A DNA stretch of 64,000 bases from Trebouxia sp. TZW2008 (Eukaryota; Chlorophyta; Trebouxiophyceae; Trebouxiales; Trebouxiaceae), in assembly GCA_002118135.1 (NCBI GenBank), contig BDIU01000131.1, positions 114,934 through 178,933 of the forward strand, written 5' to 3'. The notes beneath the pieces are model-generated. The model searched no databases, was not told the DNA's origin, and was given only the letters and a program-made list of their open reading frames with translations. Positions 1 to 64,000 of this stretch are shown in pieces. Position numbers and translations under genes: made by a program. How positions within the stretch are numbered: the stretch's first letter is position 1; each line of letters starts with the position of its first letter.

Positions 1-3000
1 TGACTGATCTGCTGGGATTCATCAGCACCGCTGACCGCCACTGGCTGCCTGACAATTGCGGCATCAGCTTTACGGACTTCTTCTTCTTCTTCTTCTTCAT
101 GTGACTTTGCTTCAGTACCAGACAGGTTTGGGGGGGCACCAACAACCGCCTCCAGGGCATTGGCAGGAACTCCCCCTGGTGCATCTCTGGCAACTGCCCC
201 TAGGGCATGTCTGGGAGGTGCCTCAGCGTGGACCTGCCTCAGCTGCTGCCAACATGAGGGGCTGTTGGGTGCAGGCCTTCTCTTGCCCTTTGGCTTTTTC
301 TTCATTTCAGCTTCCTGCAGGATAAATGTGAGAGATGAGCGTAGCATCCTGCACAGCAAGCATTTGGTGCTTCAGCTGCCGGACTGGTGCAGTACAACTT
401 GATAACTTTGGTTTCCATTGGGTCATTGGCAATACTTTTTCTTTATACTGCTCACTAGAAGTTCAATCTTTTGCCAGATCCACAAGAGCTTCTGCTTGCA
501 CTGGCAAGCCACTTCAGGTGTTTGCTGTCTGAACATTTTTAACAGCAAACACAACATTTCATTTGGTACATGATAGGCGATGCCCATTTGCTGCAACTGC
601 CACTCCAGCTACGGAGTCATTGATTTGATTGCGGCTAGGGAAGGAAGAGCAGGAACAGACTCACATGCTCAGCAGCCAGCTGGTGGGCCAAGTCAGCAGC
701 AGCCTGGCAGTTGGGGTGGTCCTGGGGGAAGAGGGGGTGGGCTCCCTGCTGGCACACCCAACCCCACTCCCTCTGCCCCACTGCCTTCCCACCCCTGCAA
801 GGCAGAAGAAGAAGTGTGGATCAAGAAGAGGCAGGTTGCAACAAGCCTGTGATATCTGGGAATTATTCTGATCAAAAAGTGGGTCAAAATGTGCTTCTTG
901 TGTAAAGAGCGTAAACAGTAAATATGAGGAGCAGACAAAAGTACAAAATTGCTGCTTGCGTTTGCTGGGGAACAGAAAGACCTTGTTCAGGCACAAAAAA
1001 CAAATATGTTATTGATAGCATCCCCATACCTACGATATCTACATTCCTACATATCAGGGCCTGCCAGAATGGAGCAACTTAATGAGCTGGGATGACAAGG
1101 GCTGAGCCAAAAAGCTGAGGGCGCTTCCCAGAACTGTCCTTGCTAGAGAGCATGCCTAAACAGGCACCTTGACGCAGCCATAGAACCCAATATGGTATAC
1201 GGTGATCCCATGACTGTATAGCATGGCTTGCCAGAAAGATTTGAGATGACAAGGCTGAGATGATAAGGGAACAGTCGTAGGGCTGGGGGCGCTTCCCAGC
1301 AAGCCCTGCCAAACAAATAAAATTGCACAGAGACCCTGAGACAGCCGTACAAAACCTAAGAGATTAGCAACAGTCCCGTACCTGTATATCAAGGCTTGCC
1401 AAAAGGGATTGACCCAATGAGCTGGAATGACAAGAGACCAGCCACAGGCCTGAGGGCGCTTTCTGGAAATGCCCTTGCGGATGAGCATGACTGGGCATGA
1501 GTTTGAGTAAGCGCCCTGCATAGCATGCCCAGCATGCTTGTGTTGCCCAACTTGAGACCATTGACAAAAGGTAAGACAACATGTATCTGATACAAGGGCT
1601 TACATCTCACAGGCTGCCTCAAAGTCGCATATGAACGCCAAAGTGTCTGTATATTGATACGTGTAATCCTGTTCAAGATACACAAGGTACAGCCCGTGAT
1701 GCATAAGTGATGCTTTGACACAGACGCACTTTTGCCTGGTGAAGACTTGACCATTGCACTGTATATGTTCCACGGGAAATGGTGCTCAATCAAGTGCATA
1801 CAATGACTCATATTGCAATGGCTCAGTCATGTATAACTTGTGTTCTATATGACTCATCAAGTGAGGTCAATGAAAGTGCATGATGTCACCTGGAGCCTGC
1901 TTGGGATTTTGATGTGTGTGTCTGTCTTTGCGTCACTGCTGGCCATGCCGCTGTCCTCTTCTTCTCCTGTGCCTTGCCATTCAGGCTCCAAGCCATTGCG
2001 GCCTTTGTCTTCTTCATCAGATGCAAGGTGCATCTCGGCTAGCCTTGCTCGCTGTCTCAGAGCGCTAAGTTGAGACTCAGGCAAGGGCGGGAGAATTCTA
2101 CGCTCATGCATAGCCTGCATATCGTACCATATATCACAATCATACTTTATTTCACCTTATCTCTATGGCTAGGGTGTTGAGCAGTTTAAAATTGTCTCAC
2201 CAACTGCAGTCACTTTCACACTGACTACATGGCATGTTTTGTAATGGAAACCTTATGATGGTCTGCTATGCTTAGACCACTTTGCTTCACAAGTGAAATA
2301 ACCAAGTACAAAGCTGCCGTCATAATTCTGTTGACAAAGGGCTAAACTGGCACATACTCACAATACCTGAAGTCATGCAGAGCCTGGGCTACATTGATAT
2401 TGCTGAGTGTGAACTACCATTATTACTATTGCCTTACCTGCCATTCAGAAGTGGGCTGCCCAGTTGAAACCTGAGATGGAGCATCCAGGTTTTGATGATG
2501 CTCAGGCTGGGCTGACTTGGGTTCTGCCAGGGTTTGTGCGCCCTGCCACAGGGCCTGAGCTGACCCTAGCAGGGCAGGGCAGGGCTGCACGGTTCGCAGG
2601 GCTTTCACAGCTGCCCCCCTAACTTCTGTCAAAACACAGCACAAGTGAGCAGCATTGCTAAAGAGAAACCAAGGATCTGCAGTGCATGACAGCTTTGACA
2701 TCTCACACCCCGGGCACAAAGAATTCATGCCCTCAGACCCCAGGGAGTCTTGTGCTCAATATGCTATCACGTTCCAGCAATATGTCACCCAAGCGCGAAG
2801 ATACGGTTTCACAGCAGCAATAGACATCGAATTCCAGTGAAGGCACTTCAAAATTGGGGGCTCGTAACGCGTTACATAAACAACACACAGCATGCAACAA
2901 ACAAGAATAAGCAGGTTGTGGGTTCACGTCAAACACCAACATCAGATTTGCAAAACCAGACTAGTGACAATCACCTGATGACAAAGAATGCTGAGACCGT

Positions 3001-6000
3001 CTTTGACTGTCGTCACGCTTGAGCCGAGGGTCTGCCACCTCCAACCCTATGGCAAACCCGTCTGGCAGAACCTGTGCCGCCACACCACCTGCACATCCCA
3101 AGACTTACAAGCTTGGTACAGCACTTGTTCTTTATCATGACTGCACTGGTGAGCAGGAAAGGTGCCCTTACATTTGCTGGTCCGTGTCAGAAGTGTCACT
3201 TCGCAATCGTGCTGCCTTGCTATCAGAATAGTATCTGGTCAATTGTTCTGACATTACAAACTTCACTGTAGGGCATTGCCACAAGAACAGCGCGAAGTCA
3301 AGCGTCTTGCTATTGGGAACTTCACTATGTAAGGCATGTCTATCAGACACAGCTGGCTTGGTGAACGGCAACAACAACGCTGAGCTGTGGTTGAAGCACA
3401 AGCGCAGTAGAAGAACCAAAACCCGTGTCTTCAAGATACAGGTCTTGGGTGATTATGCTTCTACCCTACTTGTTGAGGATTGAGTTTGCTATCTGAGCTA
3501 TCCAACATGTATTACAAACAAGCCAAGGTGCAAGGAGCTCATGAGTCTCTGCGCCTCTCTGCTTACCTGTAGACTTGATGTGACTCCAGACTGCTTCAGC
3601 GGAGAGTTTGTGATCCCCAGCACACGTGAATGCAGAAGAAGAGGGAACAGCATATAGGGCATCAGCAAGGGCTGCATCGGCTCCTGGCCCTTGCAACTCT
3701 AATCGCCTCAGACTTGACATCCTGAACAATAAGCAAAGCTAGATGCAACATGAATTCCGACAAGCAGAAGCACATCAGTTTACGTGCTGATGACAATGAA
3801 GACAAAGGTGACTGACAAGAAGAAGAAGATCATGACTATGCTGCTGCCGGTGATGATGACGAAGCAGCGGAGCACAATCTGCCTGTGCCTGTGCCTTTGA
3901 CTATCAACAAGGCTCATTGCACAACTCAAAGCAGACAGTGGTGTCCCTTAAGGGTAATGGATCACACAGTAAAGGGTGGGATCCAAGGGGTAAAAGGTTG
4001 GGTCTGAAATGTAAGGGGTGGGGGTCAAGGGGTAAGGGGTGGGGATCCAGTGGTAAGGGGAAGGACATGAAGGGGTTGGGGTGTCTTTTGCTGCAATCAA
4101 TTGAAGCAGGCTGTCATCTTGCCGACCCAAAGTAATGCAGTAGTTGATCAACAGTGAAACTCACCTGGAGACACAAGTCACACCCATTTTGCTAGCAAAT
4201 TCCTGTAGGGTCTGCCACGCCTCCTGTGCTGCAGATGGATGCACCCACATCAGCATGTGCAGGGTTGGCGAATCTGCTGCCAGGGTTCCTGGCACTGCTG
4301 CCTTAGGGCTTGACTGTTGCTGCAGCATTTGGCTAGGGTTTGCAGCAGCTTGAGATCCCACCCCATGTGATGTGTGACCATCTCCCTGGCTGACAGTTGC
4401 TGCTGCAGGGTCGTCTAATTGGCTGAGGGTTTCTGCACGGGTGACAAGGGTGACTGGGCAAATTGGCCGCTGGGGTTTTGACCCTGGATGATGTAGCATG
4501 AGGCAGGTCTCTGAAGGGCTGCACCAGGAATCTGAATGCGTTCCTAGTGAGTCATCGATGTCACTGCAGCAGCAGCTGCTGTGAGTCTCACTATGCTGAA
4601 ATGCACACGCTCAGTCAAGTACGCATGGCATCCCGGAGGAAGAAGCACAATAACAAAAACAGTTACACATTTCAGCTAACATGCTAGGTGTATGTCCCCC
4701 AAGTCCTGTCTCACCAAAGCAGGACAAAAGGCAAATAAAATAAACGTATGCCAGTATTGCAAATAAATCCTTTGTGAGTAGAGGCAGCTCAAGCTTTCAA
4801 AGAGGATCCTGCAGCTGATAACTCATGTCAACAAGATTGATGCTCATGCAATGACATTTGCCTTTGATGAAAGCAAAACTGTCTGTTGGAACACAAAATA
4901 CTGGCAATGGTGAGTGGCATGCATGCTCACCACCTTGTGATATTGAATGCACATCTCATGATCACCCTAGAATTGCCCACGGGGTCTGTTCCTTGCTCAG
5001 CTGCGATAAGCTTGCCGATTCAACACTCTACACAAAACGTATGCCAATGACTCGTGCAAAAGTCAGTGCTAAAACTCCTGAAGGCGCTCCTGCTGCCTGA
5101 TTATCTGCACACTGAAGTCTTGCATTGAGTCATGCATGATCAAGCATTTGTCATACCTGACCTGCTGGAGAAGCTGCAGAAGCTGCTGCTTGCTGCCTGA
5201 CAGCTGTATTGGGCAGCTGTAGGATGAGTCATGCATGACAAAGCCGGTCTTGAGGGCATGTAGGAGTGCCCTGCTGCCAAGGCCTTCACCGACAGCCCCT
5301 TCTGCAAGCGCATGGCCCCATCTGCATCAACACAAACATGTATGAAATGGTTTTTCTTCTTGTGAACTTTTCGAAAGATATGAAAGGAAAAAACAAAAAC
5401 AAATCACAGTGACACAAGTGACAAGCAGACTATCAGTAGGAACAGTAGAGGTAATGTTAACAGTCCCTTCTGCAAATGCATGACCCCACCTGCAATAATG
5501 TAACATACATCACATGGGCAGTAGCAAAGAAAACATCAATAGCAACAGTAAGAGTGATGACAGCGGTGAGAAGGGCAGAACTGACAACACTACGATTTTG
5601 TTTTGGTAAACATACATAAGCATAGCTGTTATGATAACATAGGCGCATCAACAAGTGCCTACAGTCTGCATGTAAGTGGGCATGGCTGCAGGATTTGATA
5701 GCGCGATTTGGGCAAGGCGGGCTGCTGGATACTTGGCAGCAACAGCAAGGGTTCCAGCATAGCCAATGACCTATTCACCATCTGCATGCGCTTTGCATGC
5801 CAGATGTGGGTTTCCAGTTTCCTTGGACCTAGGGTCTTGGCTTCTGAAGTAGACCCTAGCAGATCCTGGCAGCAGCTCTGTTCACAGGCTGTCTGCAGCA
5901 GGGCAGGGCGTCGCCGCATGGCCCTGTTTGTGGGGCGGGGCGCTTGCAGCTGCCCCTGCCCCTGCCCGTCCTGCACCAAGGAGAAGAAGAGTCATTTAAG

Positions 6001-6595
6001 CCAGAGAACAGTGCCCAGCAAGCCCTGGCAGGGCAGGGCAGGGCATCACCACGCAGCCCTGATTGGCATGTAGTTGCTTGCACAGTTCCTTCACAATGCT
6101 CAAGCATGTCATGATCTTCTTCTGCCTCTTCATTCAGATGCATGATGCGGTATGGCAAAATGTAATTGACGATCTAAAGATGAGAGACAATCACCTGGAG
6201 AGATTTTGCATGTGCGAAGGAGCCATGTGCTTCCTGAAGCTTCTTGTTAGGTCTGCGTCTGTGCTTGTAAGGATTATGACTGGTTGCTCGCCTGCATGCC
6301 AAGCAGAAATTAGCCAACTCGTGCCTTCTTGCGCGACACCGGTCCATTGCGAGTGCAACTAGTTCAGTTACCTGCGTAGGTGTCGAGGCAGGGCTGCAAT
6401 CCCAAATTTGGTATCATTCGCCGGGTCTTGTATAGCTGAGCACAGTGCTGCAATCTGCAATCAAGGATGACTGAGGTCCAACGTCTGCTATACGATTTCA
6501 GAGGATGTTGCATTGCAAGCTTTGTTCACCTCAGCCTGCCGTGCATCGGCAAATTTGGAGACTTCGAGCACTCTTGGCAGTTCTTCTGCTGCCAT
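1..6595 (-). CDS. POP1: POP1, RNase P/MRP protein subunit (3' end beyond window)
   Basis: Large protein subunit of RNase P and RNase MRP, which process tRNA and rRNA precursors in the nucleus. Thirteen phase-consistent exons on the minus strand: 6530-6595, 6372-6454, 6195-6291, 5771-5970, 5157-5321, 4165-4518, 3567-3721, 2975-3088, 2438-2625, 1890-2114, 1382-1515, 665-794 and <1-314. Family motifs appear in order: LPRVLEVSKFADARQAE at the N-terminus, RRRATSHNPY across an exon junction, LETHIWHAKRMQM followed by WGHAL (POP1 core), MLMWVHPSAAQEA, LRRLELQG, LPDGFAIGLEVADPRL, then the POPLD domain (GWSLVIPAHWVNPFW joined to VGQREWGWV). About 741 codons are visible, ending in an acidic EEEEEEE stretch near the window edge. 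The start is the only ATG preceding the conserved N-terminal motif. Exon 11 is followed by two decayed copies of itself, one carrying a stop, and a decayed copy of the exon 5 acceptor lies near 5475-5500. Confidence 0.9.
1020..1330 (-). repeat. Two decayed tandem copies of POP1 exon 11
   Basis: Downstream of POP1 exon 11 (1382-1515), two diverged copies of its C-terminal part lie in the intron, at about 1225-1320 and 1025-1145. They keep recognisable remnants such as GKRPQ and SALVIPAH in the same order. The distal copy has an in-frame TAA right after SALVIPAH. Only the 1382 donor joins in phase to exon 12, so the copies are read here as intronic relics. Confidence 0.7.
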
Positions 6596-6954
6596 GGTTG
6601 TCACCTGACAAGATGTAACCCGTGACTGTCACGACAGCAGGGAGGACAGCTCAACGCGATGCTTTGACATACACTGAAGCATCCAGACCATCCTTGCAGA
6701 TGCTTTGTCGCATGCGATGCCGAACAGGCAACTGCATGTAGCGAAAGTGACTGGTTTCGGAGCGAGCCCGCGACCCAAAAGCTGGTGCTGACTGAAGTTA
6801 CTCTGACCGTCGCGTTGAGTCACTGGTCGTCGGCTGGTATCTGGCGTACGCATGTTGGTCTTGGTCGTCTGAAGTTTGCGTGTGACGGCCTCACTCTTCT
6901 CGCGGCCTTCCTGCCGCTGGCTGCCTGAGCGTTGCTACCTGTTGTGAGCTATCT
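6596..6954. promoter_or_regulatory. Shared promoter between POP1 and the basic-repeat gene
   Basis: These 359 bases lie between two divergent start codons and are CpG-rich compared with the flanking introns. No TATA box stands out. A short shared bidirectional promoter is inferred from position and composition only. Confidence 0.5.
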
Positions 6955-9900
6955 ATGGGCTTGTTTGCAAAAAGGAGTAAGAGTGACGCTGTCGAGGCGA
7001 TAGACCCTGTCGACACAGCCGAGGCAGACGAGCAGCAGCCAGCAGTGAGTCCAAATGCCCGCAGCCGAGGCCTTCTGCGGAAGCGCAGCAAGAACGAGGC
7101 ACGGTTTGCATGACAATGACATAACGCCCGCTGCGCCTCGCTGCGCCAGGCATATCAGCAGCAAAGCATGCAAGTGCTCGTTGGCGCAGGATGTGCTCAA
7201 CGGACACGAGCCGGCACTAGAAGCAGACTCTGCAAATCAGACCAAAAAGAAGGGGTGGCTAGGCCGAAAGTCTAAGGTAAACTTACGGTATTGCTATTTG
7301 CATGGGCCCTATGTCAAGCACAGCTGCATTTAAGAAGCTTATGCTCACATGCCCTGGCAGCCATTAGTCAGCTTACCTTGCTTGACATTGCAGTCAACTG
7401 CTTGGTAAGCAAAGCTGCACTGTTTGGCAAAATAGCAGCAGACCAGAAGCATCAAGATTTCAGTCAACTGCTTGGCAGGCAAAGCAGCACTGTTTGGTCT
7501 AAAGCAGCAGCAGACCAGAACCATCAAAGCCAGCTCATGCTCATGTCGCTCTTGGATGCCTTGTGCACCAATTCATCGTGTGTCACCGCTGTCAGTCGCA
7601 CATGCATGACGAAGGCATGCAGTTGCAGAACAGGCGGCTTTCTGGAGTGGTTGTCAAGCCTGCTTAGACAGAACTGTACAGATGCATGTCAATTCAGATC
7701 CATCTACACTGCTGTCTGTGTCAACTCAAATCCATCTGCTTTACACTGAGGATAGTGGCACTTCAGCGCATAACGTTGCACCTAGCCTTGGGGCTCAGAC
7801 CCAATGCAGCTGAGCCTTGCCAGCATTGAGGCCTTTCAGATGCTAAAGCTGCAAAGCCTGCTGTCCATGTTGCAAGTTCTTGCACAATGGACACATTGCG
7901 CATTTGGCAGCATGCCAAATTTGCTGTGCAATGTGCACGTCAACAGGCGCATGTAACAGTCTGGAGTCAATCTTATGACGCAAATGAAGATCCTCCCCAA
8001 GACCTGCAAAAGTCGCTTGTCTTGACTAACTCTTGACCCTACATGGTCTCAAGTCTTGCATTGCTCCTCAATCTTTTGCCTGATTGCTTTCTACAGGAAG
8101 AAGTTGCCCCTTCTGTGCCTCGTCAAAGCAACAGCATATTATCAGGAATCCACCAGCATCTACAAAATTTGCTGTTATTTTGCGTGCAAGAGAATGCACA
8201 AACTTCTCACATTTCTGAACTAGCTGTTTGATGGTTGTCTCTCTTTGCAGGAGGCAGCTGCTCCCCCTGTACCACCTCAAAGCAATGGCAGGATATCAGA
8301 AGATAAGGCAACAACCCAATCAAAGGGTGACAAACGCAACTGGATAGGCCGCAAGTCTAAGGTGAGTCATCAGCATGTCACTGGTCAGTCAATGTGCATG
8401 CATTTTGAATTTGAATGTCCTGCTCAATACAGTGTCAGGCAAATCACTTGAACACACAAAAGTTGTCTATGCCGTCAGTTATTACGCTGCACACCTAGCT
8501 TTTTATGCTGCTGTGCCTAATGGAAAGCAAGCATGACTTGGTCTTCAGTGCAGTTTTGTCCATACAAGCACAGGAGAATGTCCAATTTCTGCTGCAGCTT
8601 AAGAGTCATGCACAAGGGACGTGCATAGAATGAATCTTAGATTAATGGACGGCTGAAGTGCTGGTGTACAGCAATGCTTCAACTTGAAAGCGAAGTATGG
8701 GACTCGTCATGCAGGATTCTGGCAGTGAAGACAGCACATCCATCACTCCAGCTGAAATTGTGGCGCCAAAACCGCCCCCTCGTGTGCGCACGCCAGAGGA
8801 AGTTGCCGCCGGATTAGAGCGGCAAAAGGCGGCAGTGGATGCAATCCGAAATACGCCAGAGAAGCGCGCTGCCACTCGTGCTGCGGCGCCAATTGAAATT
8901 CCCTCCACAACCATCGCAGCTGGCGTCAGCACAGCGCCGGTGGATACCAGTGGCGCCAACAGGCCTTTGGCGCCAGCCAGTTCTGGCGGGAAACTCAAGG
9001 GCATGTTCAAAGGCAAGGTGCCCAGCGTGCCAGGGTTCAAATCCAAGCGTGCTACAGCTGTGGCCGGCGAGGGAGCGGTGGTCAGCTCAGCTCCTGTAGA
9101 AGTCGCTTCTGACACCACCTCCTTGCCAGCAACTGACAACAGCCAAGGCAGCGGTGGTGCCACTGCCAGCACTTCGAATCCAGCGGTGGCGCCAGAGCGT
9201 TCAAAGTCTGGCGGGAGGTTCTCAGGCATGTTCAAGCGCAATTCTGGCAAAGCAAAGAAGAGCAAGGGCAAGGCCAGTCCTGGGGTAACTAATGATGTGC
9301 CAGATGAGGTTGAGTTGACTGATCAGGTTGACAATGTGCGTTTGAGCGAAGAGCCCGTATTGGCGGGAGAACCTACCAAGCAGTACCCAGAAGGGGTGCA
9401 TCAAGTGCCAGCTCAGCAGTTCCCACCATCAGCTCTGTCATCAGGTAATCAAGCTCCTTGCACTGCCAAAAACTTCTTCAATTTGTACGCACCCCCGGGG
9501 CTGCTCCAACAAATGCAGTTTTGCCCAAAGCCCTTGCAAGACCAGGTGTGGAGCCAGATGCAAATGATCAGACCGTCTGGTTCAACAGAGCAATTGTTCG
9601 CAAGCGAGGCAGTCCAATAAGTCACATTTGGCTTTCTGTGTTGACTGTAAATGCCTAGTCACGTGTTGTGTCATCAGCAGGAAACCAGAAGCAAGCTGCA
9701 TAAATCATAGCTGTCTCCCAACTTGCTTGCTGTGGAGGCAGAACAGGTTCTAAGTTGCGCAAACATAGAAAATAAAAATCAAACATAGAAAATCAAATTT
9801 AGAAAACAAAAATAAAATAAAGACCAAGCATTTGAAAGCAAACTCAATAAAAATCAAAGCTAATAAAAATCGAACTTAGAAAATATAAAAGTAGATCAAA

Positions 9901-11287
9901 CTTTAAATTATATGGCTGACCTGCAGAGCTACCTACTTTGGTCCAGTGAACCCGACAATGATTGCTGCTCTTGATTTTGCAGTCATGTGAGCACAGCTTC
10001 TGGTTCTACAAGCAGACCAGTACAGCTGGTCTGCAATTGCTCCATTTTAGTTGCAGTCAACCTGCTACTGGTTGCTGCTGTCTACCTGGCGTTTGTTTTG
10101 GCATAGCTTTTGACTCAATCACTGTCTCAATTGGGTTCAGCCGGACGGTCTGCAGGTGCGCCGGTTGATCGGCAATCAACTTGCTGACTAACAATGCGAT
10201 TAAGCATTACCTGCTTTTCACTCACCCTCAAATGTTGGTGAAGGTACCATCACACATTGTTTGTAAGTAGTAATGAGGTACTGATGTAGACATGATGATA
10301 CCTAGCTTGCAACTGACAGTCGAACACTGATGCAGGCATCATCACACAGGAGTACTCTCCTGTACTGCCCCACACAGCACGCAGCAGTCAACACAGCAGC
10401 AGCGGCTTTGCACAGTCACACCGCAGCAGTCAGCCTGATAGCGGCTTCGCACAGTCACACCGCAGCACTCAAGGCTTCGCACCATCATACCAGAATCAGA
10501 ATGACAGGGGTTCAGAAGCTGATTACTACCAGGGAGCTGGGAGAAGCTATGAGTCAGCAGGCGTGGCGGGAAGGAGCAGCAATGGATATGCCCATCCAGC
10601 AGGTGAAATTGTATATCACAGCTCTTTGTGTCATACACAAATGCAACCGCTACCTCAGTGCTCAGCGTGAAAGATGCTGAATGCAATGGTTGTCGGCATA
10701 GAAAATCGCTCAAGTTTGCTGTCCAGTGTGAAACATATGCATGAATTGCAACAACAAGCATTTGCGCATGATGTTTGGCATGCACCAGCCAATGTGTCAT
10801 AAAGCCAAAAGCTGAGGCTTGGTGTGTATGACATTAGGCTTTTTGCCAGGCTGGGTCTGCAAAAACGTCATGCCAGGGGTAGCAGAGAGTGCTATGACTT
10901 CTATTGATTTCCTACCTGTGTGACGTGTGCCTGAAGCTAGGCAGCAAAGGATTCAAACATAACAACTGATGGCGTGTGGTGTTGTTCTCTTGTCTGCATG
11001 TAAGCCTTGCTGCTGGTCTCCTCATGTAACAAAGTTACGTCTTAGATCTAGAAAATAGCAGGTTAGTACTCAGATTTGGATTTTTGGCCACGTAGAGAAG
11101 TGGTAAGACCTTAAGTTCAGGTTCTCTCCACAAAGTAGTTGTGGGTTCAAATCCAGTATGGAACACCTCAAGATAACGATTGTAAATTCAATGTGGTTTT
11201 GCAGAGGCATATGGGCAGGACTCAGATGACGATGCCGAAGAAGAAGCTGCGTGGGAGCATGTCAACAGGACATGGAACAGAGCTTGA
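6955..11287 (+). CDS. Unrecognised protein with repeated basic motif
   Basis: I do not recognise a family. Six exons join in phase: 6955-7044, 7190-7276, 8251-8361, 8715-9444, 10336-10602 and 11205-11287, giving about 455 residues. A short basic motif recurs along the protein: GLFAKRSKS at the start, GWLGRKSK, NWIGRKSK, GMFKGKVP and GMFKRNSGKAKKSKGK. A further copy (GLLRKRSKN) lies in frame in the first intron, so that intron may be retained or have a different boundary. The middle is rich in Pro, Ala and Ser and looks disordered. Exon 5 encodes repeated GFAQSHRS units, and the C-terminus is acidic (DSDDDAEEEAAWEHV). There is no signal peptide or membrane segment. A decayed copy of the exon 3 acceptor sits at about 8098. 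The consistent phases support a real gene; the function is unknown. Confidence 0.65.
9765..9905. repeat. A-rich low-complexity stretch in intron
   Basis: Degenerate repeats of roughly aaaaatcaaa and catagaaaat fill this part of intron 4 of the basic-repeat gene. The stretch has no coding potential. Confidence 0.7.
11085..11160 (+). other. tRNA-like promoter boxes, probably a SINE relic
   Basis: A tagagaagtggtaagac segment resembles a pol III A box, and ggttcaaatcc matches a B box about 50 bases later. The acceptor stem does not pair, the T stem has a mismatch and wobbles, and the position expected to be U33 is A. This is therefore not a functional tRNA; a tRNA-derived relic is the better reading. 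It lies in intron 5 of the basic-repeat gene. Confidence 0.4.
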
Positions 11288-14200
11288 AGCTCAAGATTTC
11301 AGGGCTCGACTTCGAAACATCAATAAAGTCGTGTTCTTGCAAACAATGAATGCTGTGGTCAGTGCAGTCTGTGCACTTGACCATGTGTTGGGGGGCCCAC
11401 CCAGACCTTGAAGCTTAAGAGCTTTGGACTAAATCTTACAGGGCCTTCAGGCATCAATAAAGTCATGTCTTGATAGACTATGAATGCTGTGATCCTGATG
11501 TTTTGTTGGCAAGTGGGACTGAATGGAGAGTTGTTTCTGTGAGTAAGGTTTCAAGCCAGAGTGCTAACGCATGAGAGGGCTGCAAATGGATGTCAAAGCA
11601 AATCTAGAACTTTGAGTATGCATGCGACGGTATCACCAGGGTAATTTGCTTCGTGATGTATGCCTAGTGAGCTCAGTCACATCTGGTATGACTGACTGCC
11701 CATTTGTGCATGCACGATTTGCAAATTTGAAGCTGGCTAGCTACTATAGTTGAAAGTCGCAAGATGTGCGCATAAACGTAAAATGGCGTTAAGTTCGGTT
11801 AACGACGCCAAAATAATTTGGCCCGCTGTGACAGAACACTACTCAAACCTCTTGCTGGGGCTTCAACTGCAGATTTGGCTGTGAGCTAGGCATATGTTTC
11901 TGACTCATATGCACCATCCAAGACCATCTACCATTTGCACAGCTCTGTTGATCGGCACATCACGGCAGGGTTTGATGACTATCAAGCACTACAGGCAGAA
12001 TAAATTCAGCAAGCTTGGCCAGCACAAAGTGCTGAGAGCAGTCGTTGTATGGTGCAATGCAGCCAATTTAAGCTATGGCACAATGTCGTCTCACGCACAA
12101 TCCAAAATGCTGAGAAGACTTTGATGAACCAAGGGGCTGAGTGATGCGTACAGGGGACAGATCTGAAGCAGTGCAATAGCATCAACAGACCGATGATTGC
12201 AGCAGTCAATAACAGAGCAGCAATTGAGCGGCATGCAATACCATCACATGGGCACAGATCTGAGTGATTTAAGACAAGGACAGAATGGCTCAAACTAAAA
12301 CGTTAGCACATCAAACTCCCAAGTACATGTGATTGCCGTCCCGACAGGTAACAGCTGTGACAACTTGCAGAAGGTGACCCTTTTGATAGTGCCCCAATAG
12401 CTGCCGGAAAAAAGGTATACCATATAGAAAGGAGAAAGCCCACGCTTTGCAGCGTACATAAGAAACAAGCCAAGTATTACTAGCCAGCCTCCTAGTACAT
12501 AAGAAACAGGGCGAGCATTACTGGTTCGCCTCCCAAAGGCTCTATTGCGTACGCTATACAATATACTATGCAAGCTATTTCAAAAGGAACTACCGGTCTG
12601 ACTAGATTAATTCTGCCCCCAAGTTGCCATGACTGCACCTCAGTAAAGAGTACAAATTGCAATTTCACATTCTGCACAGAGGATATTTAAGCGCCTGTTG
12701 TGTGAAAGCCAAAAGAAGTCAAATTTCAACAGAAAAAAAAGCTAACAAAAGCTATGATGAGCTTTATCCCAAGAGCCAATCGTCTATAAACCCAACATGC
12801 ATGCATGAATAGTAAGAACGGCATGAGCTATCTACTGCACATTGAACAGCCTAAATACAATACCCATAAGTATACACAGCCAACATGCGTCTGAACCAAG
12901 CATCAGAAGCACACACACCCTTGTGCATCAAATCTGCAATCCTATAGAGCACACACAACATAAGAAAGAAGGGCTGATCCTGAGTTGCAGTGCGAATCAT
13001 CACCATCCCAAGAGCTACAGCTTAAGCTACAACTGGCCTACTATCTGAGACTCAGCTGTGCATGCAAAAGCGTGGAAAGTGCACAGAATCTGATCTGATC
13101 TGGGCAGAACTTTTGGTCAAAGTAAGCAAGAAAAACGAATTGGCTCTGAGAAAGCATGAGGAGTTTGCAAGAGAGATCATTTGCTGTCCGATACCAACTC
13201 CCTTGATTTGAAGGAAGGCCAAGTTCGATAATGAAAGAAAAGAGAAAAAAGGTGTACGCTGTTAGGCGTCATAGCTAAAGCCTCTGGCCATTGAGGCAGC
13301 CCGGTATTGTTTGCTAAAATAGAACCTGAGGACTGATAGGCACAACAGGAAATACAGTCTGAACTGCTAGTCTTCAGATTCTCACACTATATACTAAAGT
13401 CTGATGTTGTGCCTGAGAGATGGGCAAACCAGTGTTAGCCAGCCTCTTCATGCTTTCCACTTTTGTTGCCGAACATCCCATTTGCTGTGCTGAAGTCTGC
13501 AACTGCTGAGGAACGCTATGTCACAATGTGCCGATGATTGAACCAGAATACACTGAAGAGCGACGCGACAGATGCGACAGCCACCATGGCTTGTTTGAAC
13601 TGATTCCTTGCAGAGCCTCAGACGGACGGACAGACGGACGTGTCTCAAGCCAAGAGGGGCGCTGATGAGGACTGGGTCAGACGGAGAGTGCAAGCATGAC
13701 TTATGTGGTGACTGATGGTGACTGATGCGGACGCTGACACAGATGCTGATGTGGGTACTCCAGGAGGCTGCGCAAAGTACACTGGACTGAAGATGCCACA
13801 TGGGTCACATGGGTGCTGAGGTGGGGATTGAAGCTGATGCTGAAAAGTTTGTACACTGGATATGTGGGCACCGCAGAACTTGCAAAAACTGTCTTCAGGA
13901 TTGCACTGAATCAAATCTCACAGAACCTTGGGGCGTTGTTGGCGTTGTGCTGAGTCTTAAACTGGGCGCTGAGTCATCAGTGCTTGGCTGAGCTATATGG
14001 GGTAGATGGTTGATTGACATCACATGGGGAGCCGTGAGTGATGTTCTCACCATAGCCTTTGGGGCATGCATCTGTCAATTTGGCTTGTGCCGGTCAATGC
14101 ATAGCAGCAGCTTGCACAACATTGCAGCAGCGGCAGCATGTCATTTAGGCACGCCAATTCCTGCACTGCAGTGAGATCCTGTTAGAAACTGTGCAACAAG

Positions 14201-16074
14201 TGCTTGAGCAAGGATGTCCCTTCTTGCTGCAACATATGTGCAGATCAACTCTGCATGCTGATGGGGGTGACAGCTGCAGCATGGCGCTGCATGTCATGTG
14301 CATTTACTTTGCTGTCACTGTGTTTCAGAGCTCTGACAGGAACTGTGTTGTAGATACAGGTTGTGACGTAGAAAATTTTGCAGGGCAAAAGCAACAGCAT
14401 GGCAGGCACAGCTTCAGTTACACAAGCAGATGGAAGGCTCAATCTGCAAAATTCGCTTCTGGTGCAAAGCAAGGCTGTAGTTTAGTGCGTGTGCTGCAAA
14501 CTTGTGAAGCCGGCTGGTGCGAATGCTACAGACGAGCGGCAATCACCTATGTCGAAGTGCTGCAGCTAGGAGTTATGGCGTGGATCGTCCAAGCCTTGCA
14601 TTCGGCAAGCGGCTGCAGCCTGCAAGGAGTAGTCCGTGTTCCGGCTGGTCGTCGTGCCCGGAACATCGAGGTGTATCCCGGCTCGTGCCTTGCAAGTTTG
14701 AGCTGTCTGCACTGCCTGCAAACTTGAGGCACAAGAGATTGCTTGACAACACCGCGCGAGCTTGCAAGTGTAACTCAACACTAGCAAGCACCTCAAACGG
14801 GTCTTGAAAGCAGTTGACCTTGTGTTGGCGCGTGCTGATGGCCCTGCAGGTCCTGATCACTGCTTAGCTAAGCAAGTTAGAAAGGCCTCACGTACGCAAC
14901 GGCGTGTTTGCTTGTGGAACGCACCTTCCGTGAGGTGCTATGTGCCAAAGATCTCTGAAGACCAGCTTCAGCCACGGACAGAGCTGTCTGTAGTCGGCTT
15001 GATTGAACACCAATCGCGATGTTTCGCAGACTTTGTTGCAAGTAATGAGTGTGCAGCTGCAGAGCTTGCTGCGGCCGGCTGGCCGGCCTGACGCTTTGCT
15101 AGCGCCCCGCTCACATTGTTTCTAGCTGTGGTGTACAAACGACGAAGTTGATGGTGCGCTATGACAGCACATTTCTTGGGTTTAACCAAGATCGCGGTTT
15201 GTGAACATCGAAAAATAGCGCACATGACTTCTTGTGCTAGTCGTCTGAGTGACCAACATCACTCCAACAAGCCCATGTGAACAATTTTATCGTGAATGTG
15301 CGACTCGCACTCACCAAATTGTCAATCACCACAACTGGCCTCCATGCGTTTATCCAAAAGCGCTGATGCCATCGGAGTCCGCCCTGTCATTACGCTAATC
15401 GTCAGGGCGCCATGGCTTCGAAAGAGTCCAATAGGCGAAAAGATTCCAGAACGACCTTGGCTACAGCAGACGACCATGCATGCTCTGACTGAGACGACCA
15501 CTTCTTGCAAGCGCTTAAGGAAGCATTGTCCGCGCAAACACGGAGTGTCCAAAAAGTGTTGCTGGCATCGTGTTGTATTGCCCAAAAATTCAACCTACCT
15601 TGAAGTACAGTTGGTAGCAGATACTTGCATGCCCAAAAGTTCACGGTATGATCCGTCCTGAAAGGACACAAGTTGTTGAAAAGCGTTACGAAATTCACAG
15701 CCAAACACAACACAAACAAGCTGTTGTGCCTTTCGTTTCTTATGTCTCAGACCGCCTGCTGACGTCACTACAACTCCAAAGGTCATGATTGAGCGTTAGG
15801 TGCATTACTTGCTGCAGCAGCAATGTTTACAAGCAAAAGTGATGTGAATTTTGCTTGCAACTGCACTGGTTTCAAGCTCTGCTTGTGTTTAAATAGTGAT
15901 GAGGACATTGAAAAAGACTGACACAATGAACATATTTTGAGAGGGGGTGTGAGGGCCCTACACCAACAACGGACCCTCAAGCTGCTGAGTGAAGGCAGGC
16001 CGTTTGCAGACTGAAAAAGGAACGGTCAACAGGTCAACGATGGATGTAATTACACAGCACAACCAAATCTGCTG
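11288..16074. other. Region without a supported gene; CpG-rich part at 14.5-15.6 kb
   Basis: Between two convergent gene ends (basic-repeat gene and SYF1). 11.3-14.2 kb is AT- and TG/CA-rich with no homology-bearing frame; a roughly 50-base unit containing gtacataagaaaca is tandemly duplicated at 12455-12540. About 14.5-15.6 kb is markedly CpG-rich, like the 5' ends of the recognised genes in this window. Frames are open there on both strands, so an unrecognised short gene or gene start is likely, but I cannot choose strand or exons. One candidate plus frame starts with ATG at 15412, is interrupted by TGA at 15490 and ends at 15603. Confidence 0.5.
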
Positions 16075-19000
16075 TCATGACTGCGTTTTCCGCTTTTTGA
16101 ACCTGTCCAAAGCACCCAAGACAGGTTGCTGCGGCGCAGCAGCCCCTTCTTCCTCTTCATGCAATTCCCTAGCACCGCCAAAGACTGCTGCAGGCACCGC
16201 TTTCTGTCGCAGCTCCACCTCGCCAGCAGCCCCTGTCTGTTCATCTCCCTGCCCCTGCTGAGGGCCGTTCCCTTCCTCTGCATCTTCATCCACATCGTCC
16301 AACTCCATCTCTTCTGGGTTTGCTGCCATTGCTGCTGCTTGAGGCTTTGCAGCAGTTGATGCAGCGTCACGTTGTCCTTGCTGCACAACTCCAGCGCTGA
16401 CAAAACCAGGCAAGGCTGCAAGAAACACAGAAGCATGTCATGAGGATGCGAAAGAGGCAGGGCGTTTTTCCTGGGTTTGCTGTTATTAAATTTTGCAGCT
16501 GTTGGGGCAGCGTCAGGTTGTCCTTGCTGCACGACTCCTGCACTGACAGAACCAGGCAAGGCTGCAAGCAACACAGAAGCATGTCACAAGCATGCGAAAG
16601 AGGCAGGGCGTATTTCCTGGGTTTGCTGTCATTAAATTTTGCAGCTGTGGAGGCAGCGTCAGGTTGTCCTTGCTGAACTATCTCAGCACTGACAGAACCG
16701 GGCAAGGCTGCAAGCAACACATAAGCGTGTCATGAGCATGCAGAAGAAGATCTTGTTGTGCGTCAGTTTGTGCTTGTTCAACCACTCCAGTGCTGACAAG
16801 TTCCGGCAAGGCTGCAAGCAACACAGAAGCATGTCATAAGCACGCAAAAGAGAAAGGAACTGTCTGCTGGGTCTGTTGCCATTGCTGCAGCGTCAGGTCG
16901 CCCTTGCTGCAGGACTCCAGCACTAACAAAACCAGGCAAGGCTGCAAGCAACACAGAAGAGATTCAGAAGAGCTGTCAACACAAAACAGAGGTCTAGGCT
17001 ATAGGGCATAGTACAAGAATTTGTCCTTGTAAGGACGCTCAATCTGAGGGGGTTCTCAATGTAATGACAAGGCAGTTTGGAACCAGTCACTACATTTTGA
17101 CTGCAGCAGTATCTTTGAGTACAAGCATTTTTGTACAGGGAAAATTTGCTTGGTGAGCAACACAGTCATTCCAAAAAATACTGTGATAGCAACAAAGGCT
17201 AGCATGTTGTTGGAGTGATGTCTCAAGGCCAAACATCGTTGCTGATCTCGTTGCTGTGCAGACCGTTCACAGCTCCACTGAGCCAGACACTTCACTGAGG
17301 GCTTGAGAGCACTGTCCAACATCAGAGTTTGCAATTGCTGTTATGTTGACTTTGCACTGAAGCATTTGGAAGCTTTTAGTGTTTCAAAATGCACACCTGC
17401 TTGAGGCTCAGGTGCCAGGTCAGCTTCCAGGGCTGCCATATCATCACTGCGCTTCCTCTTCACACCTTCCCCGCCAGCGCCTGCCCCAGCTTCCACAGTA
17501 CCTGCGTGATCAGGCAATGATACTGACAACTTCCTGAAGTGACTGATCACAGCACAGCCTTCATGGTGCCTGCATGGTGATTTGCCGCTACTGTGATGTT
17601 CTGTTGCAACATGAGCTGTCTCAGACAACACGCCATACAAAGCTTAGTAATGTCTTCACAAAGAGCCTGGACCAACTGATTGCAGCGCAACACATGACAG
17701 CACAGTACAGCAAAGCGCAATTGAGTACGGCATCTGTATTGCCTAAGCAAGGCACGGCACGGCACGGCACAGCACAGCACAGCACAAGCAGCGCAGCACA
17801 TTTGAATATAGCAGCAAATTACAGCATAAACAATGCACTTGCACCCAGATGTTCTGAGACAACAGCAAGAAGAAGACCTGTGGTGACTGGGGCAGTTGCT
17901 GCATCAATGATGGTTGTATTGAAGTGTGTCTGACTGAATGAGGCCGCAACGCTGCGCTTGATGCGCAGCATCTCTCTGAAGGTGTCTTCATTTCCATGCG
18001 CCACCTGAAGGAAACCGTGTTTGCATTTGTGCCTTTATACAACAGAGATTTTTGGCGGCGCATGACATCTTGAAAGGTGTGCTCAATGCGCCATGCAGAA
18101 GCAACTTTGCTTCATGTGATGCAATGATCTCGACAGCAAGGAGCTGCTTTTCAAGCACATCTGTGCCTTTCTAATCATCACCGACAATGCTGTTGATCGC
18201 TGTTGACCAGACAAGACAGACATCACAAACAAGTTGTGCTTTTGTGGACACAAGCTGCACCCCAATGCACAAGGGCATCCCAGGCATTTCTGAAACATGC
18301 TTGTGAGCAAAACAGTGTGTGGAAGCATGCTCCAGCATTCTACGACAGTCTTGAAAGTCTTGCAACAAAAGCAATATGCTCATGAGCAGATAAGTGAGTT
18401 GACTTCACTTTGAGAGGCATCTCAAGCATGAGCTTTCAGTATTACCTCAACAGCAGCTGTTCTCAGCCACCAAAAGCATGTAAAGTATGTGGCTCAGCGC
18501 TGACAGACAGTGGAAGCATGCCTTTGACGTTGCCAACAACATACCCATTGCGTGTTGGTGGCAACGTCGGAGGCGTGCTCACTGTACCTGTCGGTGCATA
18601 TCCACAAGGCAACAATGCCAACGGTTACACATTGGATTGTACCAATTTGTTGCATGCTAGCAGAGAAACAATCGGCATTAGACATTGAATGTTCAATGTG
18701 CTGCATAACAAACAGGGAAGCAAGCAACATCAGCCATTGCAACATTGAATGTGCTGCATATCACACAGGAAGGAAAACAGCACCAGACAATGGGAATAAG
18801 TCGATGTGCTGCATGACAGACAGGAAGATAGCCAGCATGAAAACAGAGAAGGTACGAATAATGTACCTCAAAGGAGTTCCAGTCTGCCCAGAACGCAGGA
18901 TCTCTTCTAGGGTCAGCCATTGCACTGGCATGTATGTAAATTGCTCTAGCCCTATCTATTTCACCCAAACCCCGCTCCAATTTGGCATACCTGCACAAGT

Positions 19001-22000
19001 CAGACATGTGATCAGGGGGTATCACAAGTATAGCACAAGCTGCTACAGCAAAACAAAGAGCATGCAGACATTGCACGGACGTGTATGCAAATTACTACGA
19101 GCCTGTCTATTTCGCCAAACCCTGCTCCAATTTGGCATACCTGCACAAATAGACTCATGGTCAATATAGGTAGACTCCTGCAGCACAAGATGCAACAGCA
19201 ATACAAATAGAGCATGCACACATTGCACTGGCATGAGTGTAAGGTGCTCTAACCCTGTCTATTTTGCCCAAACCCCGCTCTAATTTGGCATACCTGCACA
19301 TAAAGATGCATAGTCAATTCACATAGACATGTTCAGTGCTAGTCTGACAAAGAACATTAGTGCAAACTCCGCGTAGCTGACACAGAGATGTACACACAAA
19401 TTGTTTGGTCATGGAAGCTCAACTGACTAGAGCAGAGAACGGCGAGTCATTGAGTCAAGCATGTGAAGTTATTGATCTGACCTTTGCCGACATTGTTTTC
19501 ACAGTAGTGTCAGAGAGTGTTCACAGCTGAGCATCAATCAACCAATCAGTCAATCAATGATCCCCCCAGGAGAAAAGACAGTTCAGCCATAGAGGGCTGA
19601 GATAAACTTTTCATGCAGTCAACCAGAAACAGCCAACATGACCCACATGGTGAACACCAAAGAGCCGTGCCAAGTAACAACAAGAAAGTTTACCTGAGGC
19701 ACATCTTCTTGCAGTCCTCGTCTGGCACACCGTAAGGGGCTTCAGCCTCTATGGCTGTCTCATAGATTTCTCTCACCTGCACAGACAGGAATGACATATT
19801 CTGAATGAGCTATGCAACTACTTTGCGCAGCAAGGGAATCATCTAGTCAAAGCATGTCAGGGCTGTTGTTGCCTACGTTGTGTTGCTTTGTTTGCTACAA
19901 CCTATCAGCACGACAAGTTGAACAAGAAGCACAATCTTCAGAGCGCAGAAGTTGCAACATGCCTTGCTGACATCCAAGAACTGGGTTGCTCTTGCAAGTT
20001 ACACGTTGAACATTTCGAGCTGCCCCTTGCCAATGACACTTCTGACTGCTCTATGATGCACTGTGTTACATTTGCCAGCATGCCAAGTTGAAGATTGCTG
20101 ATGTGAGGGCTCTGAAACAATAATACACCTTGCTAGCATTCACACGATGCACATGCAAGGGCTCTGGAAATTTAACACACCTTGCCAACACCAAAGAACT
20201 GGGTCGCTCTTGCCAGGTACAGGTTGTAAACTTCCAAGCGCTCCTTGTCAATGACTGTCCTGACTGCTCTATCATACACTTCCATAGCACTACGTGCCAA
20301 GCCATACGTCTCCTCCAAAGCAGCATATTGCAGAAACAGCTGCTTGCTGTCTTTGGCAGGTGCCTGCAAGCACGAGTGTGGGTCAGGGTAGGGTTCAAAT
20401 TTGAGAGTTTCCAGACAAAAGCACAACAGCACAATGAGCTAGGCCATATACCTCTTGCAACGCTGCATATTGCAGAAACAGCTGCTTGCTGTCTCTGCTG
20501 CCTGCAGGTGCAAATATGGGTCAGGAAAGGGGTTGGGTTTAAGAGTTTCCAGGCAAAACGACAACAGCACAATAAGCTAGGCCATACGTCTCTTCCAGTG
20601 CAGCATACTGCAAAAACAGCTGCTTGCTGTCTGTGGCAGGGCCTGCAGATGCAGATATATGGGTCAGGGTAGGGTTCAGGTTTGAGGGTGCCCAGGAACA
20701 ACAACAATAGCACAAGACAGCAAGCAAGCTAGGCCATACATCTCCTGCTACATTGCAATTGACGACTGCTTAATGTGCCGTGTATAAGGCATACAGATAA
20801 ATGCAAACTCATCAACCTGCATAGACTGAAACAGTCCGTGAGCATTGACTCAGTAAGCCGGGGTTTCTGAGTCAATGGCTTGTCTCAAGAGGTCTCTAGC
20901 ACGCTCAAATCTGTTATAGCACTCTCAATTTCTTGCATGGCTCAGTGATGCCCACAAATGCTTGCTGAGGAATGAGCAGTGTTTTGAATGCAAACCGACC
21001 AATCAACTGTATCACCTGACACAGTGTAGCTCACCGAGTCAATGGCTTGTCTGAAGAGGTCTCTAGCACGCTCCAGCTTAGTCCCCTTGTAGCGTTTGAC
21101 AAAACGGGAAAGGTATGTCTGCCACAGATCCCGCACATGCGGCCATTTGAAGAGCGACAGCCCACGTTCATACACTTTGAATGACTCCTCCCAGAATTTG
21201 TGCTCCTGCAGTATCAACAACGCTTGGCATGAGTCGACGATAAACACCAAGCACAACACGTGAATCAGTCTCACTGCTGGCAAGACCTCATCAGAACTTG
21301 GGCAGATTCAAGGGAGACAGCAAAAATTACTCAAACAGGATGCATCTTGTTGCCAGGCATGAGCTTTGCATCCTGGCTCATGCAGAGCATCAAACACAAG
21401 TGCAACAGTCAAATTGGGGTGCAGTAGTCATACTGTCGCAAAAGAATGCTGCAAAATCGAGACTCATCTGAAAAGCAGCAACCCATAGCTCCATGATTTG
21501 TTATAGGCAGCTCAATTAGATTGTTGGGTGCCACAACAAAGGGCTGTGTATGCTCAGTAGCACTAGCAGAGCAGACGAGTACACATGCAGCAGTAACAAT
21601 GTCAGATCTGACCTGAAGAAAAGCTGCATGGTTCAGTATGATCTGAGGTGTGGCAACCCACAGCTCCATGATTCTGTCATAGGCAGCTCAGGTAGAATTT
21701 TGAGTGCCAACACAGAGGCATTACATGCTGAGTAGCACTCGCATAACAAGCATGTGAATGCAAGAGACACATTGCCTGAACAACTTGTTCTGACCTGAAG
21801 GAATGCTGCGTAGTTGAGGATGATCTGGGGTGTGGCAATCCGCAGCTCCATGATTCTGTCATAGGCAGCTCGAGTAGATTCTTGGGTGCCAAGACTCTCT
21901 TCCAAATCGCAGTAAAAGGTCCATAGCTTAAGGCTGCGATATAGGCGCCCTTGTACAGGACCCTCCCGTTCTGCTGCACCCATAGCCTGCATTGCAAGAA

Positions 22001-24331
22001 TTATGGGTTGATATGGGTCCAAAAGTTGCATACAACCCTAAATCTGACGGTTGCATCTTTTTGGTTCAGGCGACAGTCAAAGGTCCATAGCGTGAGGCTG
22101 CAGTACAGGCGCCCTTGTACAGGACCCTCCCTCTCTGGTGCACCCATTGCCTGCATGTGTTGTCAGGCTTGAGGCAAGTCTCACCAGTTGCTGTACATTG
22201 CTTACATTCTGTTGCCTGAATCAAGCCTAAAAGCTTAAGCTTTCAGGGCCGCAGATTTATGAGAGAGTGCTGCTCAATCAGCCTCAAGCAACAAAATTTC
22301 TCGCCTGTCTAGAACCGAGTGTAGGTGGCGGCTGAGTGGCTTGTCGCATTAGGACCAAGACACGCTCATGTCTTACTTATTTTGCTAGCATTTTTGCTTT
22401 GATTCTGGACATAAGATTGCTGCACAAGCCACTATTGGTCAGAACAATCTCTCACCTGTTCAGTGGCAAGAGTAGGAAGTGGCTTGACAAATCCTGGTCA
22501 AGCACGCTCACTTGATACACAGCTTGCTAGCACATAGTGCTTTCATGTTAGAAGCAAGCTTTTTGCACAGAGCGTTGTTTGAGCAGAACAATCTCTCACC
22601 TGTCGAGTGCCAAGAATAGCAGGTGGCTGTGTTGCTTGAAGCATCAGGATCAAAGCACGCTCATGTTTCACACATATTGCTAGCAGTTTTGCTTGGGTTC
22701 TGGGTAGAAGACTTTGGCACAATGCACTGTTGCTTGGGCACAGGAGCTCTCACCTGTCTAGTGCCAAGAGTAGCAGGTGGCTGAGTTGCTTGTCGCATCA
22801 AAGTCAAAGCGCGCTTGAAGTTCTTATGCCTGAGCTCCATTTCAGCCCATTCACACCATACTGTCGCCAAGTCATCCATATATTTCAAAGCAACTTGGGT
22901 AGCCTTATCAAAGATGACCCGAGCATTCACGACATCACCGTGGCGCTCGTAAAACTTGGCGAACGCCACCCAAAGCGTGTGAGGCTTGCCAACTGCCTGC
23001 ACAAACAAGTAAGAGGGGTTCAGAGGGGGGTCATGAGGGCGGTCAGGGGGGTCAAAGGGTTGCAGAAGGGGGTTTAGAGGGGGCAAGGGGGTACCGGGAA
23101 GGGTCTAGGGGTTCTGATGCTGCTGAAAGCACAGCACACACAGTACACACAGCACAGCATAGCACAGCAGAGCAGTGTATTTTGTCTGCGTCTACAGTCA
23201 TGACAGCTGCAGTGTTGACCAATATCTGGCATGTTGGGTTTCCCTTAAACAGCATAGCGCAGCGCAGCGCAGCGCTGCACAGCACAACACAGCACAGCAC
23301 AGCACAGCATAGCACCTTGTCTGCATCTACAGTTTTGACAGCTTCAGTCCAGGTCAGAATCTGGTGAGTTGGGTTTCTCTTGAACAGTAAACAGCAAACA
23401 GCATCAGCGCAGTGCAGCACAGGGCAGCGCAGCACAGCGCAGCGCAGCACAGCACAGCAGTCTACCTTGTCTGCATCTACAGTCTTGACAGCTTCAGTCT
23501 AGGTCAGAATCTGGCGAGTTGCGTTTCCCAAATATTACACAGCAAACAGCATCAATGCGGCGCAGCACAGCAGTGTACCTTGTCTGCGTCTACAGTCTTG
23601 ACAGCTTCAGTCTAGGTCAGAATCTGGCGAGTTGCGTTTCCCAAATATAAAACAGCAAACAGCATCGATGCGGCGCAGCACAGCAGTGTACCTTGTCTGC
23701 GTCTACAGTCTTGACAGCTTCAGTCTAGGTCAGAATCTGGCGAGTTCCGTTTCCCAAATATAAAACAGCAAACAGCATCAACGCGGCGCAGCACAGCAGT
23801 GTACCTTGTCCGCGTCTACAGTCTTGACAGCTTCAGTGTAGGTCAAAATCTGGCGAGTTGGGTTTCCCTCAAACAGCTTGACCCGCTTATGCCACTCATG
23901 CACCGCATGCGGGTTCTGCCGAAGCATCACGCTGCTCAGCAGCTCTGGTCTTCTTTCCATTAGATGCTCCAAACGAGCAATCCTGCAACAGCATGTGCAG
24001 TGTCTGTAAGCATGAGTGCAGAAACTAGCTGTCCTCTCCAACGGCTTCATCTTGTTGTGCCATGCATTCACTGCATGTGGATTCTGACGAAGCATCACGC
24101 TGCTCAACAGCTCTGGTCTTCTTTCCGTTAGATGCTCCAAGCAAGCCATCCTGCAACAGCATGTGTGGTGTCAGTAAGCATGAGTCCGAGACTAGCTGGC
24201 CCCTGTAAAAGCATCACTCCCACATTCCACTCATGGACTGCATGTGAATTCTGATGAAGCATCACGCTGCTCAACAGCTCTGGTCTTCTTTCCATGAGAT
24301 GCTCCAGTCCAGACTGAAATGGCAGTGTATT

Positions 24332-24404
<73 letters not shown>

Positions 24405-24573
24405 ACATGGACAGACTCACATGGACAGACAGAATTGTGTATGGACATACAGATGGACAGACATGCTCTGGCTACTATGTAGATACAAAAGCACCTGAGG
24501 TCAACATCTTTGCCATCTCTGATAACAAGAAGTCGCTGCCATTGTCATTTCAGCATTAGGCAGGCAGGCAGGC

Positions 24574-24622
<49 letters not shown>

Positions 24623-24630
24623 GGCAGGCA

Positions 24631-24681
<51 letters not shown>

Positions 24682-27600
24682 AACAAACAGGCAGACACAG
24701 ACAATTCCATGTATGGTACCTCAGGTCAATATCTTTGCCATTATCTGACAGCAAAAAGTTGCGGCCATCATCTTGTTCAGCATCAGGCGTCTCATCTTCT
24801 GACTCATCACCCATCTGAGCCATCTTGTGACTAATCAGGCTCTCCTCAAACTGCAGATAACATTCAGTGTATTGGAGGCAAAGCGAACTTCAACAAATGA
24901 AGAGACGGCATAGCTTTGCAAACTTTGGTACCAATGCTGTCTGTGACACCTGTACACTTAGATTGTTTCTTGTGATCATCAACACAACTTTTCAAGATGA
25001 ATTGCACACATGCCGCATGCTGTCGAGCTGGGTACACTCTCAGAGACAGGCTCTCACCAGGATGACTGTTTGTTGATGTCCCGTGACGTAAATCACGAAC
25101 AATCTACGCCTCAGCAAATGTGACCAGGATGACTGTTTGCATTCTATACCAAAAACTTGTGCCAATGCACATCAACAGCATGTGAAATTGAATAGAATGA
25201 CACCAGTGACATCAGTTCAATATTTTGTCGCAAGGAGCAAATCAGCTTGATACTGAAGTTCTAGCATCAGCATGTTGCTTGCAGTGAGAAACCCTAAACC
25301 CTAAAGCTCATGCAATAGCCAGCCTGAATTCACCTCTTACCTGAGTCAGGGTATCAAAGATCAGGCTGAAGTCTCTGACGGTCTTTACGGTGGTAAGACC
25401 CTCCTCATACACGTCACGGGCCTTCTCAATCAGACCTCTCCTGATGTAGTAATCCGCTAGGCTGGTCCACAAGCGTCCCACCTATACATAAACATTGTCA
25501 CATGTAACAACAGCCATAATTGAACTCAAATAAATTTGTTGAACTGCAGTGCGTACTGCACCATAAAGCAGGGATCTGTCTGTTTAGTCCACAAGCGCCC
25601 GGCCTGTACAGATTTGGCACATTTTGGAATGACAGTGCCCAATCAGACCACTTCTGATATAGTCATCTGCAAGGCTGGTCCACAAGCGCCCCACCTTGAC
25701 AACATCCTTGCCACATGTCATGGTAGCATTGATCGAGCTTGAAAAGTTGTTAAACAGTGCTTACTGCACCATCAAGTCGTGATCTGTCAGGCTGATTCAC
25801 AAGCGCCCGACCTGTACAGCACCATTGCCACATTTCACTACAGCAACCTGTACTCCTCAACCGTCATCTGTCATCAGTGTTTGCTGTTGAACAGTGATTG
25901 TCGACCTCTGCAAGCACCTCATTTGTCGAGGTGCTTCATGAGTGTCCTATCTGTACATTGCCATCACCCTTGGACGTCATATCTATCACTGGGCTCAGCA
26001 CAATACCCCTCTGCAAGGCTGTCTAGTAAAGGTATGATCCAAAGCGCTTGTGCAAAACAGTGACTATTGAGTCACCTGTTAGACAAGTTGAGTGCAGTGC
26101 ACCGCGCAGTAACCCACAGGAAGGCTGCCTAGTGAAGCTATGATCCAAAGCGCTTGTGCAAGTCAATGACTATTTAGTCACATGTTGGACAAGTTATGTA
26201 CAGCGCACCGCACAGTAGCCCTCTGCAAGGCTGTCTAGTAAAGCTATGATCCAAAGCAGTTGTGCAAAACAGTGACTATTGAGTCACCTGTTAGACAAGT
26301 TGAGTGCAGTGCACCGCACAGTAACCCACAGGAAGGCTGCCTAGTGAAGCTATGATCCAAAGCGCTTGTGCAAGACAGTGACTATTGAGTCACCTGTCAG
26401 ATAAGTTGAGTGCAGCGCACCGCACATTAACCGTCTGCAAGGCTGCCTGGTGAAGCTATGATTGGAAGCATTTGTGCAAGACATTGACTACTGAAATACC
26501 TGTTAGTTAAGATGTCTACATTGCTTTGACATACGCATCAATCATCTTGCAAGTGCTGTAATTTGCACAGTCATAAAAATCACCTGAGTTTGCAAGATCG
26601 ACATCTGGCGTCATATGTGAGACATCATATCTTGCAATCTTACCTCGTCAGTGAATTTGCGGATACCAGATCTCAGAATGGCATCAACCTTCATGCCACG
26701 GACAAGATCTGGATGCCGTGTGATAATGTCACACAACTCCAACCATAGCTGATGCTTTGACTTGCCCTCTAGACTCCTGAAGGTGTCATCATCAACAACT
26801 TGTGCTAGCTTCTTGGCAGCTTCTCCCCAGCTGCCCTGCAGTTGCAACACGATTTGAGTTTGCAGAATTTGAAACACCTCCCTAACTGTCCTTTGCCCCC
26901 GCCCGTTTTCCACGCTCATGCATAACAACTTACTGGCCAGCAGATGTCAATGAATGTGCCCCTGCTGTTGTGACTTGCTGTGTTCTGCTGCTGGAATGCT
27001 GTGCTTAGCCAAAATGCATGCCACACAGCACATGACGCGCATTGGCTGCTGGAATGCTGTGCCTAGCCAAAATGCATGCCACACAGCACATGACGCGCAT
27101 TGGCTGCTGGAATGCTGTGCCTAGCCAAACTGCATGCCACACAGCACATAACACGCATTGGCTGCTGGAATGCTGTGCCTAGCCAAATGCATGCCACACA
27201 GCACATAACGCGCATTGGCTATTCGGGAGGATGTACAAACCAGAAAGCAGGTTGTACCTTGGCTTTGAGGTAAGCAATGTACTCTTCGGTGTGGCTGGGT
27301 TCCAGTTTCAGGTACCGCCGGTAGACTCTCAGAGCAGTCTCCACTGGCATGTCTGGTTGCATCACAAATCTCTGCAGACAAGCAGCAACATGTTGCATGC
27401 TAAATTCAGATAACCAGGGGCTTACTGGCTACATGCTGCATGCGCTTCAAGACTAGGCCCACGGTGCATACAGGCATGTCTGGTTGCATCACAAACCTCA
27501 ACAGCAACACCTTGTTTTACACCATGTCCAGCTTTTCAGCAGGTTACTCAGTGCATGTGACACATGCACTGCATAGGCTGGGAGGCTAGGCTAGAACTTC

Positions 27601-28383
27601 TTACAGGCAGTTGTGATTGCATCACTTAGCACTTGCAAAAGATTCTTGTGCACTCACAGTGATGTGCTGGTTGATTTGCATGCTGAAATTGTATCACATG
27701 CCTGATGGGGTCCATTAGGAGTGTGCAGCGTGAATTAGGTTGCTTCTTTGAAGACTGTTTGTAATCATTGCACACAGTTTGAACTGCAGCTTCAGTGAGG
27801 GCATGTTCAGGCTTACCAGGTACAGTGTCCAGATCCTGTCATGCTGAGTAATGGGCAGGGAGCAAAGACACCGGTCAAAGACATGGCGTGTGTGTGTTAG
27901 CTTCTGTTGTGACATCAGAAGCTCCAGGTACTCAACCCACACCCGGGGCATCTTGTGCATGGAGACAAGTGCCCTCTCGTATGTATTGTTAAGGCCCACG
28001 ACCGCACTGTGATTGAGTGGCAAACCCCGAGTAGCTGCTCGCCGCTCCTTCAAGTATGCATGCCATAGCTGCAGCAAAACAAGCAATGTTGGTCAAGAGA
28101 TGCTGCCAGGCAAACACAAGAGATGAATGCACAGCAAATGAAATTGCTTGATTCGCACCTTGTAGCTGCCTGGTAAAGCGGAGATAGCTCGTTCGTATAG
28201 CAGAAACCTGCGTTTCTGCGCAGCATCTTTCCTAGCTTCCAAATATCGCCACCACATGCGCAGACTGTAGGGATTTCGCAACAGCTCCTCCTCGTACAGC
28301 AAGTCATCGTCGTCCGGCAGCAGCTCCTGGAAGTCCTCATGGCCGTTCTGGGCGTTGGCCTGCTCAACAAGCCCAGGCGACAT
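16075..28383 (-). CDS. SYF1: Pre-mRNA-splicing factor SYF1/XAB2
   Basis: HAT-repeat scaffold of the NineTeen/Prp19 complex, acting in spliceosome activation; the human ortholog XAB2 also serves transcription-coupled repair. Sixteen exons join without a phase break: 28159-28383, 27817-28068, 27258-27371, 26644-26835, 25341-25481, 24720-24850, 23805-23982, 22754-22996, 21795-21986, 21035-21205, 20181-20363, 19694-19776, 18867-18990, 17878-18004, 17397-17501 and 16075-16415. They encode about 933 residues, close to plant SYF1. Visible signatures include [20 protein letters not shown] near the start, [67 protein letters not shown] and the C-terminal [10 protein letters not shown] ... [11 protein letters not shown]. 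The ATG at 28383 directly precedes the conserved N-terminus. Many introns carry decayed copies of the adjacent exon edges. Exon 16 has four further acceptor copies, so alternative acceptor use is possible there. Confidence 0.95.
16416..16960 (-). repeat. Tandem array of SYF1 exon 16 acceptor copies
   Basis: Four diverged copies of the acceptor and first part of exon 16 follow the real junction at 16415/16416, with junctions near 16561, 16708, 16809 and 16940, about 100-150 bases apart. Each keeps the tgcagc(c)ttgcc acceptor context and a fragment resembling [14 protein letters not shown]. Only the copy at 16415 runs into the conserved C-terminus. Confidence 0.75.
17050..17175 (-). repeat. Dispersed repeat copy A
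   Basis: On the minus strand this segment shares a core with 30370-30500 and 40590-40730: a gcagt..aatg.agtga(t/c)tggttcc segment plus flanking blocks. It lies in SYF1 intron 15. No coding frame is seen, and it is probably a short non-autonomous element or relic. Confidence 0.5.
20363..20650 (-). repeat. Copies of the SYF1 exon 11 acceptor edge
   Basis: Two further copies of the exon 11 beginning (real junction 20363/20364) lie upstream in the gene, with junctions near 20505 and 20643. Each encodes a recognisable [17 protein letters not shown] fragment. Only the innermost copy continues into the rest of the exon. Confidence 0.8.
23500..24320 (-). repeat. Array around SYF1 exon 7: edges duplicated on both sides
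   Basis: Exon 7 (23805-23982) is flanked on both sides. Two copies of its first part lie upstream in the gene (about 24041-24150 and 24200-24312, with [20 protein letters not shown] still readable). Several copies of its last part plus donor lie downstream (units near 23690, 23580, 23465 and further decayed ones to about 23180). The inner downstream units are spaced about 110-120 bases and are very similar to each other. Confidence 0.8.
24336..24412. repeat. CAGA/CAGG microsatellite 1
   Basis: A run of caga tetranucleotides changes into cagg tetranucleotides, within SYF1 intron 6. Confidence 0.95.
24557..24681. repeat. CAGG/CAGA/CAGG microsatellite 2
   Basis: Composite array with a short cagg run, a long caga run and a long cagg run. 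It has the same order as the array at 24336-24412 in the same intron, which suggests duplication of an older seed. Confidence 0.95.
25560..26500 (-). repeat. SYF1 intron 4 tandem array (about 110-base units) and exon 5 edge copies
   Basis: Two arrays adjoin. At 25565-25820 three decayed copies of the exon 5 acceptor edge (ggtccacaagcg...) lie upstream of the real exon. At about 25990-26490 five units of roughly 105-120 bases repeat, each containing agctatgatccaaagc, gactattgagtcacctgt and gcagcgcaccgcac variants. Confidence 0.75.
27000..27220. repeat. Four tandem units in SYF1 intron 3
   Basis: A unit of about 60 bases (gctggaatgctgtgcctagcc, then atgccacacagcacat and cgcattgg) repeats about four times with near-perfect identity, indicating recent expansion. 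Confidence 0.85.
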
Positions 28384-29092
28384 GCCAGATCAGTGCTTCA
28401 GAGCAGCGCACAGGCGGTGCGATTGGCGGTGCGTCACAGCATGGGCTCCCTTTACAATACAGGTGCTGTTCGACCCGCTTGTCTGGTGCGCGCCCGGCTA
28501 GCTGCGACAAGCCTGTGCACAGGCAATGCTTGGCAATTAAGCCAAACCTCGCGAAATTGCCTACAACCCTGCTGACAAATTGGCATGCTTGTATATTACT
28601 CAACCCCTTGACTATGAACTCGATAGCAAAGCTCATTGCAGCAAAAGCTTCAAGTTGCCAAATCCACCATCGACGAACTCGACTGCGTAGTTGTCCCGGG
28701 CTTCACATGGTTTGAGAACTTGCTGGCGATACCGCATGCGATCTGGCATCAAGTATGACGGCATAGGCTGCCGATAGGTGTCGAAAGACTTGTTAGCCTG
28801 CAGCGCGGTAGCACTTCTTGCGCATGGGCCAGATCTTGAGCGTAGTGCAAAATTACGTCAATTACATGTTGTCGGGTCTCAGCCGGCCACCGAGGTCTGC
28901 TGTGGCCGGAAGAGTAAATCCTAAGATCAGAGCGCTGATGAACGGGTACCGTGGAGGCAAGCCTAGCGCCATGAACGCAGAGAGTCCACAGTGATCCGTG
29001 AAACGGATTGTTTGAATCGATTGCTGCCTTATGCAGTCCCTCGTCAGGTCCCCACTTCCACAAACATACAGCAGCTACAAAAGGTCAAGAAC
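28384..29092. promoter_or_regulatory. Shared CpG-rich promoter of SYF1 and the phosphatase gene
   Basis: This head-to-head intergenic segment is CpG-rich relative to the adjacent introns. It may include the 5' exon of the plus-strand phosphatase, since in-frame upstream coding is expected there. ATGs at 28938 and 28971 are candidates, but no junction is certain. Confidence 0.5.
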
Positions 29093-32000
29093 ATGCGAGA
29101 CCTAGCAGAGGTGTGCTCAGGAATTGCGCCAGGTCAGAATAAACTTTGCCCTGAGACTCCAGCTGCACGTCAGTAAGGCTCCACATGCCATTCAACAACT
29201 CTGCTTCTTCATCATCTGCAGGGCGCATCTTGCGGTCAGCGTGTCCAAATTCTGCTGAGCAGCCAGACGTGGATATCATCCGACACAAGCTGGGCATATC
29301 ACATCTGGTGAGCAAGTTATCAAACTACAATGTCATCAACCAGCTTCTCTGCACTTGATGCAGAACATGCCACTGCCACAGCATAAGGCACACAGGCAAT
29401 ATGCATGCTTCCACACAATGCTGTGCAGATTCCCACCAGCTAGCTTGCCACACTACCAGGGGTCAGATTTCTGCTTTTTGTCATATTCACTAATGCTGTG
29501 CCATTGCATCTTGTCAAGACACCAAAACACTTATACGCATCAATGCACACACTGCATGGCAATAAGAAAGCAACTTCAGCCAATACAGCGCAAAACCCAC
29601 ATGTGCAGCTGCAATAGCAGCTTTGCTTCAGATGACATAATGCCTGGTCACAGGTAGATCTGAGGAGCGGGTACGAGCGGTCTGAAGATCCTGAGAATCT
29701 GCTTGTGGAGGAATCTGAACTGCAAGTATCCAAGCGCCAAGGGAACATTGCTCAAGTGATCTCTTGCTCTTCTTCTTTTGATTCTGATGTCAGACTGCAC
29801 TTGCTGCAACATGTTTGCAGTGTGTGCTTGGGGTGGTAAGATTTCATATGTGCTTATGTCACCAATTTCCAGCAGTGATGTCTTGATCCAATGTCCACTG
29901 CAGGGGCTGAGCAATCTTAAATAAAGTATTTGGTCATGTCGCACTGAGACTGTCACAGACACAATGTGTTTGGTGGCAATGAATCGCAGATGTTTAGACA
30001 CGTGAGACGAAATGAGATAGATTCTGCTGCTTGCAGATGGAGAGGTTTGAGCAAGTAGGAGAGGGTGAGCAGTCGGGCCATAAGCCCTTCACCATTCACC
30101 ATCTCTCCTTGCTGGAAAGGTACACAATTTTAGCAACAACAACAACAACGAGCTGATGCATACATACAACCTTACAAGAAAGGCAATGTACAAGCTACAC
30201 ATCTTACCAAATCATTGAATGTGCTGTATTGAGTGCATTTGCACTACATGTCCTGCATGATGCTTGTTGACAAGCACGTGAGTGAAAATTGTATATATCA
30301 TTGTGAGGCTGTGCTTGCATTGGCAGCGAGCGGCTCTGGACCAAACAGTTGGGAAGCAGCTACAGCAATTTGTTTCTATAACGACTGCATTGGTCACCAG
30401 GAAAATTGTCCATATGCTGAATTGTGCTTACTCAGAAGTACCACTACAGTCCAAATGCAGTGATTGGTTCCCAAATGCTTCGTCCCTACAACAAGAATGT
30501 CCTCATATCGAGTGTCCTTATAAAGCAAAAACACTGTATTTTTGTACACAACTACAGGTGTAGAGACTTGACTTGCAAGCATGCAAAGTGCGGTCATTGG
30601 AATGACTTTGCACTGTCACAAGACAAGTCTAAACAGAAGTGGTGGCAGGCAGCTCTCCTCGCGGAATCATGCAAACTCCTGGGCGCATCCAAGGTGATTG
30701 TTGTGGTGTTGCAGGAGTCGGTACTACAAAGCAATTCTGCTGAAGATTCCCTTCCTTTCGTCAGCTTCTGCTCTTGCGTGGATGCCTTTCAACCAAGCCA
30801 AGGGCAAATCTATTATCATGACGTAAGGCACATCTGTCATATGTTGAACACAATTTTTGGCACTTGCGCTCTTTCAAATTCCAACACTGAAACAGCCTGA
30901 AGGAGGCTTTGCTTTGCAAGCTCATTGTACAATTGATCAGCATGTTTTTAATTGACTTGGTTGTGTTTGTGTCTGACTCAAATTCTTTGGCTGCAGAGAG
31001 ATCAACAGAGGCGGTTTGCCAATGCTATATGAGATCATCCTGGAGATTGCTGGTCCTGAGATCAAGTGTGCTCTTGAGGTCAGGCGCACCTTTTTGTTTG
31101 TTTATGCAAAATACTTTTGGAATCTGGTTACAGCTTTTTGATCATAAAGTCATTCAAGAGTGCCAAATGCAATCATAAAGCATAAAATTTTGCACATGCA
31201 TGCAAAGCAGACATGGCCAAGATCATGCATGCTTTGGTTCTGGTTCTAAGCGAGCAAAAGAATGGTGCTAGCAGACACCGGAAATTGTGTACACAACAAT
31301 TGAGCAGGGGCCAAATTTTCAGCTCTCCTGGATGCTGAATGTTGACAGTCCTTATGTGGGTGTGCATAGCATTGTATATGCGCCAATTGAATTGGTAAAA
31401 TTCCTGCTGCACAAGTAAAGTGTTGAGAAGCCCTGACAGCCTGTTGCATTTTTTATCCTAGTTCACATCAGACAGCAGCTAAAGCAATGCTGCAATGCGC
31501 TTAGGTGATTACAGAAGCAGCTGAAGCAGGTGAGCCACTGCTCTTCTTCTGCAGAGTGGGTAAGGACAGAACGGGGGTGTTGGCTGCGCTACTTCTGTCC
31601 TGCTGTGGTGCGAAGCCTGAGGAAATCATAGCAGACTACCACAGGTCAGTCAGACAGGCTTGTGAAAGCTGTGTATCAGAAACAAACGCACAAGAACCCA
31701 CTTAAGATGTAGATGACCTCTTTGATTCAACCCTCTGCAGTGCAAGCTACAGGAGACTTCGTCTATGTCTGTCCAGTGACATAAGATGCAAACTTTGAAG
31801 GGCCACAGGTCGTTTTGTGAGTTGAATTCATCTGAAACCTGCTGCAGCTGAAATATATATGAGCTGTGATGTGCTATTCTCAGCCAGTTCTCAGAGAGAG
31901 TGCATGCACAACAAGTCTGAGGGCAGCTGTTGCTTTATATGAATGAATCAGGCAAGACATGGGAAGCTTTCATTATGAGTTGTAATCATGTGCTGCAGAT

Positions 32001-32631
32001 CTGATTCAGTGGTACAGGAGATAGCATTAGGCGGCTTGGAGAAAGATGATGCTGAACTGAATCAGTTAGACCGAGCTGTCTTCTCTAAGGTGCCAGCTGC
32101 CCCTGTGTTTCAGTGACTCAAACTGACCTTATGAGCCTCACTCCTTGACTGGTCAAGACAAATACAACAAGCAGATTTGTTCAAGATGCCTCTCGGTCTC
32201 CTTGCATATCAAGCTAGCGTTGCTGACACATGCCTGGCATACAATCAAATGAAGCTATTGCCTGCAACATGCAAGCAAGAGACGGTCGTGTACATGCTGT
32301 AGTCAAAATTGATGAACCAATTGTCATGCATGGCATATGTTAGCCAAGGCGCTAGGTACGTCTGGCACAAGTCCTGTCTTGCCAGGAGGGCTTGTCGTAG
32401 CCCCACAGGGATGTCCATTGATCAGCTGCTGAAGTCACACAAACTAGTATGCTGTCTGACTCAAGTTTGTGCCCTGTGTTGCAGGCTCCACCTGAGGTCA
32501 TGGCTGCAACACTCTCACATCTAGATGAGACGTACGGTGGGCCTTCAGGCTACCTGGAAAGCATTGGCTTCACAAAGCAGCAGCAACAGCGGCTTGCCAA
32601 AGCTGTCAGTGTTCCTGCTGCTTTACCATAG
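29093..32631 (+). CDS. Tyrosine phosphatase of the Y_phosphatase3 type
   Basis: Predicted protein tyrosine/serine phosphatase family member. Exons: a first exon ending 29132 (start uncertain), 29222-29307, 29654-29725 (or to 29835, which fits the next phase), 30715-30822, 30997-31078, 31505-31644, 31999-32089 and 32485-32631. Family signatures appear in order: NMRDLAEVCSGIAPG, GRILRSA, VDLRSGYERSEDPE, EINRGGLPMLYEIILE, then the catalytic loop FFCRVGKDRTGV with Cys at 31550-31552 and Arg seven residues on. The His that often precedes the catalytic Cys is Phe here. A C-terminal APPEVMAATLSHLDETYGG block follows. The VKN before the in-frame ATG at 29093 matches the conserved N-terminus, so translation probably starts in an upstream exon. 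The total is at least about 290 residues if the longer fourth exon is used. Confidence 0.82.
30370..30500 (+). repeat. Dispersed repeat copy B
   Basis: Shares blocks with the segments at 17050-17175 (inverted) and 40590-40730: actgcattggtcaccaggaa, then cagtccaaatgcagtgattgg, then caagaatgtcc. It lies in a phosphatase intron. Confidence 0.55.
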
Positions 32632-33268
32632 CAAGCTGTGAAGTCTGTTCAATTGTGTTCTTTGTACCATTCGTGTCGTCAAGCTTTTGCTCATCACATG
32701 CTGCCCCGTGATGAAAGGCTGAGGATGCTGTTTGTGTGTGTTGCTCATAGCAGTCCTTTTGCCAAGTCTTTTGCTCTTGATCAAGATTGACATCAGAAGC
32801 ATGATCTATTTGACCTGTTTGAGACAATCAATTGGTGTTGTGATGCATGTCAGTCCACTGCACGTCTCCATCGCTCTGAAGCTTCCAAGGCAACAGTCAG
32901 CAGTAAGACACTTGTGACCCAGTGCAGTAATTCTTGGACGTTGCTTTTCCATCTGTCATACGTTTGCTGCAATTCTCTTGCTTGTGTACAAGACCCTTCT
33001 GACAACCTTCTTTGCAAGGCTAATATTAATGCTGCATAGAATTGGCAAGTTACAATTGCTTGTCTTCCTAAAAAGGCGTCGTCGTCTGACTGACTGGTGA
33101 GCTTCATGCTGTCCACAGATGCACTGATTCATTCATTCTCACAGTCATTCGCTCCGCATGCGAGACAGGCCCAGCTAGTTATAACCTGCAGCAGTCAACT
33201 GTCTGCATCCAATTTAGCAGATGCAGTGACTCTGTACATGTGCATTTGAGGACAGCGAGAGACACATC

Positions 33269-33337
33269 TGTAACGGGGCGCATGAAAAGGGTATGCCAGC
33301 TACGTGTCAGAGAGCCAATTAAGTTTGCCCTGTAACA
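33269..33337. repeat. 5' LTR of the TRIM element
   Basis: 69 bases, identical to 33523-33591, with TG..CA termini. Confidence 0.9.
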
Positions 33338-33522
33338 TCCCCCCCCCGTTAAATCAAGACCCCCGGGCTTGAATCAATTAACGGATGCGGAGAACCCAAA
33401 TCATCAAGCAATCAATGTCAAGTATCATATCCTGGGCTGGGAACAGGACCAATCGTGCGGAAGCGCTGAATCGAACCGCCGACCTCCAATCTGAGGTCAA
33501 ACGGCCTAACATCCAAAACCAC

Positions 33523-33591
33523 TGTAACGGGGCGCATGAAAAGGGTATGCCAGCTACGTGTCAGAGAGCCAATTAAGTTTGCCCTGTAACA
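33523..33591. repeat. 3' LTR of the TRIM element
   Basis: 69 bases, identical to 33269-33337, followed by the ACATC target duplication. Confidence 0.9.
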
Positions 33592-33690
33592 ACATCAGCT
33601 GACTGGAGTCTCAGAACTAATTTTGTCATGCGTTCTATGGGCGCCACACGCATAACCCAGCAGGCATGCCTCTCTCAACTTGAATCGACG

Positions 33691-35735
33691 TTATGAAACT
33701 ACCGCAGCTTTGTCAAAAGTGTTGCGTACAGTCTCTAGTGCTGCGGCAACATCTTTGCGGGTGAAGCCATACTTGTTCAGCTGTTTCAGCAGCTGCTTGC
33801 CGTCACAGTTGCCAAGACCCAGAACACCACCAAAAAGTGCACGCCTAGCAGCAAAGCCTCCCTGCAAGCACAGAAATTCAACAATTCATGCTATGCTGTT
33901 TCCTGTTCTCTGTACCCTGGTTCGACTTTCAATTATGCATCGAGATTTGAGGTCAATTATGCATCAAGAGTGAATTCACCAGTAATGGAGCGCTGGAGCC
34001 CCAGTTTGCTCTCAGGCCCCATGTGACCAAATCTTGTTGGCAAAATTCGGTTCTGCCAGGAAAGCTGGGTCTTGCATTCTGAAGAGCAAGCCTGCGTTAT
34101 CAGCAATATCATGATCATCACATGCTTGTGCGCCGCAATTTGAGTGCTTCAAGGGTTTGTTTGTTTTTGCCAGGCCAGGCCTAGGCAAAACTGTTTGGAG
34201 CTAGTCCATTGCTTCTGTATGGATATAGCTTGGTTATGAATTTCTGACTAGAATGCATGTAAATGATGACGAGGACAGTGGTGTACATGTTTGCTAGCAA
34301 GGGTGACATGACCTTGCTAGGTGCATACAAGAAATACATGGATGCCTCCTGGCAGGTCATATACACTTATCACCTATGCTAGAGTGTATGATGTACCACT
34401 CTTGTCAAAACGGCCTCTGAGTAGCATCTTGCACCAAATGACTTGCGTTCCTGTGACATGCATGTTGGAATGGCTCAGAGACTAGTGCGCCTGTAGTTGG
34501 CCAGCTTCCTCCCAAGCTTTGATTCCCTACTAGACTAGATCAGATGCGACTTGACTTGTCTCGACAGTTGAGCTGAATGCAATCATGCTGATATCGAATT
34601 TGGGCCGAAAATGTTGTTAGGAAGCCCAAAATAGCAATGTTGCTTCAAGTCAGACTATGCATGTTTAATACTGAGAACGAGAGGAAACGATACCTGATGT
34701 GACTTGGGCTTGCATGCTCAACACCAATGTTGCCAGCTAGCTTATACCTGCAAGCAAGAAAACGGCATGATTTTGAAATTAACATTTCTGACATATTGGT
34801 CAGTCATACATTGGTTTGAGACTGAGATCAAGAGGCTGGCTGACTGCTTGAGACAGTCTCAGTGTTGGCCATGTACAATCCACGAAAATGAGGACATGAG
34901 GATGAAATGAGGTTTGGGGGCAGTGCATTGCTTTTGTATGCACCTAGCTGGATCACAACTCTTTACTAGAGTGCGTGAATGCTGCCCTTATTACTCAACT
35001 CTTGGTTGCCAAGGACAATGCCTCTCCAGCCTTGCAAAGTGAAAAGCGGAATCAATCACCTTTTACCTTCTGTCTTTGGCAGCTGTGGCTTTTAGTTGAG
35101 GGATGAATGCATGCAAGCAGCGGCTGTCAAGGCAAGTATCCACCACAGTGCGCCCCTGACGACCAGCAACATCTGGATCCAGCAGTACAATGACCTGCTT
35201 GCACTTGCTGGCTCTTGCTTTCAACAGCTGCGCCTTGACAGCACTGATGCTTTGCATGGCTCCTTCAAGCACAAACACCTAGCAGGCATACAAAACAGTT
35301 GGGGGACAAGTCAAAGGGGTACTGGGCCAATGCTGTGATGTAGACGTGAAAGGGGACCGCTGAGCAACACTGTGTGCCTGCAGTGATCAAAGCTGAACTT
35401 GTACTTGTTTGGCAGCTCACCTGGCAAGGGACAGCCTTTGTTACCGCACGCTGATCGCTGACACCTTCCACAACGACGAGGCAGTCGCGCCAGTTCGTTA
35501 CAGGAGTCGCGCTTGTATTGTGTGCTGGAGCTGCTGCATGTACCTGCACCACTCTGCCTTGTTTCCGAAGGAGCTGCTCGCTGAAACACGTGCTTGCAAG
35601 TCTGTAGCGCGGCTGGAAAATGGTTCTACGTAACAGCAGGGACCGCTGCCGTGCCTTCCCCCGAGATGAAGCTGCAAGCTGCTTGCTCAGACTTGTTTTG
35701 CAGGGATTGAATCTCTCACACAGGCATGTCAGCAT
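33691..35735 (-). CDS. RNase M5-like Toprim ribonuclease, probably organellar
   Basis: Resembles bacterial RNase M5 (RnmV), the Toprim nuclease that matures 5S rRNA. Five phase-consistent exons: 35421-35735, 35067-35278, 34694-34747, 33980-34091 and 33691-33861 (287 residues). After about 90 N-terminal residues rich in Arg, Ser and Ala, with few acids (transit-peptide-like), come the Toprim motifs CLVVVEGVSDQRAV (catalytic Glu) and VIVLLDPDVAGRQGR (the Asp-x-Asp type pair), then HAFIPQ. The family-specific NIGVEHASPSHIRLALQNA follows, with a C-terminal LGLGNCDGKQLLKQLNKYGF block typical of RNase M5. Action on plastid 5S rRNA is inferred from the leader, not shown. The gene is head-to-head with DUR3. 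The start is the ATG at 35735. Confidence 0.88.
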
Positions 35736-37109
35736 GCGCTGACGCGACGGGGCAACGCGCCACTCGCAGGTGTCACCCTGCCATGATGCCTGCCGCTAAT
35801 GCAACACTGCCTTTGCCGCCTGCTAAGCACAGCTTGACTTGACTTCTGCTTGTCAAAATTGCATGCAGGCAGGCATGCATCATCAGTCAGACTCAAAGTC
35901 GGGCCTCTACACCCCCCGCCCCTTTACCCTGGTAGAGGAGCACCCAACACAAATCTGCCTCATTATCATTACTGGTATAGCCCACACAAACTGCCTTGCA
36001 ATCCACGCAAACCTGCACACATAGTGTTGGCAACCCCCGGCTTTTCAGAGCCCTTGTAGAGCCCTGCTCAGAGTTTTCCCTGATCAGCAGGGCATTGCTA
36101 CACGGTTTGTTGTGCTTGCTGTGTCAAAGCTCAAACGAGTGCTTACTAGCGGACACTAGTAGCACTCCTGGGTGGTGTGCGTCGCTTAGCTAGCATTTGA
36201 GCAATCACGCACTGCACATAGACATTGATGGGTTGCTGTGCTTGCAAGCAATGACTCCTAACCAGCACTTCCAGTGGTCAAAATTTCTGCAAGCCATCAC
36301 AACTGTAGGATGCTGCAGCAAAGCGTAACCAGTGGAGAAGCGTCAGGGCAAGTGACCAAATGTCAGCACCTTGCTCAGCTAATGCAGTGCTGAACAGATT
36401 CAAATTGCAAAGTGGTTATTGGCATTGACTTGCCATGGACATTGGCGTTGACTTGTCACGGTTCAACACCTGAGGCACAGCTTAGTTGCCATGGCATGTT
36501 CAGTGTCACAACGCCGTAACATCTTGCATGCATTTCCTGGCTGCTGGCTGAATCAGGTATGTTCAACATTGAGCAAGAACGGTTGTTGTCTCTGCCTTGC
36601 CATTATTGAAGTGGCTTGCAAACCAAATTTGAAAATGCGTCGGACGTTGTCAGCCAGGAATGTTGCTGCAGCATTGCCGTGGCTGCTATTGGTGCATTTT
36701 CTGCCGTTTCGAGCCAAGGCCATTTGTGCTGCATGCTTAGGATGAGCCGCTGCTGTTCCAATCTTCCCGCTTGATCTTGCGCATGTGCTATGTTGTAAGG
36801 GCCCATTGTAAGGGCCCACGTGGGTCTTTTGTAAGGCTCACGGGGGTCACGTGAGGATTAAAGCACGGGCCAAATTGCAATTATGTGTGGTGCATGACAG
36901 AATTTACGTGTTTGGATTATCCTCAAGGGAAAGAGGGCAGGCGTTTCATGGTCAACGACAGAACAAGGTCACAAAATGCCACTGCACTGATCAAGCGCTT
37001 CGGAGTACATCAATTTTGTCGCTGCACTTCTTGTCAGAATCGGCTGCAGGAGCAGCAGGCTTCCGCGCCGACCCTTCAAGAAGCGAGTTGGTTCCCGAAA
37101 GCTGCCAAG
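35736..37109. promoter_or_regulatory. RNase M5/DUR3 divergent upstream region
   Basis: 1.37 kb between divergent starts, CpG-rich at both ends. Near 36793-36853 it contains three ttgtaagg repeats and two CACGTG palindromes. A weak plus frame with ATG around 36633 encodes 36 residues with a hydrophobic centre, but nothing supports it as a gene. Confidence 0.5.
36817..36853. promoter_or_regulatory. Paired G-box (CACGTG) motifs upstream of DUR3
   Basis: CACGTG at 36817-36822, inside the palindrome gacccacgtgggcc, and again at 36848-36853, inside tcacgtga, 31 bases apart and about 260-290 bases before the DUR3 start. G-boxes bind bZIP and bHLH factors in plants; a role here is inferred. Confidence 0.45.
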
Positions 37110-40100
37110 ATGCCGATCGGTGCCGCGAACCTCTTCGCGGCGACGGACCCAAAGCTTGTGATGTACAACTACGCGACATCATTTTTTGGCGGCGTCGCTC
37201 CATTGGTGAGTGCGTGACTTCATTCCAAGGCGTTGCGTTGGGTGTGAAAAGCCGTGTGTGCACATCAGTGCAGCGATGCCGCTGCAGCAGTGCAGTGACG
37301 TGCACTTGCGTAGCCTGTCTTGGCGGCACCAAATTTAATGCTCAACTGCACTGCTTTGCCGAAATCAATCATTTTTCTTGCTCACGGATGGTCTCCTGTG
37401 TCCGCCGTCAACTTCGCCTCGCTGCATGCATCAGTGCTTTGCGCGTCAGCGGCAGCTGTTTTGCAGGAGCAATGGATCGGATACGTGCTGGTGTGCTGCT
37501 TCGGGGTCGTCTTCACTATCGTCACCCAAGGTAAGCTCACGCCGTTGCAAGTCGTCTCTGCAGTTGCAAGCTTCCAAAGCCCAGTGCTGCTGGTATTCTT
37601 CAGAAACAATGCAACTGCACATCTTGTGCAGCCATGATTACGGTGGACCGCAAGTTTGGATCTGGTTCTGGTAACTCTGAAGACTTTCAAACATGTGGCC
37701 GCACCATCAAGACAGGGCTGATCGCTGTGGGTGAGTTGCCTGCCAAACAATGCACATGCTTGGCACCGCATTGAATGACTTCCTGTCGTCCCAAGCACTC
37801 AGAGCTGCCTTTTGTTGTGGCACCAGCAGCAGCTCAAGTCTCACCAGCACAATACAGGCTGAGCTGAATGCTCAAAGCTCAGCAGAGTGCAAGTTGATGC
37901 ACCCTCATTTTGTCATGAAATTGTCATCCAGTCAGTAACATCCCCACAGTCAGATGTCACACAATCAGTACTCTCAAGTACATCCAGCCTCTTGATGCAT
38001 ACTCATCCTGCTGACGATGCCTGTTGCTCTTCTACAGACACTCTCAGTCACCGCATTTGAGCTGCAACATTGTTGCATGTATCTTTTCCCTGCTGAAATG
38101 CTGAAAATGACTGTTCACCTTTTGCAGACATTGTAAGTCACTGGACTTGGGCTGCAAGGTTGTTGCAAAGCTTGGACCGAGCATACCAGAAGGGCGTTGC
38201 CAAATCAGCTGACAGCTGATGAGCTAACAATGGCTGTTTGTTGTCTGCAGATATTGTGAGTCATTGGACTTGGGCTGCAACATTGTTGCAAAGCTCTAAC
38301 CAAGCATATCAATACGGCGTGTCAGGCCCCTTTTGGTATGCTGGAGGCGCAACAATCCAAATCATTCTGTTTGGAATCTTAGCAGTCCAAATCAAGATGA
38401 AGGCCCCGTCAGCGCATACTGTCCTAGAGATTGTGTACGCCCGTTGGGGAACCCTGGCCCACCTGGTGTTCTTCTTCTTCTGCTTCCTGACTAATATCAT
38501 CGTCAGCGCAATGCTAATTCTGGGAGGAGCTGCTGTCATGACTGCGCTGACTGGCATGAACACTTACGCGGTACGTTCGAGTAATGACTGTAATTACGCA
38601 GTAAGTTATGTATGTTGCAAGTTCATTTGTGTCTTTAGTACAAGCTTTGGTCCTACAATATCTTGCTGGCTTCATTACGCCTCTTGCATGTAACCTTTTG
38701 GGCATCTTCATCATTGAATGCATCTGGCAGCATCGCCTGAAATTGTGGGGTGGCATTCACAAATATCTGCACCAAATGTTCACTTGTACAGGACAGACAG
38801 TCTATGCAAAGCGCTAAATGCACCGCAGCTGAATGTGCAGTCACTCACAATCATGACTAGATCATGACATACCACATGAAGTGCCTCACCGACTGTGTGT
38901 GCTGGATATCTTCATGCAGCATCAGCAGGCCTCATCTGAGTATAATTATCCACACAACATTACAGATTACTACATCTTGAGCACATCTGAGCCTATTCAC
39001 GCAATGCACTTAAATTTCCTGTCATCACACGTGTGGGCAATGTGTCATGCACAGCTCTGATTCTGTTGACCATGACTTCAACGCTCATCTTCACAGTGCT
39101 GCTTACATTGCTGTGCCAAATGCCCTTGCATACACTTACACAAATTTTGGCCCCCTTGTGCAGGCAGCGTTCTTGATTCCTGTTTCAGTGTGCGTCTACA
39201 CCACAACTGGAGGACTGAAGGCTACCTTCCTGTCATCATACATTCACACTGTCATCATCTATGTGGCCCTTTGCATCTTCGCCTTCACAGTATATGCCAC
39301 TGGCAGTGATTTGGGAAGCCCTAGCAAGGTAGCCCAATTTCCAGAAACCCTGTGCAATTTGGCATGTCATTGCTCATTTACACCATCGTAACTATGCAGT
39401 CCTCTGCATCGTTGCCGTCACAACACATGCGTTTTCAGCTGTATCTGCGATTGATCACAGTTTGCTGCAGACCTTGACTTTGCACAGCAGAGTTGTTTGA
39501 AAACCAAAGTTGTGAACAAATTGGAGAGCAGTCAGTCCACAAGCATTCAATGGCCACAGCAGAGTCGCTTGATGCCTGAGAATGACTGCAAGCATATCGG
39601 TCCAAGCTGCATACTTCTGCAGCAGGAATCAGTTCTCAAGCTGCAAAATGCTTTCTTGAATTAAAAAAAACGCCTGATGACCAAGTCTGACGACTGCAGG
39701 TGTACCAGCATCTGGTGATTAAGGCTGCATCAAAACCTGTTGGGGGAAACCAAGACGGATCATACCTCACCTTCTTTAGCAGCAATGGACTGGTGTTTGG
39801 CATCATCAACATCATTGGTACCTTCTTCTGCCTTCCCCTAATTGTTGACGGTCTGACCAGATACTGTCTGTGCTTTCTTGCATAATGCAATGTCGTCTTT
39901 GGCGTCATCAACACCATTGGTGCGTCCTGACTTGCTGACGCCTCTATCAAGTGCCACATGCAACTTCTTCCCACAGTTATTTGGCTTCCAGAGCAGTCAT
40001 CCATTCACTACTGCAATTGCTTACAACTCATCAAGTGCCACATGCAACGACTTTTTAACAGTTGCTTGGTGTTCAGTGTCCAATTCACTTGCAACTTTTT

Positions 40101-43100
40101 TGGAGGAATCTGGTCACAACCTGATTTGCTGATGACTTGATCAATGCTTCATGCACCGTCTTTCCCACAGTTATTTCACAGTTATTTGGTGTCCAGTGTC
40201 CAATTCACTTGCTTTTTTTTGGAGGAATATGTTCACAACCTTATCTGCTGATGATCTGATTAATGCTTCATGCAACAATGTTTGCACATGTTTTCCTGTC
40301 CTGTGCAATCAGTCTGATGGTGCAGCAGCAACCTAGCTTGCTGTAGCAAATGCCATTTTGTGTGTACAGTTAGTGATGTATGTTACATTGTATACGTCAA
40401 AAGTTACACACCCATTTTGTACATACAGCTATTCACGCCACAAAGATTCACAGCTTGCTCACAGACTTCTTAAATCCCTTGGCTGCTATCTTGCACACAA
40501 GTACTTGGCATGCCTCACATACGGCTGTTGCTGCAGGCAACTTTGGAACTGTCTTCTGTGACCAGGCTTACTGGGTGAGTTTCTGTGCAGTGACTTCCCT
40601 TTCTAACAACTGCATTGCTTGCAAGAAAAGTGTCCTGATATCAAACTTTCCTTCACTCAAAGGTACTTCTGCAGTCACAATGCAGTGATTGGTTTCCAAT
40701 TGCACTGTCCTTGCATCAAGAATGTCCTTATATTTGGGGTCACGGGCTGCCTCTTTAGACGGAGGCTCCCTTTATGACGCCTAACGGCGTAGTCTTGTCT
40801 TCTTTCTTTTCTTTTGGGGGTCCTTGTAAGGCAAAAGTAATGTAGCTTACAGCCAGTAGCTTGCAACTGTTGCACGGTCAGCAGCTGTTTCACTGCACAC
40901 CCTTTGCAAAATGATCTTGGACTCACCGGCCACTGCATGAGCCTTGAGCCATGTTGTCCTGTGACAGCATGGACACTGATCAAAGTGCCTTGCTGGCAAC
41001 ATTCCACTTCAATGTCCAACAGGATTTGTTTGTTTGTTCCCGTTGTGTTGCCACAGCATGAGCACTGCCTGAATGAAGCTTGTTGGCACAGACTGCAGCA
41101 ATGATGGGTGCAGCTTGAGGCTCTGCCTAATGTGTTTTGGTTTCTTGCAGCAATCAGCCATTGCAGCGCGGCCCTCAGCTACCTACAAGGGTTACCTCCT
41201 GGGGGGTCTGCTCTGGTAACTCATGTATATGTGGTTCCTTTGCACCTTGCATTGTTGTGTGTGAAGTCAGGGCCTTGATTTGTCAGCCGCCTTAACATGT
41301 AGTTCTATATGTTGTTTGCACTGCTGTTGGCAGACCTGCGCTATTGTGTCATTTACATTTTGCACCTTGCATCTTTGCACGTTGCAGACATTGGCGAGTC
41401 ATGTGCCGTAAGCCCTTCACGCTCATGAACTTTGTCACAGCATCTGTGCGTATTTGTGTTCAGACTTTGCATCCCATGCAGATTAACTGCTTGCTTGTCT
41501 CTCAGCTGTAGTTTTGGACCTTTCAGGTATAGAATCCAACATCATTGCGTGTCATGATTACATTAAGGTGAATTTCCTTTAAGAACATGTGGACGTGACT
41601 GCAGGTTCTGCATTCCATTCACCCTAGCCACTTGCTTGGGACTCTCAGCATTAGCCTTGGACCTACCCATTACCGTAACAGAGGCCAATGAAGGATTGGT
41701 GCCTCCTGCTGCCGCATTCTTCCTCTTGGGCAAGGGTGGCGGAATCTTGATGACTGTCATGCTTCTCATGTAAGTCCCTCATGACTCATGTACTGTGTTG
41801 CTGATCGTACTCCTGCTGCTGCGTTCTTCCTCTTGGGCAAGGGTGGAGGAATGTTGATGACCGTCATGCTCCTGATGTAAGCGCTCTATGGTTTATCCAC
41901 TTACTCTACAAGTCATGCAGTCATAGTCAAGCCATGCACACGTGCACATACTTACTATTGTGCATGTGGCACTCAGTATATGATATGAGTGACATCCACT
42001 GCAGCAATCAGTATGAATGTCAACAAATTGCACACAGTCAGAGACCAAAGCTGACTTTCGGGCCCTTGGCAGAGCACTGTTTGATTGATTGGTTGACACC
42101 TGTGCGTAAGGTAGGTAACAGTTATGCCTCAGCATGTTCCAGAAGGCCATATGGAGCACTCAACAACAAGCACACAAAAGCACCCTCTCGAACACATCTG
42201 GCTTGTCTGGGAGCTTGTCATAACAAATGGTAATCAAAACAAAAATAACAATAATATTGATAATAGTAATAATAATAATGGTAATAAAAATAATAATAGT
42301 TACCATCACCATCATGCTCTCAACCAAATGCAATCACATGCAGAAACAATTCCATGACCTGTAGGGCTGTGACACCATCATCAGAATCAGCAGAGCAAAT
42401 TGCTGTGTTGTCACTGTTCACCTGTAACAGCTTTGTCATTGACAAAAAGGGCCTAGCACCATGTGGGCTGATGTCGTATATTCTGATTGTTGTCATGATC
42501 ATCAGCAACACATCGTCCAACCGCCATGTGATTCACTGTGTTGTTTCTTACAGGGCTGTTACATCATCAGGGTCTGCTGAGCTGATTGCCGTGTCATCAC
42601 TCTTCACCTATGACGGCTACTGGCATTACGTGAACCCTAGGGCCAGCGGCAAGCAGCTGCTGATTGTGTCCAAGATCATGATCCTCATCTACACTGTGCT
42701 CATGGGTAACCCTCAGCTGTAGGGTTGTGTTACTAGGGCTGATTGTGTCCAAGATCATGATCCTCATCTTATGGTTAAGCCTCAGCTGTAGGGTTTTGTT
42801 ACCAGGGCTGATTGTGTCCAAGATCATGATTCTTATCTACCCTGTGCTTATGGGTAAGCCTCAGCTGTAGGGTCATGGGGATTAGGGCTAATCTCCTTGA
42901 CGTTAATGCTGGCATGATTGTCTGACATCTCAATTGTTGTAGGTTTTTGACAGTAGAGAACACGTTGGTGTAATTATTTAGGCATGCTTTCTGCACAGGG
43001 CAGTGGTTGTTGCATCCTGCACAGGCTCTCATCAGCAAGAACTGGTCTTGGGAGCAAACAAAAGCACGCATTGTATGTCATGTGGTGCATTTTGTCTGTG

Positions 43101-46100
43101 CAGCCTCTGCACTTTGATGGCTGCGTATGCCCCAGATCATGCCTGTGCAAGTGTCTATCAGTAGTCTGACTGTCCATTCAAGTGTGTGCAAGGCTTCCCA
43201 AAATGCACGACAGCTTCAGATAGAGCTCCACTGAATTTTGCGTTTTCCTGTGCAGGTGTGTTTGCTGTCATTCTACAACAGCTGAACTGCTCCTTGGGCT
43301 ACGTCTATGTAAGTTGCCAGACGCTTCGTGCCCTATGTCTGTAACTTCTATCTGTTCGCCAAAGCAGCAAAGCTGCTCTGTGTCTGTCAAACTGCAGTGC
43401 TGCTTGTATGCTGATGCAGTTTGCATACATGCAACCCTACAGTAGCTGTGCTTACATGCAGTGCCATTTGTGAAGAACCCGCCTGTTGTGCTTACTGTGC
43501 CTGCTGATGTTGTTATATTGATAAACTTACATCCCACACATCTTGTCATCAAAATTGCAACATCACTGCATGTTACGGTCCTTGTTGTCTGTGCGTGAAG
43601 AGTGCAGAGCACTCCACACTCTTATCTTCCAAGGTAAAGGAGTTTATGCGATGGCTGGTTCTGCAGGAAATTATGGGTGTCCTGATAGGGTCAGCTGTCA
43701 TCCCTATTGCCATGTGTCTAATGTGGAAGAAGACCAACAAGTGGGGTGCCATGGGAGGCGCTGTGTTGGGGCAGTGGTGTGGTCTCATCTCCTGGCTAGT
43801 GTTTGCCAAGGTATGCTTTGCAGGCTATGCCTGCTGTGCCTGCTATCTTTGAAGTTTGAAGGTGGAAGAAGAATAACAAATTGGAAGCTGTCTTTGGGCA
43901 ATGGTGTGGCTTGATTGCCTGGCTAGTGTCTGCCAAAATATGCTCTGCATGCTATGCCTGCTTTGCCTGCTGTGTGTGATCTCCCATTCAGTCTTTAGCA
44001 ATGTATGCTGTGTCTACTGCGCCTGCTGTGCGCGCTGTCTTTTGCCAGTGATGTGGTTTGGTCTTATTAATGGTGCTTGCCAGGGTGCGCTTGGCCTGCT
44101 GTGCATGCTGTGTGTGCTGCGCCTGCTGTCTTTTCCCCAATCGTGTAGTTTGATTTCCTGGCTGGTGCTTTCCTGACTGGTGACTTCCTGGCTGGTATTT
44201 GCCATGGTACTGCTCTTTTGCCTGCCAGGCTTGCTGTGTTCCGCCAGCGTTGTGGCTCATGCTATGTATGAGCCCTTCTGAGCTGTTGCAGGTTTAGTAC
44301 AATACAAGATTTCAGGATTACACCATGTTGACCAAGAACGTGACCTCTTGCAGTCCGATGCTTGTCTACAGATCACAGATGATATGATGAGATCACCTAT
44401 GATACAACCGTTCAGAACTACACCACGTTGACCAGAAATGTGGTTGAACATAACATTGACCTTGTGTTCATTGTCATGTGCTTCTCTGCAGATCAAGTAT
44501 AATGAGATCACCTACGACACCACTTTTGAGAATTACACCATGTTGACCGGAAACGTGGTTTCCCTGGGCATGGGAGGAATCATCTGCCTTGTGGTCTCTC
44601 TCATCTTCCCTGAAGACTATGACTTCATCAGCATGAAGCAAATCAAGATGCTAGATGATGATGTTGGCGGCAGCAAGGGCTTCACCCAAGTAAGCAAACA
44701 CACCATGTCAGACATGAGTGGACATGTGTCATGCGTGTGAGCAAGTGTCTCAAATGCTATAATTTTCTTCTGTCTAGTGGTCTCTCTCATCTTCCCTGAA
44801 GACTAAGACTTCATCAGCATGAAGCAAATTAAGAAGCTAGACGATGACGTTGACGGAAGTAAGGGCTTCACCCAAGTAAGCACACGCATCTGGTTGGACA
44901 TGGTTTGACTCACTTGCCTTGTGGTAGCACTCACCTGTATGCCTTTAGTGGCTTTGATAGATGAAGATGCTAGACAATGATGTTGGAGGCAGCAGGGGCT
45001 TTACTCAAATGAGCACACACAACCTGTTCACAGAGCAGACTTTGTACTGTTTGCAAGCAGATGTTCATATCGCAGCGTGCTGATCTTTTTGTGACACAAT
45101 GTTTGTGGCAACAATGCAACACACGTGCAATCAGATGTGAAAATCTGGCGTCAACGCTGTGCTGCTTAAGTCAACAGGACAGCAGCGTCATGCGGCACAG
45201 CATGCTTTTAGATGCGCGTCTGTGACAGCAAAAATGATTCTGCTTGGTCTGATGTTTGGGCGAAGAATCAGTGAAGACCACAGCGCATTTTGAGTGCTGA
45301 CCAGGAGCGTCAGGGCTCTTTGACCAGATTAACGGCTGTGCATATGCAAATTGGCAGCCCTACAGAGGGTCAGGCTGAATCCTGAAACTCTAATGCAAGT
45401 GCTGCTTTTGCAGGATGGGGAAGACAGCATGTCAGCCATGAAGGCAGCCCTTAGGTTTGTGCTGATTTGGGGTGGAATCTTGGCCCTCATTCTAATTCCC
45501 GTTTGGCCCCTGCTTGCTTTGGCTGCTGGAACCTTCAGTGAAGGTAACAACCCTAAGCATACCCTGCCAGTTTGCATGCCATATCTTGAGCCTTCGTCTT
45601 CGTCTTCACCTCTTTGAGCTTGCTACAGAAGTTTGCAGTGAGCGTGAAGAACCTCAGCAATTTCTGCTGAACATTGTGCCACAAAATGCAGTTGTGTTTG
45701 CTGACCCTTGCTCCAGCTGTTGAAATCTATTTTGGGATTTGGTCTTGCATTCTTCTGCAGACGTTGCCAGCCAACTGCGCATTTATTCATTCTGTTGCTG
45801 TTGCTTGCATTTACATGATAGCTGGCCTGCAATTGCAGGGTGCTCCACCTTTTGAGCTTTCTTGGAGAATTAATTGCAGTTGTCCTTGCACCTCCTCTTT
45901 ACATCTGAAATCACCTGACACATTTAGATCACGGAGCATGAGTCATGCTTAGTCATGTACACTTTGCGCTGTGTCTGCAGGCTTTTCACCTTCTGGGTTG
46001 TGCTGTCACTCATTTGCTGACTGATTGCAAATCTAGTTGCCACTCTTCTTCCAACTCGGGAGTCGCATGTCAAATGTCAATCATTGCTGTCACATGCAGC

Positions 46101-46421
46101 ATACGTAATGCCAGTCAGCCACATGACAGCTGGTCTGTATCTGCAGGGTATTTCACTTTCTGGGTTGTGCTATCACTCATCTGGGGACTCATTGCGACTG
46201 TCATTGCCACTCTTCTTCCAATCTGGGAGTCAAGACAAGCGCTTATCAACATGTTCAAGCACTTGGCTGGCAGGGGTGGGGACATTGCACCCACCAAGGG
46301 GTACCCCCCGGCAGACCCTATGGTCATGGGCGATGAGAAGCCAGTCCAGACCCCCCCTGTGGCTGCTGGCGATGACTCAGCCCATAGGCAATCTGAATTT
46401 GGCCACAAGTATCATGTGTAG
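37110..46421 (+). CDS. DUR3: DUR3-type urea/proton (sodium) symporter
   Basis: High-affinity urea transporter of the sodium:solute symporter family, at the plasma membrane. Fifteen exons join in phase to 693 residues, the normal DUR3 length: 37110-37205, 37467-37530, 37632-37730, 38251-38570, 39164-39328, 39700-39817, 40537-40574, 41151-41215, 41605-41769, 42554-42705, 43256-43308, 43667-43810, 44492-44689, 45414-45543 and 46147-46421. Diagnostic stretches: [99 protein letters not shown] and [16 protein letters not shown], with many hydrophobic membrane segments. The ATG at 37110 precedes the conserved GGVAPL segment; an in-frame upstream extension exists but is not family-like. A TGTAA sequence follows the stop at 46425. 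Exon edges are duplicated around exons 4, 6, 9, 10, 12, 13 and 15. Confidence 0.95.
38030..38250 (+). repeat. Two decayed copies of the DUR3 exon 4 acceptor edge
   Basis: Acceptor-plus-exon-start copies at about 38038 and 38128 precede the real one at 38251. Each has ctacag or ttgcag followed by an acat/acactctcagtca-type start and a ctgcaa...ttgttgca remnant of the WAATLLQ codons. The nearer copy reads TAA at its third codon if joined in the real phase, so it could not substitute for exon 4. Confidence 0.75.
40590..40730 (+). repeat. Dispersed repeat copy C
   Basis: Shares caactgcattg, gcagtcacaatgcagtgattgg and catcaagaatgtcc with 30370-30500 and, inverted, with 17050-17175. It lies in DUR3 intron 7. 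Confidence 0.55.
42235..42305. repeat. AAT-type microsatellite
   Basis: Imperfect aat/aac trinucleotide run in DUR3 intron 9. Confidence 0.85.
42361..42880 (+). repeat. DUR3 exon 10 edge copies on both sides
   Basis: One acceptor-edge copy lies upstream (about 42361-42430, agggctgt then acaccatcatcagaatc). Two donor-edge copies lie downstream (about 42737-42790 and 42806-42870, gctgattgtgtccaagatcatgat then tgggtaagcc). The intact exon is 42554-42705. Confidence 0.8.
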
Positions 46422-47499
46422 ATTGTAATTCATGCAAGACTCAGATGAGCCATGGATGAGCTTGGCAAGAAGCAATTACTGACAGAGCAAACTAAGGGCT
46501 GACCCTTTTTTTTCCGTGGGGTTTAAGAAGCTGCTGCAGTGCATTGTCGCTATTGATGACTTGGCATGGAGGCTAAATGACATTGGCAGCTTTAAGTATT
46601 GTAGCATAAAATAACATAAGAGCAAAAGTCCATTTGCTGTTATCTGTTAAACTCAGAGCAGGCTCTGATGTTGTTGAGCATTAGGTGACTTGCAGGTATG
46701 TCGTCACCTGATAGATGGGTCACTGTAGTCAAGTCTGTTATGCAGCTATGAATGTGTTCTGCTGTACTAGGCACTTTTATTCTTTTGTATCATAAACTTG
46801 CAGCAAATTGTCTTGTAAACACATTCTTGAACTGTAGTAAAAAGAAGAGGCACTACTGCCACTAAACATGCTACTCCATGTTTAAGGGATGGCACCAGGC
46901 GCCATTTAGCTCTCTGCTACTGCGGCATGATTAGCCGTGGTGTTTCAGGCTTTACAAGCCTTTTGCCGGGTTGTCAATTCCGCATGGCTACACAGCTGCC
47001 TTCAACATGTTGACCCAGCACATTGTTGCGCTGCTTGCTGTGTGTGCACATGTTGACAAGAAGCCATGCATAGGACGCCATGCCCCAAAGAGAGAGCAGT
47101 GGCCCATGCGAATTGCGCCTGCAGCATGTGAGGAGCATTTCAATGCTGACGCTTTCCTGCTGAGGCATTGCTTCTGGCTTCAAAGGCAGAGCTGGCATCT
47201 CTAGCTCCTTTGCTCGTGCCAGAGGCATGTTGGTGGACATCTTTGATCATGCCAGAAGCAACATACAATTCTGTCGATTTGACAGCTAACAAGTTGTGCA
47301 GTTGCTGACGCCAGGCTGGGTTCATGAGTTGCTCATGACGCATTTGACTTGACTTCCACAGCACGCGACATCTTTACAAAGCTTACATCTCACGCGTCGA
47401 TTGCAGTACACGCAGCCGCATCTGCCTTGTGAGAGCTTTCAGCTTGCAGGTCCTGGCTCAGGCTACAATCTTAAGCTGATCATCTAAAAGCTCGTGATC
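46422..47499. other. Intergenic region, DUR3 3' side and F-box/LRR upstream region
   Basis: No gene is seen. The distal part from about 47100 becomes CpG-richer toward the F-box/LRR start. Confidence 0.5.
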
Positions 47500-49185
47500 A
47501 TGCAAGGTCTGCCGACCTGCAACGTCGTGGACCCAAACTGCAAAAGAACCTACAGCCAAGTGGTTCAAGCATTCACCAACTTCAGTGAGCGACGCATCGC
47601 GCATTTTCTGCTTGCTCTTGGCGAGCTTTTTCCTGAGTCTGAAAAGTTTGCAACGATTAGGCTTGCTGCAACAGCCGTTGCCTGAAGACATTTTGGCTCG
47701 TGTGTATGACATATGCGACAGTGAAGGCAAGCAAAATGCGCAGCAAAAATTCCGCCTTGTCTGCAAAGCCTGGCTGCAGGTGGCAGGTATGGCAGCATCG
47801 GGTTTACGCATAAGTCTGCAAGCTTGGCGGCAAGCGCAGCTTCAAGGCCAATCAACATACTACTGAGCTTCCACTTAATGTCGCCGCTTTACTTGCCGAC
47901 CTTGTGATAGTGTGCTGCAAGCATGCATTTACTTTCAAAGTCATGTTCATGATGTCATACTTGAGATAGCAGCGCATCACAGATCCTGTGAAGTAATGCA
48001 GGTAGACGTGTTCAGAGACTACAGATCTTTTGTGACTATGAGGCCCTACGCAATATTTTTTCCAAGGTGTGCCTACGTTTCACAAATCTGGTCAAGCTGG
48101 AGCTTGAGTTTGCGCGTTTGACTTTCCCAAGTTTGCAATCTCTGAGCGAGCTGAGACTGTTAGGCAGCTTGCAAATGACTAATCCTCATGGTAATCAAGA
48201 AGCTTTCCATTACACCAAAGACAATCAAAGCTTTGATGTCTTTGCGCATCTGACACAGCTGACTGCGTTTCACATCCAACAGAGCATGTATTCAGATTAT
48301 GGATTCCCCAAAGTCTCCACTGAAGATTTACGTGGCATTTCTTACTTGACTCGCCTTCAGAGTCTGACCATTGTGACTGTTTCACGCCCGTCAGTGAACA
48401 CTTCAGAGTCACTCAAGCTTGTTGCACATGCTATTCATTGTATGCTGTCTGGGCTCACTTGTCTCAAAGCTTTACATGTCAATAACGTGCCACTGGACGT
48501 GACTTGTTTGAGGTCATTGCGCTCTTTGAGCGTGAGGCACGTGGAGACAAGGTCAGAGTTTTTCAGAGACATACATGCCTTACAAACACTAACAAAACTG
48601 ACTATACATGCACGTCTCTGGAGAAATGGCGATCTTGTTGCTTTGAGAGAGCTTACCTCCCTGAGACACCTTGTTTTTGTGGGTCCAATTATCAAGCTCG
48701 AAATTCGGCCTCAACTTGCAGCTCTTGAGGTTCCATGGGAGAGCATTGCCAGGGCTACAACTCTTAGACAATTGGACGTGTTTGGTATGGATCACTGTCA
48801 TGAAATGTACGCGTACTTGGCTGGGATGACACAGCTTACTGGACTGAGTTTTGGGTTGTGGGGCAACTGGACAGATAGACTCAGGCAATCAAGCGATTTC
48901 GACATGGCGCTCACGCATTTGTTCAGCTTGCATCAGCTTGCCAAACTGTGTTTGAGTAAGTCCTCTGGTGTGAGTGCGTTTGGCACTGAAGAGTTTCAGA
49001 ATGTTCCCGATGAAGCTTTGATGTATTTCCAACAGCATCTGCCTCAGGTCAAGATTCTCACTGTGACTCGCTGTCTCTCACCTGGGGTAGCTGAGGTGCA
49101 GGACGTCCTGTCAAGAGACCTGCCTGTGCATGAACTGTTTCGATGTGGACGTGTGAACGCTGAAACCTTTTGCCAGCTCGGCTGA
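47500..49185 (+). CDS. F-box-like leucine-rich-repeat protein
   Basis: Three exons (47500-47584, 47661-47786, 48002-49185) join in phase to 464 residues. An F-box-like segment (LLQQPLPEDILARVYDICD ... FRLVCKAWLQVAG) lies at about residues 28-70. Leucine-rich repeats follow over most of the remainder (FTNLVKLELEFARL, LTRLQSLTIVTV, LTCLKALHVNNV, LRSLRSLSVRHV, LTSLRHLVFVGP, LTQLTAFHI). By family logic this would be a substrate receptor of an SCF ubiquitin ligase; the substrate is unknown. Both short introns have good donor and acceptor sites, and the last exon is uninterrupted for 1.2 kb, unlike its neighbours. The ATG at 47500 is chosen because it alone feeds the F-box frame through the gtgagc donor. 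Confidence 0.8.
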
Positions 49186-50053
49186 TAGGTGTTGCAACAA
49201 GTATTGCTGCAGGATTAAATGATGTAAACTCTGCTGCAGTGCCTGTACGCTCAAGCTGCTTTTGACTGTAGTGCTTCAGGCGGATGAAAAGCAACCCGAT
49301 GCCAAACGTGTTCATCAACATGAGGTTGCAGCTTGATGTGACACGACATGCAACTGCATCCTGCAGCTGCATGTGCTGCTGCACCATTTCAAAGTAAATT
49401 CAGACTGAGTGTGGGACTCACGACCTGACAGTGTATACCAAGCACACGCCTCCGGCCTCTGCTGCTCATCAGCCAGGTGCGATGCTCCAGACCAAATCGA
49501 CTTGCTGCTACAATGCGATTTTTGGTCTCTTTACGTAAAATGCTTCTTGACTAATTTGAAAGATACACGAGAAGTCTTGCAGAGCCCAAAATCCGCATGT
49601 CCGCACAGCAGCTGTCTGTGCGCGCCAAGGTGCCGCGCTCGATCATCTGCATACCATCAACACAAGTGGAGCTGTGCAGCGCAAGCTTCTTGGCCTCAAG
49701 ACGAGCCGGGCTTGTTGGATCGTACTTGTACAACGTTGACTCGCTTGCGAAAAAATGGTTACAGCATATAATGTGCAGCTGATTGAATCGTGAGCGCTTA
49801 AATATCATGCGACGACATCGACTACGCGGAGGTTAGTCACACTACGTCTGCACTTGGGCTCACGACCTGTGCAGTTGCAAGCGCACCGAGTTCAAGAGGA
49901 GCGGCAACTGTTTCCGTCCTCCATTTCCACTGAGAGACGAGCATCTTGAAAATGCAGGCAAGCTCTTTGCTCAAGTTTCTCGACGCTGGCGCAAGCTTCT
50001 GCGGACTTGCTTGCTTGTGCAAGTAGCAAACGTTTACGTCACTCCACAAGCTG
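49186..50053. other. Intergenic region upstream of the HODM-like gene
   Basis: No gene is supported. CpG content rises from about 49600, fitting a promoter region. A short plus frame (49597-49782) is open but unrecognised. Confidence 0.5.
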
Positions 50054-53000
50054 ATGTGCTTGCAGAGGTCTGTGTCTTGCGTCGAAGCTGCTCAAACTCC
50101 CAAGCCCCATATCCGTGTGCCGGTCAGATGCAGCGCGTTGCCAAAGCAGCGTCGAGTCAGCAGCAAGCGACACCCTGCAAGGACGCTCCAGAGTGGTAGA
50201 GTGCATGCAGCCAGTGCAACATCAGAGGCCACCAAAGGTGAGCTGCTGTGTGAAGTGCATGTCAATCAAGCTGCCGCAGACATGCAAAGCAATTTCCATC
50301 ATTGCACAGAGCATGCCCCACCTTTTATGTCCTGACCCAGACAAGGAGACTTGTTGCCAAAGCTTTCCTCCAAAAACTGGTTAGTTTTGCTCTATGTTGG
50401 TGCAGCATCACAGATCAGCTGGTGGTTCTCGTTTGCGTCATTGCATGCAGGCAAAGAACACACATGCATGGAAGCATGCCAAATTGCGCTGAAGTCAGAT
50501 AAAACATGCAGTCTCACATCTGCTGCAGAAACTCAGCCTAGCAACATGAAAAGTAGCAGCAGCTCTCAAGCACGGTGTCCTTTTGGTGGGAGCAGCACTG
50601 CCAGCGTACCTCAGCAAGACATCCCTGCTGACTCAGCCTCAGCAGATGGCGGGAGCTTGGCAGGCCTTTCAGTATCCTTCCCGCCAAGGGACTACCTGGC
50701 CTTCAAAGATGAAGCCTACAGGATAGACCTAAGGCTGGATCGAATCTCTTTGGATGACATCTTTGAGATTGATGAAGTTTATGAAGCAGATATGGCAAGG
50801 AAGGCACATATTCTTGCAACGCGACCCACAGAAATGCTGCTGCCAGGTGTTCCTGGGGTAAGTTTCTCTCACGATTTGCCCTTGATCAAATCCCTAAAAA
50901 AGGTCCTACGTTTGACAAAAACTCAAAATTTGCTGGTTCAGATGTGGCCTGCTGTCACTCATTACAAGAGTGTTGTAGTGCTTTCATCTGTGCTGATTGC
51001 CTAGATTGCCTCTTATCCATTCTGCCACATCTAAGGGTTTGTGCTTTTGCAAGCCCAAAATTGAGGTCTACTCCCTCTTACATATCTTGCATGGGTCTCA
51101 TTGCTTTTTGCTGCCCGTTTTATATTATGCTTATGGTGATGGTCAAACAGTTTTGTTTGCTGCCAATGTTATGCTGTATGATAGTTCCTGATGCTCTACT
51201 GGGTTCTTGCATACAGATAGACCTGCATAGTTAAAGAATGAGCTTGGTGTTGGGACTGTTTTGGTGGACAGGTCATACTTTCAGGAGTTTTTGGGTGTGC
51301 AGAGTGAACCAGCAAAGCGTGAAAACCTCAAATTGGTTGTAACAGTTTGCATCAGCAGCTTCTCAGACATCATCATTTTTGTTTTTGGAGTTGCAAGCTT
51401 TATTTTGATGTCTGTCAATGTTGCCCTGTGCGCAGAGTGAGAAAGCTAAGCGTGAAGTCCTAAACCTGGTTGTGAAGGTCTTGACAGGCAGCTTCCCAGA
51501 CAGCTTTCAGCTCAGAAGGTCCCTACTGGGAGGCACTCCACTGCTTCAGTATGCACCAGGCAGGGTCATAGAGCCTCACTAAGTAATGGCAAATAATGGA
51601 ACTTGATGGTGACGATGATGATGCTGATGGTGTTTTGCCATTTTGCAGAGTGAGCCAGCAATGCGTGAAGTCCTGAACCTGGCTGTGAAGGTCTTGACAG
51701 GCAGCTTCTCAGACATCATCATCTCCTTTCCTGCAACTTTCCTGGTTTGGAAGTTGCAACTTTTGTTTTTCATGTGTGTTGATGTTGCCCTGTCTGCAGA
51801 GTGAGACAGCAAAGCGTCAAGTCCTGTACCTGGTTGTGAAGGTCTTGACAAGCAGCGCCTCTGGAAAATCATATGCCATCCGATGACGATTGACTGTAAG
51901 CTGCAGGAGATGCCACATGCATACAGCATGCGCATGGCTGACTGCTATGGTCAATTTTGGCTTGCAAAGCTGACAGATCAATCTTTACCTGTTTGCAGAG
52001 TGAGCTAGCAAAGCGTGAAGTCCTAAACCTGGTTGTCAAGGTCTTGACAGGCAGCTTCCCAGACAGGTTCCAGCTCAAGGGGTCTCTGCTGACTAACGCA
52101 TCAAGTGGCGAAGAGTTCGACATCAGTGATGAAGCCAGAAACCCTATGGACGTAGTAGCACGCCTTCTTCAGGTATGTCAAACATATCTTCTCATGTCAG
52201 GATGCCGCAAGCTTCCCAAATGCTGCAATGCGTTCCACAACCTGTGCTCATCTTGGCAGAATGCACTGAAAACATGAACTGCAGCAATGCTGCTTGGCCA
52301 CCTTGGCATGCAGCCTTGACTGAGCAATGTATCAAGTCGTGAAGACTTTGATGTTGCTGATGCAGCCAGAAATCCCATGGACATAGTGGTACGCCTGCTT
52401 CAGGTTTGACAAATGTCTCGTCATGTGTGACGCATTATCATGCTGGGAGTATCGAGCTGTGAAGACTTTGACATTGCTGATGCAGCCAGAAACCTCATGG
52501 ACACAGTGGCACGCCTGCTTCACGGTTGACAAATGTCTTGTCATGTGTAACGCATTATCATGCTGGCAGGGTACATCAGTACTCTCAAATGCTGCAATGA
52601 TCCTTGGTGAAATTGTCATAGTGCGTTGACAGATTTGTGGGAAGGCGCATTGTTGTCGCACTAAGCATAAGACTGTACAGTTGCAACAAATGCAGAACAT
52701 GACAGCTTGGCAGACATTCCTTCACACTGCGTTCATAACGTAGTATCAACGCCATGCGTGTCTGATGCAGCAGGTGAAATGGTACAAATGGAGCTTAAGC
52801 TGAACAGGTCATACTCATATCTATGATGCATCCTGTTGCAGAAATCAGAAAGTTGGTGCTTCATGTTTGCCGCTACATCACAGACAAGTTTGCTGATGCT
52901 GTCTGCTTTGTTGCAGGAAGATGTGATGCAAAAGGTTGATGGCAAGTTAAGCCTTCCTTGCAGCATTGTTGTCAGCTTTTTGGAGTGCAGCAAAACACAT

Positions 53001-56000
53001 GAATCTGGTCCTCCTCTTCTGCCTTGCTGTTATACAGAAAATGCTGCTAGGATTGTCGTGATTGTTGCAGGAAGATGTGGCAGTGATGCAAAAGATTGAG
53101 GGCAAATTGGTCTTTTCCTGCGGGGCTGTGGTCAGTCCCTGAGGTTGGAGCGGTTCCGCAAAGTTGGGACTGGAGTCAAGCGGAATCCAAAAAACCAGTG
53201 CCACAATTCGATGATGGTCCAGCGCTCAAATTTGTCTTACTTGTTGCAGGAAGACGTAGCAGTGATGCAGAAGATTGATGGCAAATTGGTGTTTTCTTGC
53301 GGGGCTGTTGTAAGTCCCTTGGGTTGGAGCGGTTCCGCAAAGTTGGGACTAGATTTAAGTGGAATCCACAAACCAGTACCACAATTTAATGATGGTCCGG
53401 CGCTTACATTTGTGACCAAGATCTTTGAGAGGGGCCTTTCTGAGAAGGTGCCCTTGACAAGGGCCAATTGGTTCATCATGCACACTCCAGAACTTTCACT
53501 GGTAAGTTGTCGATCTCTATTGATGATTGCTATTGGTTTTGATGTACGTAAGCTAGCACTGTCTACCTTTCTGAAAGCATGCATGGAGAAAGCAAGGCCT
53601 GTTTGGTTCATCATGTTCTGGAGCTGTCTCTAGCAAGTCACTGATTGTATGTCAGGGGCAATGGCGGCAGGCAAACCTGCTTCATTGTACATTCACCAAA
53701 GGTCTCATTCGCCACTTGCTATCATGATTGTCCTTTGCCAAAAAACTTGGCGACCACGATTGCCTACCCCATGCATTATAGGGTAGGCAATCATGGCTAT
53801 CGCTGTCCGTTGATTTTCTTGATACGAGAATGCAAAGATGCAAGTTGCGGCTCTGCGTAACAGAGCTTATTTTCTACAGCATTATGCAAACGTCTGGCGC
53901 CTCTGTATAATACAGCTTTTCAGAGCTGTCAGTGGCAAGTTGACTTACTGTACATGCACCTGATTGACAACTGTTTTGTGTGTGTTTGTTTGCAGTTTGC
54001 TGATCCTCAATACATTCCAGAATCTCCAGATTTGGGCCCTGTCACCATCCAGAATGCTGGCGACCGCTTATTCCTGCGCTGTGAACGCCAGGTCAGTCTT
54101 TTTCCTTTGCTGTTTGTGTTCTCTTCATGGTTGCTGTCTCTGAATTCATTCTGGAATCTCCAGATTTGGGCGCTGTTATCATCCAGAACGCTGGCGATCG
54201 CTTGTTTTTGCGCTGTGAACGCCATGTCAGTCTTCTTCTTGCTACTGCGCTCTCATCTTTGTTGCCACATTCCATATCGGTCAGCGACTCAAAACTGCTT
54301 GTTTCTAAAGTGCCAAATGTGATGTGTCACTTCACAATGTTGTGCAACATGGCACTTGGGTACAAATCCACAAAGTCACCCAATGTTTCCCAGATTCACC
54401 TTTTGCCTTGCACAGCAAATGGGCTGTAAGCAACTACACACAGCAACAATAGCACACAGCAAACAAGAGCGACATTGCTTGTTTTGATCTGTTGTGTGCT
54501 ATTGTTGCTGTCTATGGTTGCTCACAGGACGTCCTGTGCATGCCTGCTTGTGAAGGGTGAAGGGTAACTGAGTCCTAGATTCATGTCCTATGTTGCACCT
54601 ACCTAAGCGTGGATTGATGGGTGTTTCCCACGTTCACTTCTTGCCGTGCAACGCATGCAATGGGCTGTAAGAAACCACAGACAGCAACAATAGCACATAG
54701 CAAATCAGAATGACTTGTTTGTATCTGTATGTGCTGTTGCTGTTGCCTGTGGTTGCTCACGTCACTTCCTGTGCACGCCAACTTGTGAAAGAGGTGGGGA
54801 ACTAGAAGGAGCAGACAGCTGTTGTGTTGCGTTTGTGTTGGCAGATCAGTCAGCTGGACACTCGCCAGCCCGCTTACAGTTCAAAATGGACACTTTCAGT
54901 CAGTATCAGATCTGCAATGTGACTACACTAGACAGCTGTCTTGTCCTTCTGTCCTGCGTGCGTTGCCTTGACCTATGGTTGACTAAGGAAAAGCTGCTGT
55001 GCAAAGCGCCTTATTACAGATTGTCTTTTGATGTGTTTGCTGCAATTGCTGGTGGTAAGAAGGTTGCCAGAGTGTCGTGGCGTCATATTGACTTTCAGGA
55101 CTTACCTGAGGCCCTTCGAAGGCATTGAGCATTCCTCATACAATGTGACTACCATTTCTTTGCAGGTAGCTACAAGTTTGCCAGAGGGTGATGGCGTCAT
55201 GTTCAACCCCAGGACTTACCTGCGGCCCTTGAGAACTCCAAGAACAGAAATGCTGAACATGACTTTGTGGTGCAACTTCACGTAGCAACAAGGATGCCAG
55301 AGTACCGTGGCATGGTGTTCACTCTAGGACATGCCTCAGGCCCTTGAAGCCATGAAACATCCTTCAGAACCTGTAAGTACCATTTGATTGCAGGTAGCTG
55401 CAAGGTTGCCAGAGTGTGGTAGCGTCATGTTCACCTTTGAGACTTACCTCAGGATCTGGAAAAACTGTCAGAACAGAACTGCTGCACATGCTTTTCTGGT
55501 GCAACTGCAGGTAGCAACAACGTTGTCAGGATGTTGCGGGGTCATGTTCACCTCCAGGACATGCCTGCGGCCCTTTAGTACTCTCAGAAAAGAGCTGCTG
55601 AACATGATTTTGTGGTGCAACTTCAGGTAGCAACAACATTGCCAGGATGTGGCGGGTTCATGGTCACCTTCAGGAATTCCCTGTGGCTCTTGAAACGATC
55701 ACATGCCCCTGCACCAAGTGAATGGGATGCGTGCAAATGCAGGTGGGAACAGCAGGTTCCAGACTGCAACAACTATTTGCAGCTTTTGTCTGCGGTTCTC
55801 TCTGCAAGCAAAGACTCAATGGCATGGTTTTCACTGAGTCTCAGCGCTTTCTTGTGCAATCCTAGGTCAACGAGACTGCTAGAGCGTGGCAGGGTCATGA
55901 TCACTTTCAGGACTTACCTGCGGCCCGTAGAATCTCTGAGAATAGAGCTGAATGTGATTTCGTGCAATTGTAGGTGGCAACAAGGTTGCCAGAGTGTGGT

Positions 56001-57626
56001 GGCGTGATGTTCACCTTTAGGACTTACCTGCGGCCCTTGAAGGTTCTGGAGGAGCGCACTGAAGTCATGCAGCGCCTGCTAGCAGCATTCCTAGCCTTGC
56101 CTGATGAAGTGGTATGTTACCCCTGTGTATCACCTATTATGATGTCCTTTGACACTCTTCCCCCCTCCACCCCTTGCCCCCTTGGATGACCCCTTTGAAA
56201 CCCCATGCGGCCCTTGAAGGTTCTGGAAGAACGCACTGAAGTCATGCAGCGCCTGCTAGCGGCATTCCTAGCCTTGCCTGGTGAAATGGTATGTTACCCC
56301 TCATTTCACCTCCTGTGACGTCCTTTGACACCCCCCCCCCCCCCCGCCCCCCCCCNNTGTGACGTCCTTTGACACCCCCCCCCCTCCCTCCACCCCTTGC
56401 CCCCTTTTCCCCTTTGATGACCCCTTTCAAACCCCCAGATGCCCTGCAAAGCAACAGCTTGAAGGTACTCGAAGAGCGCACTCAAGTCGTGCAGCGCCTG
56501 CTGGCAGCATTCCTAGCCTTGCCTGGTGATGTGGCACGTTAGCCCCCCTCCTCCAACCCCCCCCCTAAGACCCCCCTTCAACCCCCTTGTGTCCCCCTAA
56601 ATCAATGAATGCTCTGCACAGCAAGTCTTGAGAATGCTGCAAGAGTTACAAGGACTCATGCAACGCCTGCAACGCCTTGCCTGATGAAGTGCTGAGTCAT
56701 CCCTTGTTGCCACCCCCTCCTGATGGTTTTTTGACCCCCCTGTGACCCCAACCGTCCTGCACAGCAACATTTCGATATGCTGAAGGAGCGTTCCAAGATC
56801 TTGCAGCGCCTGCTTACGGCATTCCTAGCCTTGCCTGATGCAATGTTACATCCGCCCCCTTGCCTCCCAAGGGCTCCTCCATCCGCCTTCCAATCACTGC
56901 ATCCAATCTCTGCACAAATGTTCTTGAAAGCACTGAAACCACGCACCCAGGTCAAGCAGTGCTTACTACCAGCATTCTTGGGCTTGCCTGATACAGTGTG
57001 TTGTTGGCAACAGCCCCTGATTTACCCCTTTCACTTCCAGCCCCTGTTCCTTTTGAGGCCCCTTTGCTGCCTTGCTGTCCTTTCGTCATGTGTGTCAACT
57101 GGTGCCTGTGCTATGCAGATTTCATACAGGCACGCCTGGCATGACATGAGCACCCGGCAAGCCAAAATGTGCTGTGTCTCAATGATGAAGTTAAAGTCAG
57201 CTTGTGTACGGCTTGACACTGTGTAGTTTTTTCAGTTCTCCCCTGGTGTACAGCAACTGTCAACTGTGCTGTGTGGATAGCATCAGCAGTCAGTATGCAA
57301 GCCAGCGTTCACATGGCTTGACACTGCTTGTCTCGTTTTGCTTCTGTGTGTCAACTACAGACTGTGCTGTGCAGGTTGCGTACAGGCATGCCTGACATGA
57401 CTTGAGCACCCGCCAGGTGGCAATGTCTAACACTCAATATTCAGTACTGAACCCAAACTTGACGCGGCTCAAGGTTGTTGGGTTCTGTGCCCTCCTGGGG
57501 AAATGTGTAGCAATTGTTGCCTGTGCTATGCAGATTGCATACAGGCATGCCTGGCATGACATGAGCACCCGTCAGGTGGCAATCGCCTATCTTGAGAAGG
57601 TAGCAAAGAAACAGCAAGCCAGCTGA
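50054..57626 (+). CDS. Haem-dependent oxidative N-demethylase alpha-like (DUF3445)
   Basis: Belongs to the HODM_asu-like/DUF3445 family, whose founding member oxidatively demethylates dimethylamine using haem; the substrate here is unknown. Seven exons join in phase: 50054-50237, 50451-50857, 51999-52172, 53250-53501, 53996-54091, 55974-56111 and 57534-57626 (447 residues). Family blocks: FPPRDYLAFKDEAYRIDLRL, SLDDIFEIDEVYEADMARK, EDVAVMQKIDGKLVFSCGAV, LSGIHKPVPQFNDGPA, NWFIMHTPELSLFADPQY, NAGDRLFLRCERQ joined to a RLPECGGVMFTFRTYLRPL segment, and a C-terminal YRHAWHDMSTRQVAIAYLEK. The first exon encodes a basic Ser/Ala/Arg-rich leader that could target an organelle. Exons are short, and most of the 7.6 kb is intron filled with decayed edge copies of exons 3 to 7. 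Confidence 0.85.
51290..52520 (+). repeat. Edge copies of HODM exon 3 on both sides
   Basis: Acceptor-edge copies start near 51302, 51437, 51650 and 51800, before the real exon at 51999, each with gag(a/t)gag...aagcgtgaagtcct and cttgacaggcagctt. Donor-edge copies lie near 52337-52405 and 52455-52525, with gaagactttga.(a/g)ttgctgatgcagccagaaa. Confidence 0.8.
52915..53240 (+). repeat. Two acceptor-edge copies of HODM exon 4
   Basis: Copies near 52916 and 53070 precede the real exon at 53250. The nearer copy preserves EDVAVMQKIEGKLVFSCGAV and then carries a TGA before the GWSGSAKLGL equivalent, so it cannot replace exon 4. Confidence 0.85.
53761..53800. repeat. Short perfect hairpin
   Basis: attgcctaccc and gggtaggcaat form a perfect inverted repeat around an 11-12 base loop, in HODM intron 4. 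Confidence 0.8.
54360..54790. repeat. Tandemly duplicated inverted-repeat unit
   Basis: Two units of about 220 bases (near 54410-54540 and 54655-54780) each contain an inverted repeat with arms related to acagcaacaatagcacacagca / tgttgtgtgctattgttgctgt. In the first unit the arms are nearly perfect; in the second they have diverged. Lies in HODM intron 5. Confidence 0.75.
55050..55960 (+). repeat. Acceptor-edge array of HODM exon 6
   Basis: At least seven decayed copies of the exon 6 beginning, near 55054, 55165, 55281, 55391, 55508, 55625 and 55862, mostly 110-117 bases apart, precede the intact exon at 55974. Each keeps caggtagc-aacaa, ttgccagag, gtcatgttcacc and aggacttacctg variants. Confidence 0.85.
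56200..57005 (+). repeat. Donor-edge array of HODM exon 6
   Basis: About five decayed copies of the exon 6 end follow it (near 56208-56290, 56455-56535, 56625-56690, 56775-56850 and 56925-57000), with gagcgcactgaagtcatgca, cgcctgct, gcattcctagccttgcctg variants and C-rich spacers. Confidence 0.85.
56328..56395. other. Poly-C tract with two unknown bases
   Basis: A long C homopolymer interrupted by nn at about 56356-56357. The phrase tgtgacgtcctttgacacccc occurs on both sides, so this is either a collapsed or misjoined tandem repeat or a sequencing dropout. Confidence 0.8.
57100..57440 (+). repeat. Two acceptor-edge copies of HODM exon 7
   Basis: Near 57118 and 57373, preceding the true last exon at 57534. 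Both keep a YRHAWHDMSTRQ-like stretch; the second has a TGA inside it. Neither leads to the real C-terminus. Confidence 0.85.
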
Positions 57627-59315
57627 ATATCTGCTAGCTTTGCAAACCGGGAGCATCAAGACATGAAGGCAGCAGCTGCGAAGGGATGAGGCATTTGAGA
57701 TCAACCATTGAAAAGCTTGCAATCTGTTGAGCCTTGAGCCATGCAGCACCCGTTACAAGGCTTTGCAAGCTGTGGGGCATTAAGATGTGGGTGCGGCTGC
57801 GGCAAAAAGCGCCTCACCTCATGTGAGCAGGGTTGCGTGCTTTTGAAGCATCAAGGGGACAGATACAAAAGAAGCTGTGGGTCATTACTACACCTCTGGT
57901 GGAAGGTGAGGCTTGGGATGAGTAATTCATGATGTCATTATTACTCCATGCTGGCTGTTATAATGCGTGGCGTAGTCACAAGTTCTTCCAGACAGCTTTG
58001 ATGGGTGCTCCTTGGGCAACAGCTGTTTGCAGTGGACAGGGCTGTGCCACAGCCGTGCTGTCACTGTGATAATAAGCTTCAAGGCGGGTCTCAACTGAGT
58101 TGCTAGACATATCGTCAATCATATACAGAGGTTGCAGTGTACCAACAGCAACACCACACTTTGTTGTGCAGTAGTTGGCAGCTTTAGTAGCAGTGTGATT
58201 TAGCATGACTAGTTCCATTTCGTTGGTCTGCTTTGCAACATGTTGACTGCGGTCTTGTGCAGTAGTGCTGTTTGCTGTTCTGAACGTTTCATGTTGAAGC
58301 TTTGGATTGTAGCGTGTTGCTCAACGTATTGTGCTCAATCAGTCGTTTGTATACATGTAGCCAACTACGGTAGTTGGGATCAATCTACAGGCACGTAAAG
58401 GGAATGCCCTGCAGCATTTGTGAATTGAAGGTAGCGACACGTGTCATTGGTAACAGTGCCTGCAGGTGCATAAAGTTCAGATCAATGCAGCAAATTGAAA
58501 GGCAGCATTGCATTGAAGTGAAGCAAATGTTTACTCATGCAATGCACGCATGCATGGTCCACTGCTGCAATCTTACATAATTAAAGTACAATTCAACCTG
58601 GTAGACCAAACAATGATCACGCACAGGCTGCTGAACGCAGAACGCGTACGTATGCATCACAAACCCGGGTCACGGGCCATGCCGGGCTGAAAGCTTGATT
58701 ACAGGCTTGACAATGTCAAGCAGCGGTAGAAAGTTGACAACTTTCACAATGTATTGCCCCTCCGTGAGCGACTGTAAGCTAAAGAAACAGTATGTTAAAG
58801 CGTGTAAAGAACAGTTAATGATTGTTGCATTGCCAAATAGCAGCTCAGAACCTACTGAGACGCTTTGACGACTTTTGAACAATGTTTGATTTCACCACAC
58901 CACCAGAAACAAGACAATCAAGCCCAGGGTTTTGTGAGTCACAGCAGGTGCTGCTTTGGATCAAAGGAGCGTTTGCGTTTATGTCACTGTAAGTCACATC
59001 TGAACCGTCATTGTTCAATACTCAAAAGGCAAAAAGGAACACTAACAAAGACCTTCACAGCCTCACTCAATTTATTGCACACAATAAGCCTTAGAACTCC
59101 ACTTGACCTTTATCATGATGCCAAACCTCTAAATTAGCAGAAGGTGCAGACCTATCGTCAACAACATCACTGCAACAATGCCGACAGTATCTACGCTACC
59201 TCAAGCTGACTCATTATTACCTAATGACACTCACATATCTCTACCTACAACAAACAGAAGACTCAAGCAAAGGCAGTAGTGGATCCCTGAACAAAACCCA
59301 TCACTAGAACTTATT
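57627..59315. other. Convergent intergenic region with one orphan exon-like stretch
   Basis: Lies between the HODM and GT92 3' ends. On the minus strand 58670-58771 follows a good acceptor (tttctttagcttacag) and reads SLTEGQYIVKVVNFLPLLDI and so on to a TGA, 33 residues. I found no matching upstream exon. The rest shows nothing recognisable. Confidence 0.4.
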
Positions 59316-61061
59316 TCACACATTCCATTTCCAACTGACATCGCTAGTGAAACCCTCTGTATCGGTCGCAGGCCGGCGTGCACTAAAAAGGTTCACAATA
59401 TGAATGTGGTAAAAGCAGCCAGAATCAAAGTCTTGTCCTTTGTGAAAAACACCAGCTTCATGTATTGACATGCTATAGCTGGTATCAGCATGCAACACAG
59501 GCTTGCCACGCAGACGTACATTCCAGTCTGTCTCATTGTAATGTCTAAGGGGATTGCCTAAGTGCTCTGAGAGCCATAGGTTGCGTTCATTGCCATCACA
59601 AGACCCGCAGCGCACATCATACCGCATTGCTGTTGTGTGCCCGCCTCGCATAATGCACCCATTGGACATCATTTCAGCAATGCTTGTGGGTTTGCTTGTT
59701 GCCAGGAACTCATCATTATCGAGAGGATTCAGGTACACATCCATTTTCCAATGAGCCAACATAGCATGATTGTATTGCAAGACTTTTGACCTGTCCTTGT
59801 GCCAAATGCTGTGTGTGAGCAAGAGGTTGAACGAAGTCTCCAGCTGTAGTTCCAGATCCCATCGTATCAACCTCAGCGTACCCTGCTCAATGAAAGCCTG
59901 AACATCTTTGTGGTTGGCGAGGTAGGACAGATACGGTTCCACTTCATAATGAATGGTGCCTGCTAGTCCTAGTTGGACGTGATGCTTCACATGCGTGATC
60001 AGAACCTGCATTCATGCATTTGTACACCCATAAGGTCCTTGGGGACATCCTGCAACTGACTTGCAATTGAAATGTAATTCTGCATATATATGCAAACAAA
60101 CTGCATTACCTGCGCTATGAGCTCAAGCTGTGCTGGAGTGTCTGCCTCCACGTATGAGTATGGGATGACCGTCAGCAAAGTTGGCTGCTGACGGTCAACC
60201 TCAGGATGACAGCTGTGTACTTGTGGATCGAAGATGGCTTGCGCTTGCTGATGGAAACCGCCAACTTGTATTCTGTAGTGGGACTGGAGGCTGGTAAAGG
60301 GAAATGATGCCTCCAGCGTGAATGGAGAGTGGAAACGAGTGTACTCATGTTCAGGTCTCCAGTAGATTTGAAACGGGTGGCGCTGGGAGGGCATGCCTGG
60401 CAGGCTAACTAGCTGAACATCTGGCTCAAATTCTCCGTGTATGCTCTCCTTTCCGTCTGCACTGCCTTGGAACATGCCAAAGCCTCGCACAGTCACGACA
60501 GACCTACGCAACCGAAGTCAATTGCTTGCTAACCGCTCGCTGAAGGAAGCTGCACCAGGAACAGCAGGCACGTGCAGGCATAAGCATGCAAGAATACCCG
60601 GTGCATGCAGCGCGAAGCCACAGGTGCAAGACTGCGGACTCCACTTGGTCGGATACAAGAGCTTCTTCGTTGTGAAAGACCACCCGCCATGACTCGCCCT
60701 CGGCGCCAAGCAGGTTCTTTGGAATAAAACCGGGTAGCACATAGTGCGTGACGCCAGTTTCGTCAGGAAATGCCGTCAGTCGAAGTGAAGTTCGAGAGTC
60801 GCAGAAGTCATCTTGCATTGTTGCCGGCATTCCATTGACAACCTCCGACACAAAGGCCGTGCGAGACTTTGACTGACTACATGGCGCAGCTCCTGTTTGC
60901 TCAACCGCTGCACACAAAAGGCAGGCCAAAATCAATGACAGCATGACAAGCTGTCGGTACTCATAGTAGTGAAACTTTGCGAGCATTGCCCGCGAACATG
61001 TGCGCTTGCAGCCGCACGCGCTGTTGAGCCGAGACGCTCGTCTTGCCGTGTCGTTTGTCAT
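59316..61061 (-). CDS. Glycosyltransferase family 92 (DUF23) membrane protein
   Basis: Three exons (60598-61061, 60110-60503, 59316-60005) join in phase to 515 residues. Predicted type II Golgi membrane enzyme: a basic N-terminus, then a signal-anchor helix (LVMLSLILACLLCAA). The C-terminal half carries GT92 features: LTVIPYSYVEADTPAQLELI, HHVQLGLAGTIHYEV, the acidic metal-binding type motif in DVYLNPLDNDEFL, and C-terminal VLHADTSYSMSIHEAG. The family transfers galactose or related sugars in other organisms; the substrate is unknown here. The start could also be the ATG at 60986, which would leave a shorter cytosolic tail and a wider gap to the divergent gene. The intron count is low compared with the neighbours. 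Confidence 0.82.
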
Positions 61062-61088
61062 TGACGTTCGTGATTAGTCACCGGTGTC

Positions 61089-61950
61089 ATGGCAACAAAC
61101 CCTGGAGCAGCCAGCCGGCCCACAGACCCTGGAGCCATTCTGGCCGCTGAGAAAGGAGCGCGCAAAACGCAAAAGAATAGCCCGCTGGTATCTAGGACAA
61201 ATGCACCAAAACATCGAAGAATCCAGAATTCTGCACACAAACAATACACTACAGCACTCAAGGTTCCCGGGCGATCACTCAGCCGAGTACTAGTTGAGCC
61301 CAATCCAGTTTGACTTCCCTGATCGGACGAGAAGGGGTATTTTCCGGGTATTCTCCGGCGTTCTCCGGGCGTAACAAACAACCGTATTGACGGCGCCGTA
61401 AATCGAAGCAAGTCGTAACCCTGGGCCAATTCGCCACTGGACTTGATAATGCCTGTTGCGTCCAAGTGCTTTGCATGTTCTGAAGCAAGTCCAACATGGT
61501 GTATCAAGTCCCGGCCGAGCACCTGCAACGTTTTGGTGTTGATCTGTCACCCAACAACCGCAAAGTAGTCGCGGCAACCGAATTCTACACGGATGTGCCT
61601 TCAGGCAGCCATATCGCTAACAGGAGACAATAAGGAAGGTGCTCGCAGTCAGCAAAAAACACTGTGAACGACTCATCATCGGGACCAGTGTGATAGCCTT
61701 GGTGCTGTACAATGAGGACACGGATGCAGACAGGCAAGCGAGCAAACAAGCAGCTTTGTACCTCAAGGATGTTCTGCCGACAGAAAACTTGTACAGCATT
61801 GCGAACTTCAAGTGCGAGCACTTCGCAGTGCTCTGCCGCACAGGGCTAAATAGGTGTGCGACAGCATTGCTGGAGGTATTAGCACTCATGCACTCAGGCG
61901 CTCGTCCATCTAGAAAGGCTGGCAAACCAATGCTGCAGATGGTTCTCTAA
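61089..61950 (+). CDS. Possible LRAT/NC-domain protein, model incomplete
   Basis: The supported part is a last exon, 61624-61950 (108 residues), with FKCEHFAVLCRTG, matching the NCEHFA catalytic-Cys motif of the lecithin:retinol acyltransferase/NC family. It is preceded by the usual helix (ASKQAALYLKDVLPTENLYS). The N-terminal half of the domain, with the HHG-type motif, is not found in frame. A first exon 61089-61262 (58 residues, basic) would join in phase but starts only 27 bases from the GT92 ATG. Another frame at 61495-61629 is also open. The gene may be truncated, diverged or mis-modelled. CpG-rich surroundings fit a gene start. Confidence 0.4.
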
Positions 61951-62459
61951 GCAAGTGGACAAAGTGAAGGGTTTACTTTGCTGTTACAGTCAGTAGTCAA
62001 AGAAGCTTTTCGGCTTGTTGGCGTATCTCTTCAACGCTCAGCAACCTCCAGTAAGAGCAGCCTGTGCTAAGAAAGCATATCAAGCTAATTCGGCAACAAT
62101 TTCCATTTTAGAGCAGACTCTGAGTTCAAAGCGACCTTCAGGTGCTTGGCAGCTACAAGCTCAAGGGCTGAGGGGTTGTTGCAATAAGCTGATGCAACAA
62201 CTCTTGTATACGCCTCGTGTAACATTTCTGCTCCTGTCTGTGCTGGGTATGTTCATGCATCAAAGTTTGCTCTGTCCGCAGCCTCATAGCCGCCCTTGTA
62301 AGCCAGACTGTACTTCATGCGGGCTTTTGCAAAAATGTGGGGCTCCTCTTTTGGCACAAAGCACGCACTTTGTGCAATGCTGCTGCCTGGCTCAACTTAC
62401 ACTCTCATCAATGCACCATCTGATGACCTTGCAATCGTGGGCAACAACCTTTCTCTGCT

Positions 62460-62830
62460 CTAGATCTTGCCAGCCACAGCCCCTACAGCCTTCAGCTTGG
62501 CTGCAGTGCAGGCAACAGCAGGCAAGCCCAGCTTGTTTGCATACATCTGCACTGTCCACCTTTGTGCCTGCTGCTTGATGCTGAGCTCTTGCTGCTGCTG
62601 CTGTGGCACTGCTTCTATTGCAAGCATGCCTTGCGTGCCACTCTCAATCATGCTGCCTAGAGGCGCTGTCACATTGTGCCTGATGGTCTATAGCAGCCGC
62701 ATGGTGGCTGGTGGTGCATGGCCTGCTGACAACATGTCCAGGATGCTCATGAACCCCTCTGCATGCTGCTTGATGATAGCTAGCTCTGTGCCAGATGCTT
62801 CCTGCTTGATCTGCCTTAGTATCTGCTGTT
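62460..62830 (-). pseudogene. Degenerate unrecognised coding-like frame
   Basis: A minus-strand frame reads about 120 codons to a TAG at 62460. It includes ELAIIKQHAEGFMSILDMLS and a QQQQQ run, then RWTVQMYANKLGLPAVA. One in-frame TAG interrupts it near 62688, and an AT-repeat bounds it upstream. It could be an exon pair with an unseen intron or a decayed gene piece; no family is recognised. Confidence 0.35.
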
Positions 62831-62834
62831 TTTG

Positions 62835-62895
62835 GACAGCATATATATGTATATGTATATACATGTATATACATCAGCATATGTATGTATATACA
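62835..62895. repeat. AT/GT microsatellite
   Basis: Imperfect atatgtat run with partly palindromic atgtatatacat units. Confidence 0.9.
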
Positions 62896-63942
62896 CCTCC
62901 TCGTCATGATCCAAAGACCTTTTCTATGCCGATGTTTGGGTGCTGTTCCTTTGCGCACTTGTCAGCAGAAATCTTTCTTCTGCTGTGCCTGCCACCTGTC
63001 AATGTCTATGCTGTACTTCATCCACCAAATTGAGACCCCCTCCAAGCATGCGGCAGACTGACTCTGCGCTGTTGCGTCTAAATGCCAAGGCTTCATTGCC
63101 GGGGCATAACCATGCAATCTTTACCAGCACTGCTGCACCAGCCATCGGGGTTTCCGTCCTTTACCCTGATCGGACAAAAAAGGTATGTTCCGAGTCTCAG
63201 TGCTGTCTCGGCTAGTCTCGGTAACACGAACCGTGATCTGGTCGGTCTATCATCTAGGTTTTCGTCCGATTTCGCTGAAAAACCTCAGGCACTTAGTACG
63301 CAGCTCAGCAACTACGTGCACGTAGTTCTTGCTTCTAGTCGTACGGCACCGTGACTATTGCACTGCGATCTGACAGTTTCAAGAGATTGTACAAGGTGTA
63401 GATCGCTGTTGGTACGACAAGATCGGTTCCTGGCAGTCTGCAGCTGATCAAGCGCTTTCGACCCTGACCGTCAAGCGATCCTTGAGTGAGTTTTCCTCTG
63501 GCGTCCTGTGCTCAATCACCTTGTGTTGAGATCATGCAGCTGCGGCCCGATATTGGCGTGTGTTGGTATCAGGCAGAATGCTTGACTTGCACCAATGCAG
63601 GGTCGCTGATGTCACTCGGCTGGCTTGCCAAAAGCGTTGGCTGACAGAGACGCAGCACCTGCGCAGTCCAGCGTTGCTTGCTGCAGGCTTTCCAGCATCC
63701 AACCTGCAGTGAGCTGTCCTGGCAATTTGATGCAGCATATGTCTATACAACCCTTTTGCCTCTGGTATGACAACCTGCAGTATATGCTTTGTAGCTGCTC
63801 TGTCTGTTGATGTGTGCCATGAAGTTTGTTGCATTTGAATGGTCATGTACTGTGCGTCGAGCCTTATAGCATCATGGATGTCCAGTTGGCTGAATGTTGA
63901 AAAATCACGCGCCTGTTCTTTTCTGCAGGACCTAGTTGCAAG

Positions 63943-64000
63943 ATGACTGATTGGTTGTCAAAGCTGGAGCAACTTGACATTCCAGATGGGGCTATTGCAG
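63943..64000 (+). CDS. Start of a gene continuing beyond the window
   Basis: After an acceptor (ttttctgcag, 63920-63929) the ATG at 63943 opens MTDWLSKLEQLDIPDGAIA to the window edge. The CpG-rich region at about 63.1-63.5 kb upstream would fit its promoter and 5' untranslated exon. The product cannot be recognised from 19 residues. Confidence 0.55.
   Translation, partial: MTDWLSKLEQLDIPDGAIA

Follow-up and report, generated by a model that had tools for sequence, protein, structure and literature searches.

Intron lengthening is usually attributed to transposons or drift. Junction-straddling duplication as a route of intron growth was not found in our literature searches, which used titles and abstract openings and covered few subscription papers; the nearest case was the potato RdRp gene, where an intron was gained via tandem duplication across an intron-exon boundary (PMC4974935). 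According to the cited passages, an intron tail and exon head were duplicated there, the copy inherited the putative branch site, polypyrimidine tract, acceptor and putative exonic enhancers, and it is used: a cryptic exon donor was recruited, creating a new intron and adding exonic sequence. The same source mentions an 83-bp tandem duplication within an intron. In intron gain of the Rogers/Hellsten type, an AGGT-bearing exon segment is duplicated; this type and internal gene duplication are reviewed in PMC3443670. Patch-mediated double-strand-break repair in rice leaves insertions of 10-1000 bp that are fully or partly tandem (Vaughn and Bennetzen 2014, via PMC7407515), and introners, mobile elements making new introns genome-wide, are a lineage-specific route of intron change found in green algae (PMC9860276, as cited).

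We analyzed a 64,000-nucleotide stretch of the lichen alga Trebouxia sp. TZW2008 (contig BDIU01000131.1; hereafter the window), in which junction-straddling duplications are a real feature of adjoining introns. The units resemble the potato duplication in copying an intron tail together with an exon head; in contrast to it, SYF1 and the HODM-like gene gained no new intron or exon, the entire extra copy being spliced out while the intron grows, and Trebouxia offers dozens of cases, donor junctions included, against the one in the cited passages on potato. The Rogers/Hellsten type likewise alters exon-intron structure by short tandem duplications inside genes, but begins within an exon and creates a new intron, whereas in Trebouxia existing introns lengthen. 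Patch-mediated repair is a candidate source of the Trebouxia units, although the cited rice passage draws no link to splice junctions. Unlike introners, the copies are local and reproduce the gene's own junction. The word "tandem" is absent from the main text of two Trebouxia genome papers and of an Asterochloris paper. Here the origin of much intron sequence is directly legible, in copies of the adjacent junctions that have decayed to differing degrees, and each young copy sets two splice sites of almost equal quality in competition within a native gene.

Junction copies and their polarity

Exon-exact models of three window genes were obtained by spliced alignment with homologues:

16078..28383, minus strand: SYF1 (XAB2-like splicing factor) gene; 16 exons, introns 90-1162 bp; 11 homologues including P0001
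37628..46394, plus strand: DUR3 urea symporter gene; 13 exons modelled, 5' end incomplete
50060..57623, plus strand: HODM_asu-like (PF11927) gene; 7 exons, P0241 as reference

The SYF1 product is identical to P0001 at 933 of 933 residues in a database protein comparison, and the HODM-like product matches P0241 at 418 of 419. Because the matching contigs measure 3.2 kb (P0001 contigs, at most 3186 bp) and 2.5 kb (P0241, 2489 bp) against gene spans of 12.3 kb and 7.6 kb, they look like spliced products that include every exon a single time. The copies thus do not look like constitutive exons, and constitutive use is what the earlier note had named as fatal to its model. Both products agree with these transcript-sized contigs and are without inserted coding sequence; the RNA-level evidence consists of these two protein entries, with which minor decoy use would be compatible. 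Transcript-sized matches from the same species cover SYF1 and the HODM-like gene and not DUR3, whose product shares 84.9% identity over 634 aa with P0121 from Trebouxia sp. C0009.

A further region probably represents POP1, judging from two Pfam matches that both fall below their cut-offs. Genome searches with PF06978 and PF08170 returned zero matches, but control genomes likewise returned zero, making these searches uninformative; a structure search of the region gave nothing useful, and the frame at 8688-9620 is without a Pfam match.

Comparison of the window with itself (E ≤ 1e-3) yielded 111 direct repeats separated by under 4 kb, 2 direct repeats farther apart and 1 inverted repeat. With a shorter word, direct matches within 1.5 kb numbered 122 and inverted ones, whatever their spacing, 7, as expected of local tandem duplication producing head-to-tail copies of adjacent DNA. 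The arrays are:

26987..27220, minus strand: SYF1 intron 3, intron-only tandem array of 58 bp, without exon part
25988..26524, minus strand: SYF1 intron 4, intron-only tandem array of 106/212 bp; genome copies local only
25427..25844, minus strand: SYF1 exon 5 (25341-25481) acceptor copies; self-comparison, repeat families
24332..24788, minus strand: SYF1 exon 6 donor-side similarity; period 227, GACA/AGGC microsatellite inside
23866..24306, minus strand: SYF1 exon 7 (23805-23982) acceptor copies, upstream; period ~167, AG intact in 2/2
23128..23877, minus strand: SYF1 exon 7 donor copies, downstream; period 113 and up, GT intact in 4/5 covering it
22287..22815, minus strand: SYF1 exon 8 donor copies; self-comparison, repeat families, probe copies
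21401..22156, minus strand: SYF1 exon 9, tandem array through the exon with copies on both sides; period 164
20286..20715, minus strand: SYF1 exon 11 acceptor copies; period 143
19956..20280, minus strand: SYF1 exon 11 donor-side copies; period 218
18914..19328, minus strand: SYF1 exon 13 acceptor copies; period 153
16343..16970, minus strand: SYF1 exon 16, four acceptor copies; period 146, AG intact in all
38009..38320, plus strand: DUR3 exon 2 acceptor copies; self-comparison, repeat families, probe copies
41703..41881, plus strand: DUR3 exon 7 donor copy; period 107
42659..42892, plus strand: DUR3 exon 8 donor copies
43760..44173, plus strand: DUR3 exon 10 donor copies
44298..44560, plus strand: DUR3 exon 11 acceptor copy
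44580..45027, plus strand: DUR3 exon 11 donor copies
45969..46231, plus strand: DUR3 exon 13 acceptor copy
51295..52091, plus strand: HODM-like exon 3 (51999-52172), four acceptor copies; AG intact in all
52089..52569, plus strand: HODM-like exon 3 donor copies
52880..53413, plus strand: HODM-like exon 4 acceptor copies; clean tandem, period 179
53977..54265, plus strand: HODM-like exon 5, near-whole-exon duplicate; period 134
55031..56043, plus strand: HODM-like exon 6 (55974-56111), eight acceptor copies; AG intact in 6
56029..57005, plus strand: HODM-like exon 6, five donor-side copies; GT intact in 1/4 covering it
57073..57583, plus strand: HODM-like exon 7 acceptor copies
1042..1492, minus strand: probable POP1 gene, three-copy array of a POPLD-like exon, copies downstream; offset 167

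Among the listed self-matches that span a true junction and have a wholly intronic partner, acceptor matches have that partner upstream and donor matches have it downstream, apart from the unit that duplicates nearly all of HODM-like exon 5. Both partners touch the exon in the SYF1 exon 9 array, SYF1 exon 7 has copies on both sides, and at SYF1 exon 6 the copied exon tail stops short of the junction in the probe test.

For comparison outside the window, 12 chaperonin loci were fetched and 9 modelled, guided by their own HMM-matched stretches; C352, C215 and C45 were dropped, their guides being shorter than 250 aa. Doubtful exons in these models comprise a 10-nt exon in C87 and weak or non-canonical edges in C237, C144, C348 and C308, and long gaps in C308, C144 and C349 probably conceal missed exons. 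Introns exceed exons in length in both sets, as exon-definition splicing would have it, with a median intron of 603 against an internal exon of 148 in the window genes, and 364 against 193 in the chaperonin models.

We then scored every junction with AG/GT and exons of at least 30 nt, accepting a probe whose score exceeded all 100 Markov shuffles with z ≥ 5 and calling it spanning when the junction was crossed by at least 8 nt. In the window genes, acceptor probes had copies upstream at 16/32 junctions (12 spanning) and downstream at 1/30; donor probes had them downstream at 14/32 (12 spanning) and upstream at 0/30. The nine chaperonin genes gave 6/41 (5 spanning) on the expected side versus 0/38 on the wrong side for acceptors, and 5/37 (4 spanning) versus 0/34 for donors. 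Pooling both sets, acceptor copies lay upstream at 22/73 and donor copies downstream at 19/69, or 41/142 on the expected side (33 spanning) versus 1/132 on the wrong side, the sole wrong-side score originating from the HODM-like exon 5 duplicate. Five of the nine chaperonin-family genes carry junction-spanning copies, one of them (C308) at a doubtful exon edge, and the phenomenon extends beyond this window.

The tandem junction copies described in the earlier note therefore exist, and they do not occur equally on both sides of exons. Its statement that nearly every long gene is affected is borne out in SYF1, DUR3 and the HODM-like gene, while the POP1 region, with its sub-threshold identity, shows one clear three-copy array and weaker repeat pairs in self-comparison. 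The polarity that it reported is likewise seen, but taken alone it does not speak for a special process, because only the copy adjoining the rest of the exon can stay exon.

Junction units mostly measure ~100-230 bp, and the tandem period has a median of 131 (quartiles 82-177) over all 113 tandem matches examined, which are not mutually independent. In 21 near-complete two-copy pairs, a partly circular selection defined by a length versus period difference of at most 15, length-minus-period differences scatter about zero, as expected of blunt tandem units. Introns with junction copies are longer, with medians of 722 (n=22) versus 422 (n=11) in the window genes (p=0.001) and 569 (n=9) versus 299 (n=39) in the chaperonin genes (p=0.015), a partly circular comparison since the copies themselves add length; it agrees with the proposal that introns grow by junction copies. 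An assembly artefact is scarcely credible as their source: the assembly does comprise 527 contigs and two N bases lie inside HODM-like intron 6, but the copies diverge from the exon continuously, at up to a third of sites, where errors would give near-identical copies.

Decoy splice sites and splice-site choice

Repeated extraction with the junction probes recovered 84 copies (68 from SYF1, DUR3 and the HODM-like gene), and 61 of the 84 keep their AG or GT, bearing out the claim that many decoy splice sites are left behind. In SYF1 and the HODM-like gene, 38 decoys with intact AG/GT (27 acceptors, 11 donors) are bypassed, and 22 of these score at least as high as the used site (15 higher, 7 exact ties). 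All 38 lie nearer to the intron's partner site than the used site does, an arrangement forced by geometry, so a shortest-intron rule would pick the decoys. The bypassing of these decoys tentatively favours an innermost-pair, exon-definition-like rule. As the earlier note had it, a tandem duplication straddling a splice site leaves one contiguous exon, a longer intron and decoy sites. Survival of one intact exon does not, however, explain toleration at birth, when both copies are identical, and a positional splicing rule is therefore needed. For Volvox and Chlamydomonas, intron length has been used to argue for intron definition (PMC4378016), whereas a survey across kingdoms puts the cassette-exon fraction of Chlamydomonas at 22%, close to multicellular plants (PMC2397502).

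One rival reading takes the copies for alternative or mutually exclusive exons, or for splice sites whose alternative use adds protein diversity. Alternative exons should be complete, in frame and equipped with both splice sites; most copies are instead half-exons without the opposite splice site, acceptor-only or donor-only. Use of an intact decoy would add a frameshift or stop in 60 of 61 cases, the remaining one (SYF1 exon 7, 168 nt) giving a stop-free, in-frame insert that, together with the AG kept in 33 of 36 well-aligned decoy acceptors, speaks for this reading. With no copy included in the two transcript-sized contigs, we consider it very improbable.

For copies well aligned on both sides, the decoy AG (33/36) was compared with AG elsewhere in the same alignments (114/146; p=0.096) and the decoy GT (20/28) with GT elsewhere (68/116; p=0.28), and no selection against decoy sites was found in this comparison. 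By per-copy identity, AG is intact in 38/43 (29.2 expected) and GT in 23/35 (22.6 expected). The 33/36 lies above the rate for intron dinucleotides as a whole (508/904; p=8e-6) and for exon dinucleotides as a whole (p=0.005), though not above that for AG elsewhere. Copies within one array are not independent, and excess retention of decoy AG is unproven. Recursive splicing at AG|GT was also considered and dropped: junction-spanning acceptor copies lie on the expected side of 17 exons, and 5 of these exons begin with GT.

Duplication process and genome distribution

The explanation that we regard as probable is that position-blind tandem duplications are tolerated via innermost-pair splicing. 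Head-to-tail duplications of ~100-230 bp would recur in these genes, blind to exon borders; those within an exon would break the protein and be lost, whereas those across an acceptor or donor would add their length to the intron and leave the gene working, because the innermost site pair is used. The spliceosome would take the innermost acceptor and donor flanking the contiguous exon despite identical copies farther out, an exon-definition-like rule perhaps aided by enhancers in the undivided exon part, and the outer copies would then decay, neutrally we infer, as intron sequence.

A position-blind simulation with 150-bp starting introns gave 87% exon-touching among 32.7 clusters, compared with 27/32 (84%) observed in the window genes; starting introns of 250 and 350 bp gave 67% and 51% and failed. 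The simulation ignores decay and detection limits, and its fit hinges on the assumed starting length. Junction targeting had been entertained on the strength of exon contact in 37 of 57 repeat families (20 touch none by ≥15 bp), where random placement in present or collapsed genes would give 14-17. It was dropped for the window genes, where the 150-bp model reproduces the share and makes targeting unnecessary. In the chaperonin genes, exon-touching clusters (10/25, 40%) slightly exceed random placement (6.3-7.1 expected) and not the simulation, which predicts 48-97%, only 350 bp coming near, and 39-48 clusters against the 25 seen; it was run to a mean intron of 483, the models averaging 543.

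In the introns of the three window genes, local repeats make up 45.7% of the sequence (10356/22682 bp), against 10.7% in the POP1 region (708/6600) and 1.0% in the remainder of the window (273/27764). Such sparing of non-intron DNA should not be expected of a position-blind process, barring selection or faster turnover of that DNA. A duplication process that favours introns or transcribed DNA, for instance via transcription-associated breaks, would make this a targeted intron expansion, and the chaperonin loci point the same way (introns 18.1%, 4708/26081; flanks 3.7%, 937/25084), but those flanks include other genes and those "introns" some missed exons. Moreover, the incompletely annotated rest of the window may hold compact genes and regulatory DNA that purge duplications, and five random 6-kb pieces ranged from 0 to 14 local pairs each. 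We consider such a bias unlikely, though less so than the alternative-exon reading. More speculatively, Trebouxia-like algae might combine splicing by exon definition with intron-biased, perhaps transcription-tied duplications and a self-feeding ratchet, in which junction duplications invisible to the message would let introns grow and make exon definition more necessary. If this tentative picture were true, the arrays would form a natural experiment with identical competing sites, able to show whether a green alga splices by exon or by intron definition.

Local array units also speak for position-blind duplication, our preferred reading. Introner-like or transposon-derived sequence would instead leave many near-identical copies at unrelated loci; reports of introners come chiefly from lineages that evolve fast, green algae among them (PMC9860276, as cited). 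The junction units, however, hold the neighbouring exon's own coding sequence and remain beside it, head to tail, and three units searched against the 68.5-Mb genome (one junction array and two intron-only arrays) had no other strong copy, one 41-bp match of 90% apart. The window does contain a dispersed ~180-bp element, with 749 first-look candidates in the genome; the contrast with three of three local units upholds the proposed distinction from introner or transposon insertion, and makes a mobile origin of the copies highly improbable. One of the intron-only units also matches itself on the opposite strand.

Gene models and source DNA

Gene models were built with a purpose-written spliced protein-to-DNA aligner, run with homologue profiles and admitting GT or GC donors and AG acceptors in all phases. 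It modelled 16, 13 and 7 exons, respectively, in the three genes analyzed:

16078..28383, minus strand, SYF1
37628..46394, plus strand, DUR3
50060..57623, plus strand, HODM_asu-like gene

The SYF1 product is identical to database protein P0001 at 933/933 residues (100%), and the HODM-like product agrees with protein P0241 at 418/419. Neither match is blind, because P0001 was one of the sequences in the profile used for SYF1 and P0241 served as the HODM-like reference, but the DNA nonetheless had to contain these exons with usable splice sites. The contigs behind the two proteins (source code 'lgn', which we take to denote a read-archive assembly) look spliced, since at ≤3186 and 2489 bp they are far shorter than the genes, which span 12.3 and 7.6 kb.

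The genome carrying the window comprises 68.5 Mb in 527 contigs, a size in line with published Trebouxia genomes, which have 63–74 Mb and ~50% GC (PMC11523091, PMC12712428); window GC is ~48%. Trebouxia proteins are the nearest named relatives of both SYF1 and DUR3. The neighbourhood seems to be conserved, as the two genes lie close together here (16078–46394) and the tags of their Trebouxia sp. C0009 homologues (ABBQ38_012874 and ABBQ38_012872) almost follow one another. In the top 120 database matches of the HODM_asu-like gene (50060–57623), the three organism-named eukaryote records are all Trebouxia and the remaining organism-named ones are bacterial; acquisition from bacteria is possible. 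A 397-codon open frame at 47992–49185, devoid of local repeats, has leucine-rich-repeat matches (best LRR_14, under the cut-off).

Polarity and origin of the junction copies

Self-comparison returned 66 direct and 3 inverted matches in SYF1, 19 and 0 in DUR3, and 42 and 4 in the HODM-like gene. Where these matches span a junction, acceptors have their intronic partner upstream and donors have theirs downstream, the arrangement that the earlier note had described. Probing each junction individually gave a match on the expected side at 30/64 junctions in the window genes and 11/78 in nine chaperonin-family genes elsewhere in the same genome. Equal numbers on both sides of exons, which the note had named as contrary evidence, were not found: the opposite side matched at 1/60 and 0/72 (41 vs 1 overall, sign test, p = 2 × 10−11). 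Of the expected-side matches, 33/41 cross the junction by at least 8 nt; the remaining 8 barely cross it or fall on one side. The sole opposite-side match belongs to HODM-like exon 5, where a 134-bp unit covers nearly all of the 96-bp exon. The pattern is real and repeated over many exons. Identities of self-matches in the three window genes spread from ~64% to 97%, and the duplication process therefore looks ongoing; the youngest copies are those of the SYF1 exon 7 donor and the exon 16 acceptor.

The polarity stands as observed, but it is no argument for a special process, as geometry predicts it. When a tandemly duplicated stretch spans an acceptor, the downstream copy alone would stay attached to the remainder of the exon; when it spans a donor, the upstream copy alone would. 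Because only one copy per duplication adjoins the remaining exon, polarity serves to verify that the copies arose by tandem duplication; it does not point to dedicated machinery.

Repeat families touching an exon by at least 15 bp made up 37/57 overall (window genes 27/32, chaperonin genes 10/25), compared with 14–17/57 expected if the families fell at random in the gene structures, whether as they now stand or collapsed. In a forward simulation, blind duplications were introduced and those inside or around whole exons rejected. With starting introns of 80, 150, 250 and 350 bp, exon-touching clusters reached 96%, 87%, 67% and 51% in the window genes (observed 84%), and the 150-bp start predicted 32.7 clusters (observed 32); junction targeting is therefore unneeded there. 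For the chaperonin genes the corresponding values were 97%, 87%, 66% and 48% (observed 40%), with 39–48 clusters predicted and 25 observed, in runs halted when introns averaged 483 bp, the gene models averaging 543. These genes behave as if junction duplications had been purged, or as if their starting introns had been longer.

The proposal that junction copies lengthen introns is partly sustained: introns with copies are longer than those without in the window genes (722 vs 422, p = 0.001) and the chaperonin genes (569 vs 299, p = 0.015), although the comparison is partly circular. Local repeats occupy 10356/22682 intronic bases in the three window genes, 708/6600 bp of the region of the probable POP1 gene, and 273/27764 bp of the remaining window; at the chaperonin loci they cover 18.1% of introns vs 3.7% of flanks. 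Five random 6-kb pieces, which carry no gene models, held 0, 4, 3, 14 and 12 local pairs. Either selection or turnover removes duplications outside introns, or introns gain more of them.

In the closest known case, the potato RdRp gene, an intron–exon boundary duplication gave rise to a new intron (PMC4974935). In the genes studied here, a mutation of that kind lengthens an existing intron, recurrently over many exons. The junction-copy pattern is largely explained, and is a new variant among the effects of tandem duplication on introns.

Several other repeats occur in the window. A perfect 70-bp direct repeat, its copies 254 bp apart, lies at 33268–33591 in the otherwise nearly repeat-free SYF1–DUR3 interval. 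An intron-only tandem unit in HODM-like intron 5 (54384–54789) matches its own reverse complement, too, at 70–76%, forming an imperfect palindrome within a direct repeat. A dispersed ~180-bp element, probably a short mobile element, lies at 30362–30545 and 40604–40733, with a similar frame near 17056; a DUR3 intron also holds a copy. A first look gave 749 candidates in the genome, and among 40 scored, including the element itself, the others were 76–88% identical.

Decoy splice sites and splice-site pairing

Among 84 junction-probe copies, 78 include the splice dinucleotide. In copies well aligned on both sides, AG was kept in 33/36 and GT in 20/28, survival no lower than that of the same dinucleotides elsewhere in such copies. 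Decoy acceptor AGs (16343–28600, 37000–57900 and loci L021–L030) were kept above general intron dinucleotides, a difference not significant against other AGs. The expectation that junction copies leave many decoy sites was borne out, with 61 intact decoys counted. Scored with weight matrices from these models' own 81 acceptors and 76 donors, 18/38 intact acceptor decoys and 11/23 intact donor decoys equalled or exceeded the real site. Decoy use would cause a frameshift or stop in 60/61 cases; the exception is the closest of the acceptor decoys upstream of SYF1 exon 7 (23805–24194), a candidate alternative site, which would add an in-frame, stop-free 168-nt insert.

The two genes with transcript-sized matches, SYF1 and the HODM-like gene, bypass 38 intact decoys, of which 22 score at least as high as the used site (7 of these tied). 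As geometry demands, every bypassed decoy is closer than the used site to the partner across the intron, so a shortest-intron rule would pick the decoys. In a newborn duplication both junction copies would be identical; site strength then could not decide, and position or the undivided exon part would have to. Judged from sequence, the innermost pair, that is, exon definition, is the rule that would fit both acceptors and donors. The main value of the pattern is as a ready test of splice-site pairing in a green alga. For Volvox and Chlamydomonas, intron definition has been argued from intron length (PMC4378016), although the cassette-exon share of Chlamydomonas is plant-like (PMC2397502). Median lengths of introns and internal exons were 603 vs 148 bp in the window genes and 364 vs 193 bp in the chaperonin genes.
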